From positions 2,018,965-2,082,964 of the forward strand of contig OX638295.1 in assembly GCA_951812345.1 (NCBI GenBank): 64,000 nucleotides of DNA. The letters run 5' to 3'. The DNA comes from Rhodothermales bacterium (lineage in GTDB: Bacteria > Bacteroidota > Rhodothermia > Rhodothermales > VXPQ01). Positions 1 to 64,000 of this stretch are shown here, piece by piece. Within the stretch, counting starts at the first letter, position 1. Each line of letters starts with the position of its first letter. The notes under the pieces are model-generated. The model saw only the letters and a list, made by a program, of their open reading frames with translations. It was not told the origin of the DNA and did no database searches. A program made the translations under genes and the position numbers.

Positions 1-268
1 TGGGTTCGGCCTCATCCCGGGCGACATACCGATCGTCCAGGCTTTGAAGACGTCGTATAACGTCGGGAGACAACACCTCACGGGCCCGAGCCTCTTCTTC
101 GGCCTTTTGCAACAGGACGGGGTCATCTCCAAATTTCTGGAGCACCTCTTCGTAGTGTTCTCCGTAACGTTCTTCGAGCGCCTGGTCGACGACTTTGGAC
201 TGCCCAAATGCCGGGTTGAGCGTCAAAATCCATACCAGACCAAGCAGGAGTGTGGTAACTTTTTTCAT
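1..268 (-). CDS. Exported protein of unknown function, N-terminal part (cut by window edge)
   Basis: Reading the minus strand from an ATG at 268-266 gives an open frame of 89 codons that runs off the left edge of the window. The start is preceded by GGGAGG at a good distance. Residues 1-20 form a signal peptide (KK, a hydrophobic run, then AFGQ), followed by a charged, probably helical region rich in Glu, Arg and Leu (EERYGEHYEEVLQKFG). The gene lies 32 bp downstream of the PorV/PorQ-like gene, so it is probably the next gene of that operon. I do not recognise a family. The missing C-terminus prevents any functional call. Confidence 0.75.
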   Translation of the reverse strand, partial: MKKVTTLLLGLVWILTLNPAFGQSKVVDQALEERYGEHYEEVLQKFGDDPVLLQKAEEEARAREVLSPDVIRRLQSLDDRYVARDEAEP

Positions 269-300
269 GGCGTTGTAGCCTCCCGTTGTATGTTTTTGGT

Positions 301-1362
301 TTAAAGATAGACCCCCAGGGTTACCCGATGCACTTTCTGCAAGATGCCCCAATCCGAATAGGCATAGTCGAAAGCGAATCGACTCCGGTTCCTTAGTGTA
401 TAGTGCAACCCGCCTCCGAACGTAAGTCCGTTCACAGAATCTCGTTCATACAAGTTCTGATATCCCGCACGCAAAAAGAGCAGGTTGTTAAATCCGTATT
501 CGATGCCCAGGTTCATGCTTTCCGTCGAGCCGGTGGGGTGCATCAGATCAACCCCCATAACGACATGCCCCCTAGCGGGCAAGGACGTTTCATAACTCAT
601 GCCGAACCGGAATATCTGTGGAAGCGAGAAGTTATCGGTTTCGTAGCTGACCGGCACGTTTTCGACGCCTCGGTTTACCATATCCGGATCAAGAACGTTG
701 GTAAGATGTCGTCCCTCGATACGCATATCCGGTCCGAAATTTGAAATACTGGACCCCAACGAGAGCCCTCGCAACGGCGTTTGGTAATACACACCGGCGT
801 CCAGAGCGGTCTGGTTGGCGCTTTCCGTCCATATCCGCTGGCTGATGTATTTCCCTGAAAGACCGATCGAGAACGAAGGGATCAACCGGGCCGATACCGA
901 AATATTGACAGCTAAATCCTGCGCGTCGTAAAACTCGCCGGTACCCTCCGGAACGTCCACTGTGCGCACGGGCTGCTGCGGCACGGTCAGGGAAGTAAAA
1001 CTTGCACCGAGGACAGTGCCCAAAAAAGGCAAGGGCGTGGCAAGCGCAAAAAAATCGAAATTAGTGTCGGCCAGCCATTCGGCATGCGTGAACGACATGG
1101 CCATACCGTCGAGATAGGCCAGGCCGGCCGGATTCCAGTAGATAGCCTCCACCTCCCCGGCCTGTGCGGTGTAGGACCCGCCCATAGCCTCGGCGCGCGC
1201 GCCAATGCCAATCTCCAGAAAGGCGGCCGATATGGTGCCCTTGTTGGATACGTTTTGCACAAACGCGGGATCGCCAGGCTTGCCTGTATCCTGCGCATAC
1301 CCCGGCACACTAATAGCCAAAAGGAGCAGGCAACTCAGGAAAAGGTTTGCGTGTCTGTACAT
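301..1362 (-). CDS. PorV/PorQ-like outer-membrane beta-barrel protein (copy 1)
   Basis: About 353 residues: a signal peptide (cleavage near GYAQ), then a conserved N-terminal segment with ARAEAMGG and a YWNPAG motif, followed by alternating beta-strands to a C-terminal LGVYL. The motif set and length fit the PorV/PorQ (UPF0164-like) family, FadL-type barrels that in T9SS bacteria act as shuttle or attachment factors for secreted cargo. The ATG at 1362 is chosen over an upstream GTG at 1374 because GAGGG sits 5 bases before it. It follows the large exported protein gene by 37 bp, matching the cargo-then-barrel order of two other loci here (56511-60026 and 40094-43468). It is the most divergent of the three copies. 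That it serves its neighbour is inference. Confidence 0.8.
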   Translation of the reverse strand: MYRHANLFLSCLLLLAISVPGYAQDTGKPGDPAFVQNVSNKGTISAAFLEIGIGARAEAMGGSYTAQAGEVEAIYWNPAGLAYLDGMAMSFTHAEWLADTNFDFFALATPLPFLGTVLGASFTSLTVPQQPVRTVDVPEGTGEFYDAQDLAVNISVSARLIPSFSIGLSGKYISQRIWTESANQTALDAGVYYQTPLRGLSLGSSISNFGPDMRIEGRHLTNVLDPDMVNRGVENVPVSYETDNFSLPQIFRFGMSYETSLPARGHVVMGVDLMHPTGSTESMNLGIEYGFNNLLFLRAGYQNLYERDSVNGLTFGGGLHYTLRNRSRFAFDYAYSDWGILQKVHRVTLGVYL

Positions 1363-1399
1363 GGATACCCTCACGGTGTATGCCGTTTGCCCTGCATCG

Positions 1400-4300
1400 T
1401 CACCTTATGATCGAGAATCGTCCGACTTTTTCCCCGATACCGGGCGCCTCCACGTGGTAGAGGTACACCCCGTAGGATACATCCAGGCCATCATCGGATT
1501 GAAGATTCCACATTGCTATGCTTCTATCCTCACTGGCCGAGTGCTGGATGATTTTCACCTGGCGTCCGCTTATAGTAAAAATGCGGATAGTGCACTCCTG
1601 GGGCAGGTTCCTGAAATCAATGCGTCGCTCGCCGCGCCCCGGTAACTGAAGATTGCGTGCTTCAAGAATGTTAACGGCTACATATGGATCCGGGACCACG
1701 TAAATGTCGTCGAGCGTGGCCTCCGGCAACTCTTCAAGCAGCCTGTTTCCATCTACTTTGAACTGGAGTACATCGTCGCGGTCGAAGGGCTTGCTGGTTT
1801 CCAGCAGCAATACGTCGCCTTCCACCGGAATCTCGTTCCGCGCAATCTCATCGAACGCCTCCAGATAGACCTCGGGGCTGGACAGGTTCGGCAGGAAAGT
1901 CTCCCATCGAGGAAGGGTCAATAACGAATCAAGGAGGTCGTTGTACCAGGGATTAATCTGCTGGAAGAAATCGTCAAGCTCCGTAACGCTCAGCGAAGGC
2001 CCGAACGGTCGGCGCTGCATCCCGCGCACCTGACGCACGGCGAGCGAATCATAAAGCGCCTGGCCGTCTGTAATCGCCCGCGTCATAAAGGTCCCCGCAT
2101 TGTCAGACAGACCGAGGGTAAACCGCCAGGTAGACTGTGTGTAAAACTGATAGCCGCCCAAGGTCACCGGCGCCACGCGCACATTGATCACATCGCCCGG
2201 CGATAAGACGCCCCGCACCGTATCGGCGGGAATCAACCCCCCGATTTCGGTTATCTGCAAAGGCGCCTGTACTGCACTGTTCAGGTTCGTGACATCCCAG
2301 ACGGTAAAGTTGGTCGGAATCCGGTTGCTGGGCGTTAACGAATTGGAAGTATCGGCTCCGAGCGCCGAGACCCGAATTTCGTAGTCAAGCGGGACGGGCG
2401 TATTCTGATCCCCCTCATCCACCGTGGCAAGGGTGCTCGGTGTAGCCCGCCTGCCTTGAGCCGAGGCATTCTCCAGCCACCGGACATTGAGCGGAGCAGG
2501 CACAAGCGGAGCATCAATGGTAAAACGCATTCCATCATAAAGTCTGGCGCGAAGCACATCACTATTAAAAAGGTTCGCACCCTGATCCTCGGGAGCGCTC
2601 ACAGCCAGTGTATCGCCTGTCGTTACGTTGCGTAACACAAAGCCCGTCGTCAAACCGTTTTTCAGGAAAACGGGGTCGAGTTCGGCAAAAGAGTTATCGT
2701 CGCTGAAGGTGAATTCATAGTCATACCCCTTGCTGTTCGCTTCTTCCGGAATCAGAAAATCCACCCTGAGCGATCCTGAAGCGTCCCCTGAGACGCGCTG
2801 CACGCCATCGACGAGTTGTGATTCGAGATAGCCCAAAGCCGGGCGTTGCGGCACAACGACGGCGCAATTTCTGTCCACATTGACGGGCCGGTCAAAGGCA
2901 TCGACTTCTATGATTTTCGAACTCTCTGTGGGCGTAATCTCCGCCAGATTTTCATACGACGAAAGGCCCCGCTGGAAAAAAGATTGGTGATACCCGCGAT
3001 CGACCGACGCCACACAGTAATAGTAGGTGCGCCCATTCTCGACCGTCGAGTCGACATAACTGTACTCGAGCCCGCTGTCAATGCCCATGTCGTAACTGAT
3101 CCCAAAGGCGCCGATGGGCACGGGATGCGCTCCATTCAACCCGTTGTCGATGTCAAACTGAACTTTGTCGCCGGTAGGCGTTTGGAGCGGCTCCCACAGG
3201 AGGGGGTTGCCAAAGGCGTCGGTAATCGTCTTGATGTCGTTGAACTCGGGATCGGTGCTGCGATAGACCTTGTACATTTCGAAGTCGAGCCCGTAGATGG
3301 GGTCGCGCGAAGACTCGGCGCTCTGATCCCACACCAGCGTAACTCTCTTATTGCCCGGAACGGCGGTCAGGAAGGGCGGGCGGGGCGGTTTGGCGAAGTT
3401 ATAATCCGAGTCGTAGATGTTTTGCATGGTCCGCTTGTTGCGTAACATGTCCTGGAAATCATTACCGCAAAAGAAGGCGATGGAGAAACGTTGCTCCTGC
3501 CCGCGCTGGATGGAACTCAAGCCAGCGGAATAAACGTAGATGATATCGGCGGTTTCGGTGGGCGTAATGAAGACGCCTGGCTGGATATACTCCTCCCAAA
3601 ACAGGGGGTCGTCGTCAATGTCGCGATCGAACTCGGCCGGGGTGCGAATGACCATCCCTGTCAGGCCGATCTGATCGATCTCGTCGTTGTCGGTAAATTC
3701 AAAATTGGGTTCCCCGGGATCGGGACGACCGTTGGCCTCTGTACCGTCGGGGTCGGGGCCGGGATAGTTTTCATTTTCCGGGCCCAGGCCGTCCGAGCCT
3801 GTATCGTCATTGATCGGCTCAATGGTCAAACGGCCATCTCCGTTAAGGTCTTCGCCAGGATCAAGGATAAAGTTGTTGTTGGCGTCTTCGTTGTCATAGA
3901 TGCCGTTGCCGTCCACATCTTCCCACGGGCGCCAGTCGCCATCATCGTCGATCCCGTTAGCCCGGCTCTCGTCCACCAGATTATCGCTGTCATTGTCCCG
4001 ACCATCGCGAGGCAAACCAGGGCTTTCCAGAAATCCAACCCCGCCATAGCCCACCTTGAAGCCGTTGACAATCAGATCCTGTTTATACCACTGATACGTA
4101 ATGTCGTCAACCGTGTCGAAGAACGCCTCGTTATTCGAGGTGCGGCCGGCGATATCGTAATCGACGATCATCGAGATAATGGCCGTCGGAATATCAAATC
4201 GACTGACGTTCTTGACATCGAACGTGGCGATAAAGATGTCCTCGGCCAACACGCTGGCCCATTGGTATTGACGCGCCTTTACCTCAATGCCCAATCCGCG

Positions 4301-5299
4301 GCGGCCGCCCTGTGCAAAGCCCCGACGATCCGGTTGGCCGATGGCCGGATCGAGGAACGGGTAGTATGGGAAATCGTCATTGTCGCGGTCGTCCACCACA
4401 TAGTACGACTCCTGGTCGCCGCGCACAAAAGCCCCGTATGCGCCGTTCCAGCGTCCGGAACGCACGCCGGGTCCGGGATCACAGGAGGCGCCCTGCTCAA
4501 ACGTACAGGGAGCGCGTTGATCGCCCACATAGGACCTGGGCGGCCAGAAGGCAGGCCAGGTATTGCGCAAGTTGGACTGCGCGGTGTACTCCACCTCGTT
4601 GAATAATTCCAGGTCCAGTATCTTGTTATTATTGATATCTTCCCGAGGATCCAACATCCCGTCCCCATCCACGTCTTCGCTTAAGCCGCCGACGTAGTAA
4701 AAACCCGTCTCACTAAGTAACCTGCGGTCGTCCGCGTTGTTGTTCAGGCGGTTGCGCGTGGCCGGATCGCCGTTCATGTTGTAATATCCCGGCAGAGGCG
4801 TGAAAAAGAACTTGTGGCTGCCGGTGGGATGCTGGTCCCCTCCGCTTCGGTTGTAACTCTCTGAGATGATCTGGAGGCTATCGCCCTGCTCGCTAGCAAC
4901 CTGTGCCCCTACCACAAAACTCATGGTATGCCCGTATGCGACGCCGGAGCCCTTGGGCCAGGTAATAAACCGGGGCGTCACGGAACCGCCCCAGTATCCG
5001 GCCGAGATATTCACATTGTTCACATAGGGAACCTGAATGAGATTGCCGGTGCCCAATGCTCCACGCACAAAGTTCCGGAACGATAGCGGCACAACCGCCC
5101 CGCTTCTGGCGGCGGCCCGTTGCGTCTCTTTTTCTATCCGGGCGATCTGCTGTTCAAGACGGTTGGCCGCTTCATACGCCTCCTGCTCGACAGGCGAAGC
5201 AGCTTTCGTTTGGGCCCGCAGGTCGCCGGGCGTCGTCCCCACGACGACACAGCAGGCCAAAAGAGAAGCAACAAGCGATTTGAGAGCCGGCTTGGTCAT
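1400..5299 (-). CDS. Very large exported protein with calcium-type repeats and a T9SS-like C-terminal domain
   Basis: 1299 residues. An N-terminal signal peptide (residues 1-29, ending DLRAQ) is followed by a helical stretch (about 35-65) and long beta-rich regions. Acidic repeats of the DxDxDG kind occur near residues 210-230 (DVDGDGMLD) and 440-500 (DVDGNGIYD, DLNGDGRLT), as in thrombospondin-3/EF-hand-like calcium loops. A fibronectin-type segment begins near residue 645. The C-terminus carries a VVPDPY motif, an FRNLPQECTIRIFTISG strand pattern and a final GRFSIIR, the layout of FlgD-like T9SS sorting domains. It lies between a TonB receptor (7 bp upstream) and a PorV/PorQ-like gene (37 bp downstream). 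It is related in plan to the proteins at 41216-43468 and 57687-60026, but much longer. Function is unknown; a surface-displayed structural or binding protein is plausible. Confidence 0.8.
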   Translation of the reverse strand: MTKPALKSLVASLLACCVVVGTTPGDLRAQTKAASPVEQEAYEAANRLEQQIARIEKETQRAAARSGAVVPLSFRNFVRGALGTGNLIQVPYVNNVNISAGYWGGSVTPRFITWPKGSGVAYGHTMSFVVGAQVASEQGDSLQIISESYNRSGGDQHPTGSHKFFFTPLPGYYNMNGDPATRNRLNNNADDRRLLSETGFYYVGGLSEDVDGDGMLDPREDINNNKILDLELFNEVEYTAQSNLRNTWPAFWPPRSYVGDQRAPCTFEQGASCDPGPGVRSGRWNGAYGAFVRGDQESYYVVDDRDNDDFPYYPFLDPAIGQPDRRGFAQGGRRGLGIEVKARQYQWASVLAEDIFIATFDVKNVSRFDIPTAIISMIVDYDIAGRTSNNEAFFDTVDDITYQWYKQDLIVNGFKVGYGGVGFLESPGLPRDGRDNDSDNLVDESRANGIDDDGDWRPWEDVDGNGIYDNEDANNNFILDPGEDLNGDGRLTIEPINDDTGSDGLGPENENYPGPDPDGTEANGRPDPGEPNFEFTDNDEIDQIGLTGMVIRTPAEFDRDIDDDPLFWEEYIQPGVFITPTETADIIYVYSAGLSSIQRGQEQRFSIAFFCGNDFQDMLRNKRTMQNIYDSDYNFAKPPRPPFLTAVPGNKRVTLVWDQSAESSRDPIYGLDFEMYKVYRSTDPEFNDIKTITDAFGNPLLWEPLQTPTGDKVQFDIDNGLNGAHPVPIGAFGISYDMGIDSGLEYSYVDSTVENGRTYYYCVASVDRGYHQSFFQRGLSSYENLAEITPTESSKIIEVDAFDRPVNVDRNCAVVVPQRPALGYLESQLVDGVQRVSGDASGSLRVDFLIPEEANSKGYDYEFTFSDDNSFAELDPVFLKNGLTTGFVLRNVTTGDTLAVSAPEDQGANLFNSDVLRARLYDGMRFTIDAPLVPAPLNVRWLENASAQGRRATPSTLATVDEGDQNTPVPLDYEIRVSALGADTSNSLTPSNRIPTNFTVWDVTNLNSAVQAPLQITEIGGLIPADTVRGVLSPGDVINVRVAPVTLGGYQFYTQSTWRFTLGLSDNAGTFMTRAITDGQALYDSLAVRQVRGMQRRPFGPSLSVTELDDFFQQINPWYNDLLDSLLTLPRWETFLPNLSSPEVYLEAFDEIARNEIPVEGDVLLLETSKPFDRDDVLQFKVDGNRLLEELPEATLDDIYVVPDPYVAVNILEARNLQLPGRGERRIDFRNLPQECTIRIFTISGRQVKIIQHSASEDRSIAMWNLQSDDGLDVSYGVYLYHVEAPGIGEKVGRFSIIR

Positions 5300-5306
5300 A
5301 GTCAGC

Positions 5307-8216
5307 TTAGAAATTCACCGTTACGGCGACAAGTACCCGGCGCGGCGCCGAGAACCTGGTCGCAACGTTGTCATCTTCCGCGCGGGTAAATAACCCCACA
5401 AAATCGCGGACCAGGTCTCGTTCGGTCTGAATCAGCGGTAGCCGAACAATCTGGTCGGCCCGCCCGGAGATCGTATTGACGGAAAGCTGATTCAGCCGGT
5501 TGAACACGTTGTCGACCTGGACACGTAACCCGTAAGCCACACCCCCTAACCTGAAGCGCTTCTCAGCACGCAGGTCGAAGGTGAACAAAACAGGCTTACG
5601 CTCGGTGTTATCAAACTCGTTGGCAGGATAATTCACGCTCGGATCCAGAAACGCAGGCGTGTAGGGTTGACCGGTGGCCAATTGGCTGATGAAGCCGACG
5701 CTCCAATTGTTTTCTCTCCCGATAGTAGCCGACAGGTTGCCCGTGAGGGTCTGGTCCCAGTCCAGAAGAATGACCTGCCGGTCTACAAATAAATCCCCGA
5801 CTTCACCGGAGCGCCCCGCAATCACGACATCGGCTACGGCAGCAGGATCCGACGAACTGCCTCGTGCATCGGAATAGGTGATATCAAAAGACGAATGCAA
5901 AAGGATGCCGACCGGACGCACCGCCAGCGCAATCGTGCCGCCGCGCACCAGTCCATGATCGCGGTTGACGGTGCGCGTATACTGGATGTTGTCAAGCGTA
6001 CTGAGAATCTCTACGCCCAGCAAGTTTCGGATGTTTTTGTAGAACATACTCGCATCGACCCCGAGAAAACTGGTGAGTTGCTGCTGCAAGCCCATCTCGT
6101 ATTTGATCGTTCGCTCGGGATCGAGGTCCGGATTCCCGACGGAGCGTCCCTCCAGGTGCCCCACATTGATGTCACTAAAGATGGGGTTCTTGAGCATCTC
6201 GTTATAGGCCGGCATTTGCACAAAATGCCCGTAGGCCACGCGCAAGGCGCCGCGTTCCGAGATCGGATAGGAAATACCGAGACGTGGACTGAGATATTTC
6301 TTCGGCGGGGTATCCTCGAAGTTGTCGGACCGCCCGATCCGATCCGTAGGGGTACGCGGCTCAATAAGCCGTTTTGCTCGAATATCGTAGTACTCGAAGC
6401 GCAGGCCGGCCTTAAGAACAAGCCGATCGCCGATTTCCAGCTTATCCTGGGCATAGGCGGCAAATTCAAGAGGAGACTCTTCGAAACGATCGTCGATCTT
6501 GTATTGCTCCAGTTCCGGCACCAGGATCGGCTGGCGAGCCCGGATAGCCTCCAGATAATCGTCAAAAAAGGCATAGTCGGAGGCCGAGGGATACGGAAAG
6601 TTGACAAAGAGCGAATCCGGATCATCCCGATAGACCCAACTGCGATCCAGGTCCTCGACCACTCGTCGGTCGTTCCTGAACTGTACACCGACCTTCAGCT
6701 CGCTTTGTCCGGTAATCTGCCAGGTGAAATCTGAAGCGAGATAAATGCTGCGCTCGTTGCTTCGAAATTCTCCGTTCGAGGTACTGCCAAGGCTGAACCC
6801 GGTTACGGGTGCACTGGCGCTAAGAAACTGAATATTCGGATCGTTAATGGACGAAAACGCATACGACTCGCTATCCGTGGTTTTGTACGATCCTTGCAGC
6901 GAAAAAACCTTATTTCTCCCAAAGGTCTGCTTGAGCGTCACGATATGCGTCCAGGCCGTGTAATAACTTTGGGGTCGAAAGTCCGGGGCAAAGCGCTGGC
7001 TGTGATTGTACTGTTGCCCTTCCGACTGGTTATACAGGAGTTGATAGGTAAGCCTCGACCGGGATGCAGGCCGCAGGACGATCTTGGGAGCCAGCGTTAA
7101 CGCCCGGCGCATACTCATATCAATGATTCGACCGTCTCCGGAAGAAAAAGTAATGGGATTCCCCTGCGAATCCCGAATCAATCTACCGGTGGTAGTCCGG
7201 GCTGAATCCAGCGAAATGAGTCGAGTATCGTCGGGCTGGAAAAGATCGCGATACCACCGATGATAAGCCGCTGCTTTGAGCCCGTCCTGCGCCGTGAATC
7301 GCCGCTCCCCTTTGAGATGACCGACCCGGTCCTCAAATCGACCGGAAAAGAAAAATCCCAAACCCCATTGTTTAACCAGCGGACCACCCAGAGTCACAGA
7401 AAAATCCTTTGACTCGAAGGGAGTTAAACGATCCCCGCCGATGAAGAGGTCATCGTCGCCGGGCAGATAGTTCCAGGTCGAAGCTCGCAAACTCCCTGAC
7501 AGCTTTTGCCCGGGGTCACGGGTTGTTACGCTGACGATGCCGGATTGCGCCCCGCCTAATTCCGCATCGAACGTGCCGGTAAAAACCTGCACTTCCTGTA
7601 CCGACTCCACTTCCACATCCAACGTATTACCGCCCCCCTGCCCATATACGTCATGCACGGGAATCCCGTCGATCAGGTAGGCCGCTTCCCGGGACCGCCC
7701 GCCCCGGAAGTGAAAACTGCCTCCCGAGGTGACCACGCCTGGCTGGAACCGCACGAGTTCGCTTAACTCCTGGACAGGGAGCCTTTCGATTGCCTCCTGG
7801 CTCACGTAGGAAACACTCGTGGTCCGGTCCTTGACGACAATGGGGCGCTCGGCGCGGACGATAATTTCCTGCCCTTCAATGATCTGTTCCTGAAGCTCCC
7901 CGTCCACCTGTGTCGTTCGCCCGGAATAGACTTCCACGTTTTCATGCTTGAGCGTGGCGAATCCGACAAAGGACATGACCAGGGTATATTTGCCGGGCGG
8001 TACGCTTAAGATAAAATACCTCCCGTCCACCCCGGTTGTTGTGCCTATATAGGTCTGCTCCTCCAAATATATACTAACCCCTGGCAGCGTTTCGCCCGTT
8101 GCAGCGTCAATCACTGTACCCGAAATCTTCCCATTCGACTGGGCCGTCACCGGACTGGTAGCCGCCAGCAAAAGGAAAACGAGGCAGATGAAGCAATACG
8201 TAGTGCGTCTTGCCAT
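5307..8216 (-). CDS. TonB-dependent outer-membrane receptor with carboxypeptidase-regulatory-like domain
   Basis: 969 residues. After the signal peptide (cleaved near VTAQ) comes a carboxypeptidase-regulatory-like domain at about 30-110 (GKISGTVIDAATGETLPGV). A plug domain follows at about 125-240, with FRGGRSREAAYLIDGIPV and ELGGAQSGIVSV motifs. The rest is a 22-strand-type barrel ending in Phe (VTVNF), the usual beta-signal. Such receptors import or bind large ligands using TonB energy, and in this lineage often stand beside T9SS cargo genes. It heads a minus-strand operon with the large exported protein and PorV/PorQ-like genes and is divergent from the phosphonate locus, sharing its 462-bp upstream region. 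The ligand is not evident; import of phosphonate-bearing material is a speculation from position only. Confidence 0.87.
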   Translation of the reverse strand: MARRTTYCFICLVFLLLAATSPVTAQSNGKISGTVIDAATGETLPGVSIYLEEQTYIGTTTGVDGRYFILSVPPGKYTLVMSFVGFATLKHENVEVYSGRTTQVDGELQEQIIEGQEIIVRAERPIVVKDRTTSVSYVSQEAIERLPVQELSELVRFQPGVVTSGGSFHFRGGRSREAAYLIDGIPVHDVYGQGGGNTLDVEVESVQEVQVFTGTFDAELGGAQSGIVSVTTRDPGQKLSGSLRASTWNYLPGDDDLFIGGDRLTPFESKDFSVTLGGPLVKQWGLGFFFSGRFEDRVGHLKGERRFTAQDGLKAAAYHRWYRDLFQPDDTRLISLDSARTTTGRLIRDSQGNPITFSSGDGRIIDMSMRRALTLAPKIVLRPASRSRLTYQLLYNQSEGQQYNHSQRFAPDFRPQSYYTAWTHIVTLKQTFGRNKVFSLQGSYKTTDSESYAFSSINDPNIQFLSASAPVTGFSLGSTSNGEFRSNERSIYLASDFTWQITGQSELKVGVQFRNDRRVVEDLDRSWVYRDDPDSLFVNFPYPSASDYAFFDDYLEAIRARQPILVPELEQYKIDDRFEESPLEFAAYAQDKLEIGDRLVLKAGLRFEYYDIRAKRLIEPRTPTDRIGRSDNFEDTPPKKYLSPRLGISYPISERGALRVAYGHFVQMPAYNEMLKNPIFSDINVGHLEGRSVGNPDLDPERTIKYEMGLQQQLTSFLGVDASMFYKNIRNLLGVEILSTLDNIQYTRTVNRDHGLVRGGTIALAVRPVGILLHSSFDITYSDARGSSSDPAAVADVVIAGRSGEVGDLFVDRQVILLDWDQTLTGNLSATIGRENNWSVGFISQLATGQPYTPAFLDPSVNYPANEFDNTERKPVLFTFDLRAEKRFRLGGVAYGLRVQVDNVFNRLNQLSVNTISGRADQIVRLPLIQTERDLVRDFVGLFTRAEDDNVATRFSAPRRVLVAVTVNF

Positions 8217-8317
8217 TATAACGCTATCGTGAATCAGGTTTCCAATTCAAGGTGGCCTCTCTGGGGCCATTGCGGAGTATTACCGTCCGGACAGCCAGGA
8301 AAACAACTGGTTTGTCA

Positions 8318-8331
8318 ACAATAAGAATTGT
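8318..8331. promoter_or_regulatory. Small palindrome, possible operator
   Basis: Perfect inverted repeat ACAAT-aaga-ATTGT in the AT-rich core of the divergent promoter region, overlapping the spacer between a TTGTCA and a TATAAC hexamer on the plus strand. The position would suit a regulator acting on both operons, but no regulator gene is in the window and a 5-bp dyad can arise by chance. Confidence 0.25.
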
Positions 8332-8485
8332 ATATAACACTTACAAGTAGCAAAGGCAATGAAAGAGAACGAAATTACATGATGCTACATTGGCCCTTAA
8401 ATGAAATAGCAACCCATAGCGCGGTGCGGGTCTATCGGGTCGATGAGATAGGGCAAAAGCCTTCCAAAATTCCACCATTTCAATG

Positions 8486-8506
8486 GGGTTTCAAGGAGAG
8501 AAACCC
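8486..8506. other. Hairpin in the phnW leader
   Basis: GGGTTTC (8486-8492), a 7-base loop, then GAAACCC (8500-8506), a perfect 7-bp stem about 170 bp before phnW. There is no U-tract after it, so it is not a classical terminator. It could be an mRNA structure or chance. Confidence 0.25.
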
Positions 8507-8678
8507 TGACTTTGCCAGCACTAAAACCAGTGTCTATGACAGACAGTGCCGGATGCAAGCCGACCTTTCGATTACGAATCATTATCTTTGCATTATGGGG
8601 AACGTCCCTGTTAATAACCTGGAGAGTGCTTCCGACCACCGCGAGCATGCTAACAACAGACGGTAGATCTGCGACGCC

Positions 8679-9842
8679 ATGGTAAGCTCAGCAGAAAATC
8701 ACTCGGGCGAGGGAAACAAACTCCTGTTCACACCGGGTCCGCTGACCACCAGCCGGGCCATCAAAGAAGCCATGCTGCGCGATTTCGGTTCGCGCGACAC
8801 GGCCTTTATCGAAACCGTGCGTCGCATCCGGCGCCAACTACTCAAGATCGCCGGCGTTTCGCAAGAGGACGGCTACGAAGCAATCCTGATGCAGGGAAGC
8901 GGGACATTTGGTCTCGAGTCTGTCGTGTCTTCGACCGTGCCCGGAGCAGGACGAATTCTTGTCGTCGTTAATGGGGCCTACGGCGAGCGCATTGTCAAGA
9001 TGACGCGCATCCTCAATATCGATGCCCGGGTGCTGCGTTACGAAGAAAATATGCCCGCGGACATCGAGGAGATTCGGCGGGTGCTTGCCGAGGATGCAGC
9101 GGTCACCAACGTCTGCGTCGTACACTGTGAGACAACCACCGGGCTTTTGAATCCTGTTGAAGAGATTGGAGCCGCTGTACGCGAGAGGGGTTGTTTCTAC
9201 ATCGTGGACGCCATGAGTAGTCTGGGGGCGATCCCGCTTAATCTCGAAACCGCCTGCATTGACTTTCTGGTCACCTCATCCAATAAGTGCCTTGAAGGGG
9301 TACCCGGTTTCTCCATCGTGCTGGCCCGGCGCGATGCGCTGCTCGCCACGGAGGGAGCCGCCCGCACGTTAAGTCTCGACTTGCAGGCGCAGTGGCGCGG
9401 CCTTGAAGCCAACGGCCAGTTTCGCTTTACTCCTCCCACACACACGATCCTGGCCCTGGAGCAGGCTCTGCAGGAATTGGAAGCGGAGGGGGGCATCGCG
9501 GCTCGTGCGGCGCGCTACCAAACCAACCACGCCATACTAATGGAGGGTATGCAACGGTTGGGATTCCACACGTATCTCTCCCCCGATCGCCAGAGTTATA
9601 TCATTACCTCTTTCTATTATCCTGACGATCCGAACTTCTCATTCGAAACGTTTTACGATCGCTTAAACAGGAAGGGCTTTGTCATCTATCCCGGCAAACT
9701 CACCCGGGCCGACTGCTTCCGTATCGGTAACATCGGCCAGATATTCCCTGAAGATGTAACCCGTTTGCTTGCCGCCATTGAGTATACGCTTAAGGAAATG
9801 GGAGTACAGCTGAAAGCAACGGTGACAGAATCTGCGGCCTGA
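8679..9842 (+). CDS. phnW: 2-aminoethylphosphonate:pyruvate transaminase
   Basis: 387 residues, typical for PhnW. It transfers the amino group of 2-aminoethylphosphonate to pyruvate, giving phosphonoacetaldehyde and alanine in the cytosol with PLP. The N-terminus shows the family signature LLFTPGPLTTSRAIKEAML (residues 15-33). HCETTTGLLNP (149-159) and VDAMSSLGA (176-184) surround the cofactor pocket, and the PLP lysine is K203 in SSNKCLEGVPG. It is the first gene of the plus-strand phosphonate locus. Its product is the substrate of PhnY further downstream, which completes the PhnW-PhnY-PhnA route. No PhnX (phosphonatase) is present. The ATG at 8679 lacks a strong Shine-Dalgarno sequence, but the conserved N-terminus starts soon after it. 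Assignment is firm. Confidence 0.93.
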   Translation: MVSSAENHSGEGNKLLFTPGPLTTSRAIKEAMLRDFGSRDTAFIETVRRIRRQLLKIAGVSQEDGYEAILMQGSGTFGLESVVSSTVPGAGRILVVVNGAYGERIVKMTRILNIDARVLRYEENMPADIEEIRRVLAEDAAVTNVCVVHCETTTGLLNPVEEIGAAVRERGCFYIVDAMSSLGAIPLNLETACIDFLVTSSNKCLEGVPGFSIVLARRDALLATEGAARTLSLDLQAQWRGLEANGQFRFTPPTHTILALEQALQELEAEGGIAARAARYQTNHAILMEGMQRLGFHTYLSPDRQSYIITSFYYPDDPNFSFETFYDRLNRKGFVIYPGKLTRADCFRIGNIGQIFPEDVTRLLAAIEYTLKEMGVQLKATVTESAA

Positions 9843-9912
9843 CGTCGGCAAAGCAACTGCCTGGCCTAAACGGAGGATGGCGCTGCGCATATTAACCTAA
9901 CCGCCTTGTACT

Positions 9913-11769
9913 ATGGTACTGCTTCGTAAGACGTATGCGCTCTATCTACTTACTGTGTGCGCCCTGGTCGCCCCGGTACACGCCCAGGAGGCCGGATTGG
10001 TTGGACACTGGATATTCGACAGCGAACACATGGACGGTCACGTCGTCCGGGATAACGCTGGAGCACACGACATCGCGCTTGAAGGGCCCGTACGGCTCGT
10101 CGAGAACGAGGTAACGGAAGTACTCGAACTCGACGGGATCAGTAATGCGCTTCTGATTACAGACGACATCTCGACAGCCGGACTACCGTCAAAGGAAATT
10201 ACGGTGGAGGCCTGGGTGCGTTACGTCAATCCATTCAGTTGGGGAGGTTTCATCGGGGCCTTCCAGGACAGCGGGTCGTACGAGATGGGTTGGGTGCTCG
10301 GTTACCGGGGCAGCCGCGTCACTTTTGCGCTGGCCAGCACAGGTGCTGATCAAGACGGCGATGGCGTTATGACCTATATGGACGCTCCCACACCTGTCGA
10401 ACTAGGTGGCTGGTACCATGTGGCGGGTACGTACGATGGCTCCGTAATGCAGATCTATGTGAACGGCCAACTGGAAAATACGACGACGGAGCAGTCAGGA
10501 GACATCCTCTATCCACCGAACGCCTTTTATGAAATCGGGGCCTACCGCGACGACGACGAATACTACCGCCTGAAGGGAAGCCTCAAGGAGGTGCGGCTCT
10601 ACGATCGCGTCTTGTCAGCCGACGAGATCGCCAATCGCTTCAAAGCATACCAGCCCCTTGCCGCCCTGGAGGTTCGCAAGGAAAAGCCCCAAATCGCAGT
10701 CGGTCCCTATCTGCAATATGCCACGCAGCATAGCATCACCGTGCTCTGGGAAACAAACCGGGAGGCCACCACGCGAATCGAATATGGCCTGGAAGTTCCG
10801 TTGACTGAACAGTTCGCGATCGACGGGCAACGGCGCCTGCATGAGGTAGTGCTCAACGAGCTAACACCGCAAACAAACTATTTCTATCGGGTGGTCTCAG
10901 TCACGGAGGACGGGGTCGAACTGGCCAGCGATATTTCTACCTTCCAGACAGCCGTGGAAGACGAGACGGCCTTCGCTTTTGCCGTCATTGGCGACACGCA
11001 GAACAACCCGCCGGTGTGGAAGCGGATTGCGGAAGGCATCTGGCGGGAACGGCCCAACTTCGTCGTACTTTGCGGCGACATCGTGGGAACGGGCAGCAAC
11101 ACCTACGAATGGGTTCACGAGTTCTTTGCCCCTGCAGCGCCTTTGATGAAGCGCATGCCAATCTACACGGTGCTGGGCAATCACGAGGGCGACGCCGATA
11201 ACTACTACAAATACATGGCGAATCCGGAGCCGGAGTATTTTTACACCTTCACATACGGCAACGCGCAGTTCTTCATGATCGACAGCAACCGGGACCTCAC
11301 GCCCGGAAGTCCGCAATTCACCTGGCTCGAGAACGCACTGGCCCAATCCACGGCGACATGGAAGTTCGCCGTACACCATCACCCGCCGTACACCTCCGAC
11401 GAGAACGATTATGGCGACACCTACCAGGGACCGGCGCTTGAAGGCGATCCCAGGGTGCAGCCGGCAATTTCGCTATACGAGCAATATGGGGTGGATATCG
11501 TTTTTTTCGGGCACATCCATGATTACGAGCGCACCTGGCCGATCAAAGAAGGTAAAGTCAACCAGGAAGAAGGCGTTCGATACATCCAGACCGGCGGCGC
11601 GGGAGGCTCGCTCGAAAACTTTGCTCCTACCCGCTCCTGGTTCACGGCCAGGGTACGCCGCGATCACCACTTTGGGCTGGTGCTTGTTCACGAGGGCATA
11701 TTGCAATTCAACGCTATCGACCTGGACGGGCGCCTCTTCGATCAGTTCGATATCCGTAAAACAGAATGA
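9913..11769 (+). CDS. Exported LamG/purple-acid-phosphatase-type metallophosphoesterase
   Basis: 618 residues: signal peptide (1-24, VHA before QE), a LamG/concanavalin-like domain (about 28-245), a fibronectin-like purple acid phosphatase N-domain (about 266-355), and a calcineurin-like metallophosphoesterase domain (about 362-610). Metal-binding motifs are intact: GDTQ with D371, GDIV with D399, GNHE with N433/H434, HHHPP at 498-502, and GHIHDYE with H544/H546. The family hydrolyses phosphate mono- or diesters with a bimetal centre. The LamG domain suggests binding to a glycan or surface. It is 70 bp after phnW, and its stop overlaps the next start by 4 bp (ATGA). The context suggests release of phosphate or phosphonate head groups outside the cytosol; the substrate is inferred, not shown. 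Confidence 0.85.
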   Translation: MVLLRKTYALYLLTVCALVAPVHAQEAGLVGHWIFDSEHMDGHVVRDNAGAHDIALEGPVRLVENEVTEVLELDGISNALLITDDISTAGLPSKEITVEAWVRYVNPFSWGGFIGAFQDSGSYEMGWVLGYRGSRVTFALASTGADQDGDGVMTYMDAPTPVELGGWYHVAGTYDGSVMQIYVNGQLENTTTEQSGDILYPPNAFYEIGAYRDDDEYYRLKGSLKEVRLYDRVLSADEIANRFKAYQPLAALEVRKEKPQIAVGPYLQYATQHSITVLWETNREATTRIEYGLEVPLTEQFAIDGQRRLHEVVLNELTPQTNYFYRVVSVTEDGVELASDISTFQTAVEDETAFAFAVIGDTQNNPPVWKRIAEGIWRERPNFVVLCGDIVGTGSNTYEWVHEFFAPAAPLMKRMPIYTVLGNHEGDADNYYKYMANPEPEYFYTFTYGNAQFFMIDSNRDLTPGSPQFTWLENALAQSTATWKFAVHHHPPYTSDENDYGDTYQGPALEGDPRVQPAISLYEQYGVDIVFFGHIHDYERTWPIKEGKVNQEEGVRYIQTGGAGGSLENFAPTRSWFTARVRRDHHFGLVLVHEGILQFNAIDLDGRLFDQFDIRKTE

Positions 11770-12776
11770 AAACGCCTCAAGCCACGAACATGTCGGGCGC
11801 CTGCAATCGAAGGCGGTTTTTACAGGTGGTGGGCAGCGGCCTTATAACGGGCCTGGCCGGCCACGCGACAGGAGCGCCTTTTTACGATTTCTGGCGTGAC
11901 GGAGCCAACCCGCCGCTGCGGTTTGGTATGATTGCCGACGTGCATCATGGACTCATGCCGAAGGCCGAAGAGCGGCTGGAAGCTTTTTTGGAAGAGGCGA
12001 ACCGGCGCGACCTGGACTTTCTCATTCAACTGGGCGATTTCTGCCACCCGCATCCCGACGCTCATGCCTTCGTCAAGCTCTGGGAGCAAGCGGATGCGCC
12101 GCGCTACCATGTGCTTGGCAACCACGACATGGACCTGGGCGCCAAACGGGAGATCATGGACCTCTGGCAGATGGAGCACAACGTTTACTCCTTTGATGCA
12201 GGCGCCTACCATTTCGTAGTGCTCGACTGCAATTTTTTGCACGTCGACGGTGCGTATGTGGACTACGAGCACGGCAATTTCTACGTGGACGATACACTCC
12301 GCACCTTCATTCACCCCGAGCAACTTGAGTGGCTCGAAGACGAACTGGCTTCAACCGATCGGCAGACTATCGTATTTACGCACCAGGCATTGGATGAGAT
12401 CTGGAATGGAGGACTGGCCAAGAATCGCGAGGCGGTCCGCCGGATCTTCGCCGAAGCGAACAAACAGGCCGGTTTCCAAAAGGTAATTGCGTGTTTCTCC
12501 GGTCATCATCATCTGGACGAGCACAGCACGATCGACGGCACCCATTATGTGCAGGTTAATAGTGCCTCGTACTACTGGGTCGGCGAAGGGTATGGTCGGA
12601 TGGCTGCATACCGGGACCCGTTGTTCGCCTTTGTCACGGTGGGCGCAGAAGGCATCGTCATTGAAGGGCGGCGCAGCGTTTTTGTAGTTCCAACCCCGGC
12701 CGACCTCGAGTTTCCCGAGGCGCACCGGCTTTCCGCCAGCCTCTCCGACCGGATGCTGGTCTTTGCGCAGCCGTGA
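11766..12776 (+). CDS. Tat-exported calcineurin-like metallophosphoesterase
   Basis: 336 residues. The N-terminus holds a twin-arginine signal (NRRRFLQVVGSG, residues 14-25), so the folded, metal-loaded enzyme is probably exported by Tat. The metallophosphoesterase motifs are all present: DVHHG (D58/H60), GDFCH (D91), GNHD (N119/H120), THQ (H206) and SGHHH (H247/H249). The domain resembles Icc/CpdA-type and phosphatidate-like phosphodiesterases of the same fold. It overlaps the preceding phosphatase gene by 4 bp, implying translational coupling, and lies in the phosphonate locus. The substrate is unknown; a phosphodiester or phosphonoester that the neighbouring enzymes also act upon is a reasonable guess. 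Confidence 0.85.
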   Translation: MKTPQATNMSGACNRRRFLQVVGSGLITGLAGHATGAPFYDFWRDGANPPLRFGMIADVHHGLMPKAEERLEAFLEEANRRDLDFLIQLGDFCHPHPDAHAFVKLWEQADAPRYHVLGNHDMDLGAKREIMDLWQMEHNVYSFDAGAYHFVVLDCNFLHVDGAYVDYEHGNFYVDDTLRTFIHPEQLEWLEDELASTDRQTIVFTHQALDEIWNGGLAKNREAVRRIFAEANKQAGFQKVIACFSGHHHLDEHSTIDGTHYVQVNSASYYWVGEGYGRMAAYRDPLFAFVTVGAEGIVIEGRRSVFVVPTPADLEFPEAHRLSASLSDRMLVFAQP

Positions 12777-12815
12777 ACGATATCAGGCCGCGTTCTCTAA
12801 AACTCATAACACAGC

Positions 12816-15326
12816 ATGAACATGAAACGCATCATCCCTCTCAGGAAGCATGGATGTCTTTATGGCCTCAGCGCCATTCTCGTACTCTTCATGGCATCGT
12901 GCAGCGATGCGCCACAGCAAATGGGCAAGGATGCTCCGCGAGTCGTAGTGATCGGGGTGGACGGGATGAGCCCTGACGGTATCCGCAATGCCGATACCCC
13001 GCATCTGGACACCTTAATGGCAGGCGGCGCATACAGCTTCAAGGCCCGCGCCGTGCTGACCACATCCAGCAGCCAGAACTGGTCATCCATGATTATGGGC
13101 GCAGGACCGGTACAGCACGGTATCACGTCCAATGCCTGGCAACCCGACCACTTCAGTATAGAACCCACGGCGGCCGGCTCGGGGCCCATCTTCCCTGCGG
13201 TGTTTGACCTGATGCACCAGCAAAGACCCTCGGCAGTGAGTGCTTCGATTTATGACTGGAGCGGCTTCGGACGCCTGTATAACCAGGGCGCCGTCACAAT
13301 TGACATAGACGCGGACGGCCCCCAGGCAACCACCGATGCAGCGGTACGCGTCTTCCGTAATGAGAACCCTGTTTTCACGTTTATTCACCTCGACCATGTG
13401 GATGGCGCCGGTCATACGTACGGGCATGGCACCGACCAGTACTATGCCTCGGTAGAAGAAGCCGATCGGTATATCGGCGAAATCGTTGCGGGGCTGGAAG
13501 CAGCGGAAGTGCGCGAAAACACGACCATCATAATCACAGCCGACCACGGCGGCAAAGACAAAGGCCATGGTGGGGAATCCATGGGCGAAGTGGAGATCCC
13601 CTGGATCATCAACGGCCCGGGCGTTGCGGCCGGCAAAGAAATCAGTGAACCCATCAATACCTACGATACGGCTGCGACGGCAGCGTATGTCCTGGGCCTG
13701 GTTCCGCCTTATGCCTGGATAGCCCGTCCCGTCTATGATGCTTTCGAAGAGCCGGAGCGGCCGGAGCCGATCGAACCTGGCCTGGAAGGCGTCAAGCATG
13801 TCGTGGTAATCGGAGTCGATGCGCTGAGCCCGGACGGTATCCAGAAAGCCCACACCCCGGCCCTCAACCACATAATTCAAAACGGTGCGTACAGCTTGGC
13901 TGCCCGCGCCGTCCTGACTACATCCAGCAGCCAGAACTGGGCGTCGATGATCATGGGAGCCGGGCCGGAACAACACGGAATCACTTCCAACGATTGGGAG
14001 CGGAATAACTTCTCCATCGAGCCCACGGCGAAGGGTCCGGAAGACCTCTTTCCGAGTATTTTTTCCGAACTCCGGGCTGCCGAGCCAGACGCCTATATCG
14101 CTTCCATCTACGATTGGGGCGGCTTCGGGAGGCTGTTTCCCCAAAGCGTGGTCGATGTAAGCATCGACGCCGAGAGTCCGCAGGATGCTGTGGACAAGGC
14201 CCGCGAACAATTTATGGCGCACCAGCCCCGGCTCACATTTATTCATCTCGACCACGTAGATCATGCCGGCCATACGTACGGGCATGGATCGGATGAATTC
14301 TATGCCTCGGTCGAAGAAGCGGACCGGCTTATCGGCGAGGTCTTGGCCGGTCTGGAAGAAACTGGCATGGCAACGCAGACACTGGTGATCATCTCATCCG
14401 ATCATGGAGGAAAGGGTAAGGGCCACGGAGGCGAATCGATGGCCGAGCTTGAAATTCCATGGCTTGCATATGGCCCCGGCGTCGTGGCAGGCAAGCACCT
14501 CACGATTCCGATCAACACGTACGATACCGCTGCGACAGTATTGTTAGCCCTGGGTGTGTCACAGCCGTATGCTTGGATTGCACGTCCTGTGGCCTCTGCT
14601 TTCGAACGCTATCACGACGCTTCCGAGCCTCTGGGAATGTATATTCCGGCTCCTCGAATTGTCCCACTGGGTGGTCTTGCGCTTCTTAATGAGTCCCCTG
14701 TAATTACGATGACAGTAGTGGATGATCCCGAGGCCGAAATACGATACACACTCGACGGCAGCGATCCGGATGAGACTTCTCCATTGTATGAGGGAGCCTT
14801 CCGGATCACCGGTAATGTCCAGGTAAACGCCAGAACCTTTAAGGGAACGGCGACAAGCAGCATCTCGCAAACGAGTTATCGGATACTGCCTCCCGGACAG
14901 GAAAAAAGGGTGTCGTACGCCTACTACGAAGGACAATGGGAGCTCCTCCCCGACTTTGACCAGCTCCAGCCCGTACATACGGGCAAGGTCTATGAGTTTC
15001 ACCTGGACGGCGTCGAGAATCGGCGGGAGGATTACTATGCCGTGAAGTTTGAGGGCGTCATCCGGATTGAACAAGCAGGGACCTATACGTTCTATACCCG
15101 ATCCGATGACGGAACCAAACTCTATGTGGATGGAATCGAGGTGGTGAACAATGATGGTTCCCATGGGGCGTTGGAGGAAAGCGGCGACATTGTCCTTGAG
15201 CCTGGAAGACACATGATCGAGGTAGAGTATTTCGAGCATTACGGGGGAGAACACCTCGAGGTGATGTACCATGGGCCGGGGGTTGAAAGAACCCTGCTCT
15301 CCTACATGGTATTTCAATCGGAGTGA
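12816..15326 (+). CDS. Lipoprotein with two tandem alkaline-phosphatase-superfamily phosphodiesterase domains plus PA14
   Basis: 836 residues. A lipoprotein signal (LFMASC, Cys29) is followed by two clearly duplicated type I phosphodiesterase/nucleotide pyrophosphatase domains (about 41-310 and 326-598). Each has a metal Asp (D49, D335), a TTSSSQNW nucleophile segment (82-89, 368-375), an FIHLDHVDxAGHTYGHG segment, and DHGGKxKGHGGES (243-255, 529-541), so both look active. A chitobiase-C-like segment (about 635-690, YTLDGSDP) and a PA14-type domain (about 697-835, TRSDDGTKLYVDG) follow, suggesting carbohydrate binding. PhnA belongs to the same superfamily, so ancestral relatedness within the locus is possible. 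The stop overlaps an upstream in-frame GTG of the next gene. Probable role: an outer-surface phosphodiester or phosphonoester hydrolase. The double-domain architecture is unusual. Confidence 0.87.
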   Translation: MNMKRIIPLRKHGCLYGLSAILVLFMASCSDAPQQMGKDAPRVVVIGVDGMSPDGIRNADTPHLDTLMAGGAYSFKARAVLTTSSSQNWSSMIMGAGPVQHGITSNAWQPDHFSIEPTAAGSGPIFPAVFDLMHQQRPSAVSASIYDWSGFGRLYNQGAVTIDIDADGPQATTDAAVRVFRNENPVFTFIHLDHVDGAGHTYGHGTDQYYASVEEADRYIGEIVAGLEAAEVRENTTIIITADHGGKDKGHGGESMGEVEIPWIINGPGVAAGKEISEPINTYDTAATAAYVLGLVPPYAWIARPVYDAFEEPERPEPIEPGLEGVKHVVVIGVDALSPDGIQKAHTPALNHIIQNGAYSLAARAVLTTSSSQNWASMIMGAGPEQHGITSNDWERNNFSIEPTAKGPEDLFPSIFSELRAAEPDAYIASIYDWGGFGRLFPQSVVDVSIDAESPQDAVDKAREQFMAHQPRLTFIHLDHVDHAGHTYGHGSDEFYASVEEADRLIGEVLAGLEETGMATQTLVIISSDHGGKGKGHGGESMAELEIPWLAYGPGVVAGKHLTIPINTYDTAATVLLALGVSQPYAWIARPVASAFERYHDASEPLGMYIPAPRIVPLGGLALLNESPVITMTVVDDPEAEIRYTLDGSDPDETSPLYEGAFRITGNVQVNARTFKGTATSSISQTSYRILPPGQEKRVSYAYYEGQWELLPDFDQLQPVHTGKVYEFHLDGVENRREDYYAVKFEGVIRIEQAGTYTFYTRSDDGTKLYVDGIEVVNNDGSHGALEESGDIVLEPGRHMIEVEYFEHYGGEHLEVMYHGPGVERTLLSYMVFQSE

Positions 15327-15355
15327 GGATTTCCGCAAGCCAGCCTCAGAGGATA

Positions 15356-16741
15356 ATGAAGCAGCATCGCGCCAACCAGGATCCGGACCACCTTGACTCT
15401 GAGGGCGATCTGAACATCTCGCCGCGCCGGGCTGCCTGGGTCGCTGACCACATTGACGAGGAGACGAAAGCTCTACTGGACGAAGACGCCTGGTACTTTC
15501 TGCACCAGTCGCTCTCTACACCCTGCCTCAATGTGCTGCGCGCGTGTGACGGGGTCTACATTGAAGACTATCAGGGCCGGCGTATCATGGATTTCCACGG
15601 CAACTGGGTGCATCAGGTCGGCTTCCGGAATCCACGTGTAATTGCAGCCATTACAGAACAACTACACACCCTTCCGTTCTGCACACGGCGGTATACGAAC
15701 GTACCCGCTATTAAACTCGCCAAAAAGCTGGCCGAACTGGCGCCCGGCATGCTAAACAAGGTGCTCTTTGCCCCCGGCGGAGCGCTTGCGATGGGCATGG
15801 CCCTGAAGTTGGCCCGCGTCGCGACAGGGCGCTTCAAAACCATCTCCATGTGGGATGCTTTTCATGGCGCGTCGCTCGACACAATCTCCATTGGCGGAGA
15901 AGCCGTTTTTCGTCGCGGCATTGGCCCGCTATTGCCAGGAACCGAACATGTGCCGCCACCCAATCCAAGTGCTTGCCCCTTTGGCTGCGAACGTAGGTGC
16001 AGCCTGAAATGCGCCGAATATATCGACTACGTCCTTGAGAAAGAAGGCGATGTCGCGGCGGTGGTCGCCGAAACAGTGCGCAGCACTCCCTATATCCCTC
16101 CTGTCGAATACTGGCAGATCGTGCGAAAAGCCTGCGATCGTCACGGCGCCCTGCTGATCCTGGATGAGATTCCGCACGCCCTCGGTCGCACCGGGACCAT
16201 GTTCACCTGCGAGCACTACGGCATCGAGCCGGATATCCTTGTCCTCGGCAAGGGGCTCGGCGGCGGCATCTTCCCACTTGCCGCCATGCTTGCCCGCGAA
16301 AATCTCGACGTGGCGAAAGATGGCGCGCTCGGACACTACACGCACGAGAAAAACCCTGTAGCCTGCGCCGCTGCGCTGGCCGCCATTCATTTCCTCGAAG
16401 AAGAAAATATCCTCGCCCGCACACGCACCCTCGGTGCATGGGCGCTTGATCGGATGCGCATGATGATGGAACGCCACCGCCTTATCGGAGATGTGCGAGG
16501 TCTGGGGCTAATGCTCGGCATGGAACTCGTGAAGGATCGGGCTACGATGGAACGCGCATCCCAGGCCGCCGAGGAAGTCATGTACCGGGCGTTATCTCGC
16601 GGGCTCAGTTTCAAGCTGACCATGGGCAATATCATTGTGCTGGCGCCGGCGCTCACCATTACCCAAGAGGAAATGGCCAAGGCGTTGGACATTCTGGACA
16701 TCTGCATTACAGAGGTGGAAGCCGGGGGAACTGCCGATTAA
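15356..16741 (+). CDS. pbfA: (R)-1-hydroxy-2-aminoethylphosphonate ammonia-lyase (PbfA-like)
   Basis: 461 residues from the ATG at 15356, which has AGAGG just upstream; a GTG at 15323 overlaps the previous stop but is less attractive. The fold is class III aminotransferase: D270 in LDEIPHALGRTG and PLP lysine K299 in LGKGLGGG. Family-like features are HGNWVHQVGF, FCTRRYTN and a large insert with four evenly spaced cysteines (C207, C211, C215, C219). In phosphonate loci containing PhnW, PhnY and PhnA this family is known as PbfA, which converts (R)-1-hydroxy-AEP to phosphonoacetaldehyde and ammonia, feeding the same pathway. The assignment rests on sequence pattern and context. An AEP or other omega-aminotransferase remains possible. 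Confidence 0.82.
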   Translation: MKQHRANQDPDHLDSEGDLNISPRRAAWVADHIDEETKALLDEDAWYFLHQSLSTPCLNVLRACDGVYIEDYQGRRIMDFHGNWVHQVGFRNPRVIAAITEQLHTLPFCTRRYTNVPAIKLAKKLAELAPGMLNKVLFAPGGALAMGMALKLARVATGRFKTISMWDAFHGASLDTISIGGEAVFRRGIGPLLPGTEHVPPPNPSACPFGCERRCSLKCAEYIDYVLEKEGDVAAVVAETVRSTPYIPPVEYWQIVRKACDRHGALLILDEIPHALGRTGTMFTCEHYGIEPDILVLGKGLGGGIFPLAAMLARENLDVAKDGALGHYTHEKNPVACAAALAAIHFLEEENILARTRTLGAWALDRMRMMMERHRLIGDVRGLGLMLGMELVKDRATMERASQAAEEVMYRALSRGLSFKLTMGNIIVLAPALTITQEEMAKALDILDICITEVEAGGTAD

Positions 16742-16895
16742 CCATAGCCTGGCAAACAAATCAGAGGTTTCATTTAATTTCGAAATGGTGTATGATAGAT
16801 GTGTATTGTGCAACTTTATATTTCGATTTACGATCATTGCCCCTTGCTGTTGCCAACCGAGTAGTTAAGCGAGCGTAACCACTATAAAAACCGCG

Positions 16896-18188
16896 ATGCC
16901 CAGCAAGCATGCAAACGACCGTCCCATTTCCACCGTCCCTTTCACAGTCAACGGGCGGACCTACCGCCCCCCGGATCACCCTGTGGCGGTCATCTGTATC
17001 GACGGATGCGCCGATGAATATCTAAGCACCTCGCTGGCGCACGAGCGCATGGGCAACCTCCAGCGGATGCTGGCTTCCGGAGGATATCGCGGGCTGGTCC
17101 GGGGCGCTCTCCCCTCCTTTACCAACGTCAACAATGCGTCCATTGCAACGGGGCTTCCGCCATCGGTGCACGGAATAAGCGGGAATTTTTTTCTTGATCC
17201 GGAGACGGGCGAAGAAGTCATGATGAACTCGGCTACCTATCTTCGCGCCGAGACGATACTTGCTGCGGCAGCCCAGGCCGGCCGAAAGGTGGCCATGGTG
17301 ACCGCCAAGGAAAAACTCCGGGATATGCTCGCCCACAACCTCGACGGCATTGCCTTCTCCGCCGAGAAAGCGAACCAGGCCACAGAAGAAACACACGGCA
17401 TCTCGGATGTCGAAGAACTGGTAGGGGCGCCCACGCCGCAGATTTACAGCGCCGATGCAAGCTTGTTCGTACTCAAAGCCGGCGTGGCGCTCATGGAAAA
17501 CGGGCTTGCCGACTTCCTTTACCTGTCGTTGACCGACTATATGCAGCACAAGTATGCGCCAGACACACCAGAATCCCTGGATTTTCATGAAAACCTTGAT
17601 CGTGAACTGGGGCGTTTGCTTGCATGCGGCGCTGTCGTCGGAGCCACGGCGGATCACGGCATGAATGCGAAGCAGACGCTCGACGGCAAACCCAACGCAA
17701 TCTATATGGAGAGCCTGCTAACCAAAAAATTCGGGGGAAACATCCGTGTCATTCTGCCCATCACCGACCCATATGTATTACATCACGGGGCCCTTGGGGC
17801 CTTTGCAGTGGTCCATGTGCCCGACCCGATAATAATCGACGCTGTGCTTGGTTACGTGCGCGAGATCGACGGCATTACAGAAGTGTACGACCGGGTAACC
17901 GCCGCAAAAAAGCTTCAATTGCCGCAAGACCGTATCGGTGACCTTGTGGTGCTGTCCGGGCGTGATGTGGTGATCGGGCGCACGCCAGCGCATCACGATC
18001 TAAGTCTCGTTCAAGACGGGTTGCGCTCCCATGGAGGACGTTACGAGGAAATGGTGCCCCTGCTTCTCTCCGAGCCGCTCAATGAGCTCTATGCTCGTTA
18101 TGCAGCCGCCGATCCGCGTAATTTCGATGTCTTCGACTTCACGGTGAACGGGACCCTTGCGTCAACACACACTATCGAACCTGGATAA
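16896..18188 (+). CDS. phnA: Phosphonoacetate hydrolase
   Basis: 430 residues. This zinc enzyme of the alkaline phosphatase superfamily splits phosphonoacetate into acetate and phosphate in the cytosol, the C-P bond-breaking step of the locus. The expected residues are visible: D36 (CIDG), nucleophile T76 (PSFTNVNN), D214 and H218 (TDYMQHKYAP), D253/H254 (ADHGM) and H379 (RSHGG). No signal peptide. A 154-bp AT-rich gap precedes it (TTTCATTTAATTTCG, then TTTATATTTCG), the largest internal gap in the locus, so a second promoter may lie there, although I could not fix its hexamers. phnY follows after 52 bp. Assignment is firm. Confidence 0.94.
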   Translation: MPSKHANDRPISTVPFTVNGRTYRPPDHPVAVICIDGCADEYLSTSLAHERMGNLQRMLASGGYRGLVRGALPSFTNVNNASIATGLPPSVHGISGNFFLDPETGEEVMMNSATYLRAETILAAAAQAGRKVAMVTAKEKLRDMLAHNLDGIAFSAEKANQATEETHGISDVEELVGAPTPQIYSADASLFVLKAGVALMENGLADFLYLSLTDYMQHKYAPDTPESLDFHENLDRELGRLLACGAVVGATADHGMNAKQTLDGKPNAIYMESLLTKKFGGNIRVILPITDPYVLHHGALGAFAVVHVPDPIIIDAVLGYVREIDGITEVYDRVTAAKKLQLPQDRIGDLVVLSGRDVVIGRTPAHHDLSLVQDGLRSHGGRYEEMVPLLLSEPLNELYARYAAADPRNFDVFDFTVNGTLASTHTIEPG

Positions 18189-18240
18189 CAGGTAATCCAG
18201 CCCCCTAAGCGCCTTTCATCTATAATATGACCCCGAAATT

Positions 18241-19698
18241 ATGGAAACGTCTATCGCCATTTCCAAAAACGACCATGTCGGCACACATGATCTTCCCTGT
18301 TACATCGCGGGACGTAAAGTCATCACAGATGAACGGTTAACGGTTTACAATCCCTATACCGGCGATGTCGCCGGAACGGTAAGCAGTGTCTGTCGCAGCC
18401 AAACGCACGAAGCCATCGAAGCCACGCTCAAAGGAGGAGAATTGCTGACGCGCTATCGGCGCTACGAGATCCTGAACAAGGCGCGCTCGCTTTTGCTGGA
18501 GCAGGCGGAATCGTTTGCCCACTTGATTACAGCAGAGTCGGGGCTGTGCCTGCGTGAAACCCGGTACGAGGTCGGGAGGGCCTGCGACGTGCTTCAGTTT
18601 GCCGCAATGGAGGCACTGAGAGATGACGGGGAGATATTTTCCTGCGACATTACACCCACCGGGAAGGCCCGGAAAATCTTTACGTTGCGTGACCCACACC
18701 GCCTGGTAGTCGCCATTACCCCATTCAATCACCCCCTCAACCAGGTGATGCACAAAATCGCTCCGGCCATTGCCGTCGGAGCACCGGTGGTGCTCAAGCC
18801 TTCCGAAAAGACGCCGCTTACGGCTGTCCGGTGTGTCGAGTTAATGTATGAAGCAGGGCTGCCCGAATGGATGCTGAGCGTTATCGTCGGACCAATGGAC
18901 GAGGTAGCTGAGGAACTGGTCGTTGACCCTCGAACCGAAGTAGTGAGCTTTACCGGTAGTGTCGAAATCGGTAAGAAAATTGCTCAAAGAGCCGGTTACA
19001 AAAAGCTGATCCTGGAACTGGGTGGAAATGCCCCGTTGATCGTACTGGAAGATGCCGACATGGATCTGGCTGTGCATCTGGCCACGGAAGGATGTTATCG
19101 CAACTCAGGCCAGCGCTGCACCGCCGTAAAACGTTTGCTCATCCACGAAGACATCCTGGATACGTTTACCGGGCGCTTCGTACAAGCCTCGAAAGCCTAT
19201 ACCTATGGCGACCCAATGGACTTCGATACGCGTGTCGGGACGGTCATCGACGAGGCAGCGGCTATCCGGCTTGAGACAGTGGTGCAGAAAGCCGTCGATG
19301 ATGGAGCCCGGGTGTTGCTCGGCGGTGAACGCCGCGGCGCCCTCCTGGCGCCGACCGTAATCGCCGACACGCCGCGTGATGCAGAGATGGTTGTGTGTGA
19401 ATCCTTTGGTCCTCTGGCGCCCATTATGGCAATCAAGAACCTCGACGACGCCATCGAACTGGCCAACAGCACGGACTACGGCCTCTCTTCCGGTATAGTC
19501 ACTAAAGACTTCAACAAAGCGCTTAAGGCAGTAAAGAAGATACGCACGGGCACTGTGAACATTAATGAGGTACCGGGCTACCGCATCGAGTTGTCTCCCT
19601 TCGGCGGCGTAAAAGATTCCGGTTTAGGAATCAAAGAGGGCGTCCTTGAAACCATGAAAGGATTAACCGCAGTAAAAACGTTTTCCCTGCCCTGGTAG
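18241..19698 (+). CDS. phnY: Phosphonoacetaldehyde dehydrogenase
   Basis: 485 residues, aldehyde dehydrogenase superfamily. It oxidises phosphonoacetaldehyde to phosphonoacetate with NAD(P)+, linking the PhnW, PbfA and oxidase products to PhnA. Visible motifs are PFNHPLN (161-167, catalytic-site Asn163), KPSEK (186-190), FTGS (237-240), general base E259 in LELGGNAP, and nucleophile C293 in SGQRCTAVKR. The C-terminal PFGGVKDSGLG motif is present. Position between phnA and a phosphatase in a phosphonate locus distinguishes it from generic succinate-semialdehyde or glyceraldehyde-3-phosphate dehydrogenases. The next gene starts 4 bp after its stop. Confidence 0.92.
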   Translation: METSIAISKNDHVGTHDLPCYIAGRKVITDERLTVYNPYTGDVAGTVSSVCRSQTHEAIEATLKGGELLTRYRRYEILNKARSLLLEQAESFAHLITAESGLCLRETRYEVGRACDVLQFAAMEALRDDGEIFSCDITPTGKARKIFTLRDPHRLVVAITPFNHPLNQVMHKIAPAIAVGAPVVLKPSEKTPLTAVRCVELMYEAGLPEWMLSVIVGPMDEVAEELVVDPRTEVVSFTGSVEIGKKIAQRAGYKKLILELGGNAPLIVLEDADMDLAVHLATEGCYRNSGQRCTAVKRLLIHEDILDTFTGRFVQASKAYTYGDPMDFDTRVGTVIDEAAAIRLETVVQKAVDDGARVLLGGERRGALLAPTVIADTPRDAEMVVCESFGPLAPIMAIKNLDDAIELANSTDYGLSSGIVTKDFNKALKAVKKIRTGTVNINEVPGYRIELSPFGGVKDSGLGIKEGVLETMKGLTAVKTFSLPW

Positions 19699-19702
19699 CC
19701 AT

Positions 19703-21847
19703 ATGTCGAAGGGATTCGATACCCACAGACAAACCGGAATGCCGATTATGCGCAGGCTTCCAACGGACCGGATAACATGGATTGTCGCAGGCTTGTTGTG
19801 CTCCCTGGCTACGCTCGCCCATGCGCAACCACTACCCTTTTACGACAACTTCGATGACGGTAACTATGCTGGTTGGACAGTTACTGACGATGTGGAACCA
19901 CAGCACGGACCTGGTGTGTGGGTGGTCGAGAACGGCGTGTTGGTTCAGAAATCCAACATCTGGTCCTATGGACCTGTGGACCTGGAAACAAAATATCATC
20001 TGGGCACACACATTACCACCGGTGACAGAAACTGGACCGATTATTCGCTCAATGCGCTGGTTCGATCCGCAGATAATGACGGGGTCGGTCTGATCTTTCG
20101 CTACCAGGATGCAAAAAATTATTACCGTGTCCTATTGATGAACGACCCGTCCTGGTCAGGCCGGGACTCCTCGGGAACGCCTGTTAACACCCCATTGCAA
20201 CGCATCCAGAAATTCATCGATGGAGAGCCATATATCCTGGCTGAAAATCTGGTCTCCCGGGCCTATCCCTCCGGCTTCTTTGCCTTGACGGCAGACGTGC
20301 GGGACGATAGCATCCATGCGTACCTCAATGGAAACCTGATCCTGAGCGCCAGGGATCAGCAGTACAAGACAGGCAGCATCGGGCTGTTGTCTTACGCCAA
20401 CACCGGGGCGTATTACGATAGTGTGTCCGTTACGAGTGAGCAGTTTATATACACGAAACCAGAAGAGGTAGCTGTTTTTTATCCGGTTCGCGAATTCAGG
20501 GCTCCGTATATCCAGAATCCAACCCGGACCTCTGTCGAAGTTGCCTGGCGCACGGTCGAGAAACAGGTTGGAAAGGTGAAGTACGGGCAGAAAAAAGGGG
20601 TCTTAAGCGAGGAAGCGGTGGAATCGGAAGCCCGGCAAAAACACCACATCACGCTCGACGGCCTGGAAGAAAGCACCCGGTATTTCTACGAGGTACACAA
20701 CGAAAATCAACGTGTGGCGGGCGAAGAGAATTTTCGCACGGCCCGAGGTCATGACGAAATGCTGTTTTCCTTTCTGGTTCTCGGCGATAGCGGCGTGGAC
20801 ACCCCCACCCAGTGGAGGGTGGCCCAACAGATGCAGCGCAGCATGAATAAGCGCGAGATTGATTTTATTGTCCACGTGGGAGATGTGCATCAGGGAAGCG
20901 GGGACTACTACGACAATATCTATTTTAAACCCTACGCCAGCCTGCTCAAGAACGTCAACGTGTTCACCTCACTTGGCAACCACGACGTAATTACGGACGA
21001 CGGCGGGGTATACCTTGACGATTTTTACCTGCCTCATAACAACCCGGACAGCACCGAGCGCTATTATTCTTTCCGCTGGGGTAGCGCCTATTTCATCGCC
21101 CTGGATACCAACGGCGATTACAGTCCCGGTTCACCCCAGCATGCCTTTTTGATCAATGCATTGACCGATAGCCTCCGAACCTCGGCCACCTGGACGTTCG
21201 TCTATGCTCATCACCCGCCCTACACTGAGTACTGGACCGATTATTATGGCGACAAAAGGGTTCAGGATCATCTGGTGCCCATTTATGAGCAATACGACGT
21301 AGACATGGTGATGAATGGCCATACGCACAGTTACGAGCGTGGAGAAAAGGAGCATGTGCATTACCTGGTTTCCGGCGGCGGAGGCGGCGGCCTGGACGAT
21401 TTTTTCGTCGATTACGACCACATCACCTTCTCCGATATGGTCCATCATTTTACGCGGATCGATGTGGATAACGATGAATTGCACGTCACAGCCACTGATC
21501 AGTACGGCAATGTGGTAGATCGATTCACAGTAAATAAATTTGTACAGGTATCCATCCAGGATAATGAGCTACCCCAGGCGCTGGATTTTGTCGATCTGGA
21601 GCCCGGTTACCCGAATCCCGCCACCGATACGACCGCTTTCGTGTATCGTATCGCGCAAGAGACACGGGTGAAACTCGAACTGTTCGACCTGACCGGGCGC
21701 AAGTTGTCTACCCTGGTCGATCAGTTTCATCCCGTTGGAACATACAAGGTCGTGCTCGACACCGCCCGCCTGGCGAACGGAACGTATGTGGTAAACCTGA
21801 CCGCCGGAAGCCTTACACGGAGCCAACAACTGGCGGTTATCAAGTAA
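19703..21847 (+). CDS. Exported purple-acid-phosphatase-like metallophosphoesterase with T9SS C-terminal domain
   Basis: 714 residues: a signal peptide (hydrophobic core about 27-40, ending AHAQ), a LamG/DUF1080-like beta-sandwich (about 45-250), a purple acid phosphatase fibronectin-like domain (about 270-345), and a metallophosphoesterase domain (about 350-610). The latter keeps VLGDSG, HVGDVH, LGNHD, HHPPY and NGHTHSYER. The last 80 residues begin PGYPNPATDTT and carry LELFDLTGRKL, GTYKV and NGTYVV, ending QLAVIK, a typical T9SS type A sorting domain. The protein is probably displayed on the cell surface. The exact start is uncertain: ATGs also occur at 19739 and 19748 and would give a more normal signal peptide. 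It parallels the phosphatase at 9913-11769 in layout. Confidence 0.85.
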   Translation: MSKGFDTHRQTGMPIMRRLPTDRITWIVAGLLCSLATLAHAQPLPFYDNFDDGNYAGWTVTDDVEPQHGPGVWVVENGVLVQKSNIWSYGPVDLETKYHLGTHITTGDRNWTDYSLNALVRSADNDGVGLIFRYQDAKNYYRVLLMNDPSWSGRDSSGTPVNTPLQRIQKFIDGEPYILAENLVSRAYPSGFFALTADVRDDSIHAYLNGNLILSARDQQYKTGSIGLLSYANTGAYYDSVSVTSEQFIYTKPEEVAVFYPVREFRAPYIQNPTRTSVEVAWRTVEKQVGKVKYGQKKGVLSEEAVESEARQKHHITLDGLEESTRYFYEVHNENQRVAGEENFRTARGHDEMLFSFLVLGDSGVDTPTQWRVAQQMQRSMNKREIDFIVHVGDVHQGSGDYYDNIYFKPYASLLKNVNVFTSLGNHDVITDDGGVYLDDFYLPHNNPDSTERYYSFRWGSAYFIALDTNGDYSPGSPQHAFLINALTDSLRTSATWTFVYAHHPPYTEYWTDYYGDKRVQDHLVPIYEQYDVDMVMNGHTHSYERGEKEHVHYLVSGGGGGGLDDFFVDYDHITFSDMVHHFTRIDVDNDELHVTATDQYGNVVDRFTVNKFVQVSIQDNELPQALDFVDLEPGYPNPATDTTAFVYRIAQETRVKLELFDLTGRKLSTLVDQFHPVGTYKVVLDTARLANGTYVVNLTAGSLTRSQQLAVIK

Positions 21848-21854
21848 TGCAGTA

Positions 21855-23063
21855 GTGTGCATGCCAACCGCCATGTCAAGCGATACCAAACACGTGCCCC
21901 ATGCGCTAAAAGCAGATATTGCCGTGATCGGCGCGGGTATCGCCGGGATCGCCCATGCCCTCGAAGCGGCCCGGCGAGGGCTATCGGTCGTCCTCTTTGA
22001 GCGCAATACTCACGCACTCGGCGCCTCGATTCGCAACTTCGGTATCGTCCTTCCACTCGGGATGTCGCCTGGAACAATCCACGAGCGGGCCTTGCGTAGT
22101 CGAGCGGTCTGGCTGGAGATCGCAGAACAGGCGGGCATTTGGCACAAGTCGACAGGCGCCCTCGTCGCAGCCTACCACGAGGATGAGCATGCCGTCCTGA
22201 ACGAATTTATCGAAGAAGCCCCCAGGCTCGGCTACAGGTGCGCATGGCTTGATCCCGAAGAGGTGGTTCGCCGGAGTCCGGCCCTCCGAACCAACGGACT
22301 GCAAGGTGGGCTCTGGAGTCCGGAAGAGGTGATCGTTGACCCGCGCGAAGCCATAACAAAACTTCCCGGGTACCTTCGCCATACGTACAATGTTGAATTG
22401 CGCTTCGGTAAGACCGTCACGGGCATTACCATGCCCTACATTGAAGCAGGCGGCGAAACCTGGTGCGTCGAGCGGGCTATCGTATGCAGCGGGACTGACT
22501 TCGAAACGCTGTACCCGGCTGCTTTCGCCGCCAGCGGACTGACACGCTGCAAGCTGCAGATGATGCGCACGGTCCCGCAGCCCGGCAGGTGGCGCCTCGG
22601 CCCGATACTGGCCACCGGCCTCAGCCTGCGTCACTATCCGGCATTCTCGTTGTGCCCGTCGCTGCCCGCTTTGAAACGCCGCATTACTCAGAACCATCCG
22701 GCTTTCGAACAATGGGGGATACATATCCTGGTTGCGCAAAACGGTGCGGGAGAACTCCTCCTGGGGGATTCTCACGAGTATGGTTGGACGCCGGATCCGT
22801 TCGACCGTCCAGAGATCGACGCGCTCATCCTGACATATCTGGAGACCATTTTGGCGCCGCCTTCACTAACGATTCTCCAGCGCTGGCACGGCGTATACGC
22901 CAAGCACCCTGCACATGATGTCTTCCTTGCAGAGCCAGAGCCGAATGTTCGTATCGTAAATGGCCTTGGCGGAACCGGCATGACCACAAGTTTCGGCCTG
23001 GCGCAAGATGTTTTTACCGATTGGGAGGGAACACGGAGCCTTGCCTTGCAGAAGCTTCCTTAG
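21855..23063 (+). CDS. FAD-dependent oxidoreductase of the phosphonate-cluster type (glycine-oxidase-like)
   Basis: About 402 residues (GTG at 21855, or ATGs at 21861 and 21873). A Rossmann GxGxxG motif (VIGAGIAGIAHA) near residue 25 and FERN about 20 residues later bind FAD; NGLGGTGMTTSFG near the end is the second FAD contact. The overall pattern matches the TIGR03364-type oxidoreductases that recur in phosphonate gene clusters. Relatives are reported to oxidise AEP or N-alkyl AEP to phosphonoacetaldehyde (from memory). Here that would give a third entry to PhnY. It follows the phosphatase gene by 7 bp. Other small amines or amino acids as substrate cannot be excluded. Confidence 0.8.
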   Translation: MCMPTAMSSDTKHVPHALKADIAVIGAGIAGIAHALEAARRGLSVVLFERNTHALGASIRNFGIVLPLGMSPGTIHERALRSRAVWLEIAEQAGIWHKSTGALVAAYHEDEHAVLNEFIEEAPRLGYRCAWLDPEEVVRRSPALRTNGLQGGLWSPEEVIVDPREAITKLPGYLRHTYNVELRFGKTVTGITMPYIEAGGETWCVERAIVCSGTDFETLYPAAFAASGLTRCKLQMMRTVPQPGRWRLGPILATGLSLRHYPAFSLCPSLPALKRRITQNHPAFEQWGIHILVAQNGAGELLLGDSHEYGWTPDPFDRPEIDALILTYLETILAPPSLTILQRWHGVYAKHPAHDVFLAEPEPNVRIVNGLGGTGMTTSFGLAQDVFTDWEGTRSLALQKLP

Positions 23064-23099
23064 TCCTTACCCGTCTCACAACCTGCCATCCCATTGCCA

Positions 23100-24404
23100 A
23101 TGAATCCGACCTTGATGCAAACGGACGCTGAACGTTCACTGGCTATCTTTCCTGCCGGATCGAACGGCGAGTTCAACCTCCCATCCGCTCTGTCCATGGT
23201 GATTGCGCGCGGTTCAGGCTGCGATCTTTGGGATACCGACGGAAAGCACTATGTGGACTTCTCGATGGGATGGGGCTCGGCGCTCGTCGGGCATGGGCGT
23301 CGCGAAATCGCCGAGGCCGTAGCGCAGCAGGCGCCGAAAGGAGCCAATTTCGCGTACATCACGGAGGCTTCACTCGCACTGGCTGAAGAAATTGTCCGGA
23401 TAAGCCCGGCCAGTGAAAGGCTACGCTTCTGTGCCTCCGGCACCGAGGCAACCATGTACAGTCTGCGTCTGGCGCGGGCTTTTACGGGACGTTCTCGCGT
23501 GATCAAGTTCGAGGGAGCCTACCATGGAGCGAATGATGTCGGCGTAACCAGTTTGTTTCCACAGCGCTTACCCGATTTTCCCACACCTGAGCCATCCTCT
23601 GACGGCATCGATCACCTTGTGCGCGATCATGTTCTGATTGCACCTTATAACGACCTGGAAACAACCCAACGGATCATCACCACTTATGCCGACGAGGTAG
23701 CAGCAGTGATTGTAGAACCGCTACATCGCTGTCTGCCTCCAGTATCGGGTTTCCTGCAAGGCTTGCGCGAGATTACAGCCGCCCACGGTGTGCTACTGAT
23801 TTTCGACGAGGTGGTAACCGGATTCCGTCTGGCTTACGGGGGCGCCCAGGAATACTATGGCGTCGTGCCAGACCTCGTGGCCTACGGAAAAGCACTCGGA
23901 GGCGGTTATCCAATTGGCGCCTATGGCGGACAATTTGAAATCATGGATCTGGTGCGCGAAGATCGCCTGGGAAGAGAAACCTACGTCTGGACGGCCTCTA
24001 CGCTGGGCGGCAACCCGGTTTCGACGGCGGCTGCAGGAGCAGCCTTGTCCGTATTTCGACAGCCCGGCGCCTATGAACATCTGCACGAGATCGGGGCCTA
24101 TCTGCGGGAGGGAATGAGACAGACACTCCAGGCACGAGGCATCCCCGGGCAGATAATCGGTGACGGCCCGTTGGCTCAGGTGGTCTTCACGCGTGAAGAG
24201 GAGCCGGTCCTGGACTACCGTTCCACCCGGCGCGGCGACGCAGAAACCAGCCGGGCCGTAATGCTCGGTCTTTTCGGCCGGGGCATTTTTCTCAATCCCA
24301 TGGGGACAAAACTCTATCTGTCACTGGCTCACGACAAGGCAGCCTGCGACACATTTCTCGACCGCTTCGACGACACACTCGCGAAAGTTTTTTCTACCGC
24401 CTGA
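23100..24404 (+). CDS. Class III aminotransferase-fold enzyme, glutamate-1-semialdehyde-aminomutase-like
   Basis: 434 residues from ATG 23100 (a TTG six bases earlier is less likely). PLP-binding features are clear: CASGTEATMYSLRLAR, YHGAND, D236 in LIFDEVVTGFR, and K264 in AYGKALGGG. It resembles glutamate-1-semialdehyde 2,1-aminomutase and related omega-transaminases, but nothing suggests tetrapyrrole synthesis nearby. It sits between the FAD oxidase and the transporter of the phosphonate locus. A transaminase or lyase for an unusual aminophosphonate is therefore the favoured idea; the substrate is unknown. It is not close in sequence to the PbfA-like protein of the same locus. Confidence 0.8.
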   Translation: MNPTLMQTDAERSLAIFPAGSNGEFNLPSALSMVIARGSGCDLWDTDGKHYVDFSMGWGSALVGHGRREIAEAVAQQAPKGANFAYITEASLALAEEIVRISPASERLRFCASGTEATMYSLRLARAFTGRSRVIKFEGAYHGANDVGVTSLFPQRLPDFPTPEPSSDGIDHLVRDHVLIAPYNDLETTQRIITTYADEVAAVIVEPLHRCLPPVSGFLQGLREITAAHGVLLIFDEVVTGFRLAYGGAQEYYGVVPDLVAYGKALGGGYPIGAYGGQFEIMDLVREDRLGRETYVWTASTLGGNPVSTAAAGAALSVFRQPGAYEHLHEIGAYLREGMRQTLQARGIPGQIIGDGPLAQVVFTREEEPVLDYRSTRRGDAETSRAVMLGLFGRGIFLNPMGTKLYLSLAHDKAACDTFLDRFDDTLAKVFSTA

Positions 24405-24434
24405 TCTTCCAACGATCATCACTCCAATCAAAGC

Positions 24435-25721
24435 ATGACCACCCATCCCTTGCTTCCAAAACCCTGGCGGAACCGGATATTCGCTGTGACCTGGATATCC
24501 TACGCAGGTCTCTACTTCTGCCGGAAGAATTTCAGTGTGGTCATGCCCCTCCTTATGGACGAGTACGGGTTCACCAAGACCGATCTCGCCTGGGTTCTCA
24601 CCGGCTACAGTCTCATCTACATGTTGGGCCAGTTTGTCAACGGCCTGCTATCCGATCGCTTCGGGCCGCGGATCATCGTCGCCACAGGCATTCTGATATC
24701 TGTTTTTTCAAACGTCGCAATGGGCTTCGGAGCCTCTCTGTTTTTGTTCATATTCATGATGTGGAGTAATGGGTACGGGCAGTCGACAGGATGGCCCGGA
24801 CTAATCAAAAATATGTCTACCTGGTTCCGGCACCAGGAACGCGGCGTGGTGATGGCCTGGTGGTGCACATGCTATGTGGTAGGCGGCTTCCTGGCTACGA
24901 TCTTTGCTACATATTGGGCCACCAATGAGATGTTTTTTGCCGATCTGGGCTGGCGGAGGGCTTTCTGGGCGCCCGCGCTTGTGCTTACAGTCATCGCCGG
25001 CATATACGCACTCTATACGCGGAATCGGCCCTCGGATGCAGGGCTTCCGGACCTGCCGGAGGAGGATGCCGGTGAGGGCGCTTCTTCTCCGATCAGCAGC
25101 ACAGAAAGAAGGTCTGTCCTGCAAGAGGTCCTATCCGATTCGGCGCTATGGGTAACGGGCATGATGTATTTCTTCACAAAGATGACCCGTTATGCGTTTC
25201 TATTCTGGCTCCCGCTCTATATGACCGAGGCGCTCGACTATACCGAGAGTGCGGCAGGGTACACTTCTTCCGTCTACGAAATAGTCGGTTTCTTTGGAGT
25301 GCTGATGGCCGGCTATGCCTCCGACAAGCTCTTTCAGGCACGCCGTTTCCCGGTCGGCGCACTCATGTTATATGGATTGGCCCTGATCCTTTTACTCCAC
25401 CCGACCCTGGCGGAACTCGGCGCCGTGGCCAATATCATCAGCATTGGCATCATCGGGATCATGACGTTCGGGCCGGATGCGCTCATGTCCGGCGCTGCCG
25501 CAATGGATATCGGTAACCAGCGGGGGGCTGCCACAGCAGCGGGTCTGATCAACGGCATGGGGTCCTGCGGACAACTGATTTCCCCGCTACTCGTCGCCTA
25601 TGTAGCCGACCACTTCGGCTGGGACAGCATGTTCTACCTGTTCGTGGTTTTCGCTATAATTTCCGGAACACTGCTTGCAACAAAATGGAATTACGGGAAA
25701 AGAGTTGTTCCTGCATCATGA
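24435..25721 (+). CDS. MFS transporter, organophosphate:phosphate antiporter type, probable phosphonate uptake
   Basis: 428 residues with about 12 hydrophobic segments. Early motifs ISYAGLYFCRKNFSV, GQFVNGLLSDRFGPR (MFS motif A) and a GYGQSTGWPGL segment are characteristic of the OPA family (GlpT/UhpT-like), whose members exchange phosphate for organophosphates and accept phosphonates such as fosfomycin. It is the last gene of the plus-strand locus, 30 bp after the aminotransferase, and the only inner-membrane transporter there; no ABC phosphonate transporter is present. Likely role: import of AEP or related phosphonates released by the exported hydrolases. Specificity is inferred. Confidence 0.86.
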   Translation: MTTHPLLPKPWRNRIFAVTWISYAGLYFCRKNFSVVMPLLMDEYGFTKTDLAWVLTGYSLIYMLGQFVNGLLSDRFGPRIIVATGILISVFSNVAMGFGASLFLFIFMMWSNGYGQSTGWPGLIKNMSTWFRHQERGVVMAWWCTCYVVGGFLATIFATYWATNEMFFADLGWRRAFWAPALVLTVIAGIYALYTRNRPSDAGLPDLPEEDAGEGASSPISSTERRSVLQEVLSDSALWVTGMMYFFTKMTRYAFLFWLPLYMTEALDYTESAAGYTSSVYEIVGFFGVLMAGYASDKLFQARRFPVGALMLYGLALILLLHPTLAELGAVANIISIGIIGIMTFGPDALMSGAAAMDIGNQRGAATAAGLINGMGSCGQLISPLLVAYVADHFGWDSMFYLFVVFAIISGTLLATKWNYGKRVVPAS

Positions 25722-25842
25722 GGGTGCTACATACCACTGCAGATGGATAACCGAACACTCCACCATCACTCGAGAGCGCGATAATTGCCTAACGCTGAAG
25801 AGGTTTACACGGTTTACAGGACACTGCCGCTAACCATTACCG

Positions 25843-26781
25843 TCACGGATCCACCGAAGCATACGCATCGATCAGCGCCTGCTCCCCTTCCTTGCCGGGC
25901 TGGGCATTCCCATGCTCCATCCCGAGGATGTCCGTATACCCCCGCTCGTGGATGTATTTGAACACGTTGCGGTAGTTGATCTCGCCCGTGGTCGGTTCCT
26001 TCCGGCCCGGATTGTCGCCGATCTGGAAGTAGCCAATCTCATCCCATGATTTTTCGATGTTCGGGATCAGGTTTCCCTCGCTAATCTGCTGGTGGTAGAT
26101 ATCGAAGAGAATCTTGCAGGCAGGGCTGTCCACATGCTTGCAAATCATGTATGCCTGAGGCGCCCGGCTTAGAAACATGCCGGGGTGGTTCGACCACCAG
26201 TTCAGGGGCTCCAGAACCATGACCATGCCATGCGGCTCCAGAATCTCCGACGCGCGCTTCAGTGATTCCACTACATGCACGGTCTGGTACTCCATTTCCT
26301 GGCGCTGGTCGACTCGCCCGGGCACCACGGTCATCCACGTAGCGTTGACGCGCTTCGCCACTTCCACTGCCCCGCGAATATCATCCAGAAACTCCTCCCG
26401 TCTGGTCGGATCTCCGCTCGCCAGATTGGCCTGCTGCCAATCGATCCTGTGGGCGACAAACACCCCCATTCGCATATTGAGACGGGTCATTTCCTGCGCA
26501 ATAGCCTCCTGCATCTCATGGGTGCGCCCCCCCATGCCATTGTCTTCCATCGACCGGAACCCCATCTGCGCCATAAAGCGAAGCTGATCGAGCAGATCGT
26601 CCCCTGCATGGTTCGTGAACATGCCGAAATGAGGCGCATAGTCGAGCGTGAATTCGGGGCGGTTTCCGGAAAAACCGGAAGATTCTCCCCCCTCGGATAA
26701 ACCGGCTGCAAGACCCGCATGGGCCAGGGGAAGCGCTGCTGAGGCAGCCGCAAAGGAACGCAGAAAACGACGTCGTTGCAT
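25843..26781 (-). CDS. Tat-exported sugar isomerase/epimerase-like TIM barrel (hydroxypyruvate-isomerase-like)
   Basis: About 312 residues from ATG 26781 (a TTG at 26802 is less likely). It opens with a twin-arginine signal (QRRRFLRSFAAAS). The barrel has typical xylose-isomerase-like/AP-endonuclease-2 features: GFRSMEDNGMGG, a VLEPLNWWSNHPGMF strand, ILFDIYHQQISEGN (metal Asp/His) and ILGMEHGNAQPGKEG near the end. The closest known activity is hydroxypyruvate isomerase, but exported relatives in this phylum commonly act on keto-sugars. It ends convergently with the transporter gene (121 bp gap) and follows the GMC/subunit 3 pair, suggesting action on their oxidised sugar product. Confidence 0.8.
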   Translation of the reverse strand: MQRRRFLRSFAAASAALPLAHAGLAAGLSEGGESSGFSGNRPEFTLDYAPHFGMFTNHAGDDLLDQLRFMAQMGFRSMEDNGMGGRTHEMQEAIAQEMTRLNMRMGVFVAHRIDWQQANLASGDPTRREEFLDDIRGAVEVAKRVNATWMTVVPGRVDQRQEMEYQTVHVVESLKRASEILEPHGMVMVLEPLNWWSNHPGMFLSRAPQAYMICKHVDSPACKILFDIYHQQISEGNLIPNIEKSWDEIGYFQIGDNPGRKEPTTGEINYRNVFKYIHERGYTDILGMEHGNAQPGKEGEQALIDAYASVDP

Positions 26782-26849
26782 GGTTGTACGGATTTGGTTC
26801 AAAAAATGTAATCAGCCAGCGTGCCTTATCCCCTCTCCTGCCGGTCTCG

Positions 26850-27473
26850 TCACAATGTTTCCCAGGGCGCTTCCGACAACCCCAACCGTTCAATCTCGGA
26901 TTTTCGGGCGCCCGTCCATTCGGCCACAAACACGTTCCCCATATAGCCCAGATCGGCCATGCCCGCTTCCGTCGTCCAGAATCCCGAAGCCGTCAAATCG
27001 CGGAAGAAGTTGAAAAAGTTTACGCCATCCTCAAGCGCCGGGTCGGCGTCCTCGGGCCAGGCGATCGCATCGACCAGATCAACGCGCTGTGCATCGGAGC
27101 ACGCCGCAAACGACGCCCCGAACCGTTCCCGGGCATAGACATCCAGCCAGGCCAATCCCTGGCGCATGGGATCCTGCATATCCGGCATATCCGTCACAAT
27201 AAAGTCCATGAATTCCGGCACCCCCGCATCCGTCGCACTGCCTGAACGGTCATCCGCCGGAATAATCAGGTCCGCAAGAATACGCACCGTCTCGTACTCC
27301 TCGTCCGTAAAGAACTGCGGGGAAAAATCCCCGCGGGAACGGGCCTCCTCGGCCTCCCGGGCAGCACGCTCGGCATCGGAAGCCGTCCACCGGCATCCGG
27401 CTGCCGTCAGTACGCCCGGCGCGGTGGCCGACAGGGCCAGGGCCAGCAATTTAAGGGATTCGCGGCGGTCCAT
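26850..27473 (-). CDS. Gluconate 2-dehydrogenase subunit 3-like protein
   Basis: 207 residues. The N-terminus (MDRRESLKLLALALSATAPG) is a Tat/lipoprotein-like signal with a Cys in AAGC. The body (FFTDEEYETVRILADLIIPAD...) matches the gluconate 2-dehydrogenase subunit 3 family, small helper or export subunits of periplasmic GMC dehydrogenases, also called LacC in glucoside-3-dehydrogenase systems. It starts 50 bp downstream of the GMC oxidoreductase gene, its expected partner. No cytochrome c subunit is adjacent, so the electron acceptor is unclear. Confidence 0.85.
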   Translation of the reverse strand: MDRRESLKLLALALSATAPGVLTAAGCRWTASDAERAAREAEEARSRGDFSPQFFTDEEYETVRILADLIIPADDRSGSATDAGVPEFMDFIVTDMPDMQDPMRQGLAWLDVYARERFGASFAACSDAQRVDLVDAIAWPEDADPALEDGVNFFNFFRDLTASGFWTTEAGMADLGYMGNVFVAEWTGARKSEIERLGLSEAPWETL

Positions 27474-27523
27474 AGTGCAACGTTCTATCGGGTCAATAGC
27501 AATACATTCGGTATGTTTCCGAG

Positions 27524-29242
27524 CTACAAGGCGCCTGCGTTACGGAGTTCGACAATGTGATCCGCCGTACGCCATGCCATCGCCAGAATGGTCCATGTCG
27601 TGTTCTTGTGCGCTTGCGACACGAACGGCGCCCCATCCGTCACAAAAACGTTCCTGGCGTCGTGCGCCTGACACCAGGCATTGAGCGGAGCCTTTGCCGG
27701 GTCGTCTCCCATGCGCACTGTGCCCACTTCATGGATAATCTGCCCCGGTGCAGAAATTCCGTATCCCTCTTCTTTCGACGGCATGGGCGTAAGTATTTCA
27801 CCCCCCATCGCTTCGACAAGATTGCGGCTCGCCTCCTGGGCATGCTTGATCTGGAGATATTCTTCATCGCTCCAGCGCACATCAAAACGCAGTACGGGGA
27901 TACCGTACTTGTCCACGACATCCGGATCGATTTCGCAATAGTTATCGTACCGCGCGACCATCTCGCCGCGGGCGGAAAAGCCCACTACGGACCCGTACAA
28001 ATCCCGGTAATCCTGCTTGAGCTGCATGCCGTAGCCGCCCCCGCCCCGGGGACGATCCTCGAACAGGTTATTGACCGTGTGAATGCCGTCCACAAAGCCA
28101 TAGCCGGGCTGCTGGCGACCTCCCCATATTTCGAGATGGTATCCGCGGGCGAAACCGCGCTTCTGGTCATACCCGAACCAGGGAATATAAATGTGCGCCC
28201 CGCCGACGCCGTCTTCATTGTGCGGCGTGCGCCCGACAAGCTGCGGGAAAATTCCGGCGACGCTGGCGCCCGTGGAATCCATGAGATACCGCCCTACAAC
28301 GCCGCTTGCATTGGCGAGACCCGCCGGATGCTGCGGCGATGTCGAATTCAGAAGCAACCGCGCCGTTTCGCACGCGCTGGCCGCCAGCACCACGGTACGG
28401 GCACGCACCGTGTACTCCTGCATGTCGTTCCGGTTAACGTACGACACGCCGGTGGCCAGTCCCTCCCGGTCCGTGGTCACCTCCCGCGCCATGGCATTGT
28501 CCACAATGGTCAACCGCCCTGTGTTCAGGGCCGGAGGCAACAGCACCGACGGCGAGGAAAAATTGGAACCCGTGGCGCAGCCGCGCCCGCATTGTCCACA
28601 GAAGTGACAAGCCGGCCGGCCATTGTGCGCCTTCGTCAGGATAGAAAGGCGGTTCGCCAGCACAGGGATGCCCATCTTTGCAGCCCCCTGCATCACAAGC
28701 AGTTCGTGCAAACGCGGCGCCGGAGGCAGCAAAAAGTCGCCGTCAGGCTCGTTGTAAAAACCGTCCCGGTTGCCGAAAATCCCGACAAGCTGATCGACTT
28801 TGTCGTACCACGGCGCCACGTCTTCGTACCCTATGGGCCAGTCGTCCCCAAGGCCGTCGAGGCTGTACCCGCGAAAATCGTCCGGGCCGAACCGCAATGA
28901 AATGCGCCCCCAGTGGTTCGTACGACCGCCCAGCATGCGCGCCCGGAACCAATCCCACTCCGTGCCGGGTGCGTGGGTGTACGGCTCGCCCTCGATTTCC
29001 CAGCCGCCGATGCACCCGTCGAATTCCCCGAACGGCCTCTCTTTCGAACTGGCGCCGCGCCTGGGCGAAGTATAGTTCCAGGTGAACATGTCGCCATCCG
29101 TGGCCGCGTCCCACATCGGGCCGGCTTCCAGCATGACCACATTAGCGCCCGCCTCGGCAAGCACGTACGCCGCCATGCCCCCTCCGGCGCCGGAGCCAAC
29201 CACAGCAACGTCGTACACATTGGGACTGATGATGTGTCGCAT
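27524..29242 (-). CDS. GMC-family FAD sugar dehydrogenase (glucoside-3-dehydrogenase/gluconate-dehydrogenase-like)
   Basis: 572 residues. The FAD motif VVGSGAGGGMAAYVLAEAG starts at residue 14, followed by VVMLEAGP. A CHFCGQCGRGC cysteine cluster (about 212-222) and C-terminal HEVGTVRMGDD and HKNTTWTILAMAWRTADH complete the GMC pattern of gluconate 2-dehydrogenase large subunits. There is no signal peptide of its own, as expected if it is exported with the Tat-signalled small subunit encoded next. Likely reaction: oxidation of a sugar or glycoside hydroxyl, possibly C3, in the periplasm. It is separated by 129 bp from the upstream DUF4249-like gene and may have its own promoter. Confidence 0.86.
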   Translation of the reverse strand: MRHIISPNVYDVAVVGSGAGGGMAAYVLAEAGANVVMLEAGPMWDAATDGDMFTWNYTSPRRGASSKERPFGEFDGCIGGWEIEGEPYTHAPGTEWDWFRARMLGGRTNHWGRISLRFGPDDFRGYSLDGLGDDWPIGYEDVAPWYDKVDQLVGIFGNRDGFYNEPDGDFLLPPAPRLHELLVMQGAAKMGIPVLANRLSILTKAHNGRPACHFCGQCGRGCATGSNFSSPSVLLPPALNTGRLTIVDNAMAREVTTDREGLATGVSYVNRNDMQEYTVRARTVVLAASACETARLLLNSTSPQHPAGLANASGVVGRYLMDSTGASVAGIFPQLVGRTPHNEDGVGGAHIYIPWFGYDQKRGFARGYHLEIWGGRQQPGYGFVDGIHTVNNLFEDRPRGGGGYGMQLKQDYRDLYGSVVGFSARGEMVARYDNYCEIDPDVVDKYGIPVLRFDVRWSDEEYLQIKHAQEASRNLVEAMGGEILTPMPSKEEGYGISAPGQIIHEVGTVRMGDDPAKAPLNAWCQAHDARNVFVTDGAPFVSQAHKNTTWTILAMAWRTADHIVELRNAGAL

Positions 29243-29371
29243 AGCAATCAGGTATTGACAGAATATGTGGGAAATATATCCTTAAGAATACTCGGATCAA
29301 AACCGCTTCGTCACTCCTTGCCAGCCCGCCCCTTTCAGTCTCTGAGCTTCGCGGACTTAATCAGAGTATTC

Positions 29372-30475
29372 TTAATCAGCGTATCCTTCACGACGTTTGT
29401 CTCCGGGATGCAATACGTTTCCGGCCTTTCCCTGGGCAAATCCCTCGATCCCCTGAAATATCTCGCTAATGCAGGGCATAGGAGGATTGTGGCACTCCGG
29501 CGTATCCGTGGCAAACAGGCCCGTGCATCTGGGTTGAAAATTATAGCCCGCATCAAGACTCGTTTCCGTTGCAGGGGTCCATTCCCTGCCTATCCCCTCT
29601 CCGGCCCCGAAGAAACCGTAGCCGTTCATCACGTTGGAAAACGTCCCCGGCACCGCAAGCAGGTTCGCGTCGAAAACCCCGCCGGGCGGCGCCCAGGACG
29701 AATCCGCAAGCAGGCCCGAGAATTCCATCTTCCGGAGCCATACGTACGGGGCGCTTTCCTCAGGATCGGAAATCAGGCAGTTGATTTGATAGGCCCTTCG
29801 GACAATGTCGAAATCCCGCTCCATATCTATCGTGAAACGCCACCCTCCCGCGATGCGCTCGACCCGATCGTCGTACGAAACAATCACCGGCAATTGCACG
29901 GCCGGGGCCACCGGCGTACCCTGCGGCCAGGCCTGGGGAGGCGGAACATTGATCGCGTGGTACGTCACGCGCAACCCGATGAGATTCGGCACGTCGCCGT
30001 CGATAAAGACAGGAATGAGTACGCTTTCGGCGCCGGTTTCGAGGGTGAAACTTGCGGCAGGCGGCACAGTCACCTCGGCACTGGCCGTTTCCCCGTCCGA
30101 GCGCACCACTTCGAGCAGATAACGCTCCTCATGCTCCGGGCGGAACGCGGCCATGAAAAAATGTCCGGTGATCAGGCTGTCGAAATGCACACGCTCGTAC
30201 TTCCACTCGATGCGCTGACTCGTCGCGAGATTCGTGGAGAATACGCGCGCATCGATCTGCGCGTCCCGGTCGGGAATCAGTTGATCCGTGACTTCAAAGA
30301 CCCGTACATACTGCGTATCGGCGGCGGCGTCCAGAAAACCCCATATCGTGAAGGCAATGTCGGTGCCGGTAATGGCGTCCACACTCTCCTCGCAACCGGC
30401 AGTCGCCAGCAGCAAGCCCGGCAATAACGCCAGCGCAAAAAGCCGGACAAACACCCTGTTTTTCATGTCTTTCAT
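29372..30475 (-). CDS. DUF4249-like lipoprotein, partner of the adjacent TonB receptor (block B)
   Basis: 367 residues with a lipoprotein signal (LLLATAGC). The early part (ITGTDIAFTIWGFLDAAADTQYVRVF) and mature body are beta-rich and match the pattern of DUF4249-like lipoproteins, which accompany short TonB receptors in this phylum rather as SusD-like proteins accompany SusC. It begins 9 bp after the receptor gene's stop, so the two are co-translated. A paralogue stands in the same position in the other block (47003-47962), sharing GTDxxxxxxG(F/V)L near the N-terminus. Its ligand is unknown. It ends the duplicated block; the GMC gene follows. Confidence 0.72.
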   Translation of the reverse strand: MKDMKNRVFVRLFALALLPGLLLATAGCEESVDAITGTDIAFTIWGFLDAAADTQYVRVFEVTDQLIPDRDAQIDARVFSTNLATSQRIEWKYERVHFDSLITGHFFMAAFRPEHEERYLLEVVRSDGETASAEVTVPPAASFTLETGAESVLIPVFIDGDVPNLIGLRVTYHAINVPPPQAWPQGTPVAPAVQLPVIVSYDDRVERIAGGWRFTIDMERDFDIVRRAYQINCLISDPEESAPYVWLRKMEFSGLLADSSWAPPGGVFDANLLAVPGTFSNVMNGYGFFGAGEGIGREWTPATETSLDAGYNFQPRCTGLFATDTPECHNPPMPCISEIFQGIEGFAQGKAGNVLHPGDKRREGYAD

Positions 30476-30484
30476 GCAAATACC

Positions 30485-32773
30485 CTAAAATTCGACCTTC
30501 AGGCCGACGATGGGCACGATGGGCAATTGATCGGTGCGCTGGGCAGTGAGCAGGTCCAGGGAAAAAAGATTCGCCCGGTCGTAGGCATTCATCACGCCCG
30601 CCTGCACCGTCATTTCCGCTCCGAGGGATATATCGAACGCCCGCTCCACGGTAATGTCCAGCCTGTGATAGGTCGGGAGCACCCCCCGATAGGGAATGCT
30701 TTCGTAGATGACGCGGGGAAATCCGCGCACGTTTTTGACGTCAACAGGACCGTCCATCAGCACGAACCCATCGAATCCCTCGACCGGCGTGTACGGCAAT
30801 CCGGACCCGAATTGCCACCGGGCGCTTATATCGAAGCCGTATACCGTCGTCTTCCCCAGCATATTGATCTGGTGACGCCGGTCGTGGGGCGGGCGAAACC
30901 GTCCGGGGTTCGTCACCGCCGGACTCTCCGGATCGATCTCGTACCGGGTAGAGGACAACCCGTAGTTTACGAACCCGTAGAAACGGGGGCGCCGCACTTC
31001 CATGCGCAGATCGAATCCGTATGCATCGCCATGGGCCTCCTGCAAGCGCGTGGTGAAGCCGGGAAACGCGGTCCACTCCCCAATGAAGATGTTGTCCATG
31101 TTCTTGTAAAACCCCTCGATGGAGCATTCCAGCCAGGGGGTCGGTTCGACCCGGTACCCGAGTAGCGCATGCATGGAGCGCATGGCCTCGCTGGAAGGCG
31201 TTTGCACCCAGGCGGTGAAAATATTGGTCGCGTCGCGACGGTCGCTCAGACCTACGGTCACCTGCCGATAGATGCCCGCCGCTGCACTCCACTGCTGGAT
31301 GCCGCGCTGGAGGCGTAACCGTAACCGGGGTTCGAAATAATCGCCCGTACTGCCCATCGTTTGGACGGTGAGCCCGGGCCGCACGTACATCCCGCCGCCC
31401 ACGTATATCTCCGGTTCGATATACGCGCCTACATTCGTGGGGGCGCCCCGCCCGACCGTAAGATTCTGAAACAAACCGCCCAGCACGGTTTCCGTAAGCG
31501 GCGTCCGCAGGAAAAATCCCCATTTGACCTCCGAGCTCCGGGCGAAATTCGTCATATTGACGGCGAGATTGAACTGCTCGAGGTCGGATATCCGGGTCGG
31601 TTCCTCCCGGGGGCCGAAGGAACTTTCAAGACGTGAAATGGACACAAGCACCTCGCTCAGAATAGGAAGAATCCGAGGCGCCACAAGGTAGCGTATCCCG
31701 AGCGCCTCGTTACTCCAGCTGACCTCGTCGTCCCGCCGGAATACATCGTCGGTGGGAGTAAGCGTGCCCCGGTCAAACGTCTTCAGCCCCGTCACGGACA
31801 TCTGCTTGTTCGGTCCCAGACGCACATGGATTTTTCCGAATATGTCATTGAACACATAGGGAAGGGGTGTGGACATGTACCGGGAAGCCAGCTGGTCCAG
31901 CATCGAAAAACGGCCGGCGCCCAGAAAAGATATATAACCGGGAAGGATGGGGCCCTCCAGATGTCCCGAAGTAGTGAACGGCGACAACGCCGCCGAAGCA
32001 TTGAATCCACGCTTGTTGCCGTTCCGCGAATGCACATCGATGACCGAGGATATTCTCCCCGAAAACTCACTGCCGAATCCGCCTGCATACACATCGGCCC
32101 GGCTGACGATTTCGGAAGAAAAGGCCGAATAAAAGCCCAGCACGTGGAAGGGCTGATAAATCTCGATCCCATCGAGCAATGTCAGATTCTGCGTAGGCTC
32201 CCCGCCCCGGATGAACACTTGTCCGCCGCGGTCTCCCATCAACACTACGCTGGGAATCGTGGAAAGGTAGGAAACCAGATCGCCCGAAATGTCCGGGGAG
32301 GGAATGAGGTCGATATCTTCGGGACGGATGGTTTGCTGTCCGGCAGTCACGCGCGCCGCGCCATCTTCACGCTCCGCTTCCACAGAAATACCTTCCATTT
32401 CCAGCGCATCTTCCCGCAGCACGATATTGACCAGCAAGCGGTCGTCGGCCTCGATATCCAGCGTATCCACATACGTAACGAACCCGATAAAAGAAGCCTG
32501 GAGCGTATAGCGTCCGGGCGAGATACGGCCTATGAGAAAAAAGCCGTCCCCGTTGGAAACCGCTCCGGTCAACCCGCCGGTCATGTTATCGACCGACACA
32601 TTGACGCCCTGAAGGGATTCCCCCCCGGGATCCGCCGTAACGAAACCGCGCACAGAAGCGGATTGCGCCCTCGCTTCAAACAACAAGCCCGGGGCCGTCG
32701 CCATGACCGCATACGCCGCAGCCACCAGTATCCACCGGCGAATATACCCGCTCTGAATGACCCGTAACGTCAT
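30485..32773 (-). CDS. Short TonB-dependent receptor with carboxypeptidase-regulatory-like domain (block B)
   Basis: 762 residues. Signal peptide ending EARAQ, then a regulatory domain (about 38-125, SVRGFVTADPGGESLQGV), a plug (about 145-255) with RVTAGQQTIRPEDIDLIP, FIRGGEPTQNLTLLDGIEIY and GSEFSGRISSVIDVHSR, then the barrel ending VEF. It is clearly paralogous to the receptor at 47959-50343, with the same plug sentence motifs and length. It lacks a typical siderophore or vitamin signature. The TPR gene upstream ends 11 bp before its start and the DUF4249-like gene follows. Likely a nutrient or surface-protein receptor of unknown ligand. Confidence 0.86.
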   Translation of the reverse strand: MTLRVIQSGYIRRWILVAAAYAVMATAPGLLFEARAQSASVRGFVTADPGGESLQGVNVSVDNMTGGLTGAVSNGDGFFLIGRISPGRYTLQASFIGFVTYVDTLDIEADDRLLVNIVLREDALEMEGISVEAEREDGAARVTAGQQTIRPEDIDLIPSPDISGDLVSYLSTIPSVVLMGDRGGQVFIRGGEPTQNLTLLDGIEIYQPFHVLGFYSAFSSEIVSRADVYAGGFGSEFSGRISSVIDVHSRNGNKRGFNASAALSPFTTSGHLEGPILPGYISFLGAGRFSMLDQLASRYMSTPLPYVFNDIFGKIHVRLGPNKQMSVTGLKTFDRGTLTPTDDVFRRDDEVSWSNEALGIRYLVAPRILPILSEVLVSISRLESSFGPREEPTRISDLEQFNLAVNMTNFARSSEVKWGFFLRTPLTETVLGGLFQNLTVGRGAPTNVGAYIEPEIYVGGGMYVRPGLTVQTMGSTGDYFEPRLRLRLQRGIQQWSAAAGIYRQVTVGLSDRRDATNIFTAWVQTPSSEAMRSMHALLGYRVEPTPWLECSIEGFYKNMDNIFIGEWTAFPGFTTRLQEAHGDAYGFDLRMEVRRPRFYGFVNYGLSSTRYEIDPESPAVTNPGRFRPPHDRRHQINMLGKTTVYGFDISARWQFGSGLPYTPVEGFDGFVLMDGPVDVKNVRGFPRVIYESIPYRGVLPTYHRLDITVERAFDISLGAEMTVQAGVMNAYDRANLFSLDLLTAQRTDQLPIVPIVGLKVEF

Positions 32774-32784
32774 AGTCGAAGGGT

Positions 32785-34062
32785 TTACGGTTGGGAAGAC
32801 GATAGATTAGCCAGCGAACTGCGCGCCATGCGATTATCCGGCTCGATACGCAAGACGGCTTCCCAGGCCCGGCGCGCATTCTCCGGATCCCCGGACAACG
32901 CATACAAACTTCCCAGGTTGATCAAGGCATGGGCATTTGTCGTATCCGCCTGCACCATGGTCCGAAACGATTGAATCGCAGAAAGGGTATCGCCCCGCAA
33001 CAAATGCAGCACGGCCACATTGTTACGGAAACCGAGGTTGCCGGGATCCAGATAAAGCGCCACGCTGTAGGCCTGCATGGCTTCGTCGTACCGGCGGGCT
33101 TTCCGCAATGACGTACCCAGTCTGGCATGCGCATAGGGGTCTTCGGCGTATGTTCGGGAGGCCGTCGTCAGGTTCGTAATTTCCGCCTGGTGCGCACGAA
33201 GTTCCTCGGCATACTGTTGTACCCCCTCCGCCTCTTCCGCATAACCAAGGCGCATCAGAACCTGGGCCATGTTGTAATGCGCGCCCTGATGCCAGGGCCA
33301 TTCCTGTGCAACGGCTTCCAGCGGAGCCAGCGCTTCGTCCCACCGTCCGAGTTTGACAAGGTACGAAGCCGCATGATACCGGTATTCGTGGTTATCGGGC
33401 GCATGACGGAGCGCGCGCCGGGCGCTGCGGAGCGCCCCCTCGAAGTCTCCAAGATCGTCCAGTAACAGAGCTGCGCCGAAATGGGCCTGGGCAAAGGTGC
33501 TGTCGAGTGCAAGCGCCTCTTCGAAAGCATAGTGGGCGCTGTCCGTCTCGCCCAGCTCGATGTATGCGCGGGCAATGCCCAGCCAGGGACGCGGATCGGG
33601 GGCGATCTCCAGTTCGCGGCGGTAGTATCCCACAGATTTCCCGTACTCTTGCCGGAGCCACGCCGTATTGCCCAGATTATTCCATACGCCGGGATAGGAC
33701 GGGCGAATCGCAAGCGCCGCCCGGTATGCCGAATCCGCCTTGTCGAGGCGGTATAATCCGGCATGAATGCGGCCGCGCAAAAACGGGATGTCCGCAAGTT
33801 CCGGCGCCAAAGCGGCTGCGCTGTCCGTAAAGGCAAAGGCCTGCGCAAAATCGTTTCGTTCCAGCGCTTCGCTGCTCAACCGGATAAAATGCCCGGCGGC
33901 AGGGGACATCGGTTGGGCGTCATTCGCCGTCCGCCCATCCGGGGCTTCCTCCGAGCGCGGTTCGTTTGCGCAGCCTCCTGCCCACAGCAGACAGCATACC
34001 ACAGGGAGGCACAGCGCCGTCCACCGGCCACACAGCACACTAAAGGATAAGATGCCTCGCAT
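32785..34062 (-). CDS. TPR-repeat lipoprotein (block B, third TPR)
   Basis: 425 residues from ATG 34062; a longer in-frame extension to 34368 overlaps the upstream gene and has no signal, so it is rejected. The start lies 4 bp after the upstream stop. Lipoprotein signal LLWAGGC. From about residue 45 there are tandem tetratricopeptide repeats (e.g. YRAALAIRPSYPGVWNNLGN, YSVALYLDPGNLGFRNNVA, AVLRIEPDNRMARSSLANL). TPR lipoproteins are protein-interaction scaffolds. Partner choice here is likely the CRTAC1-like lipoproteins encoded next to it. It is paralogous to the other three TPR proteins, with the shared phrases 'PELADIPFLRGR' and 'PGVWNNLGN'. Confidence 0.85.
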   Translation of the reverse strand: MRGILSFSVLCGRWTALCLPVVCCLLWAGGCANEPRSEEAPDGRTANDAQPMSPAAGHFIRLSSEALERNDFAQAFAFTDSAAALAPELADIPFLRGRIHAGLYRLDKADSAYRAALAIRPSYPGVWNNLGNTAWLRQEYGKSVGYYRRELEIAPDPRPWLGIARAYIELGETDSAHYAFEEALALDSTFAQAHFGAALLLDDLGDFEGALRSARRALRHAPDNHEYRYHAASYLVKLGRWDEALAPLEAVAQEWPWHQGAHYNMAQVLMRLGYAEEAEGVQQYAEELRAHQAEITNLTTASRTYAEDPYAHARLGTSLRKARRYDEAMQAYSVALYLDPGNLGFRNNVAVLHLLRGDTLSAIQSFRTMVQADTTNAHALINLGSLYALSGDPENARRAWEAVLRIEPDNRMARSSLANLSSSQP

Positions 34063-34066
34063 GACG

Positions 34067-35218
34067 TTATCTGTTCGCGGCGTCGGGTGCGGGTAACTCC
34101 GGAGACGGCATGTCTTGCGTCGCCGCCCCTTCCGCACGTTTCCGGGCGGCAGCGCCCCGGGAGGCGACCCGGGCCACGGCCAGCGCCTGTTGTTGTTCGG
34201 CGTGACGCTCGGCGATAGCAAGCCAACTGGCGAGCGTACGCCACCGGGCCGGATCGTCGGGAAACCGTGCGGCAGCGGCGCGAGCCAAACCAATCTCATT
34301 ATCCAGTTTCTGCAACGCTTCCGTGGCGTCCACATGCCGCTGGCCTTCTTCCGCGTACCCAAGCGCAATCAGCGCACGACCATAGTTGTACCGGAACGCG
34401 GACTCATAGGGTTTTGCGTACGCCGCGCGTTCCAGCAAGGAAAGCGCACCCTCCGCATCGCCGGTTTTGAGTAATAACGCGCCGAGCCGGTAGGAAAAAT
34501 CTGCATTTTCCCGATCGTATCCCCATGCCTTCTGCGCATGGGGAAGCGCCTCTTCTGTCCGCCCCTCCCCATCGTACAATTCAGCCAGCCAGGCATAGAC
34601 CTGCGCATTCGTTGAATCATGCGCAAGCGCCTCCTGGTATGCCCATGCTGCACTATCGGGCAGGTAGAGTAATTCGTACGTACGCCCCGTCTGTGCCCAT
34701 ACTTGCGACAGCACGATAGCATCTGTCCGCCGGTGAAACGTCCGGATATGCTCCGGCGAGGACAGGATGGCTTCGCGCTGAAGCCGATACCGGCGGATTG
34801 CCTCGCTGTACTGCCCCTCTTCAAACGCGACATGCCCTCGCTGAAACCAGCCGTCGCGCAGGTACGGATCAAGCGCCACAGCGCGCACAAAGGCTTCGTC
34901 CGCCGAAGCAAGCTGGTACGTATGCATCCAAAGGCTCCCCAGCAGCATGTGCGCCTCCGGAAGGCCGGGCGCCCGGTCCAGCAGGCTGTCCGCCAGCGCA
35001 AGCGCCTCCGTATACCGTCCTGCCCCCTCTTCCTCGCGCGCCTCCACAAGCAGATTCAGGACTTCTTCGTCAACCGCCTGCAAGCGTTCCGCCGGGGTCG
35101 GCGCCTGCTTCCCGCACCCGACAAGTACCAGAAATGCAAATATGCACCCTGCTACGGATATAATCGGAGAAGAATCGGGCATAACAAGTGGATTGGCGGA
35201 AACATCCGGAATACGCAT
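34067..35218 (-). CDS. TPR-repeat lipoprotein (block B, second TPR)
   Basis: 383 residues. A lipoprotein signal (CIFAFLVLVGC, Cys at about 35) is followed by TPR repeats: LADSLLDRAPGLPEAHMLLGS, AVALDPYLRDGWFQRGHVAF, AWAYQEALAHDSTNAQVYAWL and others. The C-terminal 40 residues are Ala/Arg-rich and low complexity (RVASRGAAARKRAEGAATQ). It starts 9 bp after the CRTAC1-like gene and ends 4 bp before the next TPR gene. A second in-frame ATG at codon 13 would also leave a complete signal. It is more divergent than its two neighbouring TPR paralogues. Confidence 0.85.
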   Translation of the reverse strand: MRIPDVSANPLVMPDSSPIISVAGCIFAFLVLVGCGKQAPTPAERLQAVDEEVLNLLVEAREEEGAGRYTEALALADSLLDRAPGLPEAHMLLGSLWMHTYQLASADEAFVRAVALDPYLRDGWFQRGHVAFEEGQYSEAIRRYRLQREAILSSPEHIRTFHRRTDAIVLSQVWAQTGRTYELLYLPDSAAWAYQEALAHDSTNAQVYAWLAELYDGEGRTEEALPHAQKAWGYDRENADFSYRLGALLLKTGDAEGALSLLERAAYAKPYESAFRYNYGRALIALGYAEEGQRHVDATEALQKLDNEIGLARAAAARFPDDPARWRTLASWLAIAERHAEQQQALAVARVASRGAAARKRAEGAATQDMPSPELPAPDAANR

Positions 35219-35227
35219 GCCGGACCG

Positions 35228-36970
35228 TTAAGGACGAGGTTGATTCTCCAACATAATGGTTTCCACGACATCCGCCCCTTCCACAATATGTACCTCGCGC
35301 CCGGCAGGCAGGTTCGCATACCGCGCGGTTTCCCCGCCGGGCCAATGCACCACGAGCGTATCCACCTGCGCAGCCGCACCCAATCCGAACGTCAGCGCCT
35401 TCTCCGAAGAAGCAAGGTAACTCGACCCGCTCCGGACCCGCCGTTGCATCCGTCGATCGCCTGCAATAGCCGTCACATGAGCGCCAAGGGCGTCCCTGTT
35501 CCCGTGCAGGCCCTGCAAGCGCACGCGTAAAAAAGCGCCTCTCTGCGCCTCGTTACGCAAGAGATGCACCGGCCCGCCATTCTCCGTAACCAGAATATCC
35601 TCGTCGCCGTCCCGGTCGTAATCGGCGAGGGCCGCCGCCCGGGCAATGATCGGTTCGGCGATCGGATACTCATATTCGGAAAAACGTCCATCCCCGGCAT
35701 TCAGAAAAAGCTGAGGCTCCTGCCGGTAAAACACGCCCTCCGAAAACCCTTCCACATCCGGCGATATATGCCCGTTCGCCAGAAAAATATCCATATCCCC
35801 ATCCAGGTCGGCATCGAAAAGACACAGCCCGAAGGTAAGGGTAGGAAGCGATGGCCGCCCCACCTGTGACTGAGCAGCCCGATCCAGAAACAGACCTGGA
35901 GATATCTGACGGTATAACCCCACCGCCTCGTTTGCAAAATGCCCGATAACGACCGATGGAGCGCCTGTGTGATCCAGTATTCCTGCATCCACGCCCATCC
36001 CTGCACGCGCCTGTCCCTCCTCGTCATACGCAATGCCGCTTGCCACTCCCTGTTCGACGAATGCGCCCGCCCCGTCGTTCATGTACAGCAAATCCCGCTG
36101 CATATCGTTCGCGACCACCAGATCCGGCCAACCATCCTCGTTGAAATCCCATTCGGTCACGCCCAGTGTCTTGCCGGGGGCGGGCAGAAATCCGGCTTCG
36201 GCGGTGCGGTCGCTGAATGTGCCCCCCTCATTGCGATAAAAACGACCTGGAACGCCTTCGTAAAGCTGTGGCGTGCAGTAGGTTTTGTCTTCTCCGTTAA
36301 TGGTGCACCGGATGTCTTTTTCAGGCGACCATTCGACGTAATTCCCCACATACAAATCGACATATCCGTCCAGATCGGCATCAAAAAAAATCGCCGATGT
36401 GCTCCAGGCGGCATCATCCGCAAGACCTGCAGCCTGTCCCGTCTCCACAAATACGACGTTTCCCCCGTCACTTGCCCCTCGGTCGTTTCGAAGCAACAGG
36501 TTCCGTTCGACAGCAGCGAGGAAAATATCCGGGTCCCCGTCGTTGTCATAGTCGGCGATGGCAAGGCCCATGCCGTAGGCGTGCAGGCCGGCGAGGCCTG
36601 TCTCCTCCGTGACTTCCGTAAAATACCCTCCTTCGTTCCGATACAGGCGAAGTGCAGGTATAGCGGGGTCACCCTGATCCGGCCATACGGCTCCTGCAAC
36701 CAGTGCAATATCCTGCCAGCCATCCCCGTCGTAATCAAGAAAGCCCGCCCCGCTGCCCATCGTTTCGGGAAACCACATTTCCCCGAACGCGCCGGTAACG
36801 TGCCGAAATGTATCCAACCCTGTTTCCTGCGTAACATGGGTAAACCGGAGCGCATCCGATGGAGACCCGGAAACATCCGTTTGCCCATCAAGGGCCTCGT
36901 TGCCCGTCCCGCACCCGCCCGCGGCGAGTATGCACGCGGCAAACAGCATCATGCGGCAACAAACGGTCAC
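35228..36970 (-). CDS. CRTAC1-like FG-GAP/ASPIC-UnbV lipoprotein (block B, second copy)
   Basis: 580 residues beginning with GTG at 36970, which overlaps the upstream TPR stop (GTGA). Lipoprotein signal ILAAGGC. The body is a series of FG-GAP/VCBS-type blades with calcium-loop motifs (DYDGDGWQDIALV, DYDNDGDPDIFLA, DADLDGYVDLYVG, DFNEDGWPDLVVAND, DADLDGDMDIFLANGH, DYDRDGDEDILVTENGG), a seven-bladed-propeller pattern. It ends in an ASPIC/UnbV domain (about 480-565: RVRSGSSYLASSEKALTFGLG). A Cys pair (DIRC...YCTP) between blades is shared by all four paralogues here. The family is widespread but has no agreed function. Surface display next to TPR lipoproteins suggests a scaffold or adhesion complex. 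Confidence 0.87.
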   Translation of the reverse strand: MTVCCRMMLFAACILAAGGCGTGNEALDGQTDVSGSPSDALRFTHVTQETGLDTFRHVTGAFGEMWFPETMGSGAGFLDYDGDGWQDIALVAGAVWPDQGDPAIPALRLYRNEGGYFTEVTEETGLAGLHAYGMGLAIADYDNDGDPDIFLAAVERNLLLRNDRGASDGGNVVFVETGQAAGLADDAAWSTSAIFFDADLDGYVDLYVGNYVEWSPEKDIRCTINGEDKTYCTPQLYEGVPGRFYRNEGGTFSDRTAEAGFLPAPGKTLGVTEWDFNEDGWPDLVVANDMQRDLLYMNDGAGAFVEQGVASGIAYDEEGQARAGMGVDAGILDHTGAPSVVIGHFANEAVGLYRQISPGLFLDRAAQSQVGRPSLPTLTFGLCLFDADLDGDMDIFLANGHISPDVEGFSEGVFYRQEPQLFLNAGDGRFSEYEYPIAEPIIARAAALADYDRDGDEDILVTENGGPVHLLRNEAQRGAFLRVRLQGLHGNRDALGAHVTAIAGDRRMQRRVRSGSSYLASSEKALTFGLGAAAQVDTLVVHWPGGETARYANLPAGREVHIVEGADVVETIMLENQPRP

Positions 36971-38211
36971 GGCGTGCGGGGTGAAGAAGGAAGTTGCGCC
37001 AGGGACCAGATGGCTCCCTCATGATCGGGGGCATGCCGGAGCACCGTTTCCCAGGCCGTCCGGGCTTCCTCATAGTTCCCTGACAAGGCATGGAGCGTAC
37101 CCAGATTCAGCCAGACATCGGGCTGGGCAGGCGCGAGTTGCAACAGGGCTTCGTACCGCCTGAGCGCCATAGTGGTATCTCCGGTTGCAAGATACAGGTT
37201 GGCGATGTTGTTGTGCAGTTCCAGCCAGTCCGGACGCAGGGAAATCGCTACCGTAAGCGCCTCGATGGCTTCTTCCATGCGGCCCGACCGGTGCAGCGAC
37301 TCGCCGTACCGGACCCAGAGCAGGGGTTCCATACTGTTGGTCTTGATTCGTTCCACCCACTGCTCGACGTCCCGTTGCAGGTCGAGCAGCGTATCGGCGC
37401 GGGCAAGGTATTGCGCGCCCTGGTCCGTCTGCCCGAGGCCATTCAACGCCTGCCCGAGATTGTAATGCGCCGGATAATGCCACGGAATGCCATCAGCCAC
37501 CTCGGTCAGTATCTCTGCAGCGGCTTCCAGATCGCCGTTGCGCAAACGCTGCACCCCGTACACATACGCATAATTCAGATTATCCGGGTCCAGCGCAATG
37601 CCCTGTTCGGAGTACGAAAGGGCCTCCGCAAAATCCCCTGCGTCTTCATGGAGTTGCCCAAGCCACATATACGCCGTCGGATTGGATGAGTCCGCCCCAA
37701 TGGCCAGCTCGTACGCCCAGCGGGCGCTGTCGGGCTTGCCCGTGTCGGCGTAGGCCCGCCCGAGTTGCGTCAGGTAGTCCGTCGTCTCCGATACGCCGCG
37801 CTCCTTGCGGTAGAGCGCAAGAGCCTCTGCCGGCTCGCCGTACATATAGGCGCTATTTCCCCTGTTGAACCACACGCCCGGATACTCCGGGTCCAGTTCC
37901 AGCGTCTTTTTGTAGGCCTCGGTAGCCAGATCGAGTTGCCGGAGCGCCGTGAAGGTCCGGCCCTGCATGAAGGGGATATCGGCAAGATCGGGTGCATAGC
38001 GGGCTGCGCTATCCGCCAACACAAGCGCCGCGCTGTAATATCCTGTCTCGAATGCCTGCTGGGCGTCGAGCAGGAATTCCACGGCTTTCGGGTCGGTGTT
38101 GCGGCGCGCCAGTTCCGTCAGGGACGGGGTATCCGCCTCGGGGCCGCATCCCCCCGCCGTAAAGACCATACAGGCCCCCAGGATTCCTGTCCATGCACTT
38201 GCGTTACGCAT
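36967..38211 (-). CDS. TPR-repeat lipoprotein (block B, first TPR)
   Basis: 414 residues. ATG 38211 has AAGGAG six bases upstream. Lipoprotein signal MVFTAGGC. TPR repeats run from about residue 45 to the end (ALVLADSAARYAPDLADIPF, YKKTLELDPEYPGVWFNRGNS, YEALLQLAPAQPDVWLNLGT, WETVLRHAPDHEGAIWSLAQL). Its stop overlaps the next CRTAC1-like start, so TPR and CRTAC1-like proteins are made from coupled frames, an argument for a physical complex. Closest in the window to the proteins at 32785-34062 and 51730-52965. Confidence 0.87.
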   Translation of the reverse strand: MRNASAWTGILGACMVFTAGGCGPEADTPSLTELARRNTDPKAVEFLLDAQQAFETGYYSAALVLADSAARYAPDLADIPFMQGRTFTALRQLDLATEAYKKTLELDPEYPGVWFNRGNSAYMYGEPAEALALYRKERGVSETTDYLTQLGRAYADTGKPDSARWAYELAIGADSSNPTAYMWLGQLHEDAGDFAEALSYSEQGIALDPDNLNYAYVYGVQRLRNGDLEAAAEILTEVADGIPWHYPAHYNLGQALNGLGQTDQGAQYLARADTLLDLQRDVEQWVERIKTNSMEPLLWVRYGESLHRSGRMEEAIEALTVAISLRPDWLELHNNIANLYLATGDTTMALRRYEALLQLAPAQPDVWLNLGTLHALSGNYEEARTAWETVLRHAPDHEGAIWSLAQLPSSPRTP

Positions 38212-38293
38212 AAGGCTCCTTCATCCTTCATAAAATCATCTTGCCGCACCCCGGCCACGCGTATGCAAACGCGAATACCAAGGAGACGGTTCG

Positions 38294-40033
38294 CTACGGA
38301 ACGACAGGCAATGCCGTCCGGGACACGATACCCTCCCCCGCAACCAAATATACCTCTTGATCGGCAGCCAATCCGGTATGATGCACCATTCGGCCATCCG
38401 GCCAACGCACCGTGAGCGTATCCACCCGATCCGCCGGTCCCAAACCGAACGTCAGGGTCTTTTCCGACTGCGAGAGATAGCCGGACCCTGTCCGCACCCG
38501 GCGCACCTGCCGTACGCCACCCGCTGTGATGGTCACCTGCGCCCCCAGCGCATCGCGGCTGCTCGTCCCATCCTCCGGACGCCCTTCGAGGCGTACGCGA
38601 AACACATGGCCGCCGCCGGACGAATCGTTGCGCAACAGGCGAGCCGGACCATTGTTTTCGGTCACCAGCAAATCCACATCCCCATCCCGGTCGTAGTCGG
38701 CCTTCGCCACGGCCCGGGCTACCATAGCCTCCCTGAACACGCCGCCAACGGAATCGGCCACATCCACCCACGTTCCGCCCCCCTCATTTACAAACAAGTG
38801 CGGCGGCTGCCTGTATGCCGAGCCATCGATCGGATCGAGGTACACATGTCCGTTCGCCACGTACAGGTCAAGGTCGCCATCCAGCTCGGCGTCAAAAAGC
38901 AACACTCCAAAAGCCAGCGTGGTCAGACTGGGCCTCCCGATGCGGGACGCCGCCGCGCGATCCGTAAACCACCCGCTCGCCGTACGCCGGTATACCCCGA
39001 TCATTTCACTGGAAAAATTACCCACGAAAACAGACGGCATGTCCGTCGTATCCACGATCCCGATATCCACGCCCATTCCCGCGCGGGCTTCCCCGTGTTC
39101 CCCATAGGCAATGCCACTGCGAACCCCCTGCTCGGTAAAAACGCCTTGTCCGTCGTTGATATACAACAGGTCCGGCTCCCCGTCGTTCACCACCACCAGG
39201 TCAGACCAGCCGTCCTCGTTAAAATCCCATTCGGCAACGGCCAGCGACTTGCCGGGATTAACCGACAAACCGCTTTCGTTCGTACGCTCGGCGAACGTAC
39301 CGTCTCCGTTGTTACGGTAAAAATAACTCCGGGCGCCCGGGTACATGGCGGGGCGGCAATAATCCGGTCGTCCGTCCGCCCGAAAACATTCCAGATCGCT
39401 GGAAACCGACCACAAGGCGTATCCGGGCACGTAGAGGTCAAGATGTCCGTCCCGGTCGGCGTCAAAAAACAGCGGCGAACTGCTCCATCCGGCAGGGCCC
39501 GCCACGCCTGCAGTACGCCCTGTCTCTGTAAAAAAACGCGCCCCCGACGGCCCGGAATCATTACGGAAAAGCAAATTCTCTCCGAAGACCGCAAGAAAAA
39601 TATCCTGATCGCCGTCGTTGTCGTAGTCGGCAGCGGTTACTCCCGTTCCCCAGGCGCGGGCATCGTCCAGTCCCGTTTCGCGGGTAACGTCCGTAAACGT
39701 CCCGTCCCGGTTGTTGCGAAAAAGGCGCAAGGCGCGTACGTCCGCAGGGCCCGTCGGCGACAGGCTTCCCCCACCCACCAATGCGATATCTTCCCAGCCG
39801 TCTCCGTCGTAATCGACAAAACCGCCTCCGGCGCCCATCTGTTCGGGAAACCAGAAACGGTCTTCGCTTCCGTTTTCGTGCCGGAAATCGACCAGGCCGG
39901 CGACCGGAGCTACGTCATGAAATGCAATGGACGAAAGCCCCTCGGGCGGATTCCCCTGCTCATTTCCCGCACACCCGCCCGCAACGATTGCGGCAACGGC
40001 GACAAACGCTCCAACAGTATTGCGCAAATGCAT
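38294..40033 (-). CDS. CRTAC1-like FG-GAP/ASPIC-UnbV lipoprotein (block B, first copy)
   Basis: 579 residues from ATG 40033, chosen because it gives a compact lipoprotein signal (IVAGGC, Cys about 21); a TTG 48 bases upstream would add an unlikely prefix. The purine-rich GGAAGG directly abuts the ATG, so initiation may depend on coupling. Propeller blades carry DYDGDGWEDIALVGG, DYDNDGDQDIFLA, DADRDGHLDLYV, DFNEDGWSDLVVVND, DAELDGDLDLYVANGH and DYDRDGDVDLLVTENNG. The ASPIC/UnbV end has RVRTGSGYLSQSEKTLTFGLG. The paired cysteines (LEC...DYCRP) are present. It is between the PorV/PorQ-like gene and a TPR gene. Function unknown; probably outer-membrane anchored and calcium-stabilised. Confidence 0.87.
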   Translation of the reverse strand: MHLRNTVGAFVAVAAIVAGGCAGNEQGNPPEGLSSIAFHDVAPVAGLVDFRHENGSEDRFWFPEQMGAGGGFVDYDGDGWEDIALVGGGSLSPTGPADVRALRLFRNNRDGTFTDVTRETGLDDARAWGTGVTAADYDNDGDQDIFLAVFGENLLFRNDSGPSGARFFTETGRTAGVAGPAGWSSSPLFFDADRDGHLDLYVPGYALWSVSSDLECFRADGRPDYCRPAMYPGARSYFYRNNGDGTFAERTNESGLSVNPGKSLAVAEWDFNEDGWSDLVVVNDGEPDLLYINDGQGVFTEQGVRSGIAYGEHGEARAGMGVDIGIVDTTDMPSVFVGNFSSEMIGVYRRTASGWFTDRAAASRIGRPSLTTLAFGVLLFDAELDGDLDLYVANGHVYLDPIDGSAYRQPPHLFVNEGGGTWVDVADSVGGVFREAMVARAVAKADYDRDGDVDLLVTENNGPARLLRNDSSGGGHVFRVRLEGRPEDGTSSRDALGAQVTITAGGVRQVRRVRTGSGYLSQSEKTLTFGLGPADRVDTLTVRWPDGRMVHHTGLAADQEVYLVAGEGIVSRTALPVVP

Positions 40034-40093
40034 CCTTCCGGAAACGTTCAGGCGCCGGTTACCGGCAACGCAAATGCACAAAATGCAATGTAT

Positions 40094-41131
40094 TTAGAAG
40101 GACAGACTAACCCCCATACGATGGACCGCGCCGAAAATATCGAATGCCGTGTATGCATAGTCTGCGGAGAAACCGATGGCCGATGTGTCGTATTTCAGGC
40201 CGCCTCCCAGACTGACGCCCTGTACATCCGTCGGATAGGTGTATCCCGCGCGCAGAGACACGATGTTCATAAACGTGTACTCTCCGCCAGCCTTGAGTTG
40301 CTCCGCAAAGTCACGCGGACGCTCCGCTTCCAGCGAAACCCGCAAGGCATGTACATTCGGATCCATTGCGGTCAGATCGAGCATGTTCATGGAGACGCCC
40401 ACGTTAAAGGTGAGCGGAAGCTCGAAATTCTCCTGCACGTAGCGTAATTCCCGTGAGAAGTTCCGTACGGTCATGGCAAGGTTCAGGCTGCGGAAACCCG
40501 TTTTGTACAGCAAGCCGAAGTCGAACGCCACCGTCGAAGCCGAGTTGGCCTCGGTCGTCCCATCCGAAGACAGAACCGCATCGGTAAGGTCCTGCAAGAC
40601 ATACTTGGCATTGCCGCCCACGCCGAACCGATCCGTTACGGCGACCCCGTACCCGAGGCCGATGGCCATGGCGGAGGGGTCTGGGTTGCTTACGCCCAAC
40701 TCACTGTATTCCTGGTACCCCCTCTCGTTAGGCGCCACAATGGTGCCAATGATACCGCCCCCGTAATCGGCAAACAACAGCGAAGCCCCGAACACTCCGT
40801 AATTCGTACGGATGGCAGCGCTTGCGGTATTGTAGGTAATGTCCGCAATCCAGTTTGTAATGCCAAAGCCCGCGCTGAAACGGCTTTCCATCCAGCCCAT
40901 GGCCGCAGGATTATAGAACATGGCTGCCGACGAATTGAATTCGCTGGCTGTTATGGCGTCGCTCTGCCCTGCCGAACGCGGATGGACGGATACCTTCAGG
41001 AACTTGAAGTTCGTCTGCGCAAGCTTGTCCGTACCGACATCCTCGGTCGTGATCTGTGCGAACGTCTGGGACGCAGTGAACACGGCAAGCGCCGCAAGGG
41101 CTATCAGGGTTGTGTAGCGGAGATAAGTCAT
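40094..41131 (-). CDS. PorV/PorQ-like outer-membrane beta-barrel protein (copy 2, block B)
   Basis: 345 residues from ATG 41131, which has AAAGGA four bases upstream; the longer frame to 41182 is not needed. Signal peptide ends TFAQ. Conserved family segments are FKFLKVSVHPRSAGQSDA and MFYNPAAMGWM; strands alternate to a terminal SLSF. The early FKFLxVSVxxRxxxxxxA plan is shared with the barrel at 56511-57596, and both follow a T9SS-tailed exported protein. In T9SS organisms PorV shuttles or anchors cargo; a dedicated barrel per cargo is an inference from this repeated order. Confidence 0.85.
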   Translation of the reverse strand: MTYLRYTTLIALAALAVFTASQTFAQITTEDVGTDKLAQTNFKFLKVSVHPRSAGQSDAITASEFNSSAAMFYNPAAMGWMESRFSAGFGITNWIADITYNTASAAIRTNYGVFGASLLFADYGGGIIGTIVAPNERGYQEYSELGVSNPDPSAMAIGLGYGVAVTDRFGVGGNAKYVLQDLTDAVLSSDGTTEANSASTVAFDFGLLYKTGFRSLNLAMTVRNFSRELRYVQENFELPLTFNVGVSMNMLDLTAMDPNVHALRVSLEAERPRDFAEQLKAGGEYTFMNIVSLRAGYTYPTDVQGVSLGGGLKYDTSAIGFSADYAYTAFDIFGAVHRMGVSLSF

Positions 41132-41215
41132 TGAATCCTTTTTGGTTAAGGCCCCTGAGAACACCCCCGGCAACCGCCGCATGGGACAGCGGCCAGGGGT
41201 GCGCTTCGGGCGTAT

Positions 41216-43468
41216 CTACCGAATGACGATAAATTTCTGGATCGCCTGCTCACTCGAGGCAAGGTCGGTAACCACAGCAATGTAAATGCCGCTCGCAACC
41301 ACCTGCCGCGAAGAGGTCGTCAGATCCCAGAACTCGTCGCCGCTTCCATCGAGATGCTCGATGGTCCGAATCAACTCACCCAGCTCGGAAAATATCTCAA
41401 TGCGCGCTTCGCCCGGAAGTTCGTAGAAAGCCATGCGATCCTGTACGTCAAGACGCACAGCAGGATCGGCGTCGATATGATACGGATTCGGTACGATGCG
41501 CACCTCGCTCAGCGATTCCCCCGGCGGACGCTTCAAAGTCGCCGGATTGTAGGTCTGCGCATAGTAGCGGCTGGTCCTCGAACCGTCGCTTCCTATCCCT
41601 GTCAGGTAGTAGTAGTACGAACCGCCCCGGACCACCTCGGTATCTCTGTAGCTCGTTGCATTGCCCGGCAGTTCCGCAGCCAGTTCATACTGGCGCGACC
41701 AGTCCGGCGCCCCAAGGCCATCCGATCCTACCTCAAGCACCGAAATGATACCGGAATAGTGCTTCTGGGCCCGCCACACCTGCCACGTAGCAGGCGCTGA
41801 AGAAGCGGCCCAGTCGAGAACGATTTCATCCGTACCGGACGTCACGATAAACGATGTGGGCGGCGGTGGCGGGTGCGGCGCATTCAGGCCCCCGTTGTAC
41901 GTATCTATCGCGCGCTGGAAGGTATCGAACAACGAATCCCGCGCAGTCATAACCCACTGGTTCTTCGTCAGCTTCTCATCGTCATCGATCATGCCATTGC
42001 CGTTCGCATCGTATTCGATGACGAGATCGTTATCGCCGTCTCTGGGGGGACTTCCGTGGAAATCCCCGGAGAGTTTGTACGCTCGACCGATATCCCATGC
42101 CGCATCGTCGCTAATCCCCGCAGCAGCCTCGGCAATAACAATCTTCACTTCCTCGCCAAACGCCATGTCGTACGGACCGTACGCCGTGGCGAACCCCCAG
42201 CCGCCGGCGCCGGCGCCGGCATTGGGATCATTCGTCTGATTGGCGAAATCGGGATTGGAATCATACGGGGAATCGACGGTCAGGCCCATCACAGTACCCG
42301 CCTGGGTAGGCCATGTGCGCCCCGTGCAGTCCGCATTCCCCGGTCTTGCAATCCCCCCGGTTGGAGCAGCACTGGAACCGCATGTGAACCAGTCGTACTG
42401 TTCCAGCATGAGCTCCCGTTTATTGTGCGTAGGCTCACTGGTGAGTTTACCGTAGTCGGAGTTGAGGTACGTAACCATGGAAGGCTGCCCCCTGTCGTCG
42501 GGGCTGGTTTGTCCTGCGGCATGGGCCTCCGTGTCCGCATGAATGGTCACCACGCCCGTGAAATTGGCGCTACCGAGTCTCCCCAGGGTATCCGCTCTCA
42601 GCGTACCGCCCCAATCCTGATCGGCCCAGAACGGAGTGCCGAGCGTGTTCACCAGGTACCCGGTTGCCTTGATGTTCCCCATCCAGGCAAACGATGCGCG
42701 CATATCCACGCCGTAATCGTTCAGACCGTCGCCTATGGCGTCGTTCATGGTATACTGTCCCCAACCCACGCCGCCGGCGCTATTCCCCCATGCCCCGGCA
42801 AAGCCGGCGCCTGTGGGACGTTCAAGGAACGCAATGTACACCCCTTCCAGATCGTTCTGCACTTCAATCTCGGGGTCCCCGTCCTGATTCCCCGTATTGA
42901 CGAAGGTGTACTCGATAATATGATAGTTGTCATGATCCGCATGACTCCACTGCATGGCGCGCCGGTGCGCCGTGACCCCGATGGAGGAGTTGATTTCCGA
43001 AACCACCATGCGGTCCGGACTCATACTCGGGTCGATCACATCGGGAACGACGGGTTCGTCAAAGGTGTCCGCTCCGTCTACCTTTACCTCTACGGCGGGG
43101 TATCGGGAATACAGCACATGCGATATACTGAACACCTCGCCGATGCCGGGGGCGCGAGGCCCTGTATGCGAAACACGGACGTCATACTGATTTCCGGTTT
43201 CCCCGTGCGTCACGTTTTTCGCGCCGATCCAGAATCCTTTCCAGCGGCTGTACCCCGTAGCAGGGCGAATGGCCGGATAATTCCAGACCACATCGCTCCG
43301 TTCCGGATTTGCCCCGCCGGACAAGTACCAGCTCTGGAAGTCGCCCACGCTAAGCCATTTCGGAATCCACTGGGCCTTCACGTCCTCTACCGGCGCAACG
43401 AACATCAGCGCCAACGCCAGACCGGCCGCTATAAGTCCCGATGTACGGGTGTAATGAACGGTTCGCAT
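41216..43468 (-). CDS. Large exported protein with fibronectin-like and T9SS C-terminal domains (block B)
   Basis: 750 residues. Signal peptide ends DVKAQ. A beta-rich N-terminal half contains WNYPAIRPATGYSRWKGF and IGAKN, then HADHDNYHIIEYTFVNTGNQDGDPE. An EF-hand-like loop (YDANGNGMIDDDEKLTKNQWVMTARDSLF spans about 487-515) precedes a fibronectin-type segment (about 530-630). The C-terminal domain starts with VVPNPYHIDAD at about 660 (EVRIVPNPY) and ends with QKFIVIR, a FlgD-like/T9SS sorting layout with FSELGELIRTIEH and SGIYIAVV strands. The protein at 57687-60026 is a full-length paralogue. Probably exported and surface-bound; function unknown. Confidence 0.85.
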   Translation of the reverse strand: MRTVHYTRTSGLIAAGLALALMFVAPVEDVKAQWIPKWLSVGDFQSWYLSGGANPERSDVVWNYPAIRPATGYSRWKGFWIGAKNVTHGETGNQYDVRVSHTGPRAPGIGEVFSISHVLYSRYPAVEVKVDGADTFDEPVVPDVIDPSMSPDRMVVSEINSSIGVTAHRRAMQWSHADHDNYHIIEYTFVNTGNQDGDPEIEVQNDLEGVYIAFLERPTGAGFAGAWGNSAGGVGWGQYTMNDAIGDGLNDYGVDMRASFAWMGNIKATGYLVNTLGTPFWADQDWGGTLRADTLGRLGSANFTGVVTIHADTEAHAAGQTSPDDRGQPSMVTYLNSDYGKLTSEPTHNKRELMLEQYDWFTCGSSAAPTGGIARPGNADCTGRTWPTQAGTVMGLTVDSPYDSNPDFANQTNDPNAGAGAGGWGFATAYGPYDMAFGEEVKIVIAEAAAGISDDAAWDIGRAYKLSGDFHGSPPRDGDNDLVIEYDANGNGMIDDDEKLTKNQWVMTARDSLFDTFQRAIDTYNGGLNAPHPPPPPTSFIVTSGTDEIVLDWAASSAPATWQVWRAQKHYSGIISVLEVGSDGLGAPDWSRQYELAAELPGNATSYRDTEVVRGGSYYYYLTGIGSDGSRTSRYYAQTYNPATLKRPPGESLSEVRIVPNPYHIDADPAVRLDVQDRMAFYELPGEARIEIFSELGELIRTIEHLDGSGDEFWDLTTSSRQVVASGIYIAVVTDLASSEQAIQKFIVIR

Positions 43469-43521
43469 AGTGTATCTCGGAATCAGAATGTCAAAAAGGG
43501 GTTGTCACCAACATGATCGCG

Positions 43522-46500
43522 TTAGAAGGACAGCCGCAACCCGAAGAAGACGTTGCGCGGATTCAGGAACTGCTGCCACATCCGATTCGGCATATTGATG
43601 TATGCCTTGTCGTCCAGCACCTGCTGCACTTCGCCCTGGTCTGCAACGCCAAAGGAACTTCCGTTCCACTTGTAGTACTGCTGCTCCTCAAGCACATAGT
43701 AAAGCGGCCTGTCTTCGCCGGTTTCAGGCAATGCCCCCTGAATGATCGGCACAAACGCTACGCCCGGCCCGCGGAAATCGCCCGGCTGGTCGTCGCCGTA
43801 CAGACCGCCTTCGGGAGAATCGGGAAGCGTGCTCTGCGGCAAGTGGAGCGACGACATGTAGTTGGTCAGGTCCTGCTGCCCGGCGCCGAACAGGTTGCCC
43901 CCTGCATGATACAAGTGGCGAATGTTCAGCACGTTCGTAATGTCCACAAAGAACTGAGCGGACCCGATGTTCGTGCTGAAACTCTTGCTGAGGCGCATGT
44001 CGAGCGTGTAGTAATCCTTCCAGCGCACATTCCCCTGAAGCTCGCGCTCGCCGCTGCCTGCCGCGCCGGACAGGTTTTGACCATCCCAGGTAAGGGTAAG
44101 TCCCTGCCTCCATTCTCCAAGGAAATTCAGGCGCCAATCGCCGAGCGGGTACGCGCCCCCGATCTGGGGACCCATGTTCTTCGGAAAGAGAACCTCGATG
44201 TTGAACCGCGCGAAGGGTTCGGGCACCGGCTTGCTCGTGTAATGCTCCTCCGTACTCCTTACGAAGTTGTCCTGCTGAGTCCGGTTCTCGTCGAACCGGC
44301 TGAACCCGAAGTTGCCCGTCTTGCGCACGAGGTACGTGTAGTTGATGAACCCGCGCACCCACTCGCCCCGGTTTCTTGAGATCGTGGCCTCGAAACCGCG
44401 CACATCGCCGTAGTTCCATGGCAAAGACGTGCGATAGCTGACGAGATCGTCAAGGCTGATATACTGCACGCCCCGCGGCTGCTTGCTCAGATCCCTATAA
44501 TACCCGGACAAACGGAGCAGGTACTGGTCGAACAGATTCTGGTCGAAGCCCAGTTCGTACGCCACCGTCCTCGGCATCGGATGGTCGGGGTTGCCGATGT
44601 TCACCAGCGCGCCCGCAGAACCTTCCTCGATGTTAAAGAGATTGATCGGATTGAGCGCATTCCGGAAATGACCGTAGTTGAAGTACAACTTGCTGTCGTC
44701 GGTCACCGGGAAGGAAATGCCGAGACGAGGACTCAAGGCTACCTGACGCTGCGTGGGCTCCTGCTCAAGCAGTTCGTCGATGCGGGCGCGCCCGATCGCC
44801 GCAGAGAACGTACGCTCGTACGTCTCGTAGGTATACCAATCTCCGCCCGCATGGAAATAATCCAGCCGGACCCCCACATTGGCGACCATGCCCCGGAACT
44901 CGAGTTTCGACTGGGCATAGGCCGCGGCCTGCTGCGGCTTGCGGTTCCATAACCGCTTGGGATTCGTGTGGTGCGGATGTTCCGGATCGTCCTCGCCGAA
45001 ATCCGTATCGTAGTTCGAGTAGATATACTCGACGCCCGCCTTGGCCAGCATGAAGCGGTTGCGCTGGCTGGTAATGTCGAACCGGCCCGTGAAACGGTTT
45101 ACCGTCGAACTGTCGTACCCGCTGCCCCAGTGGCCCGAAGTACGCACGCCAAGACCCAGTTTGTCGAAATCGTCGCTGATGCTGAATCCATAGGGCTCCT
45201 CGTCGAGCATGATGGCGCCGCCGAGATAGGGAATATTCGCTGTTTCGTCGCGGTCACGCACCGTCCTCGTAAAGTAGTCCGTCGTGGAGTTCTGGAGTTG
45301 CACCTCGTAGAACGTCTTCGCGTTCAGCGTATGCGTGAACTGCGCGCCGATCATGGTGCGATCCACATCCATGAGATTGTACAGCATGGGCGCAAAGTAG
45401 GCGCCCATGTCATGGCCCAGGCCGAACATGGTCTGGTGGCCGCCTTGCCACGGATAATACAGCGCATCCCCCGTCGTCAGGTTGGGCTGTCCCTGTTCGC
45501 TGCGGTTGAGACCAAGCTGCTGGGATAGCATACCCTGCACGATCAGTTTCATGCCGGGCGCCACATTCGAAATGATCTTCGCCTGTCCCACGCGCTCGGT
45601 AAACGCCGAGCGCTCATAGCCCCCCATCGCATACCCCGTCTGGACCTGACGGAGCGAAGCCGTAAACCGCATATCGCCAAGAAGCTGGTGAAGCCCCGGC
45701 AATGGCCCCCCGATGGTCGCGTCAAACTCGTAGTCGGGCTTCTGGACCGACACATCATTGCGCAGGTAATGATCAAAATAGACCTGCTGGAGTTCCTGCG
45801 CGGTAAACGTCCTCCCCAGAGCCATGACTTCGGGACGGTTATTGTAATCTTCCGCAACCTTGTTCCACCCTCCCTCAAAGGAATCGTACTCGCGCTGCAT
45901 CCAGGAAGGCCAGTTCTGCGTGCCTTCGAGCGCCACATCCGGATCCGTCAGCGGGCGGAGATGGAAGCTGTTATGGGAACTGACCATCTCGACTTCATTT
46001 CCGTCCACGTCCACACCCGGGAAATTCTTCTGCGCCGTGGGACTGTACCGCACGATCGCATCCACGAAGTACCGGTTCTCTTCCGGTTCTTTCGTGATAA
46101 CATTGATCAGCCCCGAACGCACATTGCCGTACTCCGCATTGAAACCGCCTGTCTGCACCTGCACTTCCTGGACGGACGTGTAACTCACGCCCGTATACGG
46201 CGTGTTGTCGCGACCGCTGGACATCGACAGACCGTCCACCATGAACTGGATCTGGTCGCCGCCGAAGCCGCGCACGGTAAGACCGCGCTCGAAACCGGCC
46301 TGCAATCCGATGACTCTTTCGATGTCGGTAATCGGAAGGTTCTCGATTTCTTCTGCCGTAATGTTCGCCACGCTGGCCGACACGTCGCGTTGCACCACAG
46401 GCCGCACATCCGTAACGACCACCTCCTCAAGGCCTACCGCCTCTTCCTGCAGAACGAAGTCGATCTCGGTGGTCAGGCCGATATTGACGCGGACGCCCTC

Positions 46501-46752
46501 ATACACCTCGGGGGCGTATCCGATGAACGAGGCCCGAACATTGTACGATCCGGGACGCACGTTCACAATAAAGTAGTACCCTTCCGCATCGGTGATGGCG
46601 CCCTGTGTGGTGCCCACAATGGACACGTTTACGCCGGGCAGCGACTCGCCGGTAGAGGCTTCCGTGACCTGGCCGGCGATTTTACCCGATTGAGCCCAGG
46701 CAGAGGCTGGAAGGAAGAGAGCAAGCGCAAATAGTAATTTTGCGAATCTCAT
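43522..46752 (-). CDS. Long TonB-dependent receptor, first gene of block B
   Basis: 1076 residues. ATG 46752 has GGAGGA nine bases upstream (46761-46766). The signal peptide ends AWAQ, and a regulatory domain (about 22-110, GKIAGQVTEASTGESLPGVN) follows. The plug (about 120-230) has GLEEVVVTDVRPVVQRDVSA, FGGDQIQFMVDGLSM, and YTSVQEVQVQTGGFNAEYGNVRSG. A barrel ending LRLSF completes it. It heads the downstream duplicated block after a 250-bp gap. It closely parallels the receptor at 60136-63522 (same signal peptide wording, same plug motifs). Such long receptors with a T9SS cargo and a PorV-like gene behind them recur in this window three times. Ligand unknown. Confidence 0.88.
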   Translation of the reverse strand: MRFAKLLFALALFLPASAWAQSGKIAGQVTEASTGESLPGVNVSIVGTTQGAITDAEGYYFIVNVRPGSYNVRASFIGYAPEVYEGVRVNIGLTTEIDFVLQEEAVGLEEVVVTDVRPVVQRDVSASVANITAEEIENLPITDIERVIGLQAGFERGLTVRGFGGDQIQFMVDGLSMSSGRDNTPYTGVSYTSVQEVQVQTGGFNAEYGNVRSGLINVITKEPEENRYFVDAIVRYSPTAQKNFPGVDVDGNEVEMVSSHNSFHLRPLTDPDVALEGTQNWPSWMQREYDSFEGGWNKVAEDYNNRPEVMALGRTFTAQELQQVYFDHYLRNDVSVQKPDYEFDATIGGPLPGLHQLLGDMRFTASLRQVQTGYAMGGYERSAFTERVGQAKIISNVAPGMKLIVQGMLSQQLGLNRSEQGQPNLTTGDALYYPWQGGHQTMFGLGHDMGAYFAPMLYNLMDVDRTMIGAQFTHTLNAKTFYEVQLQNSTTDYFTRTVRDRDETANIPYLGGAIMLDEEPYGFSISDDFDKLGLGVRTSGHWGSGYDSSTVNRFTGRFDITSQRNRFMLAKAGVEYIYSNYDTDFGEDDPEHPHHTNPKRLWNRKPQQAAAYAQSKLEFRGMVANVGVRLDYFHAGGDWYTYETYERTFSAAIGRARIDELLEQEPTQRQVALSPRLGISFPVTDDSKLYFNYGHFRNALNPINLFNIEEGSAGALVNIGNPDHPMPRTVAYELGFDQNLFDQYLLRLSGYYRDLSKQPRGVQYISLDDLVSYRTSLPWNYGDVRGFEATISRNRGEWVRGFINYTYLVRKTGNFGFSRFDENRTQQDNFVRSTEEHYTSKPVPEPFARFNIEVLFPKNMGPQIGGAYPLGDWRLNFLGEWRQGLTLTWDGQNLSGAAGSGERELQGNVRWKDYYTLDMRLSKSFSTNIGSAQFFVDITNVLNIRHLYHAGGNLFGAGQQDLTNYMSSLHLPQSTLPDSPEGGLYGDDQPGDFRGPGVAFVPIIQGALPETGEDRPLYYVLEEQQYYKWNGSSFGVADQGEVQQVLDDKAYINMPNRMWQQFLNPRNVFFGLRLSF

Positions 46753-47002
46753 GTGTGCGATCCTCCGGATATGGTTTAGGTGAGAATTCGTGACGTTGGG
46801 AATTCATATAAAAAGCACGGGCATACGCAGGCCAACCGCATACTGCTGCCCTTACTAAATGGTAAGCGCCCCAAAAACAAAAAACAAGCGGTATCGTGTT
46901 TTTTTTTGCAGTCATACCAGTCTGTACCTCGATTAAACTACCCTCCGATCAGATTACTACCCGGATACCCTGGATTATCCTGTTGCCCGGATGCGGCAAT
47001 TC
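46753..47002. promoter_or_regulatory. Intergenic region between the two duplicated blocks, probable promoter of block B
   Basis: 250 bp without a gene, unlike the tight spacing elsewhere. On the minus strand it holds a run of nine A (46899-46907 as T on plus), then an AT-rich TTG-repeat stretch (46871-46889), a CTTAC-N6-GTAAG dyad nearby, and finally a strong GGAGGA ribosome site before the receptor ATG. A phylum-type promoter is likely in the AT-rich part but I cannot fix its elements. No clear stem-plus-U terminator for the upstream block was found. Confidence 0.45.
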
Positions 47003-47962
47003 TCAGTTCTCCTCCGGTGAACGGAAGCCCGCTTCCTCAATCGCCTCGACCGGTGGAAGCCACTGCTTGTAGAGACGATATCCCGCTCCGACGAATCCGA
47101 ACCCGTTCCGGACATTGTGCATCACGTTTGGCTGCACCAGAATTTCCGCATCGAATATTCCTCCAGGCGGGTCCCAGGCCTCGTTGGCCGCAATCAGTCG
47201 CAATGTCACGTTCAACAGAATGACGCCCACGCGCAAATCGATGCCTACATCGACCTGCTGCGCAATGCTGGCAGTGATTTCCAGAAAATCCTGCCGCAAG
47301 TCAATCGGGACAATCCAGCCCCCGTCTGTCTTCTCGTGCCTGAGGAGATAAGGAATGACGATGTTGTTCGATTCAATATCCGCCTCATTGGTGGCTTTAT
47401 ACGCCACGGCATAATTGACCTCCACCTGCACGAGGCCGGGCACATCTCCCCGGACCAATACCGGCTGGACCACGGAAGCAAAACGAATAACCGGCTCCTG
47501 GAGAATGATTTCCGCCTCAGGCGGCACCGTCACCTCGACGGTGGATTCCTCACCGTCCGAACGAACCGCAGAAATCTCGTAGGTATGCCCGAAACGGGCC
47601 TGGAACGGGGCATAGTACACGTGCGCGTACTGGTTTGCAAAATCGACAATGACGGAATCGCGCCAATCGTATTGCTCACCGGTCGTGCGATCCACAGAAA
47701 CAACCTGCGCATCCAATGGCTCCGGCGTGGCGGGCGCAAGACGCTCTTCTACCGGAAAAACCCGCACCCATTGCGAATCGAGCTGCGGAGACAGCACGCC
47801 ATACATCGAATACGGCAAATCTGTCCCCACGACCGCCACCACATCTTCCTCGCAGGCGCTCAGGCCAAGAAGCGCCATCATAGCAAACGTAACGGGTGCA
47901 GCGCATTGCGCAAAACGCCGGCCTATCCGGAAACAGAACGATATGCTGTGCACAGGCCTCAT
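47003..47962 (-). CDS. DUF4249-like lipoprotein, partner of the adjacent TonB receptor (block A)
   Basis: 319 residues from ATG 47962, which overlaps the receptor's stop codon (ATGA), so translation is coupled; a longer frame reaching 48289 lies inside the receptor gene and has no signal. The N-terminus is a lipoprotein signal (MMALLGLSAC). The mature part (VVAVVGTDLPYSMYGVLSPQ, then EVTVPPEAEI) matches the plan of the paralogue at 29372-30475. As a receptor-associated lipoprotein it probably sits on the outer membrane and caps or feeds the barrel. Ligand unknown. Confidence 0.75.
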   Translation of the reverse strand: MRPVHSISFCFRIGRRFAQCAAPVTFAMMALLGLSACEEDVVAVVGTDLPYSMYGVLSPQLDSQWVRVFPVEERLAPATPEPLDAQVVSVDRTTGEQYDWRDSVIVDFANQYAHVYYAPFQARFGHTYEISAVRSDGEESTVEVTVPPEAEIILQEPVIRFASVVQPVLVRGDVPGLVQVEVNYAVAYKATNEADIESNNIVIPYLLRHEKTDGGWIVPIDLRQDFLEITASIAQQVDVGIDLRVGVILLNVTLRLIAANEAWDPPGGIFDAEILVQPNVMHNVRNGFGFVGAGYRLYKQWLPPVEAIEEAGFRSPEEN

Positions 47963-50343
47963 TCGAAAGATACTTTGATTCCCAGAGAAGGCACGAAAGG
48001 AAGCTGGTCGACGCGGTTGAGGGTGAAAATGTCGAGATAGAAAATATTGCGGCGCCCATAGGTGTTGATGGCGCTTGCAAGCAGCGCAACATCCACTGCT
48101 CCGACAGAGAACGTTCTTTCCACCGATAGGTCCAACCGGTGATACTTCGGCAGTAACGCATTGAACGGCCGTTCGTAAATGACCCGGCGCGTGGCTGGCG
48201 CATCCACAGCCTTTTCTATATCGTCCACCAGAAAGAATCCATCGAACCCGACGGCGCGGCTGAACGGAAGACCCGATCCGAAATCCCATCGCGCGCTCAC
48301 ATCGAATCCCAGTACTTCAGCGGCTGCGACGACGTTAAGCTGATGGCGTCGATCATGGGCCGGGCGAAATTTCAGCGTCTCCTCGCCGTACCAGAGCGGA
48401 ATGGAAACATCTTCCGCTTCGTACCGGGTCGAGGAAAGACCATAGTTGGCATAGCCATAGAACCGGCGCCCACGCATCTCGAGGCGAACATCGACGCCAA
48501 TCGAACGGCCCGAAGCCGGTTGCAATTTCGAAATGAGCCGGGGATAACTCGTCCATTCGGGAATGAAGAGATTCGACATATTCCGGTAATACCCCTCCAC
48601 GGACAGCTCCAGCCAACGATAGGGACTGGCACGGTATCCCAGCAAGGCATGCGAAGCCCGCTGTGGCCGTCCCTGCAGGACATTCAGCAAGTTGGAGTTG
48701 TCCTTGGGGACATTAGCCCAGACCGTAAACACGCTGGCCGCGTCCCGCCGATCGTTGATGCCCAGAATCTCCTGATGATAAACGCCCCAGGCAGCACTGA
48801 CCTCATGACTCCCCTGCTGCCATACCGCACGCAACCGGGGTTCGATGAGCGGCTCGAAACGGACCTTGTAAAACTGAAGACGAATCCCCGGGCGAATACT
48901 GAAGCCGCCTCCCGGCGCCACATCGAGTTCCAGATAGCTACCCCACTGGGGTACGGACGCATACCGGAGTTCGATATTCTGATACAATCCTCCGATGGCG
49001 CTGTTCAGCCTTGTGGCACGCAGTTCGCTGCCCCCCCGGGCATCGATACCGTCGCCGAAATACGTCATGTCTACCGAGACATGCGTGTTCTCGATCCTTG
49101 ACCAGCGCAGAGGGTCTTCGCGCGGCCCGAGTTCCGTTTCGAGCCGCGAATACGAGACATGAAGATCGGCCATAATCGAAAAGACGCGAGGCAGCATCAA
49201 CAGGCGCATCCCGACTGCATCGTTGCGCCAGCCTATTTCCTCCTGTACCCCGCCCGTATCCCCCGTCAAAAAGCCGCGATCCCAGGTCTTCAGACCCGTC
49301 ACCGAGGCGCGCATATTGCTCTTCACCACCCCATGCAGCTTGACGAAGGCGTCCCCGAAGGTAAAAGGCAGTTCATCGTCGAGGTAACGCGCCACGCCCT
49401 GTTCGATGTTCGACCGGCGAACCGAAGCGGCAATGGAAATGCGGTTCGGCCACAGGGGACCTTCGATGCGCGCCGAACTGAGAAACGGCGATGCAGCGGC
49501 GGAAGCGGCGTAGCGACGCATGTTGCCTGTCCGCGACGAGATGTCGATCACCGAAGAAATCCATCCCCCGAACTCGCTTCCATACCCGCCGGCGTAAATA
49601 TCGACCCGGTTGATATTATCGGACGGGAAGGCGGAATAGAACCCCATGATGTGAAACGGCTGGTACAGCAGAATGCCGTCCAGCTGAATGAGATTCTGGG
49701 AAGGCTCTCCGCCGCGGATGAAAAGCTGCCCGCCCCGATCTCCCGTCGTGACAATGCCGGGTTGCGTAGACAGATAGGTCGCCAGATCGCCGGTCACGTC
49801 CGGTCCCGGCACATATTCGATATCGGCGGCCCGGATCGTCTGCTGACCGGCCGTCACGCGGGCCCCGCCGCCCTGGCGCTCCGACTCCACAAGCACCTCG
49901 TCCATCTCCTCGTCATCCGGTTCGAGCGCAATATTGTACGTGTGGACCGCTCCCGCCCGGAGTCGTAACGAATCGGTGTGCGGGCGATATCCGACAAAGC
50001 GGACCTCGATCCGGTATGCGCCGGGCGGAAGGCTGGAAATCACATACGACCCGTCCTCGTTCGTTGCCGCCCCGCGGATGAGCAGCCCCTCCTGTTCCAG
50101 CGCCACATTGACCAGTTCGAGCGGTTGACCATCCGTAACGTCGGTAACAAACCCGCTGACAGAAGCCTGCTGGGCCTGCACAGCGCCCGGGACAAGCAAA
50201 AAACCAAGTCCGCACAATACGCCTGCCCACAACATGACCGTACGCCGTACAAAAGGCCGGAGGGGTACATCCCTATGCGGGAAGTCTTCGGGAGCGTTGC
50301 GCAACCGTTCGTTTCCAATGTCAACTCCAAACTTCACGGCCAT
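47959..50343 (-). CDS. Short TonB-dependent receptor with carboxypeptidase-regulatory-like domain (block A)
   Basis: 794 residues from ATG 50343, or about 758 from ATG 50235, which would give a more normal signal peptide (MLWAGVLCGLGFL..AVQAQ). Neither has a strong ribosome site. Regulatory domain (VSGFVTDVTDGQPLELVNV), plug motifs (RVTAGQQTIRAADIEYVPG, FIRGGEPSQNLIQLDGILLY, GSEFGGWISSVIDISSR) and the barrel match the receptor at 30485-32773 nearly sentence by sentence. The C-terminus is SFE: the usual final Phe is followed by one Glu, because the stop is shared with the next gene's start. Ligand unknown. Confidence 0.86.
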   Translation of the reverse strand: MAVKFGVDIGNERLRNAPEDFPHRDVPLRPFVRRTVMLWAGVLCGLGFLLVPGAVQAQQASVSGFVTDVTDGQPLELVNVALEQEGLLIRGAATNEDGSYVISSLPPGAYRIEVRFVGYRPHTDSLRLRAGAVHTYNIALEPDDEEMDEVLVESERQGGGARVTAGQQTIRAADIEYVPGPDVTGDLATYLSTQPGIVTTGDRGGQLFIRGGEPSQNLIQLDGILLYQPFHIMGFYSAFPSDNINRVDIYAGGYGSEFGGWISSVIDISSRTGNMRRYAASAAASPFLSSARIEGPLWPNRISIAASVRRSNIEQGVARYLDDELPFTFGDAFVKLHGVVKSNMRASVTGLKTWDRGFLTGDTGGVQEEIGWRNDAVGMRLLMLPRVFSIMADLHVSYSRLETELGPREDPLRWSRIENTHVSVDMTYFGDGIDARGGSELRATRLNSAIGGLYQNIELRYASVPQWGSYLELDVAPGGGFSIRPGIRLQFYKVRFEPLIEPRLRAVWQQGSHEVSAAWGVYHQEILGINDRRDAASVFTVWANVPKDNSNLLNVLQGRPQRASHALLGYRASPYRWLELSVEGYYRNMSNLFIPEWTSYPRLISKLQPASGRSIGVDVRLEMRGRRFYGYANYGLSSTRYEAEDVSIPLWYGEETLKFRPAHDRRHQLNVVAAAEVLGFDVSARWDFGSGLPFSRAVGFDGFFLVDDIEKAVDAPATRRVIYERPFNALLPKYHRLDLSVERTFSVGAVDVALLASAINTYGRRNIFYLDIFTLNRVDQLPFVPSLGIKVSFE

Positions 50344-50383
50344 CCCTGTTTATTGCACGGCCGGAAAGCCGTTCATGCCATTT

Positions 50384-51706
50384 TCAGCGTCTCCCGCTCG
50401 TGGCGCCCGTCGCAGCAGCATCCATGACATCCCGAATAGCCTCGACCACGAAATCCGGCTCTTCCCGGTGAAACCACGTTCCGCTGCGCCGGGTCTGCAC
50501 ATGCCGGCTCCATGTGAGCCCATCCAGCAGTTCTTCCCGTAATTCGGCCCTGGCCCGGACCCCGGCTTCCGTTTCGCCCACCCAGCGCGGGGTTTCGGGA
50601 ATTTGCAGGGATGTGAGCACAGCCACGGGTATATCCGGCAGCGCGCCGTCGCCCGAAAAAGCGCCTGTTTCCATTATATCCCTGTATATCCCGAACTCGT
50701 CGCGTTCGGCATCCGAAGCGAGACCGTATAACATGTTCTTTCCGGCAAGATATCGATCCATGGAATCCCGGTCCATGGCGGCAAGTCTTTGCCCCTCCCC
50801 CTCATGCACCGGCTCCACCAGCACCAACCCCGCTACGGCGCCGGGGTACTGCGCGGCGAATGTCCGGGCGAAAACGGCTCCAAGTCCGTGCGCCGCCAGA
50901 ATGTATGGCGGCCCGGCCTCCAGATTCTGCAGGAGGGTATGGAGTTCTTCCGCAAGCATGGAAGGGGTCCTTTCGACCTCACTGGACGACGGAAAATCAT
51001 CCGAATATCCAAGCCCCGAACGCGAATACGATATGGCCCGGGCAAACGCCTGCACATCGTGGTGCGCATAATCCCATACGCGCAGACTCTCGCCCAGATC
51101 GGACAGGAAAACGACGGGAATGCCTTCGCCTTCGTCCAACGCATACAGGCGATACCCTCCGGCGTCTGCTTGTTGGCCGCGGGGACCGTCGAGCATATCC
51201 AGGTCGCGGTATTTCATCTGCCGCTCAAGCCGACCCAAGCGCTGCTGCACCCGCTCCCAGGAAAGGCGCTCTACAGAGGTAGCGCTGCCGGGCGGCGCAA
51301 TCGTCACGGGGCCCATGCTTGCATCCTCGTCGGAGCAAGCCCCCACGAAGACCCCGTCGGGTTCGCGCTCGAGCTGGCAATGTATTCGCATGGAAGGCCA
51401 CCAGGCAAACGACAAAATTCCCTCCAGCAAATGCGCTTCCTCCACGCGGAAGTCCTCCTGCGTAAGGTGCTCGACCTTCAAGACTCCCGGCATCGACTCG
51501 CCGGCGTCGGGAAAAACGATCGTGACGCCGAAAGGCGTACCGCCGGGATTTTGCATGAACCCGGTCCATGTGCCCGTCTCCGGCATATCGCCGGACGGAA
51601 TGGCGGTTTGGGCCCGGGCGGACGGAACGGCCCACGAAAGAACGAATACAGCGGCGCACGCCGCCATCGCGACAAGACGCATCGGTACGTAAAAGGGTTG
51701 GTTCAT
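50384..51706 (-). CDS. Exported alpha/beta-hydrolase-fold protein with degenerate catalytic site
   Basis: 440 residues. Signal peptide ends SARAQ (about residue 33). Residues 40-145 form a beta-rich domain (GTWTGFMQNPGGTPFGVTI) often found before alpha/beta-hydrolases in this phylum. Residues 185-430 follow the hydrolase fold (IPVVFLSDLGES, YSRSGLGYSDD, AVAGLVLVEPVHEGEG). The nucleophile elbow reads AAHGLGA, so the usual Ser is Gly274 (codon GGA). The usual His is Thr410 in SGTWFHREEPDFV. The oxyanion-side HG is replaced by SD. It therefore looks like a catalytically dead binding protein. It stands between a TPR gene and the short TonB receptor of block A and is absent from block B. Confidence 0.82.
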   Translation of the reverse strand: MNQPFYVPMRLVAMAACAAVFVLSWAVPSARAQTAIPSGDMPETGTWTGFMQNPGGTPFGVTIVFPDAGESMPGVLKVEHLTQEDFRVEEAHLLEGILSFAWWPSMRIHCQLEREPDGVFVGACSDEDASMGPVTIAPPGSATSVERLSWERVQQRLGRLERQMKYRDLDMLDGPRGQQADAGGYRLYALDEGEGIPVVFLSDLGESLRVWDYAHHDVQAFARAISYSRSGLGYSDDFPSSSEVERTPSMLAEELHTLLQNLEAGPPYILAAHGLGAVFARTFAAQYPGAVAGLVLVEPVHEGEGQRLAAMDRDSMDRYLAGKNMLYGLASDAERDEFGIYRDIMETGAFSGDGALPDIPVAVLTSLQIPETPRWVGETEAGVRARAELREELLDGLTWSRHVQTRRSGTWFHREEPDFVVEAIRDVMDAAATGATSGRR

Positions 51707-51729
51707 TGCAGAGAAAGAAAAATTACGCG

Positions 51730-52965
51730 TTATCCTTCGCTCGCCATACGGGCAAGCATATTCAGGTTGTTCCGGGCGGTGCGGTTGCCGGGATCGAGCC
51801 GGATCGTCATTTCCCAGGCCTGACGCGCTTCGTCGTACCGTTCGGCATTTCCGTAGGCCACGCCCAGATTCAGCCAGGCGTCCGTCAACGACGGATCGCG
51901 ATCGACAATCATCCGGTATTGCGCGATCGCACCGTCGGCATCGCCGCTTTCCAGCATCAGCGACGCCAGGTTAACGTGCATTCGAAGATCGTTCGGGATG
52001 ATCGCAATGGCCCGCTGGTAGGCATCCAGCGCCCGGTCGTACATCCCCGCCTTGCGGTGTACCTCGCTCAAGTGCAGCCAGTTCTGCACATCGTTGGGAT
52101 CCCGATTCACTGCTTCGTGCGCCTCGTTGATCTCCTGCTGGATTTGCTGGGCCGCTTCGGCCAGCGCAAGATGCGTCTCTGCCTCGTCCTCCTCGCCAAG
52201 ACGCATCAACGCCTGTCCGAGATTGTACTGCGCGCCATGGTGCCACGGGCGTTCCTCGACCACGGTGCGGAGCTGCGCAACAGCCTCCTCGACCTCGCCC
52301 ATACGGAGCAACTGGGATCCGATCACATAGCGGTAGTCCACGCTCTCCGGCCTGATTTCCGCAGCGCGTCTCGATAGAGAAACGGCCGTCTCGATATCCC
52401 CTATCTCCTCATGGAGCTGCCCCAGCCACATATACGCGGTCGTGTTCGTACTGTCGATCGCAATAGACTGCTCGTACGACCACTGCGCACTGTCGGCCAT
52501 GCCGAGTTTTGCATAGGTGCGGCCCATTTCGAGATACAAATGCGTATTCGGCTCGATCGCCTCCTCGCGGCGGAACGCGCCGACGGCGTCCCGAAGACGC
52601 CCCCTGCGAAAATGATTGATCCCGATATTCATGTGCGCCCCGCGGTACTCCTCGTCTGCGACGAGCGCGGTGGCGTACGCGGCGTTGGCGATATCGAGCT
52701 GGTTCAGATCCGTATAGATTCTGCCGCGCAGGAAGTACGTGTCCGCCAAATCCGGCACATAGCGCTCTACGCTGTCGGTGAGCGCCAGCGCATGCAGGTA
52801 ATTGCCCTGACGCCACGCCGTATCGGCCTGAAGCATAAACCGTTGCACATTCAGGGGCAGCGATGCACGGAGTTCGTCCGTCCGGGTAAGGGGCTCTTCC
52901 ACCCCTTCCTGCGCACATCCTGCAAGCAGGACAACGAGCGCTACCATGCAAAACCGTCGTATCAT
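51730..52965 (-). CDS. TPR-repeat lipoprotein (block A)
   Basis: 411 residues from ATG 52965; an extension to 53136 runs into the upstream gene and lacks a signal, so it is rejected. Lipoprotein signal VVLLAGC. TPR repeats occupy residues 45-400 (ALALTDSVERYVPDLADTYF, YQRAIAIIPNDLRMHVNLAS, WEMTIRLDPGNRTARNNLNML). It parallels the TPR proteins of block B. The CRTAC1-like gene ends 44 bp upstream, the hydrolase-fold gene follows after 23 bp. Likely a scaffold for the neighbouring lipoproteins. Confidence 0.87.
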   Translation of the reverse strand: MIRRFCMVALVVLLAGCAQEGVEEPLTRTDELRASLPLNVQRFMLQADTAWRQGNYLHALALTDSVERYVPDLADTYFLRGRIYTDLNQLDIANAAYATALVADEEYRGAHMNIGINHFRRGRLRDAVGAFRREEAIEPNTHLYLEMGRTYAKLGMADSAQWSYEQSIAIDSTNTTAYMWLGQLHEEIGDIETAVSLSRRAAEIRPESVDYRYVIGSQLLRMGEVEEAVAQLRTVVEERPWHHGAQYNLGQALMRLGEEDEAETHLALAEAAQQIQQEINEAHEAVNRDPNDVQNWLHLSEVHRKAGMYDRALDAYQRAIAIIPNDLRMHVNLASLMLESGDADGAIAQYRMIVDRDPSLTDAWLNLGVAYGNAERYDEARQAWEMTIRLDPGNRTARNNLNMLARMASEG

Positions 52966-53009
52966 ATCCTTAACCCTTTCTCCTGTCCACGAAGAACCGT
53001 TGTACACGA

Positions 53010-54791
53010 TTACCGGAGCACCCCGGAACGCCCTGCGACGGGTTCTGCCGGGTGCAACGCGCCGGATCCCTCGACAAGAATTACTTCCTGCCCGGCTTCT
53101 ACCCCGGCAAAGCGTTCGACCAGACCGCTCGGCCAATGCACTATTAGACTATCTACTTGCCGACGTGCTCCCAACCCGAATACGGCGGGAAATGCGGACT
53201 GCGACAAAAAACTCGAACCCGACCGGATACGGCGCTCCATCCGCAAGTCGCCCGCGACCGCCTCGATCCGGGCGCCGAGCGCACTTCCGTTGCTGACGCG
53301 CCCTTCCAGCCGCACATGCAGCCACCCTGCCTCGTTCAGGTCGTTGCGCCACAGATGCGCCGGTCCGGCGTTTTCCAGCAGCAATACATCCAGATCTCCA
53401 TCCCGGTCGTAATCGGCATAGGCCGCGCCGCGGGCCACCATCGGTTGCGCAAGCACGCCGGTCGCCGAAAGCGCCTCCTCAAAGACGCCGTCGCCCCGAT
53501 TCAGAAACAGCTGCGCCGGCTCCGCAAACGTAGCCCCTTCGAGAATCTCGGCGATATGTTCCAGTACATGCCCATTGGCGAGAAACAGGTCGAGGTCCCC
53601 GTCCAGGTCCGCATCGAAAAGGAACAGGCCGAAGGTCAGGGTGCCCATCGTGGGAAAGCCGATACGGGAGATGGTAGCCCGATCCGTGAAATAGCCGCCC
53701 GAGGCATGCCGGAAAACGCTCACGGTTTCCTGGGTAAAATTACCCACGAAGATGGTCGTTTCCCCGGTGCTGTCCACCACGCCCGCATCCACCCCCATGC
53801 CTGCCCGCGATTGGCCATGCCGGTCGTAGGCTACGCCGCTACGCACAGCGGCCTCGACAAACGTGCCGTCCCCGCGATTCACGAACAGCAGGTTCCGCTC
53901 CGTATCGTTGGCCACATACAGATCGGAATGTCCGTCTCCGGTTATGTCCAGTTCGGCCACACCGAGCGTCTTGTCCAGCACGGGGTCGATAGCACCCGAA
54001 AAACCGGCCTCCTCCGTCGCATCGACAAAGGAGCCATCGCCCGTGTTGCGATAGAACGCGCTGGCGACGCCCGCATAATTCTGTGGCGTGCAATAGGCTT
54101 TATCCCCCTCGTGAAAACAGGGAATATCCGTTTCGGGCGTCCAGGACACATAGTTACCTACGAACAAATCCACCCAGCCGTCCCGATCGGCGTCGAAGAA
54201 TGCAGCGGATGTGCTCCAGTACGCCTCGTCCGCAAGCCCCGCTTCTTCGCCAACCTCCTCAAACCGTCCGCCGTCATTGCGAAAGAGTAGGTTCTCGTGG
54301 AGCGTCGTCAGGAAAAAATCCGTGTCCCCGTCGTTGTCGTAATCGGCGGCGGCCACGCCGAACCCGTATACTTCCATGCCGCTGAGGCCTGTTGCAACGG
54401 AGACGTCTTCAAACGTCCCGTCGCCGAGATTGCGATAAAGCCGAAGCGCTTCGACCGGCTCGTCGGAAACGCGGGCCCAACGCCCGCCGCCCACCAGCAG
54501 AATATCCTGCCAGCCGTCGCCGTCGTAATCGAGGAAGGCCCCGCCGGGACCCACCACTTCGGGCATCCATTTCTGGCCAAAGCCCCCGTTTTCGTGCCGA
54601 TACGCACCAAGACCCGCCTCTTCGGTAACCTCCGTAAAAGCAAGCGCAACAGACGAGGCGTCCTCTCCTCCCGCACACCCGGCAACAAGTCCCGTGCAGC
54701 ACGCAACTATGGCGACGCCGGCGCAGCGCATGACCCAATGCGCTCCCCGACCCATCCTGTAAACCGGGCGCCCGGATATCCTCCTCGTCAT
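53010..54791 (-). CDS. CRTAC1-like FG-GAP/ASPIC-UnbV lipoprotein (block A, second copy)
   Basis: 593 residues; ATG 54791 overlaps the upstream stop (ATGA). Lipoprotein signal GLVAGC. Blades show DYDGDGWQDILLVGG, DYDNDGDTDFFLT, DADRDGWVDLFVGNYV, DITGDGHSDLYVAND, DADLDGDLDLFLANGH and DYDRDGDLDVLLLENAG. The ASPIC/UnbV end has RIRSGSSFLSQSAFPAVFGLG. The Cys pair (DIPC...AYCTP) is kept. A GMGVDAGVVD segment between blades is common to all four copies. Calcium-binding beta-propeller of unknown function, probably outer-membrane anchored. Confidence 0.88.
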   Translation of the reverse strand: MTRRISGRPVYRMGRGAHWVMRCAGVAIVACCTGLVAGCAGGEDASSVALAFTEVTEEAGLGAYRHENGGFGQKWMPEVVGPGGAFLDYDGDGWQDILLVGGGRWARVSDEPVEALRLYRNLGDGTFEDVSVATGLSGMEVYGFGVAAADYDNDGDTDFFLTTLHENLLFRNDGGRFEEVGEEAGLADEAYWSTSAAFFDADRDGWVDLFVGNYVSWTPETDIPCFHEGDKAYCTPQNYAGVASAFYRNTGDGSFVDATEEAGFSGAIDPVLDKTLGVAELDITGDGHSDLYVANDTERNLLFVNRGDGTFVEAAVRSGVAYDRHGQSRAGMGVDAGVVDSTGETTIFVGNFTQETVSVFRHASGGYFTDRATISRIGFPTMGTLTFGLFLFDADLDGDLDLFLANGHVLEHIAEILEGATFAEPAQLFLNRGDGVFEEALSATGVLAQPMVARGAAYADYDRDGDLDVLLLENAGPAHLWRNDLNEAGWLHVRLEGRVSNGSALGARIEAVAGDLRMERRIRSGSSFLSQSAFPAVFGLGARRQVDSLIVHWPSGLVERFAGVEAGQEVILVEGSGALHPAEPVAGRSGVLR

Positions 54792-56491
54792 GGATACAGC
54801 CGGATAGGTGTCAGATCGCCCGTCCCTTCGACAAGAAGCACATCCTGGCCGCCCGCCACCCCGGTAAACCGCTCCACAAGGCCGCTTGGCCAGTACACGG
54901 TTAACGAATCGACCTCCTCCCGGCTGCCGAGACCGAACGCAGCCACCGGCTCCGATTGCGAAAGATAACTGGACCCCGTCCGAATACGCCGTTCCATGGT
55001 CAATTCGCCCAGTCCGGCCGTAATGCGGGTTCCGAGGCCGTCGCGATTGCTCGCGCGCCCCTCGACATGCACGCGCAGATAGCGCCCCGGAGCCGTGTCA
55101 TTACGCCAAAGGTGCGCCGGGCCTCCATTTTCGGTCACAAGAATATCCTGATCTCCGTCCTGGTCGTAATCCGCATAGGCGGCTCCGCGACCGACGAGGA
55201 GGTCGGTCCATACCCCCTCTTCCGGAGTGAACTCGTCAAACACGCCGTCCCCCCGATTCAGAAAAAGCTGCGCAGGCTGCCGGTAGCGAATGCGGTCGTT
55301 CTCCCCGGTCCTGTCCGGGTGTACATGCCCATTGGCCACAAACAGGTCCAGGTCCGTATCCATGTCCACATCCATGAGAAACAGCCCGAACGTAAGGGAC
55401 AGCAGGCTCGGAAAGCCGACGCGTGAGAGCCCTGCCCGGCCGATGAACGATTCACCCTCTTCGTGACGGTACACCCCGATCATCTCGCCTGCGAAATTAC
55501 CGACGAACAGGGAATAACGCCCCGTGCTGTCCATGATCCCCGCGTCGATCCCCATGCCGGCGCGGGCTTCCCCGTGCTCGCTGAACGCAAACCCGCTCGG
55601 CACGCCAATATCGGTGAATGTGCCGTCCGCATTGTTCCGAAACAGCAAATCGCCCTCTCCGTCGTTCGCCACGGCAAGGTCGGGCCAACCGTCGAAATTA
55701 AAGTCCAGTTCGGCAACGCCCAGCGATTTGCCGAGCGTCGGCATAAAGCCGGCCGCTTCGGTGCGATCCGCAAACGCGCCGTTCCCTTCGTTCACATAAT
55801 ACCTGCTCTGCACCCCGGTATACACGGCAGGATGGCAATACAACTTGACCGTTCCCCGAAGCGGGCAGAAAATGTCCGTCTCAGGCGTCCATGCCACATA
55901 ATTCGCCACATACAGGTCGGTATCCCCATCCAGGTCCGCATCGAAGAAGATCGCGGAACTGCTCCAGATGTCGTTCCCTTCCAGACCCGCCTCGTACGTG
56001 GCCTCTACGAATCGTCCCCCTTCGTTTCGAAAGAAAAAATTGTCCTCGAGACAGGTGATATAGAGGTCCGCATCCCCGTCGTTGTCGTAGTCGGCAGCTG
56101 CCATCCCGATCGTATACCCATCCACACCGGCAAGACCCGCCGCTTCCGTTACCTCGGTGAAAGAGCCGTCGCCATTGTTCCGGTACAGAAAGATTGCCTG
56201 GACCGGCGTTTCGGGATCCCAATTCCCTCCGCCAAGAAGCAGAATATCGCTCCAGCCGTCGCCGTCGTAATCGAAGAACCCTCCCCCGGACCCCATTTGC
56301 TCGGGGTACCACTTGTCTCCGGCGGCGCCATTGACATGCCTGAAGGCGCCAAGCCCGGCTTCCGCAGCGACATTCGTAAAAACAGGAAGCCGGACATCCT
56401 CCTCGTCCGTCGACCGCGTCGTAGAGAGCGAACAAGCGCTCAACCAACCCGCAGCAAAACAAACAAGGACAATGCCCAGCCGGCCTGTCAA
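54788..56491 (-). CDS. CRTAC1-like FG-GAP/ASPIC-UnbV lipoprotein (block A, first copy)
   Basis: About 567 residues. The start is uncertain: TTG 56491 gives a compact lipoprotein signal (FAAGWLSAC), while ATG 56575 would overlap the PorV/PorQ-like gene by 65 bp and add a long polar prefix; neither has a clear ribosome site. Blades show DYDGDGWSDILLLGG, DYDNDGDADLYIT, DADLDGDTDLYVANYV, DFNFDGWPDLAVAND, DVDMDTDLDLFVANGH and DYDQDGDQDILVTENGG. The ASPIC/UnbV end has RIRTGSSYLSQSEPVAAFGLG. The Cys pair (DIFC...LYCHP) is present. Its stop is shared with the next paralogue's start, so the two copies are translated together. Confidence 0.85.
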   Translation of the reverse strand: MTGRLGIVLVCFAAGWLSACSLSTTRSTDEEDVRLPVFTNVAAEAGLGAFRHVNGAAGDKWYPEQMGSGGGFFDYDGDGWSDILLLGGGNWDPETPVQAIFLYRNNGDGSFTEVTEAAGLAGVDGYTIGMAAADYDNDGDADLYITCLEDNFFFRNEGGRFVEATYEAGLEGNDIWSSSAIFFDADLDGDTDLYVANYVAWTPETDIFCPLRGTVKLYCHPAVYTGVQSRYYVNEGNGAFADRTEAAGFMPTLGKSLGVAELDFNFDGWPDLAVANDGEGDLLFRNNADGTFTDIGVPSGFAFSEHGEARAGMGIDAGIMDSTGRYSLFVGNFAGEMIGVYRHEEGESFIGRAGLSRVGFPSLLSLTFGLFLMDVDMDTDLDLFVANGHVHPDRTGENDRIRYRQPAQLFLNRGDGVFDEFTPEEGVWTDLLVGRGAAYADYDQDGDQDILVTENGGPAHLWRNDTAPGRYLRVHVEGRASNRDGLGTRITAGLGELTMERRIRTGSSYLSQSEPVAAFGLGSREEVDSLTVYWPSGLVERFTGVAGGQDVLLVEGTGDLTPIRLYP

Positions 56492-56510
56492 CCAAAAACG
56501 GGGAACAGGA

Positions 56511-57596
56511 TCAGAAGGAGATATTGACGGCGAAGCGCTGGATTGCGTCGAAAACGCCAAAGTCCGTGTAGGCATAATCCACACCGAATCCAATATTCCC
56601 GGCGCTGTATTTCAGACCCGCTCCGAAGCTGACTCCTTCTTCCGAGTCTTCGCCCACAAAGGCGCGTCCCAAACCGCCCCGCAGGGACAGTATGTTCATG
56701 AGCGTATACTCGCCGCCGATCTTGACATGCTCCGCAAAGTCACGCGGACGCTGGGCGTCCACGGAAACCATGAAGGAATGCATGTTCGGATCCATGCTGG
56801 TGAGATCCATCACGTCCATCGAAACGCCGATCTGGAAAGTCAGGGGGAGTTCGAAACGCTCCCGCTCGTACACCAGCTCCCGCGAGAAATTCCGGGTGCT
56901 CATGGCGATCGTAAGGCTCTCGAAGCCCGTGTCGTACAGCACGCCAAAATCGAATGCGATGGTATTCAAGCCATAATCCTCGAGGGTGGCGGTGGTGCCA
57001 TCGTCAAGCGTCGAAGTAGCATCGTCCGAGCGAGCCTTGAAGTGGTCACCCAGGTCCTGCTTGGCGTACTTGACATGGGCGCCGATGGAAAAGCGATCCG
57101 TGAACGAACGGGCGTATCCCAGGCCTACTGCAAGCGCTGTCGGGTTATAGACGCCCGTATCGACATAGCCCTGCTCGTTTTCCGCGCGAACCGTTCCCAG
57201 AAAATCTCCGTAATCCACGTTGACGAGGGAGAAACCAATCACCCCGTAGTTTCCGCCGCCCGGGCGGTACGCCACGCTTGCGGCATTATACTGGATGTCC
57301 ACAAGGTAATTCATGATGCCGAATCCCGCGCTGAAATCGCCGTTCATGCGAGCCATGGAGGCGGGATTGTAGAACATCGCCGACGAGGAACCTGTGCTGG
57401 ACGAGGTTACGGCGCCGCCCATGGCGGTCGCCCTCGCATCAACGGACGCCGAGAGAAACTTGAAGCCGGTCTGACCGCGCTTCACCGTTTCCACTTCTTC
57501 GTCCGGGCTCGGGATAAACGTCTGCGCAAGCACCGACGGGGCCGTTAGTAACCCAATGGCTACGAGGAGGCACGTAGTAGCAATACTCCTTTTCAT
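56511..57596 (-). CDS. PorV/PorQ-like outer-membrane beta-barrel protein (copy 3, block A)
   Basis: 361 residues from ATG 57596. Signal peptide ends SVLAQ. Family segments FKFLSASVDARATAMGGAV and MFYNPASMARM are followed by alternating strands ending VNISF. It is the closest relative of the barrel at 40094-41131 and stands in the same position: after the T9SS-tailed exported gene (90-bp gap) and before CRTAC1-like genes. PorV-type proteins move T9SS cargo from the translocon to the surface anchor. That this copy serves the neighbouring cargo is inferred. Confidence 0.87.
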   Translation of the reverse strand: MKRSIATTCLLVAIGLLTAPSVLAQTFIPSPDEEVETVKRGQTGFKFLSASVDARATAMGGAVTSSSTGSSSAMFYNPASMARMNGDFSAGFGIMNYLVDIQYNAASVAYRPGGGNYGVIGFSLVNVDYGDFLGTVRAENEQGYVDTGVYNPTALAVGLGYARSFTDRFSIGAHVKYAKQDLGDHFKARSDDATSTLDDGTTATLEDYGLNTIAFDFGVLYDTGFESLTIAMSTRNFSRELVYERERFELPLTFQIGVSMDVMDLTSMDPNMHSFMVSVDAQRPRDFAEHVKIGGEYTLMNILSLRGGLGRAFVGEDSEEGVSFGAGLKYSAGNIGFGVDYAYTDFGVFDAIQRFAVNISF

Positions 57597-57686
57597 AATC
57601 AAGCCTGATTGAATGTCGATAAAGGGTCTCGTGTATGATCGGGGCCTCGGGGGCGAACCGGCAAGCGATCCGCCCCCTTGCCCGGG

Positions 57687-60026
57687 TTACCGAATGACCG
57701 TGAATTTCCGGAATACCTGATCGTTCGTTTCGTTGTCGGTGATCACGGCAATGTAAATACCGCTCACAAGCAACTGCCGCGCACTCGTGGTGAGATTCCA
57801 CTTCTCGTCTCCACTGCCGTCGGTGTGCTCGAGGGTCTGGATGAGCTCGCCGATCTCCGAGTAAATCTTGATCGTACAATCCCCCGGAATATTGAAGAAA
57901 GCGACCTCGTCTTCCTTGGTAAAGCGAATGGACTGATCGGAACCGAGGTTCACCGGATTCGGCACGACGCGCACATCGTTGATCGTTCCGGTCGCCCCGA
58001 ACGGCGGGCGCTTCAGGTTGGCCGGCTGGTACGTCTGCGTCAGGTACCGGCTGCTGCGCAACGCCACGCCTCCACCGGGAACCCCCGTGAGCCCACTCGG
58101 ATCGTTCGGAAGATCTTCGCCTACCGCAACGAGATAGTAGTAGTAATCCGTACCGCGAACGGCGCTCTCGTCGTTAAACGCGCTCGCACTGGCGTCCAGC
58201 ATGGGGCCTTCGCAATCCGGACGAGCGCCGCGCAAACAGGTATACGGCATTTCGTCTTCCCTGCGGCGAAGCCGCTCGTTCATCACATTCTGGTCCATGC
58301 TGCTCAGCGCGCCCAGTAGATCGTCCGCCTCGCGCACATAGTCGTAGGCCGGGCTCCACCAGACATTCCGCTCGGTACGATACACTTCCCAACCGACCCG
58401 TGACGGACCGCCGGAGAGCGGCTCCCAGGCAAGTTCGATCTGACCGGGCTTGCCGGCTACCGAAAAACTGCTTGGCGGAAGCGGTGGTTGCGCGATCGGA
58501 TAGGTCGTCAAGTCGTTCGACGCTTCGTAGACCGCCCTGGCATTCACGAAGTTTTTGAACAGCGAGTCCCGCGCCGTCAGCACCCACTGGTTCTTCGTCA
58601 TGGCTTCGAGACCCAGATCGTACACGTCATGGAAACTGTATTCCACATCGTCCTTGATCACCCCGTCGCCGTTGGCGTCGTAGCGAATGATGGCGTCCCT
58701 GTCCCGACCAGTGAGCTTAAACTCCCTGCCGATGGTCAGCGCCGCATCGAAATCAAGACCGCCCACCGAGCGAGCGAACACGATGCGTACTTCATCGCCA
58801 AATTCCATGTCGTAGGGGCCATACGCCACCGTTGCGGCGTGACCGCCCTGACGGCCCTGGCTCGGATTGTTCGACGGAGACCAGAAGTTGCCCTCGGGCT
58901 CGATACGATCCGCCCACATCGGGCACATGCGTGTGCGGGACACATCCGAAGAGCATCCCGGCGGCGCCGGCGTATGATCCTCGCGCGTCAGAATACCGTC
59001 TTCGTAATACTCGAGGTGCGGAGCCCCCGCGGCCGTCAGTTTCTCGTCCTGATCCATGAAGCCGATCGTATGCGGCTGCACATTGCGGTCGAAGGAGGCG
59101 TCGCTCATGGAATTCGGAGCGTACAGCGGCATCTCTCCATCGAAGTAGGCCCCTGCAAGACGTCCCACCGTGTCTCCCGCGGCCTGGGACCAGTGCGCTT
59201 CGAGAATCGGCGCCCCAAGGTTGTCCCAGTTGCCTGCGGAATAATCCGGCTCGTAGCCCTTCCACAGGTAATACGCCGTGATGTCGAGGGGATAATCGGC
59301 ATGGCCATCGCCTACGGCGTCCACCATGCTGTACTTGCCCCACACCTGACCACCGTCGCCGATCCATGCGGCGGTATCCGTACCGCGCCAGCGGTGGATC
59401 CAGTAGAAATAGGTCTCCTCAAGGCTCTGGCCATCCAGTTCGATATCGGGATCGTCGTCCGTATTGCCCGTATTCGTAAAGAGATATTCGACAATATGAT
59501 ATTCGTCGTGAAACGCATTGCTCCAGGCATAGGCGCGCTTGCGGACGGTGACGCCAATGTTCATATTCCAGATGGATTCCTGAACCCGGTCGGCCGGCAA
59601 ACCCGGATCAACCTCGGTCACGACAGCCACCCGGTCGAACGAAGCCACGCCGTCTACCGTGACCTCCGTGTCCTCCCATTTGGCGATCAACTTGTCTTCC
59701 ACCGGAAAGGCGAAATCCACGCCGGGGTCCCGGGGACCGATGCGCGACGTGTAGTACGGATACGCCTGTCCGTTGGGATCCGTCCAGTTCTTGGCGCCGA
59801 TCCAGAAGGCGCCGGAGCGCTCGTGCGTCGCATTCCGGTGAATGGCCGGATAGGCCATCAGGTTCGACGTTTCGTTCTTGACGCCAACCTGGGGATACCC
59901 GTCCTGGTAATCTCCAATGTCGATCCACGTAACGGTGAACTGCGCAACGGCGTCGCCGACGCCCAGTACCCCCAACGTGAGCGCAAGAACGGCGCCCGTG
60001 AAAAGTTTGTAACTGGCTTTCATCAT
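57687..60026 (-). CDS. Large exported protein with fibronectin-like and T9SS C-terminal domains (block A)
   Basis: 779 residues from ATG 60026 (a second ATG follows directly); the frame extends to 60128 but the prefix has no signal. Signal peptide ends DAVAQ. N-terminal half has YPAIHRNATHERSGAFWIGAK and FHDEYHIVEYLFTNTGNTDD, aligning with the block B paralogue at 41216-43468. A YDANGDGVIKDD loop, TKNQWVLTARDSLF, a fibronectin-type segment (SFSVAGKPGQIELAWEP) and a C-terminal domain with VVPNPVNLGSD, YSEIGELIQTLEH, SGIYIAVI and a final RKFTVIR follow. The T9SS-like tail implies surface delivery. Function unknown. Confidence 0.85.
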   Translation of the reverse strand: MMKASYKLFTGAVLALTLGVLGVGDAVAQFTVTWIDIGDYQDGYPQVGVKNETSNLMAYPAIHRNATHERSGAFWIGAKNWTDPNGQAYPYYTSRIGPRDPGVDFAFPVEDKLIAKWEDTEVTVDGVASFDRVAVVTEVDPGLPADRVQESIWNMNIGVTVRKRAYAWSNAFHDEYHIVEYLFTNTGNTDDDPDIELDGQSLEETYFYWIHRWRGTDTAAWIGDGGQVWGKYSMVDAVGDGHADYPLDITAYYLWKGYEPDYSAGNWDNLGAPILEAHWSQAAGDTVGRLAGAYFDGEMPLYAPNSMSDASFDRNVQPHTIGFMDQDEKLTAAGAPHLEYYEDGILTREDHTPAPPGCSSDVSRTRMCPMWADRIEPEGNFWSPSNNPSQGRQGGHAATVAYGPYDMEFGDEVRIVFARSVGGLDFDAALTIGREFKLTGRDRDAIIRYDANGDGVIKDDVEYSFHDVYDLGLEAMTKNQWVLTARDSLFKNFVNARAVYEASNDLTTYPIAQPPLPPSSFSVAGKPGQIELAWEPLSGGPSRVGWEVYRTERNVWWSPAYDYVREADDLLGALSSMDQNVMNERLRRREDEMPYTCLRGARPDCEGPMLDASASAFNDESAVRGTDYYYYLVAVGEDLPNDPSGLTGVPGGGVALRSSRYLTQTYQPANLKRPPFGATGTINDVRVVPNPVNLGSDQSIRFTKEDEVAFFNIPGDCTIKIYSEIGELIQTLEHTDGSGDEKWNLTTSARQLLVSGIYIAVITDNETNDQVFRKFTVIR

Positions 60027-60135
60027 GATCTTGTTCGAATGTGCAGAATAACTGCCGTCGATTTTCATCTCCGGATGAACGCGCCAGAGGTCGGCGGACG
60101 CAATGCCGCCGACCCCCGAACGCATCAATTTTCCC

Positions 60136-63100
60136 TTAGAAGCTTACTCGCAGGCCGAGCGTGACTCTACGCGGGTTCAGGAAGGTATTGAACCGGTGGT
60201 TCGGCATGTCGATGTATGCCTTGTCTTCCAGCACCTGATCCAGCTCGCTGCCGGAAACCTGTTGCCAGGCGCCACCTTCCCACTTATGGTACGTACCCGA
60301 ATCGGCTGCATACACCCAGCCCCGCTCGAATCCTGCATCGGGCGCCTCCGGCAGCGTGGCCTTGGCCTCGATCGGCTGCCACTCGACGTCCCAGTCGCGG
60401 AACACGCCCGGCCGGTCGTCGCCCGGAACCCACTCGTACGGCTTGGAACTGCCTTCAGGCAACTGATGGAACATATCTTCCGGCAAATGCAGCGACCGCA
60501 TGTAGTCCCCGGCGTCGTCTCCCTGACGTTCGAGGAACGCGCCGCCCCAGTTCAGGTGCCGCAGGTTGAAGACATTGTCGATGTCCGCAAACAGTTGCAA
60601 CTGCGTGGGCCCGGCTGCGAAATGCTTCGTGAACCGCAGGTCGAAATTCCAGTAATCCCGGTACCGCAGATTATTACGCACTTCCGGAATGCTTGCGGCA
60701 AAATCGCCCGCCCAGGTCAAGGCAACGCCCTTGCGCCATTCGCCGAGGAGGCTGATCCGGAAATTCCCCAGGGGAGTCTTCCCTCCGATCTCGGGGCCGA
60801 AGCCCTGCGGCGTAAGCACCAGCAGGTTCGCGCGGGCGAACGGCTCGGCCACCGGCGCAGATTGCCTGTAGTCCGTAGCGGTACGCAGCCAGTTCACCAT
60901 CTGGAACGAGTTCTCGAAGAAGTTCGAGTACCCGAAGTTACCCGACTTGCGCTGCTGATAGGTAAAGTTCGCAAAGCCCTGGACCCACTGGCCGCGGTTC
61001 TTGGAAATGCTGAACTCCGCCCCCCGCGTATCCGAGTAATGCCACGGCATCTTCGTGCTGTAATTCACGACATTGCCAAGGCTCTGGAAATTGACGTTCC
61101 GCGTTTCTTCCTTGTTATCCCGGTAGTACCCGGAAATACGCAGCAGAAACAGATCCAGCACGTTCTGATCGAAGCCCAATTCGTACGCCACCGTCTTGGG
61201 CAGCGGATGATTCGGATTCGCAATCTGATCGATGCCGCCCGCCTTGGACTGCTGAATGCCCAGTACGTCGTAGGCGTTCATCATCTGGCGGAAGTGACCG
61301 TAGTTGAAGTACAACTTGCTGTTGGTCGTGATCGGGAAGGAAATCCCTACGCGGGGGCTGACGCCAACCTGGGAACCCACGGATTCTCTTTCGAGATCCT
61401 CATCCAGTTTGTCCCTGTCGAAGCGCAGGATGCCATCGTAGAATCCGTACTGCCACCATTCCGTGTTCGGGTCGAAATAATCGAGGCGCACGCCGACATT
61501 CGCGATCATGCCCTGGAATTCGAGTTTGCTCTGCACATAGGCAGCTCCCTGCACCGGCGAGCCGTCCCATGGCCAGCGAGCGCCCGACTGCGGGCCTGCC
61601 AGCGCAATGTTGATGCTCGCATAATTCATGTCGTAGTCGCTGTAGATCAACTCGGCGCCCGTCTGGAAAAGCAGGAAACGGTTGATCTGGCTCGTCAGAT
61701 CGAAGCGACCGGTGTATACCGTCACGGTCGAGGTATCGCGGGTCTTGACCCAGTGGCCGCCCGTCGATTCGTCCGTCAGGATATTGCCGCCGATCCCGGC
61801 GAAACCGAAAGGCTCCTCGCCCGAGCAATACGGCGTATTCTGGCCGTCGCCCGTGACATCGGATCCACCGCCGAAGCACACCAGACCTGCGTGCCCTTCG
61901 AAGCCCGGATTGGGACGACCGAAGTTATCCGTCCAGGGAATACGAACGAGTTCATACGGCTGGCAGGATTCGCCATTGGGGCCCGTGCCGTCCGCCGAAC
62001 ACACATACGATCCGTCCCGCAGCGTCGGAAGCTTCGTGTGGTAATTCGACTCCATGCGCTGCAAGCCCACCTCGTAGAAGGTGTTCTGGTTCAGCGTATG
62101 CGTGAACTGCAAGCCCAGCATGTCATGATCGATGTCGCCAATGGGCCATTGTCCGTCCGTGAACAACTCGTCCCCGCGAATGTCGATCTCCCAGATCTGC
62201 TTGCCTACGTCGCGGCCTTCGCTCTGCCACCACGGATAGGCCGGGATCTGACCCGTCCACAACTCCGTTCCTCTCGAATTTTCCTGCCAAAGCTGCCCGC
62301 GCTGCCGGGTGCCAAGCGCATGCGCCGTCAGTTTCATGCCGGGGCCCACGTTGGAGATCAACTTCACCTGATAGGTATTGTCCGTGTACGCCTGACGGTC
62401 CTGCGGATACAGATACGCTGTTTGAGATCCGCGATAGGAAGCAAGGAAGCGCAGGCCGCCGAGATGCTGGCTGATGCCCGGAATCGGGCCGCCGATCGTG
62501 ATGTCGGCGTCGTAATCCGGCATCGTAATCTCGTTGCTCTTGCGCCACATGTAGTGCCAGTACTCGATCATGTCCGCTTCGGTCACGTCGAATCCTTCGT
62601 CATGCAAACGGCTGATAATGCCTGCCCAACCCGGGAACGGCTTGTACTGCCGTGCTTCGTACGCATCCCAGACGCCTCCCGAACCGTTCAACCGAACCGC
62701 TGGATCCAGCACCGGGCGCGCAAACCATGTGTTGCACTCGACATCGGAAGAGGGATAGGAACAACTCGACGGCAACTGGTGATAGGGATCGAACGTCTTG
62801 TCCTGGGCCGGCGCAAAACGAATAAGCGCATCCACCGTGTATTCCGTGCGGGAAGGCTCCTTCGTAGCGACGTTCACGATACCGGAGCGCACGTTTCCGT
62901 ACTCCGCACTGAACCCGCCTGTCTGCACCTGCACTTCTTCAAGCGACGTATAACTGATGCTGGTCATGGGATCGTTATGGCGACCCGTGCGCATCTGCAA
63001 ACCGTCTACAATAAAGGCAACCTCGTTGAGTCCGCCGCCGCGCACGCGCATGCCCGGCTCGATGCCCGCCTGCAGGTCCAGCACTTCCGAGACGCCTGCT

Positions 63101-63522
63101 ACGGGCAGATCCTGAAAATCCTGGGCGCTCAGGTTCGCCACGTTCGCCGAAACGTCCGCCTGCACAATAGGCTGTTCGGCCACGACGACCACTTCGTCAA
63201 GGCCTACCGTTTCTTCCTGAATCTGGAAATTGACCGTGGAGGTGAGGTCCGTACTTACGTGGATCCCTTCCTGTACGGCTGCCGTGTACCCGATGAACGA
63301 TGCGCGTATGTTGTACGTACCGGGGCGCACATTCAGAATGTGGTAGAACCCTTCGGCGTCGGTAACGGCGCCTTGCGTCGTTCCCTCGATCGCGACATTC
63401 ACGCCGGGAAGTGATTCCCCGGTGCCCGCATCGGTTACCTGACCAGCGATCTTGCCTTGCTGCGCCCAGGCGGTAGCCGGAATAAGCAGAGCAAACGTAA
63501 ACAGTAGCTTTGCCAGTCTCAT
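60136..63522 (-). CDS. Long TonB-dependent receptor, first gene of block A
   Basis: 1128 residues from ATG 63522, which has GAGGG (63531-63535) at good spacing; an ATG six bases earlier is too close to that site. Signal peptide ends AWAQ. The regulatory domain (GKIAGQVTDAGTGESLPGVN) is followed by a plug with GLDEVVVVAEQPIVQADVSA, GLNEVAFIVDGLQM and YTSLEEVQVQTGGFSAEYGNVRSG, then a barrel ending LRVSF. It is paralogous to the receptor at 43522-46752 through the signal peptide, plug and C-terminus, with length differences in the loops. It is the first gene of the whole minus-strand array. Ligand unknown. Confidence 0.88.
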   Translation of the reverse strand: MRLAKLLFTFALLIPATAWAQQGKIAGQVTDAGTGESLPGVNVAIEGTTQGAVTDAEGFYHILNVRPGTYNIRASFIGYTAAVQEGIHVSTDLTSTVNFQIQEETVGLDEVVVVAEQPIVQADVSANVANLSAQDFQDLPVAGVSEVLDLQAGIEPGMRVRGGGLNEVAFIVDGLQMRTGRHNDPMTSISYTSLEEVQVQTGGFSAEYGNVRSGIVNVATKEPSRTEYTVDALIRFAPAQDKTFDPYHQLPSSCSYPSSDVECNTWFARPVLDPAVRLNGSGGVWDAYEARQYKPFPGWAGIISRLHDEGFDVTEADMIEYWHYMWRKSNEITMPDYDADITIGGPIPGISQHLGGLRFLASYRGSQTAYLYPQDRQAYTDNTYQVKLISNVGPGMKLTAHALGTRQRGQLWQENSRGTELWTGQIPAYPWWQSEGRDVGKQIWEIDIRGDELFTDGQWPIGDIDHDMLGLQFTHTLNQNTFYEVGLQRMESNYHTKLPTLRDGSYVCSADGTGPNGESCQPYELVRIPWTDNFGRPNPGFEGHAGLVCFGGGSDVTGDGQNTPYCSGEEPFGFAGIGGNILTDESTGGHWVKTRDTSTVTVYTGRFDLTSQINRFLLFQTGAELIYSDYDMNYASINIALAGPQSGARWPWDGSPVQGAAYVQSKLEFQGMIANVGVRLDYFDPNTEWWQYGFYDGILRFDRDKLDEDLERESVGSQVGVSPRVGISFPITTNSKLYFNYGHFRQMMNAYDVLGIQQSKAGGIDQIANPNHPLPKTVAYELGFDQNVLDLFLLRISGYYRDNKEETRNVNFQSLGNVVNYSTKMPWHYSDTRGAEFSISKNRGQWVQGFANFTYQQRKSGNFGYSNFFENSFQMVNWLRTATDYRQSAPVAEPFARANLLVLTPQGFGPEIGGKTPLGNFRISLLGEWRKGVALTWAGDFAASIPEVRNNLRYRDYWNFDLRFTKHFAAGPTQLQLFADIDNVFNLRHLNWGGAFLERQGDDAGDYMRSLHLPEDMFHQLPEGSSKPYEWVPGDDRPGVFRDWDVEWQPIEAKATLPEAPDAGFERGWVYAADSGTYHKWEGGAWQQVSGSELDQVLEDKAYIDMPNHRFNTFLNPRRVTLGLRVSF

Positions 63523-64000
63523 TTTCATGACCCTCTGAATTGGTGTGGTGGCTGTAACGTTTCAAAAGAGCACTGCGATAGTACGCTCGTGCATTCGCGT
63601 TAGCGCTTGAAATTGAAGGAATACGAAATTCGCCGTTTATCGTGTTGACCGTATGTAAAAAGCGTTTTCGCGTCCGTTTATATAGTAATGGCGATACAGA
63701 GCAGATCATGCACCGCATATTTCCTGCGCGTCAGGTACACACCCGGCATATTGCGGGGGAACGCACGATCAGCGGCATAGGTTACGACATCGTATAAAAT
63801 AAAGCAAGAAGAGAAAATTTTTTTCACCGCTTTTCCACATGTCCCGACCGGACGGCTCGTCAATCCACAGGGATGAACAGCGTTTGGACGCCGCGCCGGG
63901 CCGCTCGCCTCGGCCTGCCGGCCCACCGGTCCTGCAGCGCTCCAGTTTTGCTGACAATACCGCGAACTGCTGTTGTATACAGTGTTGGTTTTGAGTACAT
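63523..64000. promoter_or_regulatory. Upstream region of block A, no gene recognised
   Basis: 478 bp to the window edge. It must contain the block A promoter but I could not place its elements confidently. The part at 63780-63840 is AT-rich (AAAATTTTTTT). Small open frames on both strands, including one open to the right edge from ATG 63873, have no ribosome site or recognisable product. Confidence 0.4.

Follow-up and report, generated by a model that had tools for sequence, protein, structure and literature searches.

The window analysed here, a 64,000-nt stretch of a Rhodothermales bacterium genome (GCA_951812345.1, contig OX638295.1, 2,018,965–2,082,964, forward strand), encodes exported phosphoesterases that were tied to phosphonate loci, a link well supported because of co-occurrence in samples of both the order and the phylum. 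Gene content and order in related genomes showed that a predicted outer-membrane receptor and its partners, the exported phosphohydrolases, a permease and a cytosolic phosphonate route formed one recurrent, co-inherited unit. We lean slightly towards reading this unit as a phosphonate utilisation locus with the architecture of a polysaccharide utilisation locus, in which polymer or lipid capture would be followed by exported ester cleavage and cytosolic breakdown.

Organization of the locus

One tight operon (8679–25721), with intergenic gaps of −4 to +154 bp, contained four exported phosphohydrolase genes interleaved with phnW, pbfA, phnA and phnY, followed at the 3′ side by genes for an FAD oxidoreductase, a HemL-like PLP enzyme and a GlpT-type permease. 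ORF gaps and profile matches confirmed the phosphatase, phosphodiesterase and phosphonate genes where the initial annotation had placed them, except that phnW (8679–9842) lies just left of the reported start (9913), while belonging to the same operon. The features were as follows.

1..352, − strand, gene running left to window −3748: ~1340-aa secreted protein, N-terminal end in the window (PPC, Por_Secre_tail)
301..1374, − strand: PorV/outer-membrane beta-barrel-like protein (weak Toluene_X/UPF0164 match)
1400..5299, − strand: 1299-aa exported protein (no Pfam family; syntenic orthologues)
5307..8216, − strand: TonB-dependent outer-membrane receptor (Pfam carboxypeptidase-regulatory-like N-terminal domain, plug, barrel)
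8679..9842, + strand: PhnW, 2-aminoethylphosphonate-pyruvate transaminase (TIGR02326, 474 bits, cutoff 400.8)
9913..11769, + strand: P0005, exported LamG and purple-acid-phosphatase-type phosphoesterase (Laminin_G_3, Pur_ac_phosph_N, Metallophos)
11766..12776, + strand: P0006, Tat-exported calcineurin-type metallophosphoesterase (domain search)
12816..15326, + strand: P0007, double NPP-type phosphodiesterase lipoprotein (double PF01663, Fn3_assoc/CHB_HEX_C_1, PA14)
15323..16741, + strand: PbfA (NF049939, 697 bits, cutoff 525)
16896..18188, + strand: PhnA, phosphonoacetate hydrolase (TIGR02335, 514.5 bits, cutoff 407.55)
18241..19698, + strand: PhnY, phosphonoacetaldehyde dehydrogenase (TIGR03250, 634.0 bits, just under cutoff 635.65)
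19703..21847, + strand: P0011, T9SS-secreted phosphatase (3keto-disac_hyd, purple acid phosphatase, Por_Secre_tail/TIGR04183)
21855..23063, + strand: FAD oxidoreductase of TIGR03364 (HpnW) (444 bits, cutoff 285)
23094..24404, + strand: HemL-like PLP enzyme (profile match; recurs in phosphonate loci)
24435..25721, + strand: organophosphate:phosphate antiporter-type permease, GlpT/PgtP-like (TIGR00881, 247 bits, below cutoff)

The PhnW, PhnA and PhnY set of phnWAY-type aminoethylphosphonate degradation clusters was present (TIGR02326 and TIGR02335 above cutoff, TIGR03250 just below), as was its PbfA extension (NF049939 above cutoff), and PhnY relatives (60–77%) adjoined PhnA in most of 80 PhnA loci. 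As predicted from these profiles, the cytosolic route is complete for aminoethylphosphonate (AEP; PhnW, PhnY, PhnA) and its 1-hydroxy form (PbfA), and probably also covers the N-methyl form via the TIGR03364 oxidoreductase. The latter FAD protein, from a family linked to aminophosphonates, is probably an aminophosphonate (N-methyl-AEP) oxidase, and FAD enzymes from such phosphonate clusters oxidise N-methyl-AEP (PMC10590968). Relatives of the HemL-like enzyme were found in phosphonate loci L093 (74%), L027 (58%) and L070 (52%). The permease is a candidate for the inner-membrane uptake step; AepP of Pseudomonas putida is GlpT-related (PMC8316502), and the window permease matched it at the family level only, within the GlpT-like organophosphate antiporters.

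On the outer-membrane side, the locus exceeded its first description. The TonB receptor, the 1299-aa exported protein and the PorV-like protein (301–8216) belonged to it by synteny. So did genes beyond the left edge of the window for a DeoR regulator, a SurA-like lipoprotein, a T9SS protein and a fifth exported phosphodiesterase. The ORF of the ~1340-aa PPC/T9SS protein, joined from the own-genome flank L098 and the window, lay in the same gene order in L084, L085, L097 and L100. Orthologues of the PorV-like protein (65–72%) adjoined the TonB receptor in L084, L085, L095, L097 and L100, and those of the 1299-aa protein (67–72%) took the corresponding position in five other genomes. The latter is a probable partner of the receptor and may play the part of SusD. 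These outer-membrane genes, which the initial annotation had not covered, strengthen the idea of extracellular capture.

Linkage of exported phosphoesterases to phosphonate genes

Co-occurrence was examined in 114 genomes of the order and 394 genomes of the phylum. Within the order, PhnA and the phosphodiesterase were found in the same five of 114 genomes (Fisher p 7e-9), and the TonB receptor (close orthologues, 63–66%) and the T9SS phosphatase in exactly the same seven (p 2e-11), these statistics, like those below, treating genomes as independent; the seven included all five with PhnA. The whole unit was syntenic in L004/L084, L007/L085 and L099/L100, and the locus was absent from the sister species. 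In genome G012 the receptor, the phosphatases, PhnW and PbfA were retained, but PhnA had no match and a PhnX-like hydrolase was present; therefore the exported part tracks the aminophosphonate and not one C-P enzyme. The contig of G034 ended within the TonB gene.

In the phylum sample, 11 of the 14 phosphodiesterase-bearing genomes either had PhnA or carried the phosphodiesterase inside a PbfA locus. As to position, the phosphodiesterase lay within ~10 kb of PhnA in 9 of the 19 PhnA genomes having it (0.09 expected), the Tat metallophosphoesterase in 7 of 24 (0.10 expected) and the full-length LamG phosphatase in 3 of 5 (0.03 expected). Relatives of the Tat metallophosphoesterase lay near PhnA in L022, L026, L029, L031, L039, L057 and L075. 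Full-length relatives of the LamG phosphatase (42–47%) occurred in phosphonate loci L062, L065, L067, L087 and L122, and other Rhodothermales had the T9SS phosphatase in their phosphonate locus. The initial annotation counted a lack of co-occurrence with phosphonate genes elsewhere among the grounds against its hypothesis; the opposite held, since homologues of the LamG phosphatase, the phosphodiesterase and the Tat metallophosphoesterase lay in phosphonate loci of other Rhodothermales, Bacteroidota and Verrucomicrobiota.

Exported hydrolases are abundant in Bacteroidota and related genomes, and phosphatases might lie beside phosphonate genes with no functional link. Genes of the sulfatase/NPP and calcineurin folds are indeed common in these phyla, and 53 of the 80 PhnA loci had no relative within the stretch examined. 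However, close homologues were rare (about one per genome), and their presence within 10 kb of PhnA exceeded expectation about 70- to 120-fold, a pattern that recurred in Rhodothermales, Pedobacter, Chitinophaga, Sinomicrobium and Verrucomicrobiota. Chance neighbourhood was rejected by the co-occurrence tests, and we hold it to be very improbable.

Only 27 of the 80 PhnA loci had any relative of the exported enzymes within 10 kb, several of these matches being weak and some of the weak ones sulfatase-like, indicating that a phosphonate pathway can do without exported enzymes; a claim of universal partnership with PhnA was abandoned. The loci of some phosphodiesterase clades had no phosphonate genes (GH92/GH20-type clusters L108, L110, L111 and L114; L126–L128), and confinement of the family to phosphonate loci was dropped, these clades belonging to GH92/GH20-type or sulfatase clusters. 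On a tree of 57 phosphodiesterase domains, which had long branches, the phosphonate label required ~10 changes and was clustered without forming one clade.

A different functional link is conceivable, namely general scavenging of organophosphates by a phosphorus-starvation set, in which the exported enzymes would release phosphate from ordinary phosphate esters and diesters, and the phosphonate genes, sharing their control, would add one more source of phosphorus. Phosphate esters are common substrates of purple acid phosphatases and calcineurin-type enzymes. They exceed phosphonate esters several times in marine high-molecular-weight material (PMC5649143), and the PusCD loci of the Flavobacterium phosphate utilisation system (PUS), induced by low phosphate, are described as having phosphatases, phosphodiesterases and phosphonate-degrading enzymes (PMC8115612). 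Against this, among the 109 genomes of the order without PhnA, the phosphodiesterase was found in none and the T9SS phosphatase and TonB receptor in two, one of which has PhnW, PbfA and a PhnX-like enzyme. DeoR or XRE-cupin regulators adjoined the loci, suggesting substrate induction. We regard general scavenging as rather unlikely.

Export signals and catalytic motifs

Export signals were read directly from the protein sequences. P0005 had a Sec signal (MVLLRKTYALYLLTVCALVAPVHA), P0006 a twin-arginine signal (NRRRFLQVVGSG), P0007 a lipobox (VLFMASC) and P0011 a Sec signal with a C-terminal T9SS domain; these four different signals bear out the earlier claim of three or more export routes. Catalytic motifs were intact in all four enzymes. 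Calcineurin-type motifs were present in all three metallo-enzymes, and P0005 and P0011 had the features of purple acid phosphatases (PF16656, PF00149 and the calcineurin-type metal motifs GD, GNH[DE], HH and GH[IT]H). No solved structure matched the Tat metallophosphoesterase in a sequence search. Its model was of low confidence (pLDDT 64) and matched generic calcineurin-type enzymes (e.g. GpdQ, Rv0805), and therefore no substrate was read from it.

Both halves of the double phosphodiesterase kept the metal ligands and the Ser nucleophile. Residues D12, S48, D159, H163, D206, H207 and H214 of P0015 were invariant in a 13-sequence alignment and aligned with Xac NPP, giving the two-metal ligand set and Ser/Thr nucleophile of an NPP-type phosphodiesterase. 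The phosphodiesterase model (pLDDT 90.9) had the NPP fold, matching ENPP1 (Z 29.1, rmsd 2.2, 251 residues) and 2gsn (Z 28.7, rmsd 2.8, 256 residues). Its top solved-structure matches were NPP phosphodiesterases, including the ENPP7 sphingomyelinase, and phosphonate monoester hydrolase (PMH) ranked lower. The usual substrates of NPP-type enzymes are phosphate diesters, and the substrate cannot be told from the fold. The ligand set is shared with Xanthomonas NPP (2gsn) and the alkaline sphingomyelinase ENPP7 (5tcd), which ranked high among the fold matches, but the window phosphodiesterase was 17–24% identical to them, had Ser instead of Thr as nucleophile, was shorter (270-aa core) and duplicated, and carried PA14 and Fn3_assoc.

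The PEH/PMH enzymes of Rhizobium and Burkholderia, for which release of phosphonates from glycans was proposed (PMC5649143), shared the alkaline-phosphatase-superfamily fold (4uph, Z 25.6, rmsd 2.6, 251 residues). The PMH nucleophile is a formylglycine, whereas both phosphodiesterase halves had Ser (in SSSQNW) at this position, where no formylglycine motif (C-x-P/A-x-R) was found. Since the nucleophile was Ser, identity as a classical PMH was rejected.

Proposed function and relation to known systems

In the phosphonate utilisation locus proposed here, a macromolecule or lipid with aminoethylphosphonate-type groups as phosphonate esters would be bound and taken across the outer membrane. Ester cleavage, releasing the aminophosphonate, would fall to the NPP-type domains, with a fold suited to a linkage of the phosphodiester kind. 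The purple acid phosphatases and Tat metallophosphoesterase would trim this substrate at phosphate esters or other linkages, and the released aminophosphonate would pass the permease and be broken down to phosphate and acetate. A glycan-like substrate would agree with the PA14, Fn3_assoc and LamG domains and with the SusC/D partners. Extracellular cleavage of phosphonolipids or phosphonoglycans for uptake, as put forward in the initial annotation, was supported in part, through the linkage to phosphonate loci and the outer-membrane receptor genes; that the phosphodiesterase cleaves phosphonate esters, freeing aminoethylphosphonate-type groups, is what we infer. We find it evenly balanced whether the PA14-bearing NPP-type phosphodiesterase, including its double form, is a dedicated exported phosphonate-ester hydrolase that takes AEP-type groups off surface glycans or lipids and the catalytic mark of widespread outer-membrane phosphonate utilisation loci in Bacteroidota, Rhodothermota and Verrucomicrobiota.

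The exported enzymes might instead unmask the substrate, stripping phosphate off a mixed phosphate/phosphonate glycan or lipid for uptake or digestion while another enzyme cuts the phosphonate ester. The phosphodiesterase is accompanied by three calcineurin-type enzymes, and phosphate ester makes up about 70–80% of the phosphorus in marine polysaccharides (PMC5649143), but the conserved unit showed no second candidate for cutting the ester, and we consider unmasking improbable.

Phosphonate esterified to glycans accounts for about one fifth of the organic phosphorus in marine dissolved matter of high molecular weight, and cleavage of the ester by alkaline-phosphatase-family enzymes has only been postulated (PMC5649143, PMC8931226). 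The locus and its relatives point to specific genes for this ester-cutting step, joined to an outer-membrane receptor and known C-P catabolism. Recurrence of the family in phosphonate loci of distantly related bacteria makes the PA14 phosphodiesterase a concrete candidate for the enzymes freeing phosphonates from glycans or lipids, and the question becomes testable with one protein family. If this is true, aminophosphonate turnover would be tied to bacteria importing polymers or lipids, beyond users of free aminoethylphosphonate.

The cytosolic half of the locus matched phnWAY/phnWX clusters with pbfA and FAD oxidoreductases (PMC8154272, PMC10590968), in the main texts of which the words "phosphodiesterase" and "phosphatase" are absent. 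The PUS loci of Flavobacterium (PMC8115612) are partial prior art. They share an outer-membrane TonB-type receptor and exported phosphatases and phosphodiesterases, all found in the Rhodothermales locus, but are described there as phosphate-starvation loci with one sentence on phosphonate, and the passages considered mention neither a PbfA/PhnWAY unit nor a PA14 phosphodiesterase nor a phosphonate-ester hypothesis. The searched proteins of the window and its left flank included neither glycoside hydrolases or lyases, which are expected of a polysaccharide utilisation locus, nor a member of the SusD family; the window thus lacks a recognisable SusC/SusD-type pair such as PUS has. Such a pair was present in the related loci L120 and L121, in the order SusC-SusD-phosphodiesterase, clustered also with PbfA, a PhnX-like hydrolase and a TIGR03364 oxidoreductase.

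The operon and its left flank

Eleven plus-strand genes at 8679-25721, with intergenic gaps of -4 to +154 bp, formed an operon.

Genes of the operon in order (above/under refers to the family-model cutoff)
gene 1 (+), phnW, above
gene 2 (+), 9913-11769, LamG plus purple-acid-phosphatase protein (LamG phosphatase)
gene 3 (+), 11766-12776, twin-arginine (Tat) metallophosphoesterase
gene 4 (+), 12816-15326, double PF01663 phosphodiesterase lipoprotein with Fn3_assoc/CHB_HEX_C_1 and PA14 domains (below, the phosphodiesterase)
gene 5 (+), pbfA, above
gene 6 (+), phnA, above
gene 7 (+), phnY, 1.65 bits under
gene 8 (+), 19703-21847, T9SS-tailed purple acid phosphatase
gene 9 (+), TIGR03364 FAD oxidoreductase, above
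gene 10 (+), 23094-24404, HemL-like PLP enzyme
gene 11 (+), GlpT/PgtP-like permease

Each of the four exported enzymes had intact catalytic motifs, and the ligand set was complete in each half of the phosphodiesterase; the export signals were motifs read by eye. The four exported phosphohydrolases, initially annotated as interleaved with phnW, pbfA, phnA and phnY, were members of this one operon. The HemL-like enzyme, without an assigned role in phosphonate catabolism, recurred at 52-74% identity in phosphonate loci of Rhodothermales and Verrucomicrobiota (L093:5081-6346, L027, L070). On the minus strand at 30485-63528, in the right part of the window, FG-GAP/UnbV-ASPIC genes and several SusC-like TonB receptors had no visible link to the operon.

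Genes left of phnW (L098, own-genome flank left of the window)
5307-8216, divergent from phnW, TonB receptor
1400-5299, divergent from phnW, 1299-aa exported protein
301-1374, divergent from phnW, PorV-like barrel
L098, strand as the TonB receptor genes, PPC-domain protein with T9SS tail, ~1340 aa
L098, strand as the TonB receptor genes, SurA/PpiC-like lipoprotein
L098, strand as the TonB receptor genes, second PA14 phosphodiesterase, single-domain, 566 aa, 53% to the phosphodiesterase
L098, divergent, DeoR regulator, bounding the left end

The phosphonate locus thus extended beyond the genes first noted, to a unit of about 34 kb with five exported phosphohydrolases, since the flank added the single-domain phosphodiesterase to the operon's four.

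Conservation and co-occurrence

The unit was present in three Rhodothermales relatives (G040/G093, L084 and L004; G041/G038, L085 and L007; G085, L099-L100), in the order T9SS phosphatase, TonB receptor, 1300-aa protein, PorV, PPC/T9SS protein, SurA-like lipoprotein, DeoR, PhnW, double phosphodiesterase, PbfA, PhnA, PhnY and TIGR03364 enzyme, followed by a permease in L007 and L100. Identity to the window proteins was 45-77%, and lower (26-28%) for the permease.

Among 114 genomes of the order, five had PhnA, and exactly these five also had the phosphodiesterase (Fisher p 7e-9). The TonB receptor (high identity) and T9SS phosphatase shared one set of seven (p 2e-11), which took in all five PhnA genomes. 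None of these four was found in the five sister species of the genus, indicating that the unit was accessory. Of the remaining two genomes, G012 and G034, the former had PhnW, PbfA and a PhnX-like hydrolase adjoining the TonB unit and a LamG phosphatase, and no PhnA match, indicating that the exported part tracks aminophosphonate use rather than one C-P enzyme. The main alternative, general phosphate-ester scavenging as in Flavobacterium phosphate utilisation (PUS) loci (PMC8115612), was made less likely, though still plausible, by the finding that none of the 109 order relatives lacking PhnA had the phosphodiesterase. The G012 pbfA (L096:3811-5159) was broken across two frames, probably by an assembly frameshift.

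Across 394 genomes sampled from the phylum, PhnA occurred in 7, the phosphodiesterase in 14 and both in 6 (p 4e-9). Five of the eight phosphodiesterase genomes without PhnA carried it in a PbfA locus (L120-L123, L125), several also with a PhnX-like hydrolase, TIGR03364 enzyme, DUF5690 and XRE-cupin regulator; the other three, without phosphonate-type neighbours, had the lowest scores of the 14. L120 and L121 had the order SusC-SusD-phosphodiesterase, sharing the SusC-SusD layout of a polysaccharide utilisation locus. Since these p values count related genomes as independent, a better case for the link comes from recurrence across Rhodothermales, Sphingobacteriaceae, Chitinophagaceae, Flavobacteriaceae and Verrucomicrobiota.

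Eighty PhnA loci were taken from a genome-wide scan, and expectations were derived from whole-genome counts, with roughly one close homologue in each genome. No more than 10 kb from PhnA, relatives of the phosphodiesterase were seen 9 times against 0.09 expected (L004, L007, L009, L022, L025, L026, L029, L031, L046), those of the Tat metallophosphoesterase 7 against 0.10 (L022, L026, L029, L031, L039, L057, L075) and full-length LamG phosphatases 3 against 0.03, the last immediately before TIGR03364-PhnA-PhnY in Verrucomicrobiota (L062, L065, L067). In L087 a full-length LamG phosphatase lay between PbfA and the TIGR03364 gene. Homologous phosphatases beside phn genes, a check proposed at initial annotation, were found in other Rhodothermales, Bacteroidota and Verrucomicrobiota loci. 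Only 27/80 PhnA loci had any relative of the window's exported enzymes nearby, indicating that these enzymes are a recurrent variant, not a necessary component, of PhnA pathways.

Proposed function

The phosphodiesterase domain model (pLDDT 90.9) best matched NPP phosphodiesterases, then other alkaline-phosphatase-superfamily enzymes, with ENPP7 sphingomyelinase and phosphonate monoester hydrolase among them. The nucleophile is Thr in Xanthomonas (Xac) NPP but Ser here, and a formylglycine motif was absent from the domain. When a phosphonate is esterified to a sugar or lipid, R-O-P(O)(O-)-C, the linkage is shaped like a phosphodiester in which carbon replaces one ester oxygen, so the modelled NPP-type fold would suit it as a substrate.

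Sequence comparison showed co-inheritance and synteny, catalytic motifs, motif-level export signals and a cytosolic pathway. Beyond that, a phosphonate-bearing macromolecule or lipid may be bound and imported; the phosphodiesterase would cut the phosphonate ester and the phosphatases trim phosphate groups. The freed aminophosphonate would be imported for breakdown; PhnW, PbfA or the TIGR03364 enzyme would act on it first, followed by PhnY and PhnA. Alkaline-phosphatase-family enzymes have been postulated to release phosphonates from glycans (PMC5649143, PMC8931226).

The initial annotation knew of no comparable locus. In the open-access pbfA and FAD-enzyme papers, text searches found no phosphodiesterase or phosphatase; a search of the AEP transporter paper found no phosphatase. 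One sentence in PMC8115612 places phosphatases, phosphodiesterases and phosphonate-degrading enzymes in PusCD clusters and is partial prior art.

Phosphodiesterase copies distant from PhnA

These copies often adjoined other phosphonate-linked genes: a PhnZ-kind HD-domain protein under the family cutoff (L103, L104), TIGR03364 plus DUF5690 (L105), or an HpnZ-like dehydrogenase under cutoff (L109, L112, probably L113), accompanied in L112 by a PhnX-like hydrolase above cutoff. In Chitinophaga (L108, L110, L111, L114) the family clustered with a GH92 mannosidase and an endonuclease/exonuclease/phosphatase-family protein; this setting hints at phosphorylated or phosphonylated glycans for the clade.

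A further PF01663 phosphodiesterase, bearing a LamG domain at its C terminus (L103:1639-3276, L104:8731-10368), was clustered with the single-domain phosphodiesterase and PhnZ-like HD protein. In both Bacteroidota and Verrucomicrobiota, DUF5690 (PF18943), a predicted membrane protein and candidate phosphonate transporter, adjoined genes for TIGR03364, PbfA or PhnA (L062:5592-6914, L105:3850-5220, L121:12274-13575; similar ORFs in L022, L122, L125). In many loci HTH (XRE)-cupin regulators (L105:2131-2700, L112:6473-7090; ORFs in L022, L120, L121, L122) accompanied the phosphodiesterase or genes for phosphonate use, their Rhodothermales counterpart being DeoR.

Follow-up and report, generated by a model that had tools for sequence, protein, structure and literature searches.

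Two neighbouring outer-membrane gene blocks in Rhodothermales, proposed as separately inherited importers with a T9SS-delivered capture protein

A Rhodothermales genome carries, side by side, two blocks of envelope genes that repeat one order, which raises the questions of whether one block was copied from the other and of what such a block does. We analysed a 64,000-nucleotide stretch of this genome (the window; C1:2018965-2082964 of G000, a single contig of 2.82 Mb), in which block A runs from 63528 to 47003 and block B from 46752 to 29372, with all genes of both on the minus strand according to the ORF list (Table 1). A sequence-only reading had described two minus-strand blocks with this gene order and with paired homologues, and the ORF list, BLASTP and Pfam/NCBIfam searches bear this out; of the span that it gave, 29372-63522, the lower end stands and the upper end moves to 63528. 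The listed starts of several ORFs lie too far 5'. The true start of the A cargo, as we call the exported protein, probably falls inside its listed ORF, and for the A DUF4249 gene the position given in the table is the probable start, because a start there overlaps the stop of the receptor gene by 4 nt in an ATGA.

Table 1. Genes of blocks A and B, the genes next to block B and a further cassette, in window coordinates
Group	Feature	Position	Strand	Basis or remark
A	Long TonB-dependent receptor, 1130 aa	60136..63528	-	CarbopepD_reg_2 and Plug above Pfam cut-offs
A	Exported cargo with T9SS-type C-terminal domain, 813 aa	57687..60128	-	36% to B cargo
A	PorV/PorQ-family barrel, 363 aa	56511..57602	-	NF033709 182.5 bits, cut-off 90; start about 57596
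A	CRTAC1-like lipoprotein 1 (FG-GAP propeller and ASPIC/UnbV)	54788..56593	-	Pfam
A	CRTAC1-like lipoprotein 2	53010..54791	-	Pfam; separate orthologue in G013b
A	TPR lipoprotein	51730..53136	-	Pfam TPR; lipobox LAGC; groups with G013b TPR; ORF overlong at 5' end
A	Alpha/beta-hydrolase-like pseudoenzyme without nucleophile Ser	50384..51706	-	Abhydrolase_1 at cut-off
A	Short TonB-dependent receptor, 794 aa	47959..50343	-	Plug and CarboxypepD_reg; 46% to B counterpart
A	DUF4249 lipoprotein, proposed lid of short receptor	47003..47962	-	DUF4249 20.8 bits, below 28.5; ORF listed to 48289
B	Long TonB-dependent receptor, 1076 aa	43522..46752	-	Pfam Plug, CarbopepD_reg_2, OMP_b-brl_3
B	Exported cargo with T9SS-type C-terminal domain, 750 aa	41216..43468	-	AlphaFold model
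B	PorV/PorQ-family barrel, 362 aa	40094..41182	-	NF033709 171.6 bits, cut-off 90
B	CRTAC1-like lipoprotein 1	38294..40081	-	Pfam; clusters with G011 CRT1
B	TPR lipoprotein 1	36967..38211	-	Pfam; clusters with G011 TPR1
B	CRTAC1-like lipoprotein 2	35228..36970	-	Pfam; clusters with G011 CRT2
B	TPR lipoprotein 2	34067..35218	-	Pfam; clusters with G011 TPR2
B	TPR lipoprotein 3	32785..34368	-	Pfam; ORF overlong at 5' end
B	Short TonB-dependent receptor, 762 aa	30485..32773	-	Pfam
B	DUF4249 lipoprotein, proposed lid	29372..30475	-	DUF4249 29.3 bits, cut-off 28.5
Downstream of B	GMC-type FAD dehydrogenase, directly downstream	27524..29242	-	GMC_oxred_N/C
Downstream of B	Gluconate 2-dehydrogenase subunit 3-like lipoprotein	26850..27473	-	PF13618 E 1e-31
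Third cassette	More distant cassette: barrel 301-1374, cargo 1400-5299, receptor 5307-8216	301..8216	-	Homology to A/B parts

All-against-all BLASTP found every listed A-B gene pair to be homologous, at about 30-53% identity and with E-values from 4e-38 downwards, which together with the kept gene order rules out a chance likeness of the two blocks. Identity is 44% over 1146 aligned columns for the long receptors, 36% over 800 for the cargos, 51% over 361 for the PorV-like barrels, 50-53% for the CRTAC1-like proteins, 30-38% for the TPR proteins, 46% over 742 columns for the short receptors and 33% over 297 for the DUF4249 proteins. The middle differs, as had been observed, with two CRTAC1-like genes (CRT), one TPR gene and the hydrolase in block A (CRT-CRT-TPR-hydrolase) against CRT-TPR-CRT-TPR-TPR in block B. 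Pfam and NCBIfam confirmed the family assignments of the block proteins, with both FG-GAP_3 and UnbV_ASPIC above their cut-offs in all four CRTAC1-like proteins; CRTAC1-like lipoprotein 1 of block A also matches the human CRTAC1 structure 9etn (E 1.5e-13), and a Pfam search of the A cargo gave no match. The hydrolase of block A had been called dead, rightly so, for its nucleophile elbow reads AHGLGA and is free of serine in all orthologues found, ruling out an active alpha/beta hydrolase with a GxSxG serine; its dN/dS is 0.23-0.28. The 250-bp gap between A and B contains promoter and terminator signals no better than those of shuffled sequence, so that the single transcription unit described in the sequence-only reading is putative.

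Equal order of the corresponding genes, clear paralogy, adjacency and a shared strand all favour the origin initially proposed, in which a block of 16-17 kb was copied head to tail within this lineage and the two copies then diverged for two ligands. We built trees for seven positions (receptor, cargo, barrel, two CRTAC1-like and two TPR proteins), with 41 rows for the receptor, 47 for the cargo, 42 for the barrel, 36 for the CRTAC1-like and 43 for the TPR proteins; among the named genome collections the closest relative is OX638293.1 (G003), also Rhodothermales, with 85% identity at the cargo protein. Throughout, block A genes clustered with those of G013b, plus G034 or G016b where present, and block B genes with those of G011, while Rhodothermus copies made up further groups. 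This partner grouping was found separately for CRT1, CRT2, TPR1 and TPR2, and whole blocks therefore share one history. The gene order, when looked for in other genomes, was found nearly unchanged in other Rhodothermales families, with G011 retaining that of B (PorV, CRT, TPR, CRT, TPR) and G013b that of A (PorV, CRT, CRT, TPR). This conservation, the single history within each block and purifying selection on all block genes (dN/dS 0.07-0.33 in a single comparison, G000 with G004) support the view that each block is a coherent outer-membrane unit.

An A+B clade was rejected by the AU test for the cargo (p 9.8e-6), the receptor (p 1.4e-42) and the barrel (p 9.8e-5), in comparisons of two trees in which the A+B group had been set by the sequence-only reading and not picked from the tree. 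The paired genes of A and B lie nearer to blocks in other families than to each other, the very outcome that this reading had named as speaking against it. Furthermore, a third cassette, which we term D, is about as near to B as A is (39% versus 36% for the cargo, 43% versus 44% for the receptor), and since orthologous A-type and B-type blocks occur, apart from one another, in other families, A was not derived from B in place. Duplication of the whole block within this lineage is consequently very improbable. For the short receptor and DUF4249, outgroups are too scarce for the trees to place A against B; the A DUF4249 protein clusters with G013a, G049 and G012b and not with B, a lean only, given the few outgroups.

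Judging from the trees, A and B represent two block types of ancient origin that the genus has kept adjacent, as the A-B neighbourhood is also present in G001, G003 and G004. A very old tandem duplication, preceding the split of the Rhodothermales families and followed by loss of one or the other block in most of them, would account for the presence of both types in the order and for the tandem pairs of this genus and of Rhodothermus. The Rhodothermus pair, about 16 kb apart, nevertheless consists of two other types and not of one A-like and one B-like block, other families carry single blocks at other places, and such tandems may have formed repeatedly, so that we regard this origin as unlikely.

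At the core of both ancient block types stands a fixed trio of a TonB receptor, an exported protein bearing a C-terminal domain and a PorV/PorQ-family barrel. The A barrel has about a dozen relatives in its own genome, and the same trio surrounds 12 barrels there, A and B counted in; a further one of these 12 cassettes, at 301-8216, opens the window. Drawing on 78 loci of named genomes and on stretches around family members from genomes of the order, we found the receptor immediately upstream in 108/124 cargo relatives, and in 100 of the 124 a PorV/Q barrel at most two genes further on, on the same strand. The hosts, MAGs or strains, belong to Rhodothermota, Balneolota, Ignavibacteria, Neomarinimicrobiota, KSB1 and Caldithrix. 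Moreover, synonymous divergence between block B and G003 is high for the trio (receptor 0.82, cargo 1.26, barrel 1.20) and low for its neighbours (dS 0.17-0.33 for CRT1, the short receptor, DUF4249 and the GMC dehydrogenase; 0.47 for TPR1), with block A genes at 0.23-0.65, and the pattern fits a replacement of all three B core genes together in a single lineage.

The barrels of both blocks are members of the PorV/PorQ family (NF033709; Table 1) and fall below the cut-off of 250 bits for PorV sensu stricto (NF033710), at 52.7 bits for A and 60.4 for B; a canonical PorV lies at C1:1563835 beside PorU, and genes for SprA and PorU are likewise present in this genome. The tail of the A cargo scores below the T9SS type A models (17.8 bits against 23 for TIGR04183, 17.7 against 27 for PF18962). 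Por_Secre_tail of Pfam finds 47 tails in the genome, 36 of which pass the cut-off alone, and none of the 12 cassette cargos reaches the PF18962 cut-off, two being listed lowest, below it, and ten having no match. This contrast, and the presence of a canonical PorU-PorV pair, speak for a barrel dedicated to the cassette cargo. The cassette tails share a pattern of their own, with final forms like SGIYIYHVE...GKFVIIK, and resemble known T9SS tails weakly by sequence; among curated models, the PorZ tail matches those of both cargos best (E 6e-7 for A). With an N-terminal hydrophobic stretch, a tail that is PorZ-like in the structural model and SprA, PorU and PorV genes in the genome, the cargo counts as a predicted T9SS cargo in a wider sense.

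PorZ and PorU keep uncleaved tails, bound to PorQ and PorV, respectively (PMC10202324), and type B tails have specialised shuttles of the PorP/SprF kind (PMC12618676). Across the 12 paralogues, distances between tails correlate with those between barrels (r 0.57, permutation p 1e-4), although co-inheritance alone would be expected to yield this correlation equally well; the corresponding receptor-barrel value is r 0.86.

A sequence search for solved structures of the cargo returned none. An AlphaFold2 model of the B cargo is of good quality (pLDDT 88, pTM 0.86, 75 aligned sequences). In it, residues 31-573 match the beta-sandwich found at the N terminus of GH94/GH116-type enzymes and their relatives, with Z 14.5-18.6 over about 240-290 residues in all top 41 rows and Z below 12 in the rows that follow. 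An FN3 domain comes after the sandwich, and residues 651-750 superpose on the PorZ structure 5m11 (Z 11.6, rmsd 2.4, 88 residues, 25% identity). The sandwich match came from VIA-align, Foldseek alone returning chiefly FN3 domains. The model aligns only to the beta-sandwich part of these enzymes, and a Pfam search of the block proteins found no (alpha/alpha)6 catalytic domain of GH94/GH116; because this domain was not found, we put aside the idea that the cargo is an enzyme. The likeness to GH94 is one of fold, in a predicted structure, and a shared fold by itself shows no function; from the model we infer that the cargo may be a non-catalytic glycan binder.

The genes that surround related cassettes point towards nutrients. 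In the alginate locus of Rhodothermus marinus the order is tonB, T9SS-tail protein, PorV/PorQ protein (tonB-hypA-hypB), with no function given to the trio (PMC9530828); this order is that of A and B, but alginate lyases and kdg genes follow it where A and B have CRTAC1/TPR lipoproteins. We located this locus in R. marinus DSM 4252 (L172), with receptor, cargo, PL6-type, PL17-type and SDR genes, and a family search placed a PorV-family match at the expected position of the barrel, which the ORF caller had skipped. Because its cargo matches the A/B cargo profile weakly (83 bits), it may share just the tail with them. Two further R. marinus cassettes precede a sugar-binding protein, permeases (a sugar ABC transporter) and GH130 (L171) or lie near an alpha-amylase (L173), as does the 2144-kb cassette of the window's genome. 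Among D-type loci, which are without CRTAC1, TIG lipoproteins accompany 54/70, T9SS propellers 50/70, GHL10 31/70 and NAGPA 8/70, and none of the four was found at the 18 CRTAC1-type loci; no adjoining glycosidases were found for the CRTAC1/TPR-type cassettes. GMC or PQQ dehydrogenases lie near 11 of the 18 CRTAC1-type loci, several of which are longer than D-type loci, a linkage that we grade as weak because such differences in length bias the count. The GMC dehydrogenase directly downstream of block B occupies the same place in G001, G003 and G004 and is a possible catabolic partner of that block, the gluconate 2-dehydrogenase subunit 3-like lipoprotein beside it being a probable partner of the GMC enzyme.

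Both blocks end in a short receptor and a DUF4249 lipoprotein. The whole domain of the A protein can be aligned with that of B, and its lipobox reads LSAC-EED, with acidic residues after the lipid-bearing cysteine that we take to resemble the surface-export signals of Bacteroidota lipoproteins. The B protein passes the PF14054 (DUF4249) cut-off and the A protein falls below it, each beside a TonB receptor. Such a pair lies near 8/18 CRTAC1-type loci as against 1/70 others, with at least four of the eight coming from the window's own genus. A fold model of DUF4249 was set aside (pLDDT 67, eight sequences, PDB matches to generic immunoglobulin-like domains). A TonB transporter with DUF4249 has been proposed as a transporter-lid pair for BT2172/BT2173, as cited in PMC11003636; the order there is likewise short receptor, then DUF4249 lipoprotein, and the pair described here differs in its linkage to a CRTAC1/TPR block.

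Taken together, we propose, with a probability of roughly 60%, that A and B are old, separately inherited, SusCD-like nutrient importers with a T9SS-delivered capture protein held by its own barrel and with CRTAC1/TPR accessories. The cargo would be exported by Sec and then by the T9SS translocon, and its unusual C-terminal domain would be received and retained by the barrel of its own cassette, in the way that PorQ holds PorZ. Its carbohydrate-type beta-sandwich would bind substrate at the surface and pass it to the long TonB receptor, doing the job that SusD has elsewhere. The CRTAC1-like propellers and TPR lipoproteins may serve as additional surface-binding or scaffold subunits, and the short receptor with its DUF4249 lid would form a second, linked transporter. 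A sugar-containing or polyhydroxy compound is the probable substrate. The two blocks probably differ in what they take up, and two ligand specificities, as originally suggested, are plausible.

The same parts could instead be T9SS attachment or surface-structure machinery, such as adhesins or a surface layer, with receptor and barrel only assembling and anchoring surface proteins. The likeness of tail and barrel to PorZ/PorQ agrees with this, CRTAC1-like propellers and TPR proteins could conceivably act in adhesion, and a TonB-type receptor of Myxococcus, Oar, is required to secrete PopC (PMC6434023). Related cassettes, however, are found in glycan loci that encode lyases, glycosidases and sugar ABC transporters, and the partner enzymes vary with the cassette type, leaving us to consider a surface-structure role quite unlikely.

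How far the proposed importers depart from known systems can be seen part by part. Like SusC/SusD (RagA/RagB) of Bacteroidota, they have a TonB receptor with an N-terminal carboxypeptidase-like domain and a surface partner, in nutrient loci, but membership of that class is rejected, with TIGR04056 at 68.7 bits for the long and 46.4 for the short receptor, far under the cut-off of 368, and with no SusD among the block proteins; moreover, the partner is not a lipoprotein but bears a T9SS-type tail, and the PorV/Q barrel is extra. PorZ/PorQ and PorU/PorV likewise pair a protein bearing a C-terminal domain with a PorV/Q-family barrel, and the tail aligns to that of PorZ, yet the body of the cassette cargo is neither PorU nor PorZ, and each genome has many paralogous cassette pairs, each with a TonB receptor. 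Type B exported proteins have a cognate PorP/SprF shuttle gene directly downstream (PMC12618676), an arrangement resembling that of the trio, in which, by contrast, the barrel is of the PorV/PorQ family, the tail is nearer to type A/PorZ and a receptor gene is added. The CRTAC1-like proteins share FG-GAP repeats and an ASPIC/UnbV domain with known CRTAC1/ASPIC-UnbV proteins and differ from them as predicted bacterial lipoproteins within an outer-membrane gene block.

Our literature searches found no paper describing the receptor-cargo-barrel trio as a system and, on the trio, on CRTAC1 with TonB and on DUF4249, nothing beyond PMC9530828, PMC11003636 and the other papers cited here. The suggestion that the blocks form a machine not known from the literature therefore holds, as far as these searches reach, for the trio as a system, but the trio itself had been printed in the R. 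marinus alginate locus and the receptor-DUF4249 pair had already been proposed. The core is thus a widespread cassette with partial precedent. More tentatively, and at a little less than even odds, we suggest that it defines a distinct class of TonB importer across several FCB phyla, in which the SusD role falls to a T9SS protein locked to a dedicated PorV/PorQ barrel by a sorting domain of a separate class. This would be a third pairing of tail and barrel, next to type A/PorV and type B/PorP-SprF, with the trio moving and being swapped as one specificity cassette.

If this is true, many Rhodothermota, Balneolota, Ignavibacteriota and their relatives would feed by importers that join type IX secretion and TonB-dependent uptake, two processes mostly handled separately, into one system. 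It would account for the presence of 12 receptor cassettes in a genome with a single SusD gene (PF07980, C1:2104500), assign a function to many proteins of the PorV/PorQ family and provide a marker for nutrient loci overlooked by SusC/SusD-based searches. Rhodothermus marinus, which is cultivated and has several cassettes, one of them within the alginate locus, makes the idea directly testable.

In the second block of G003, a relative from the same genus (loci L138-L140), the receptor-cargo-barrel trio of block B gave dS values of 0.8-1.3, compared with 0.17-0.33 in most neighbouring genes, and CRT2, TPR2 and TPR3, accessory lipoprotein genes of the blocks, were absent. Judged from these sequences, the trio looks to have been swapped as a single unit.

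The alpha/beta-hydrolase-like protein of block A lacks the nucleophile serine in all genus orthologues, and the dN/dS of its gene (0.23-0.28) indicates purifying selection; as read from sequence, its product is a retained pseudoenzyme, confined to block A. Of the genes downstream of block B, those for the GMC and xylose-isomerase-like proteins have counterparts close to the blocks of three other genomes, G001, G003 and G004; the gluconate 2-dehydrogenase subunit 3-like gene has them in G003 and G004.

Features in and around the blocks (window coordinates)
Feature	Position	Strand	Remark
2-aminoethylphosphonate catabolism cluster	8679-25721	+	NCBIfam profile matches
GMC dehydrogenase, gluconate 2-dehydrogenase subunit 3-like and xylose-isomerase-like genes	25843-29242		Immediately after block B
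Alpha/beta-hydrolase-like protein	50384-51706		Block A

Rhodothermus (L129-L137, L147-L149) carries its own cassette pair, about 16 kb apart, in three genomes and otherwise a single member, with very large CRTAC1-like proteins (~1,100 aa) encoded upstream in most genomes. In G016b (L154, 8233-11671), an ORF of 304 aa resembling a transposase divides the cargo gene in two. Locus L053 holds three consecutive cargo-like genes (~1,075, 1,091 and 614 aa) and neither receptor nor barrel; similar lone long forms were seen in L052, L106 and L109.

Because an alpha-amylase gene lies near related cassettes in both G000 (L010, 1-13 kb) and R. marinus (L173, 1.8-16.8 kb), the data suggest that these are an alpha-glucan cassette. 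The third, more distant cassette of the window (301-8216) is oriented divergently from the phosphonate cluster, in which PhnW, PbfA, the phosphonoacetate hydrolase PhnA and an HpnW-type oxidoreductase all score above NCBIfam cut-offs and PhnY, at 634 bits, falls marginally below its cut-off of 635.65. The cluster also encodes a PgtP/GlpT-like transporter. The cassette at 301-8216 might take up a related compound.
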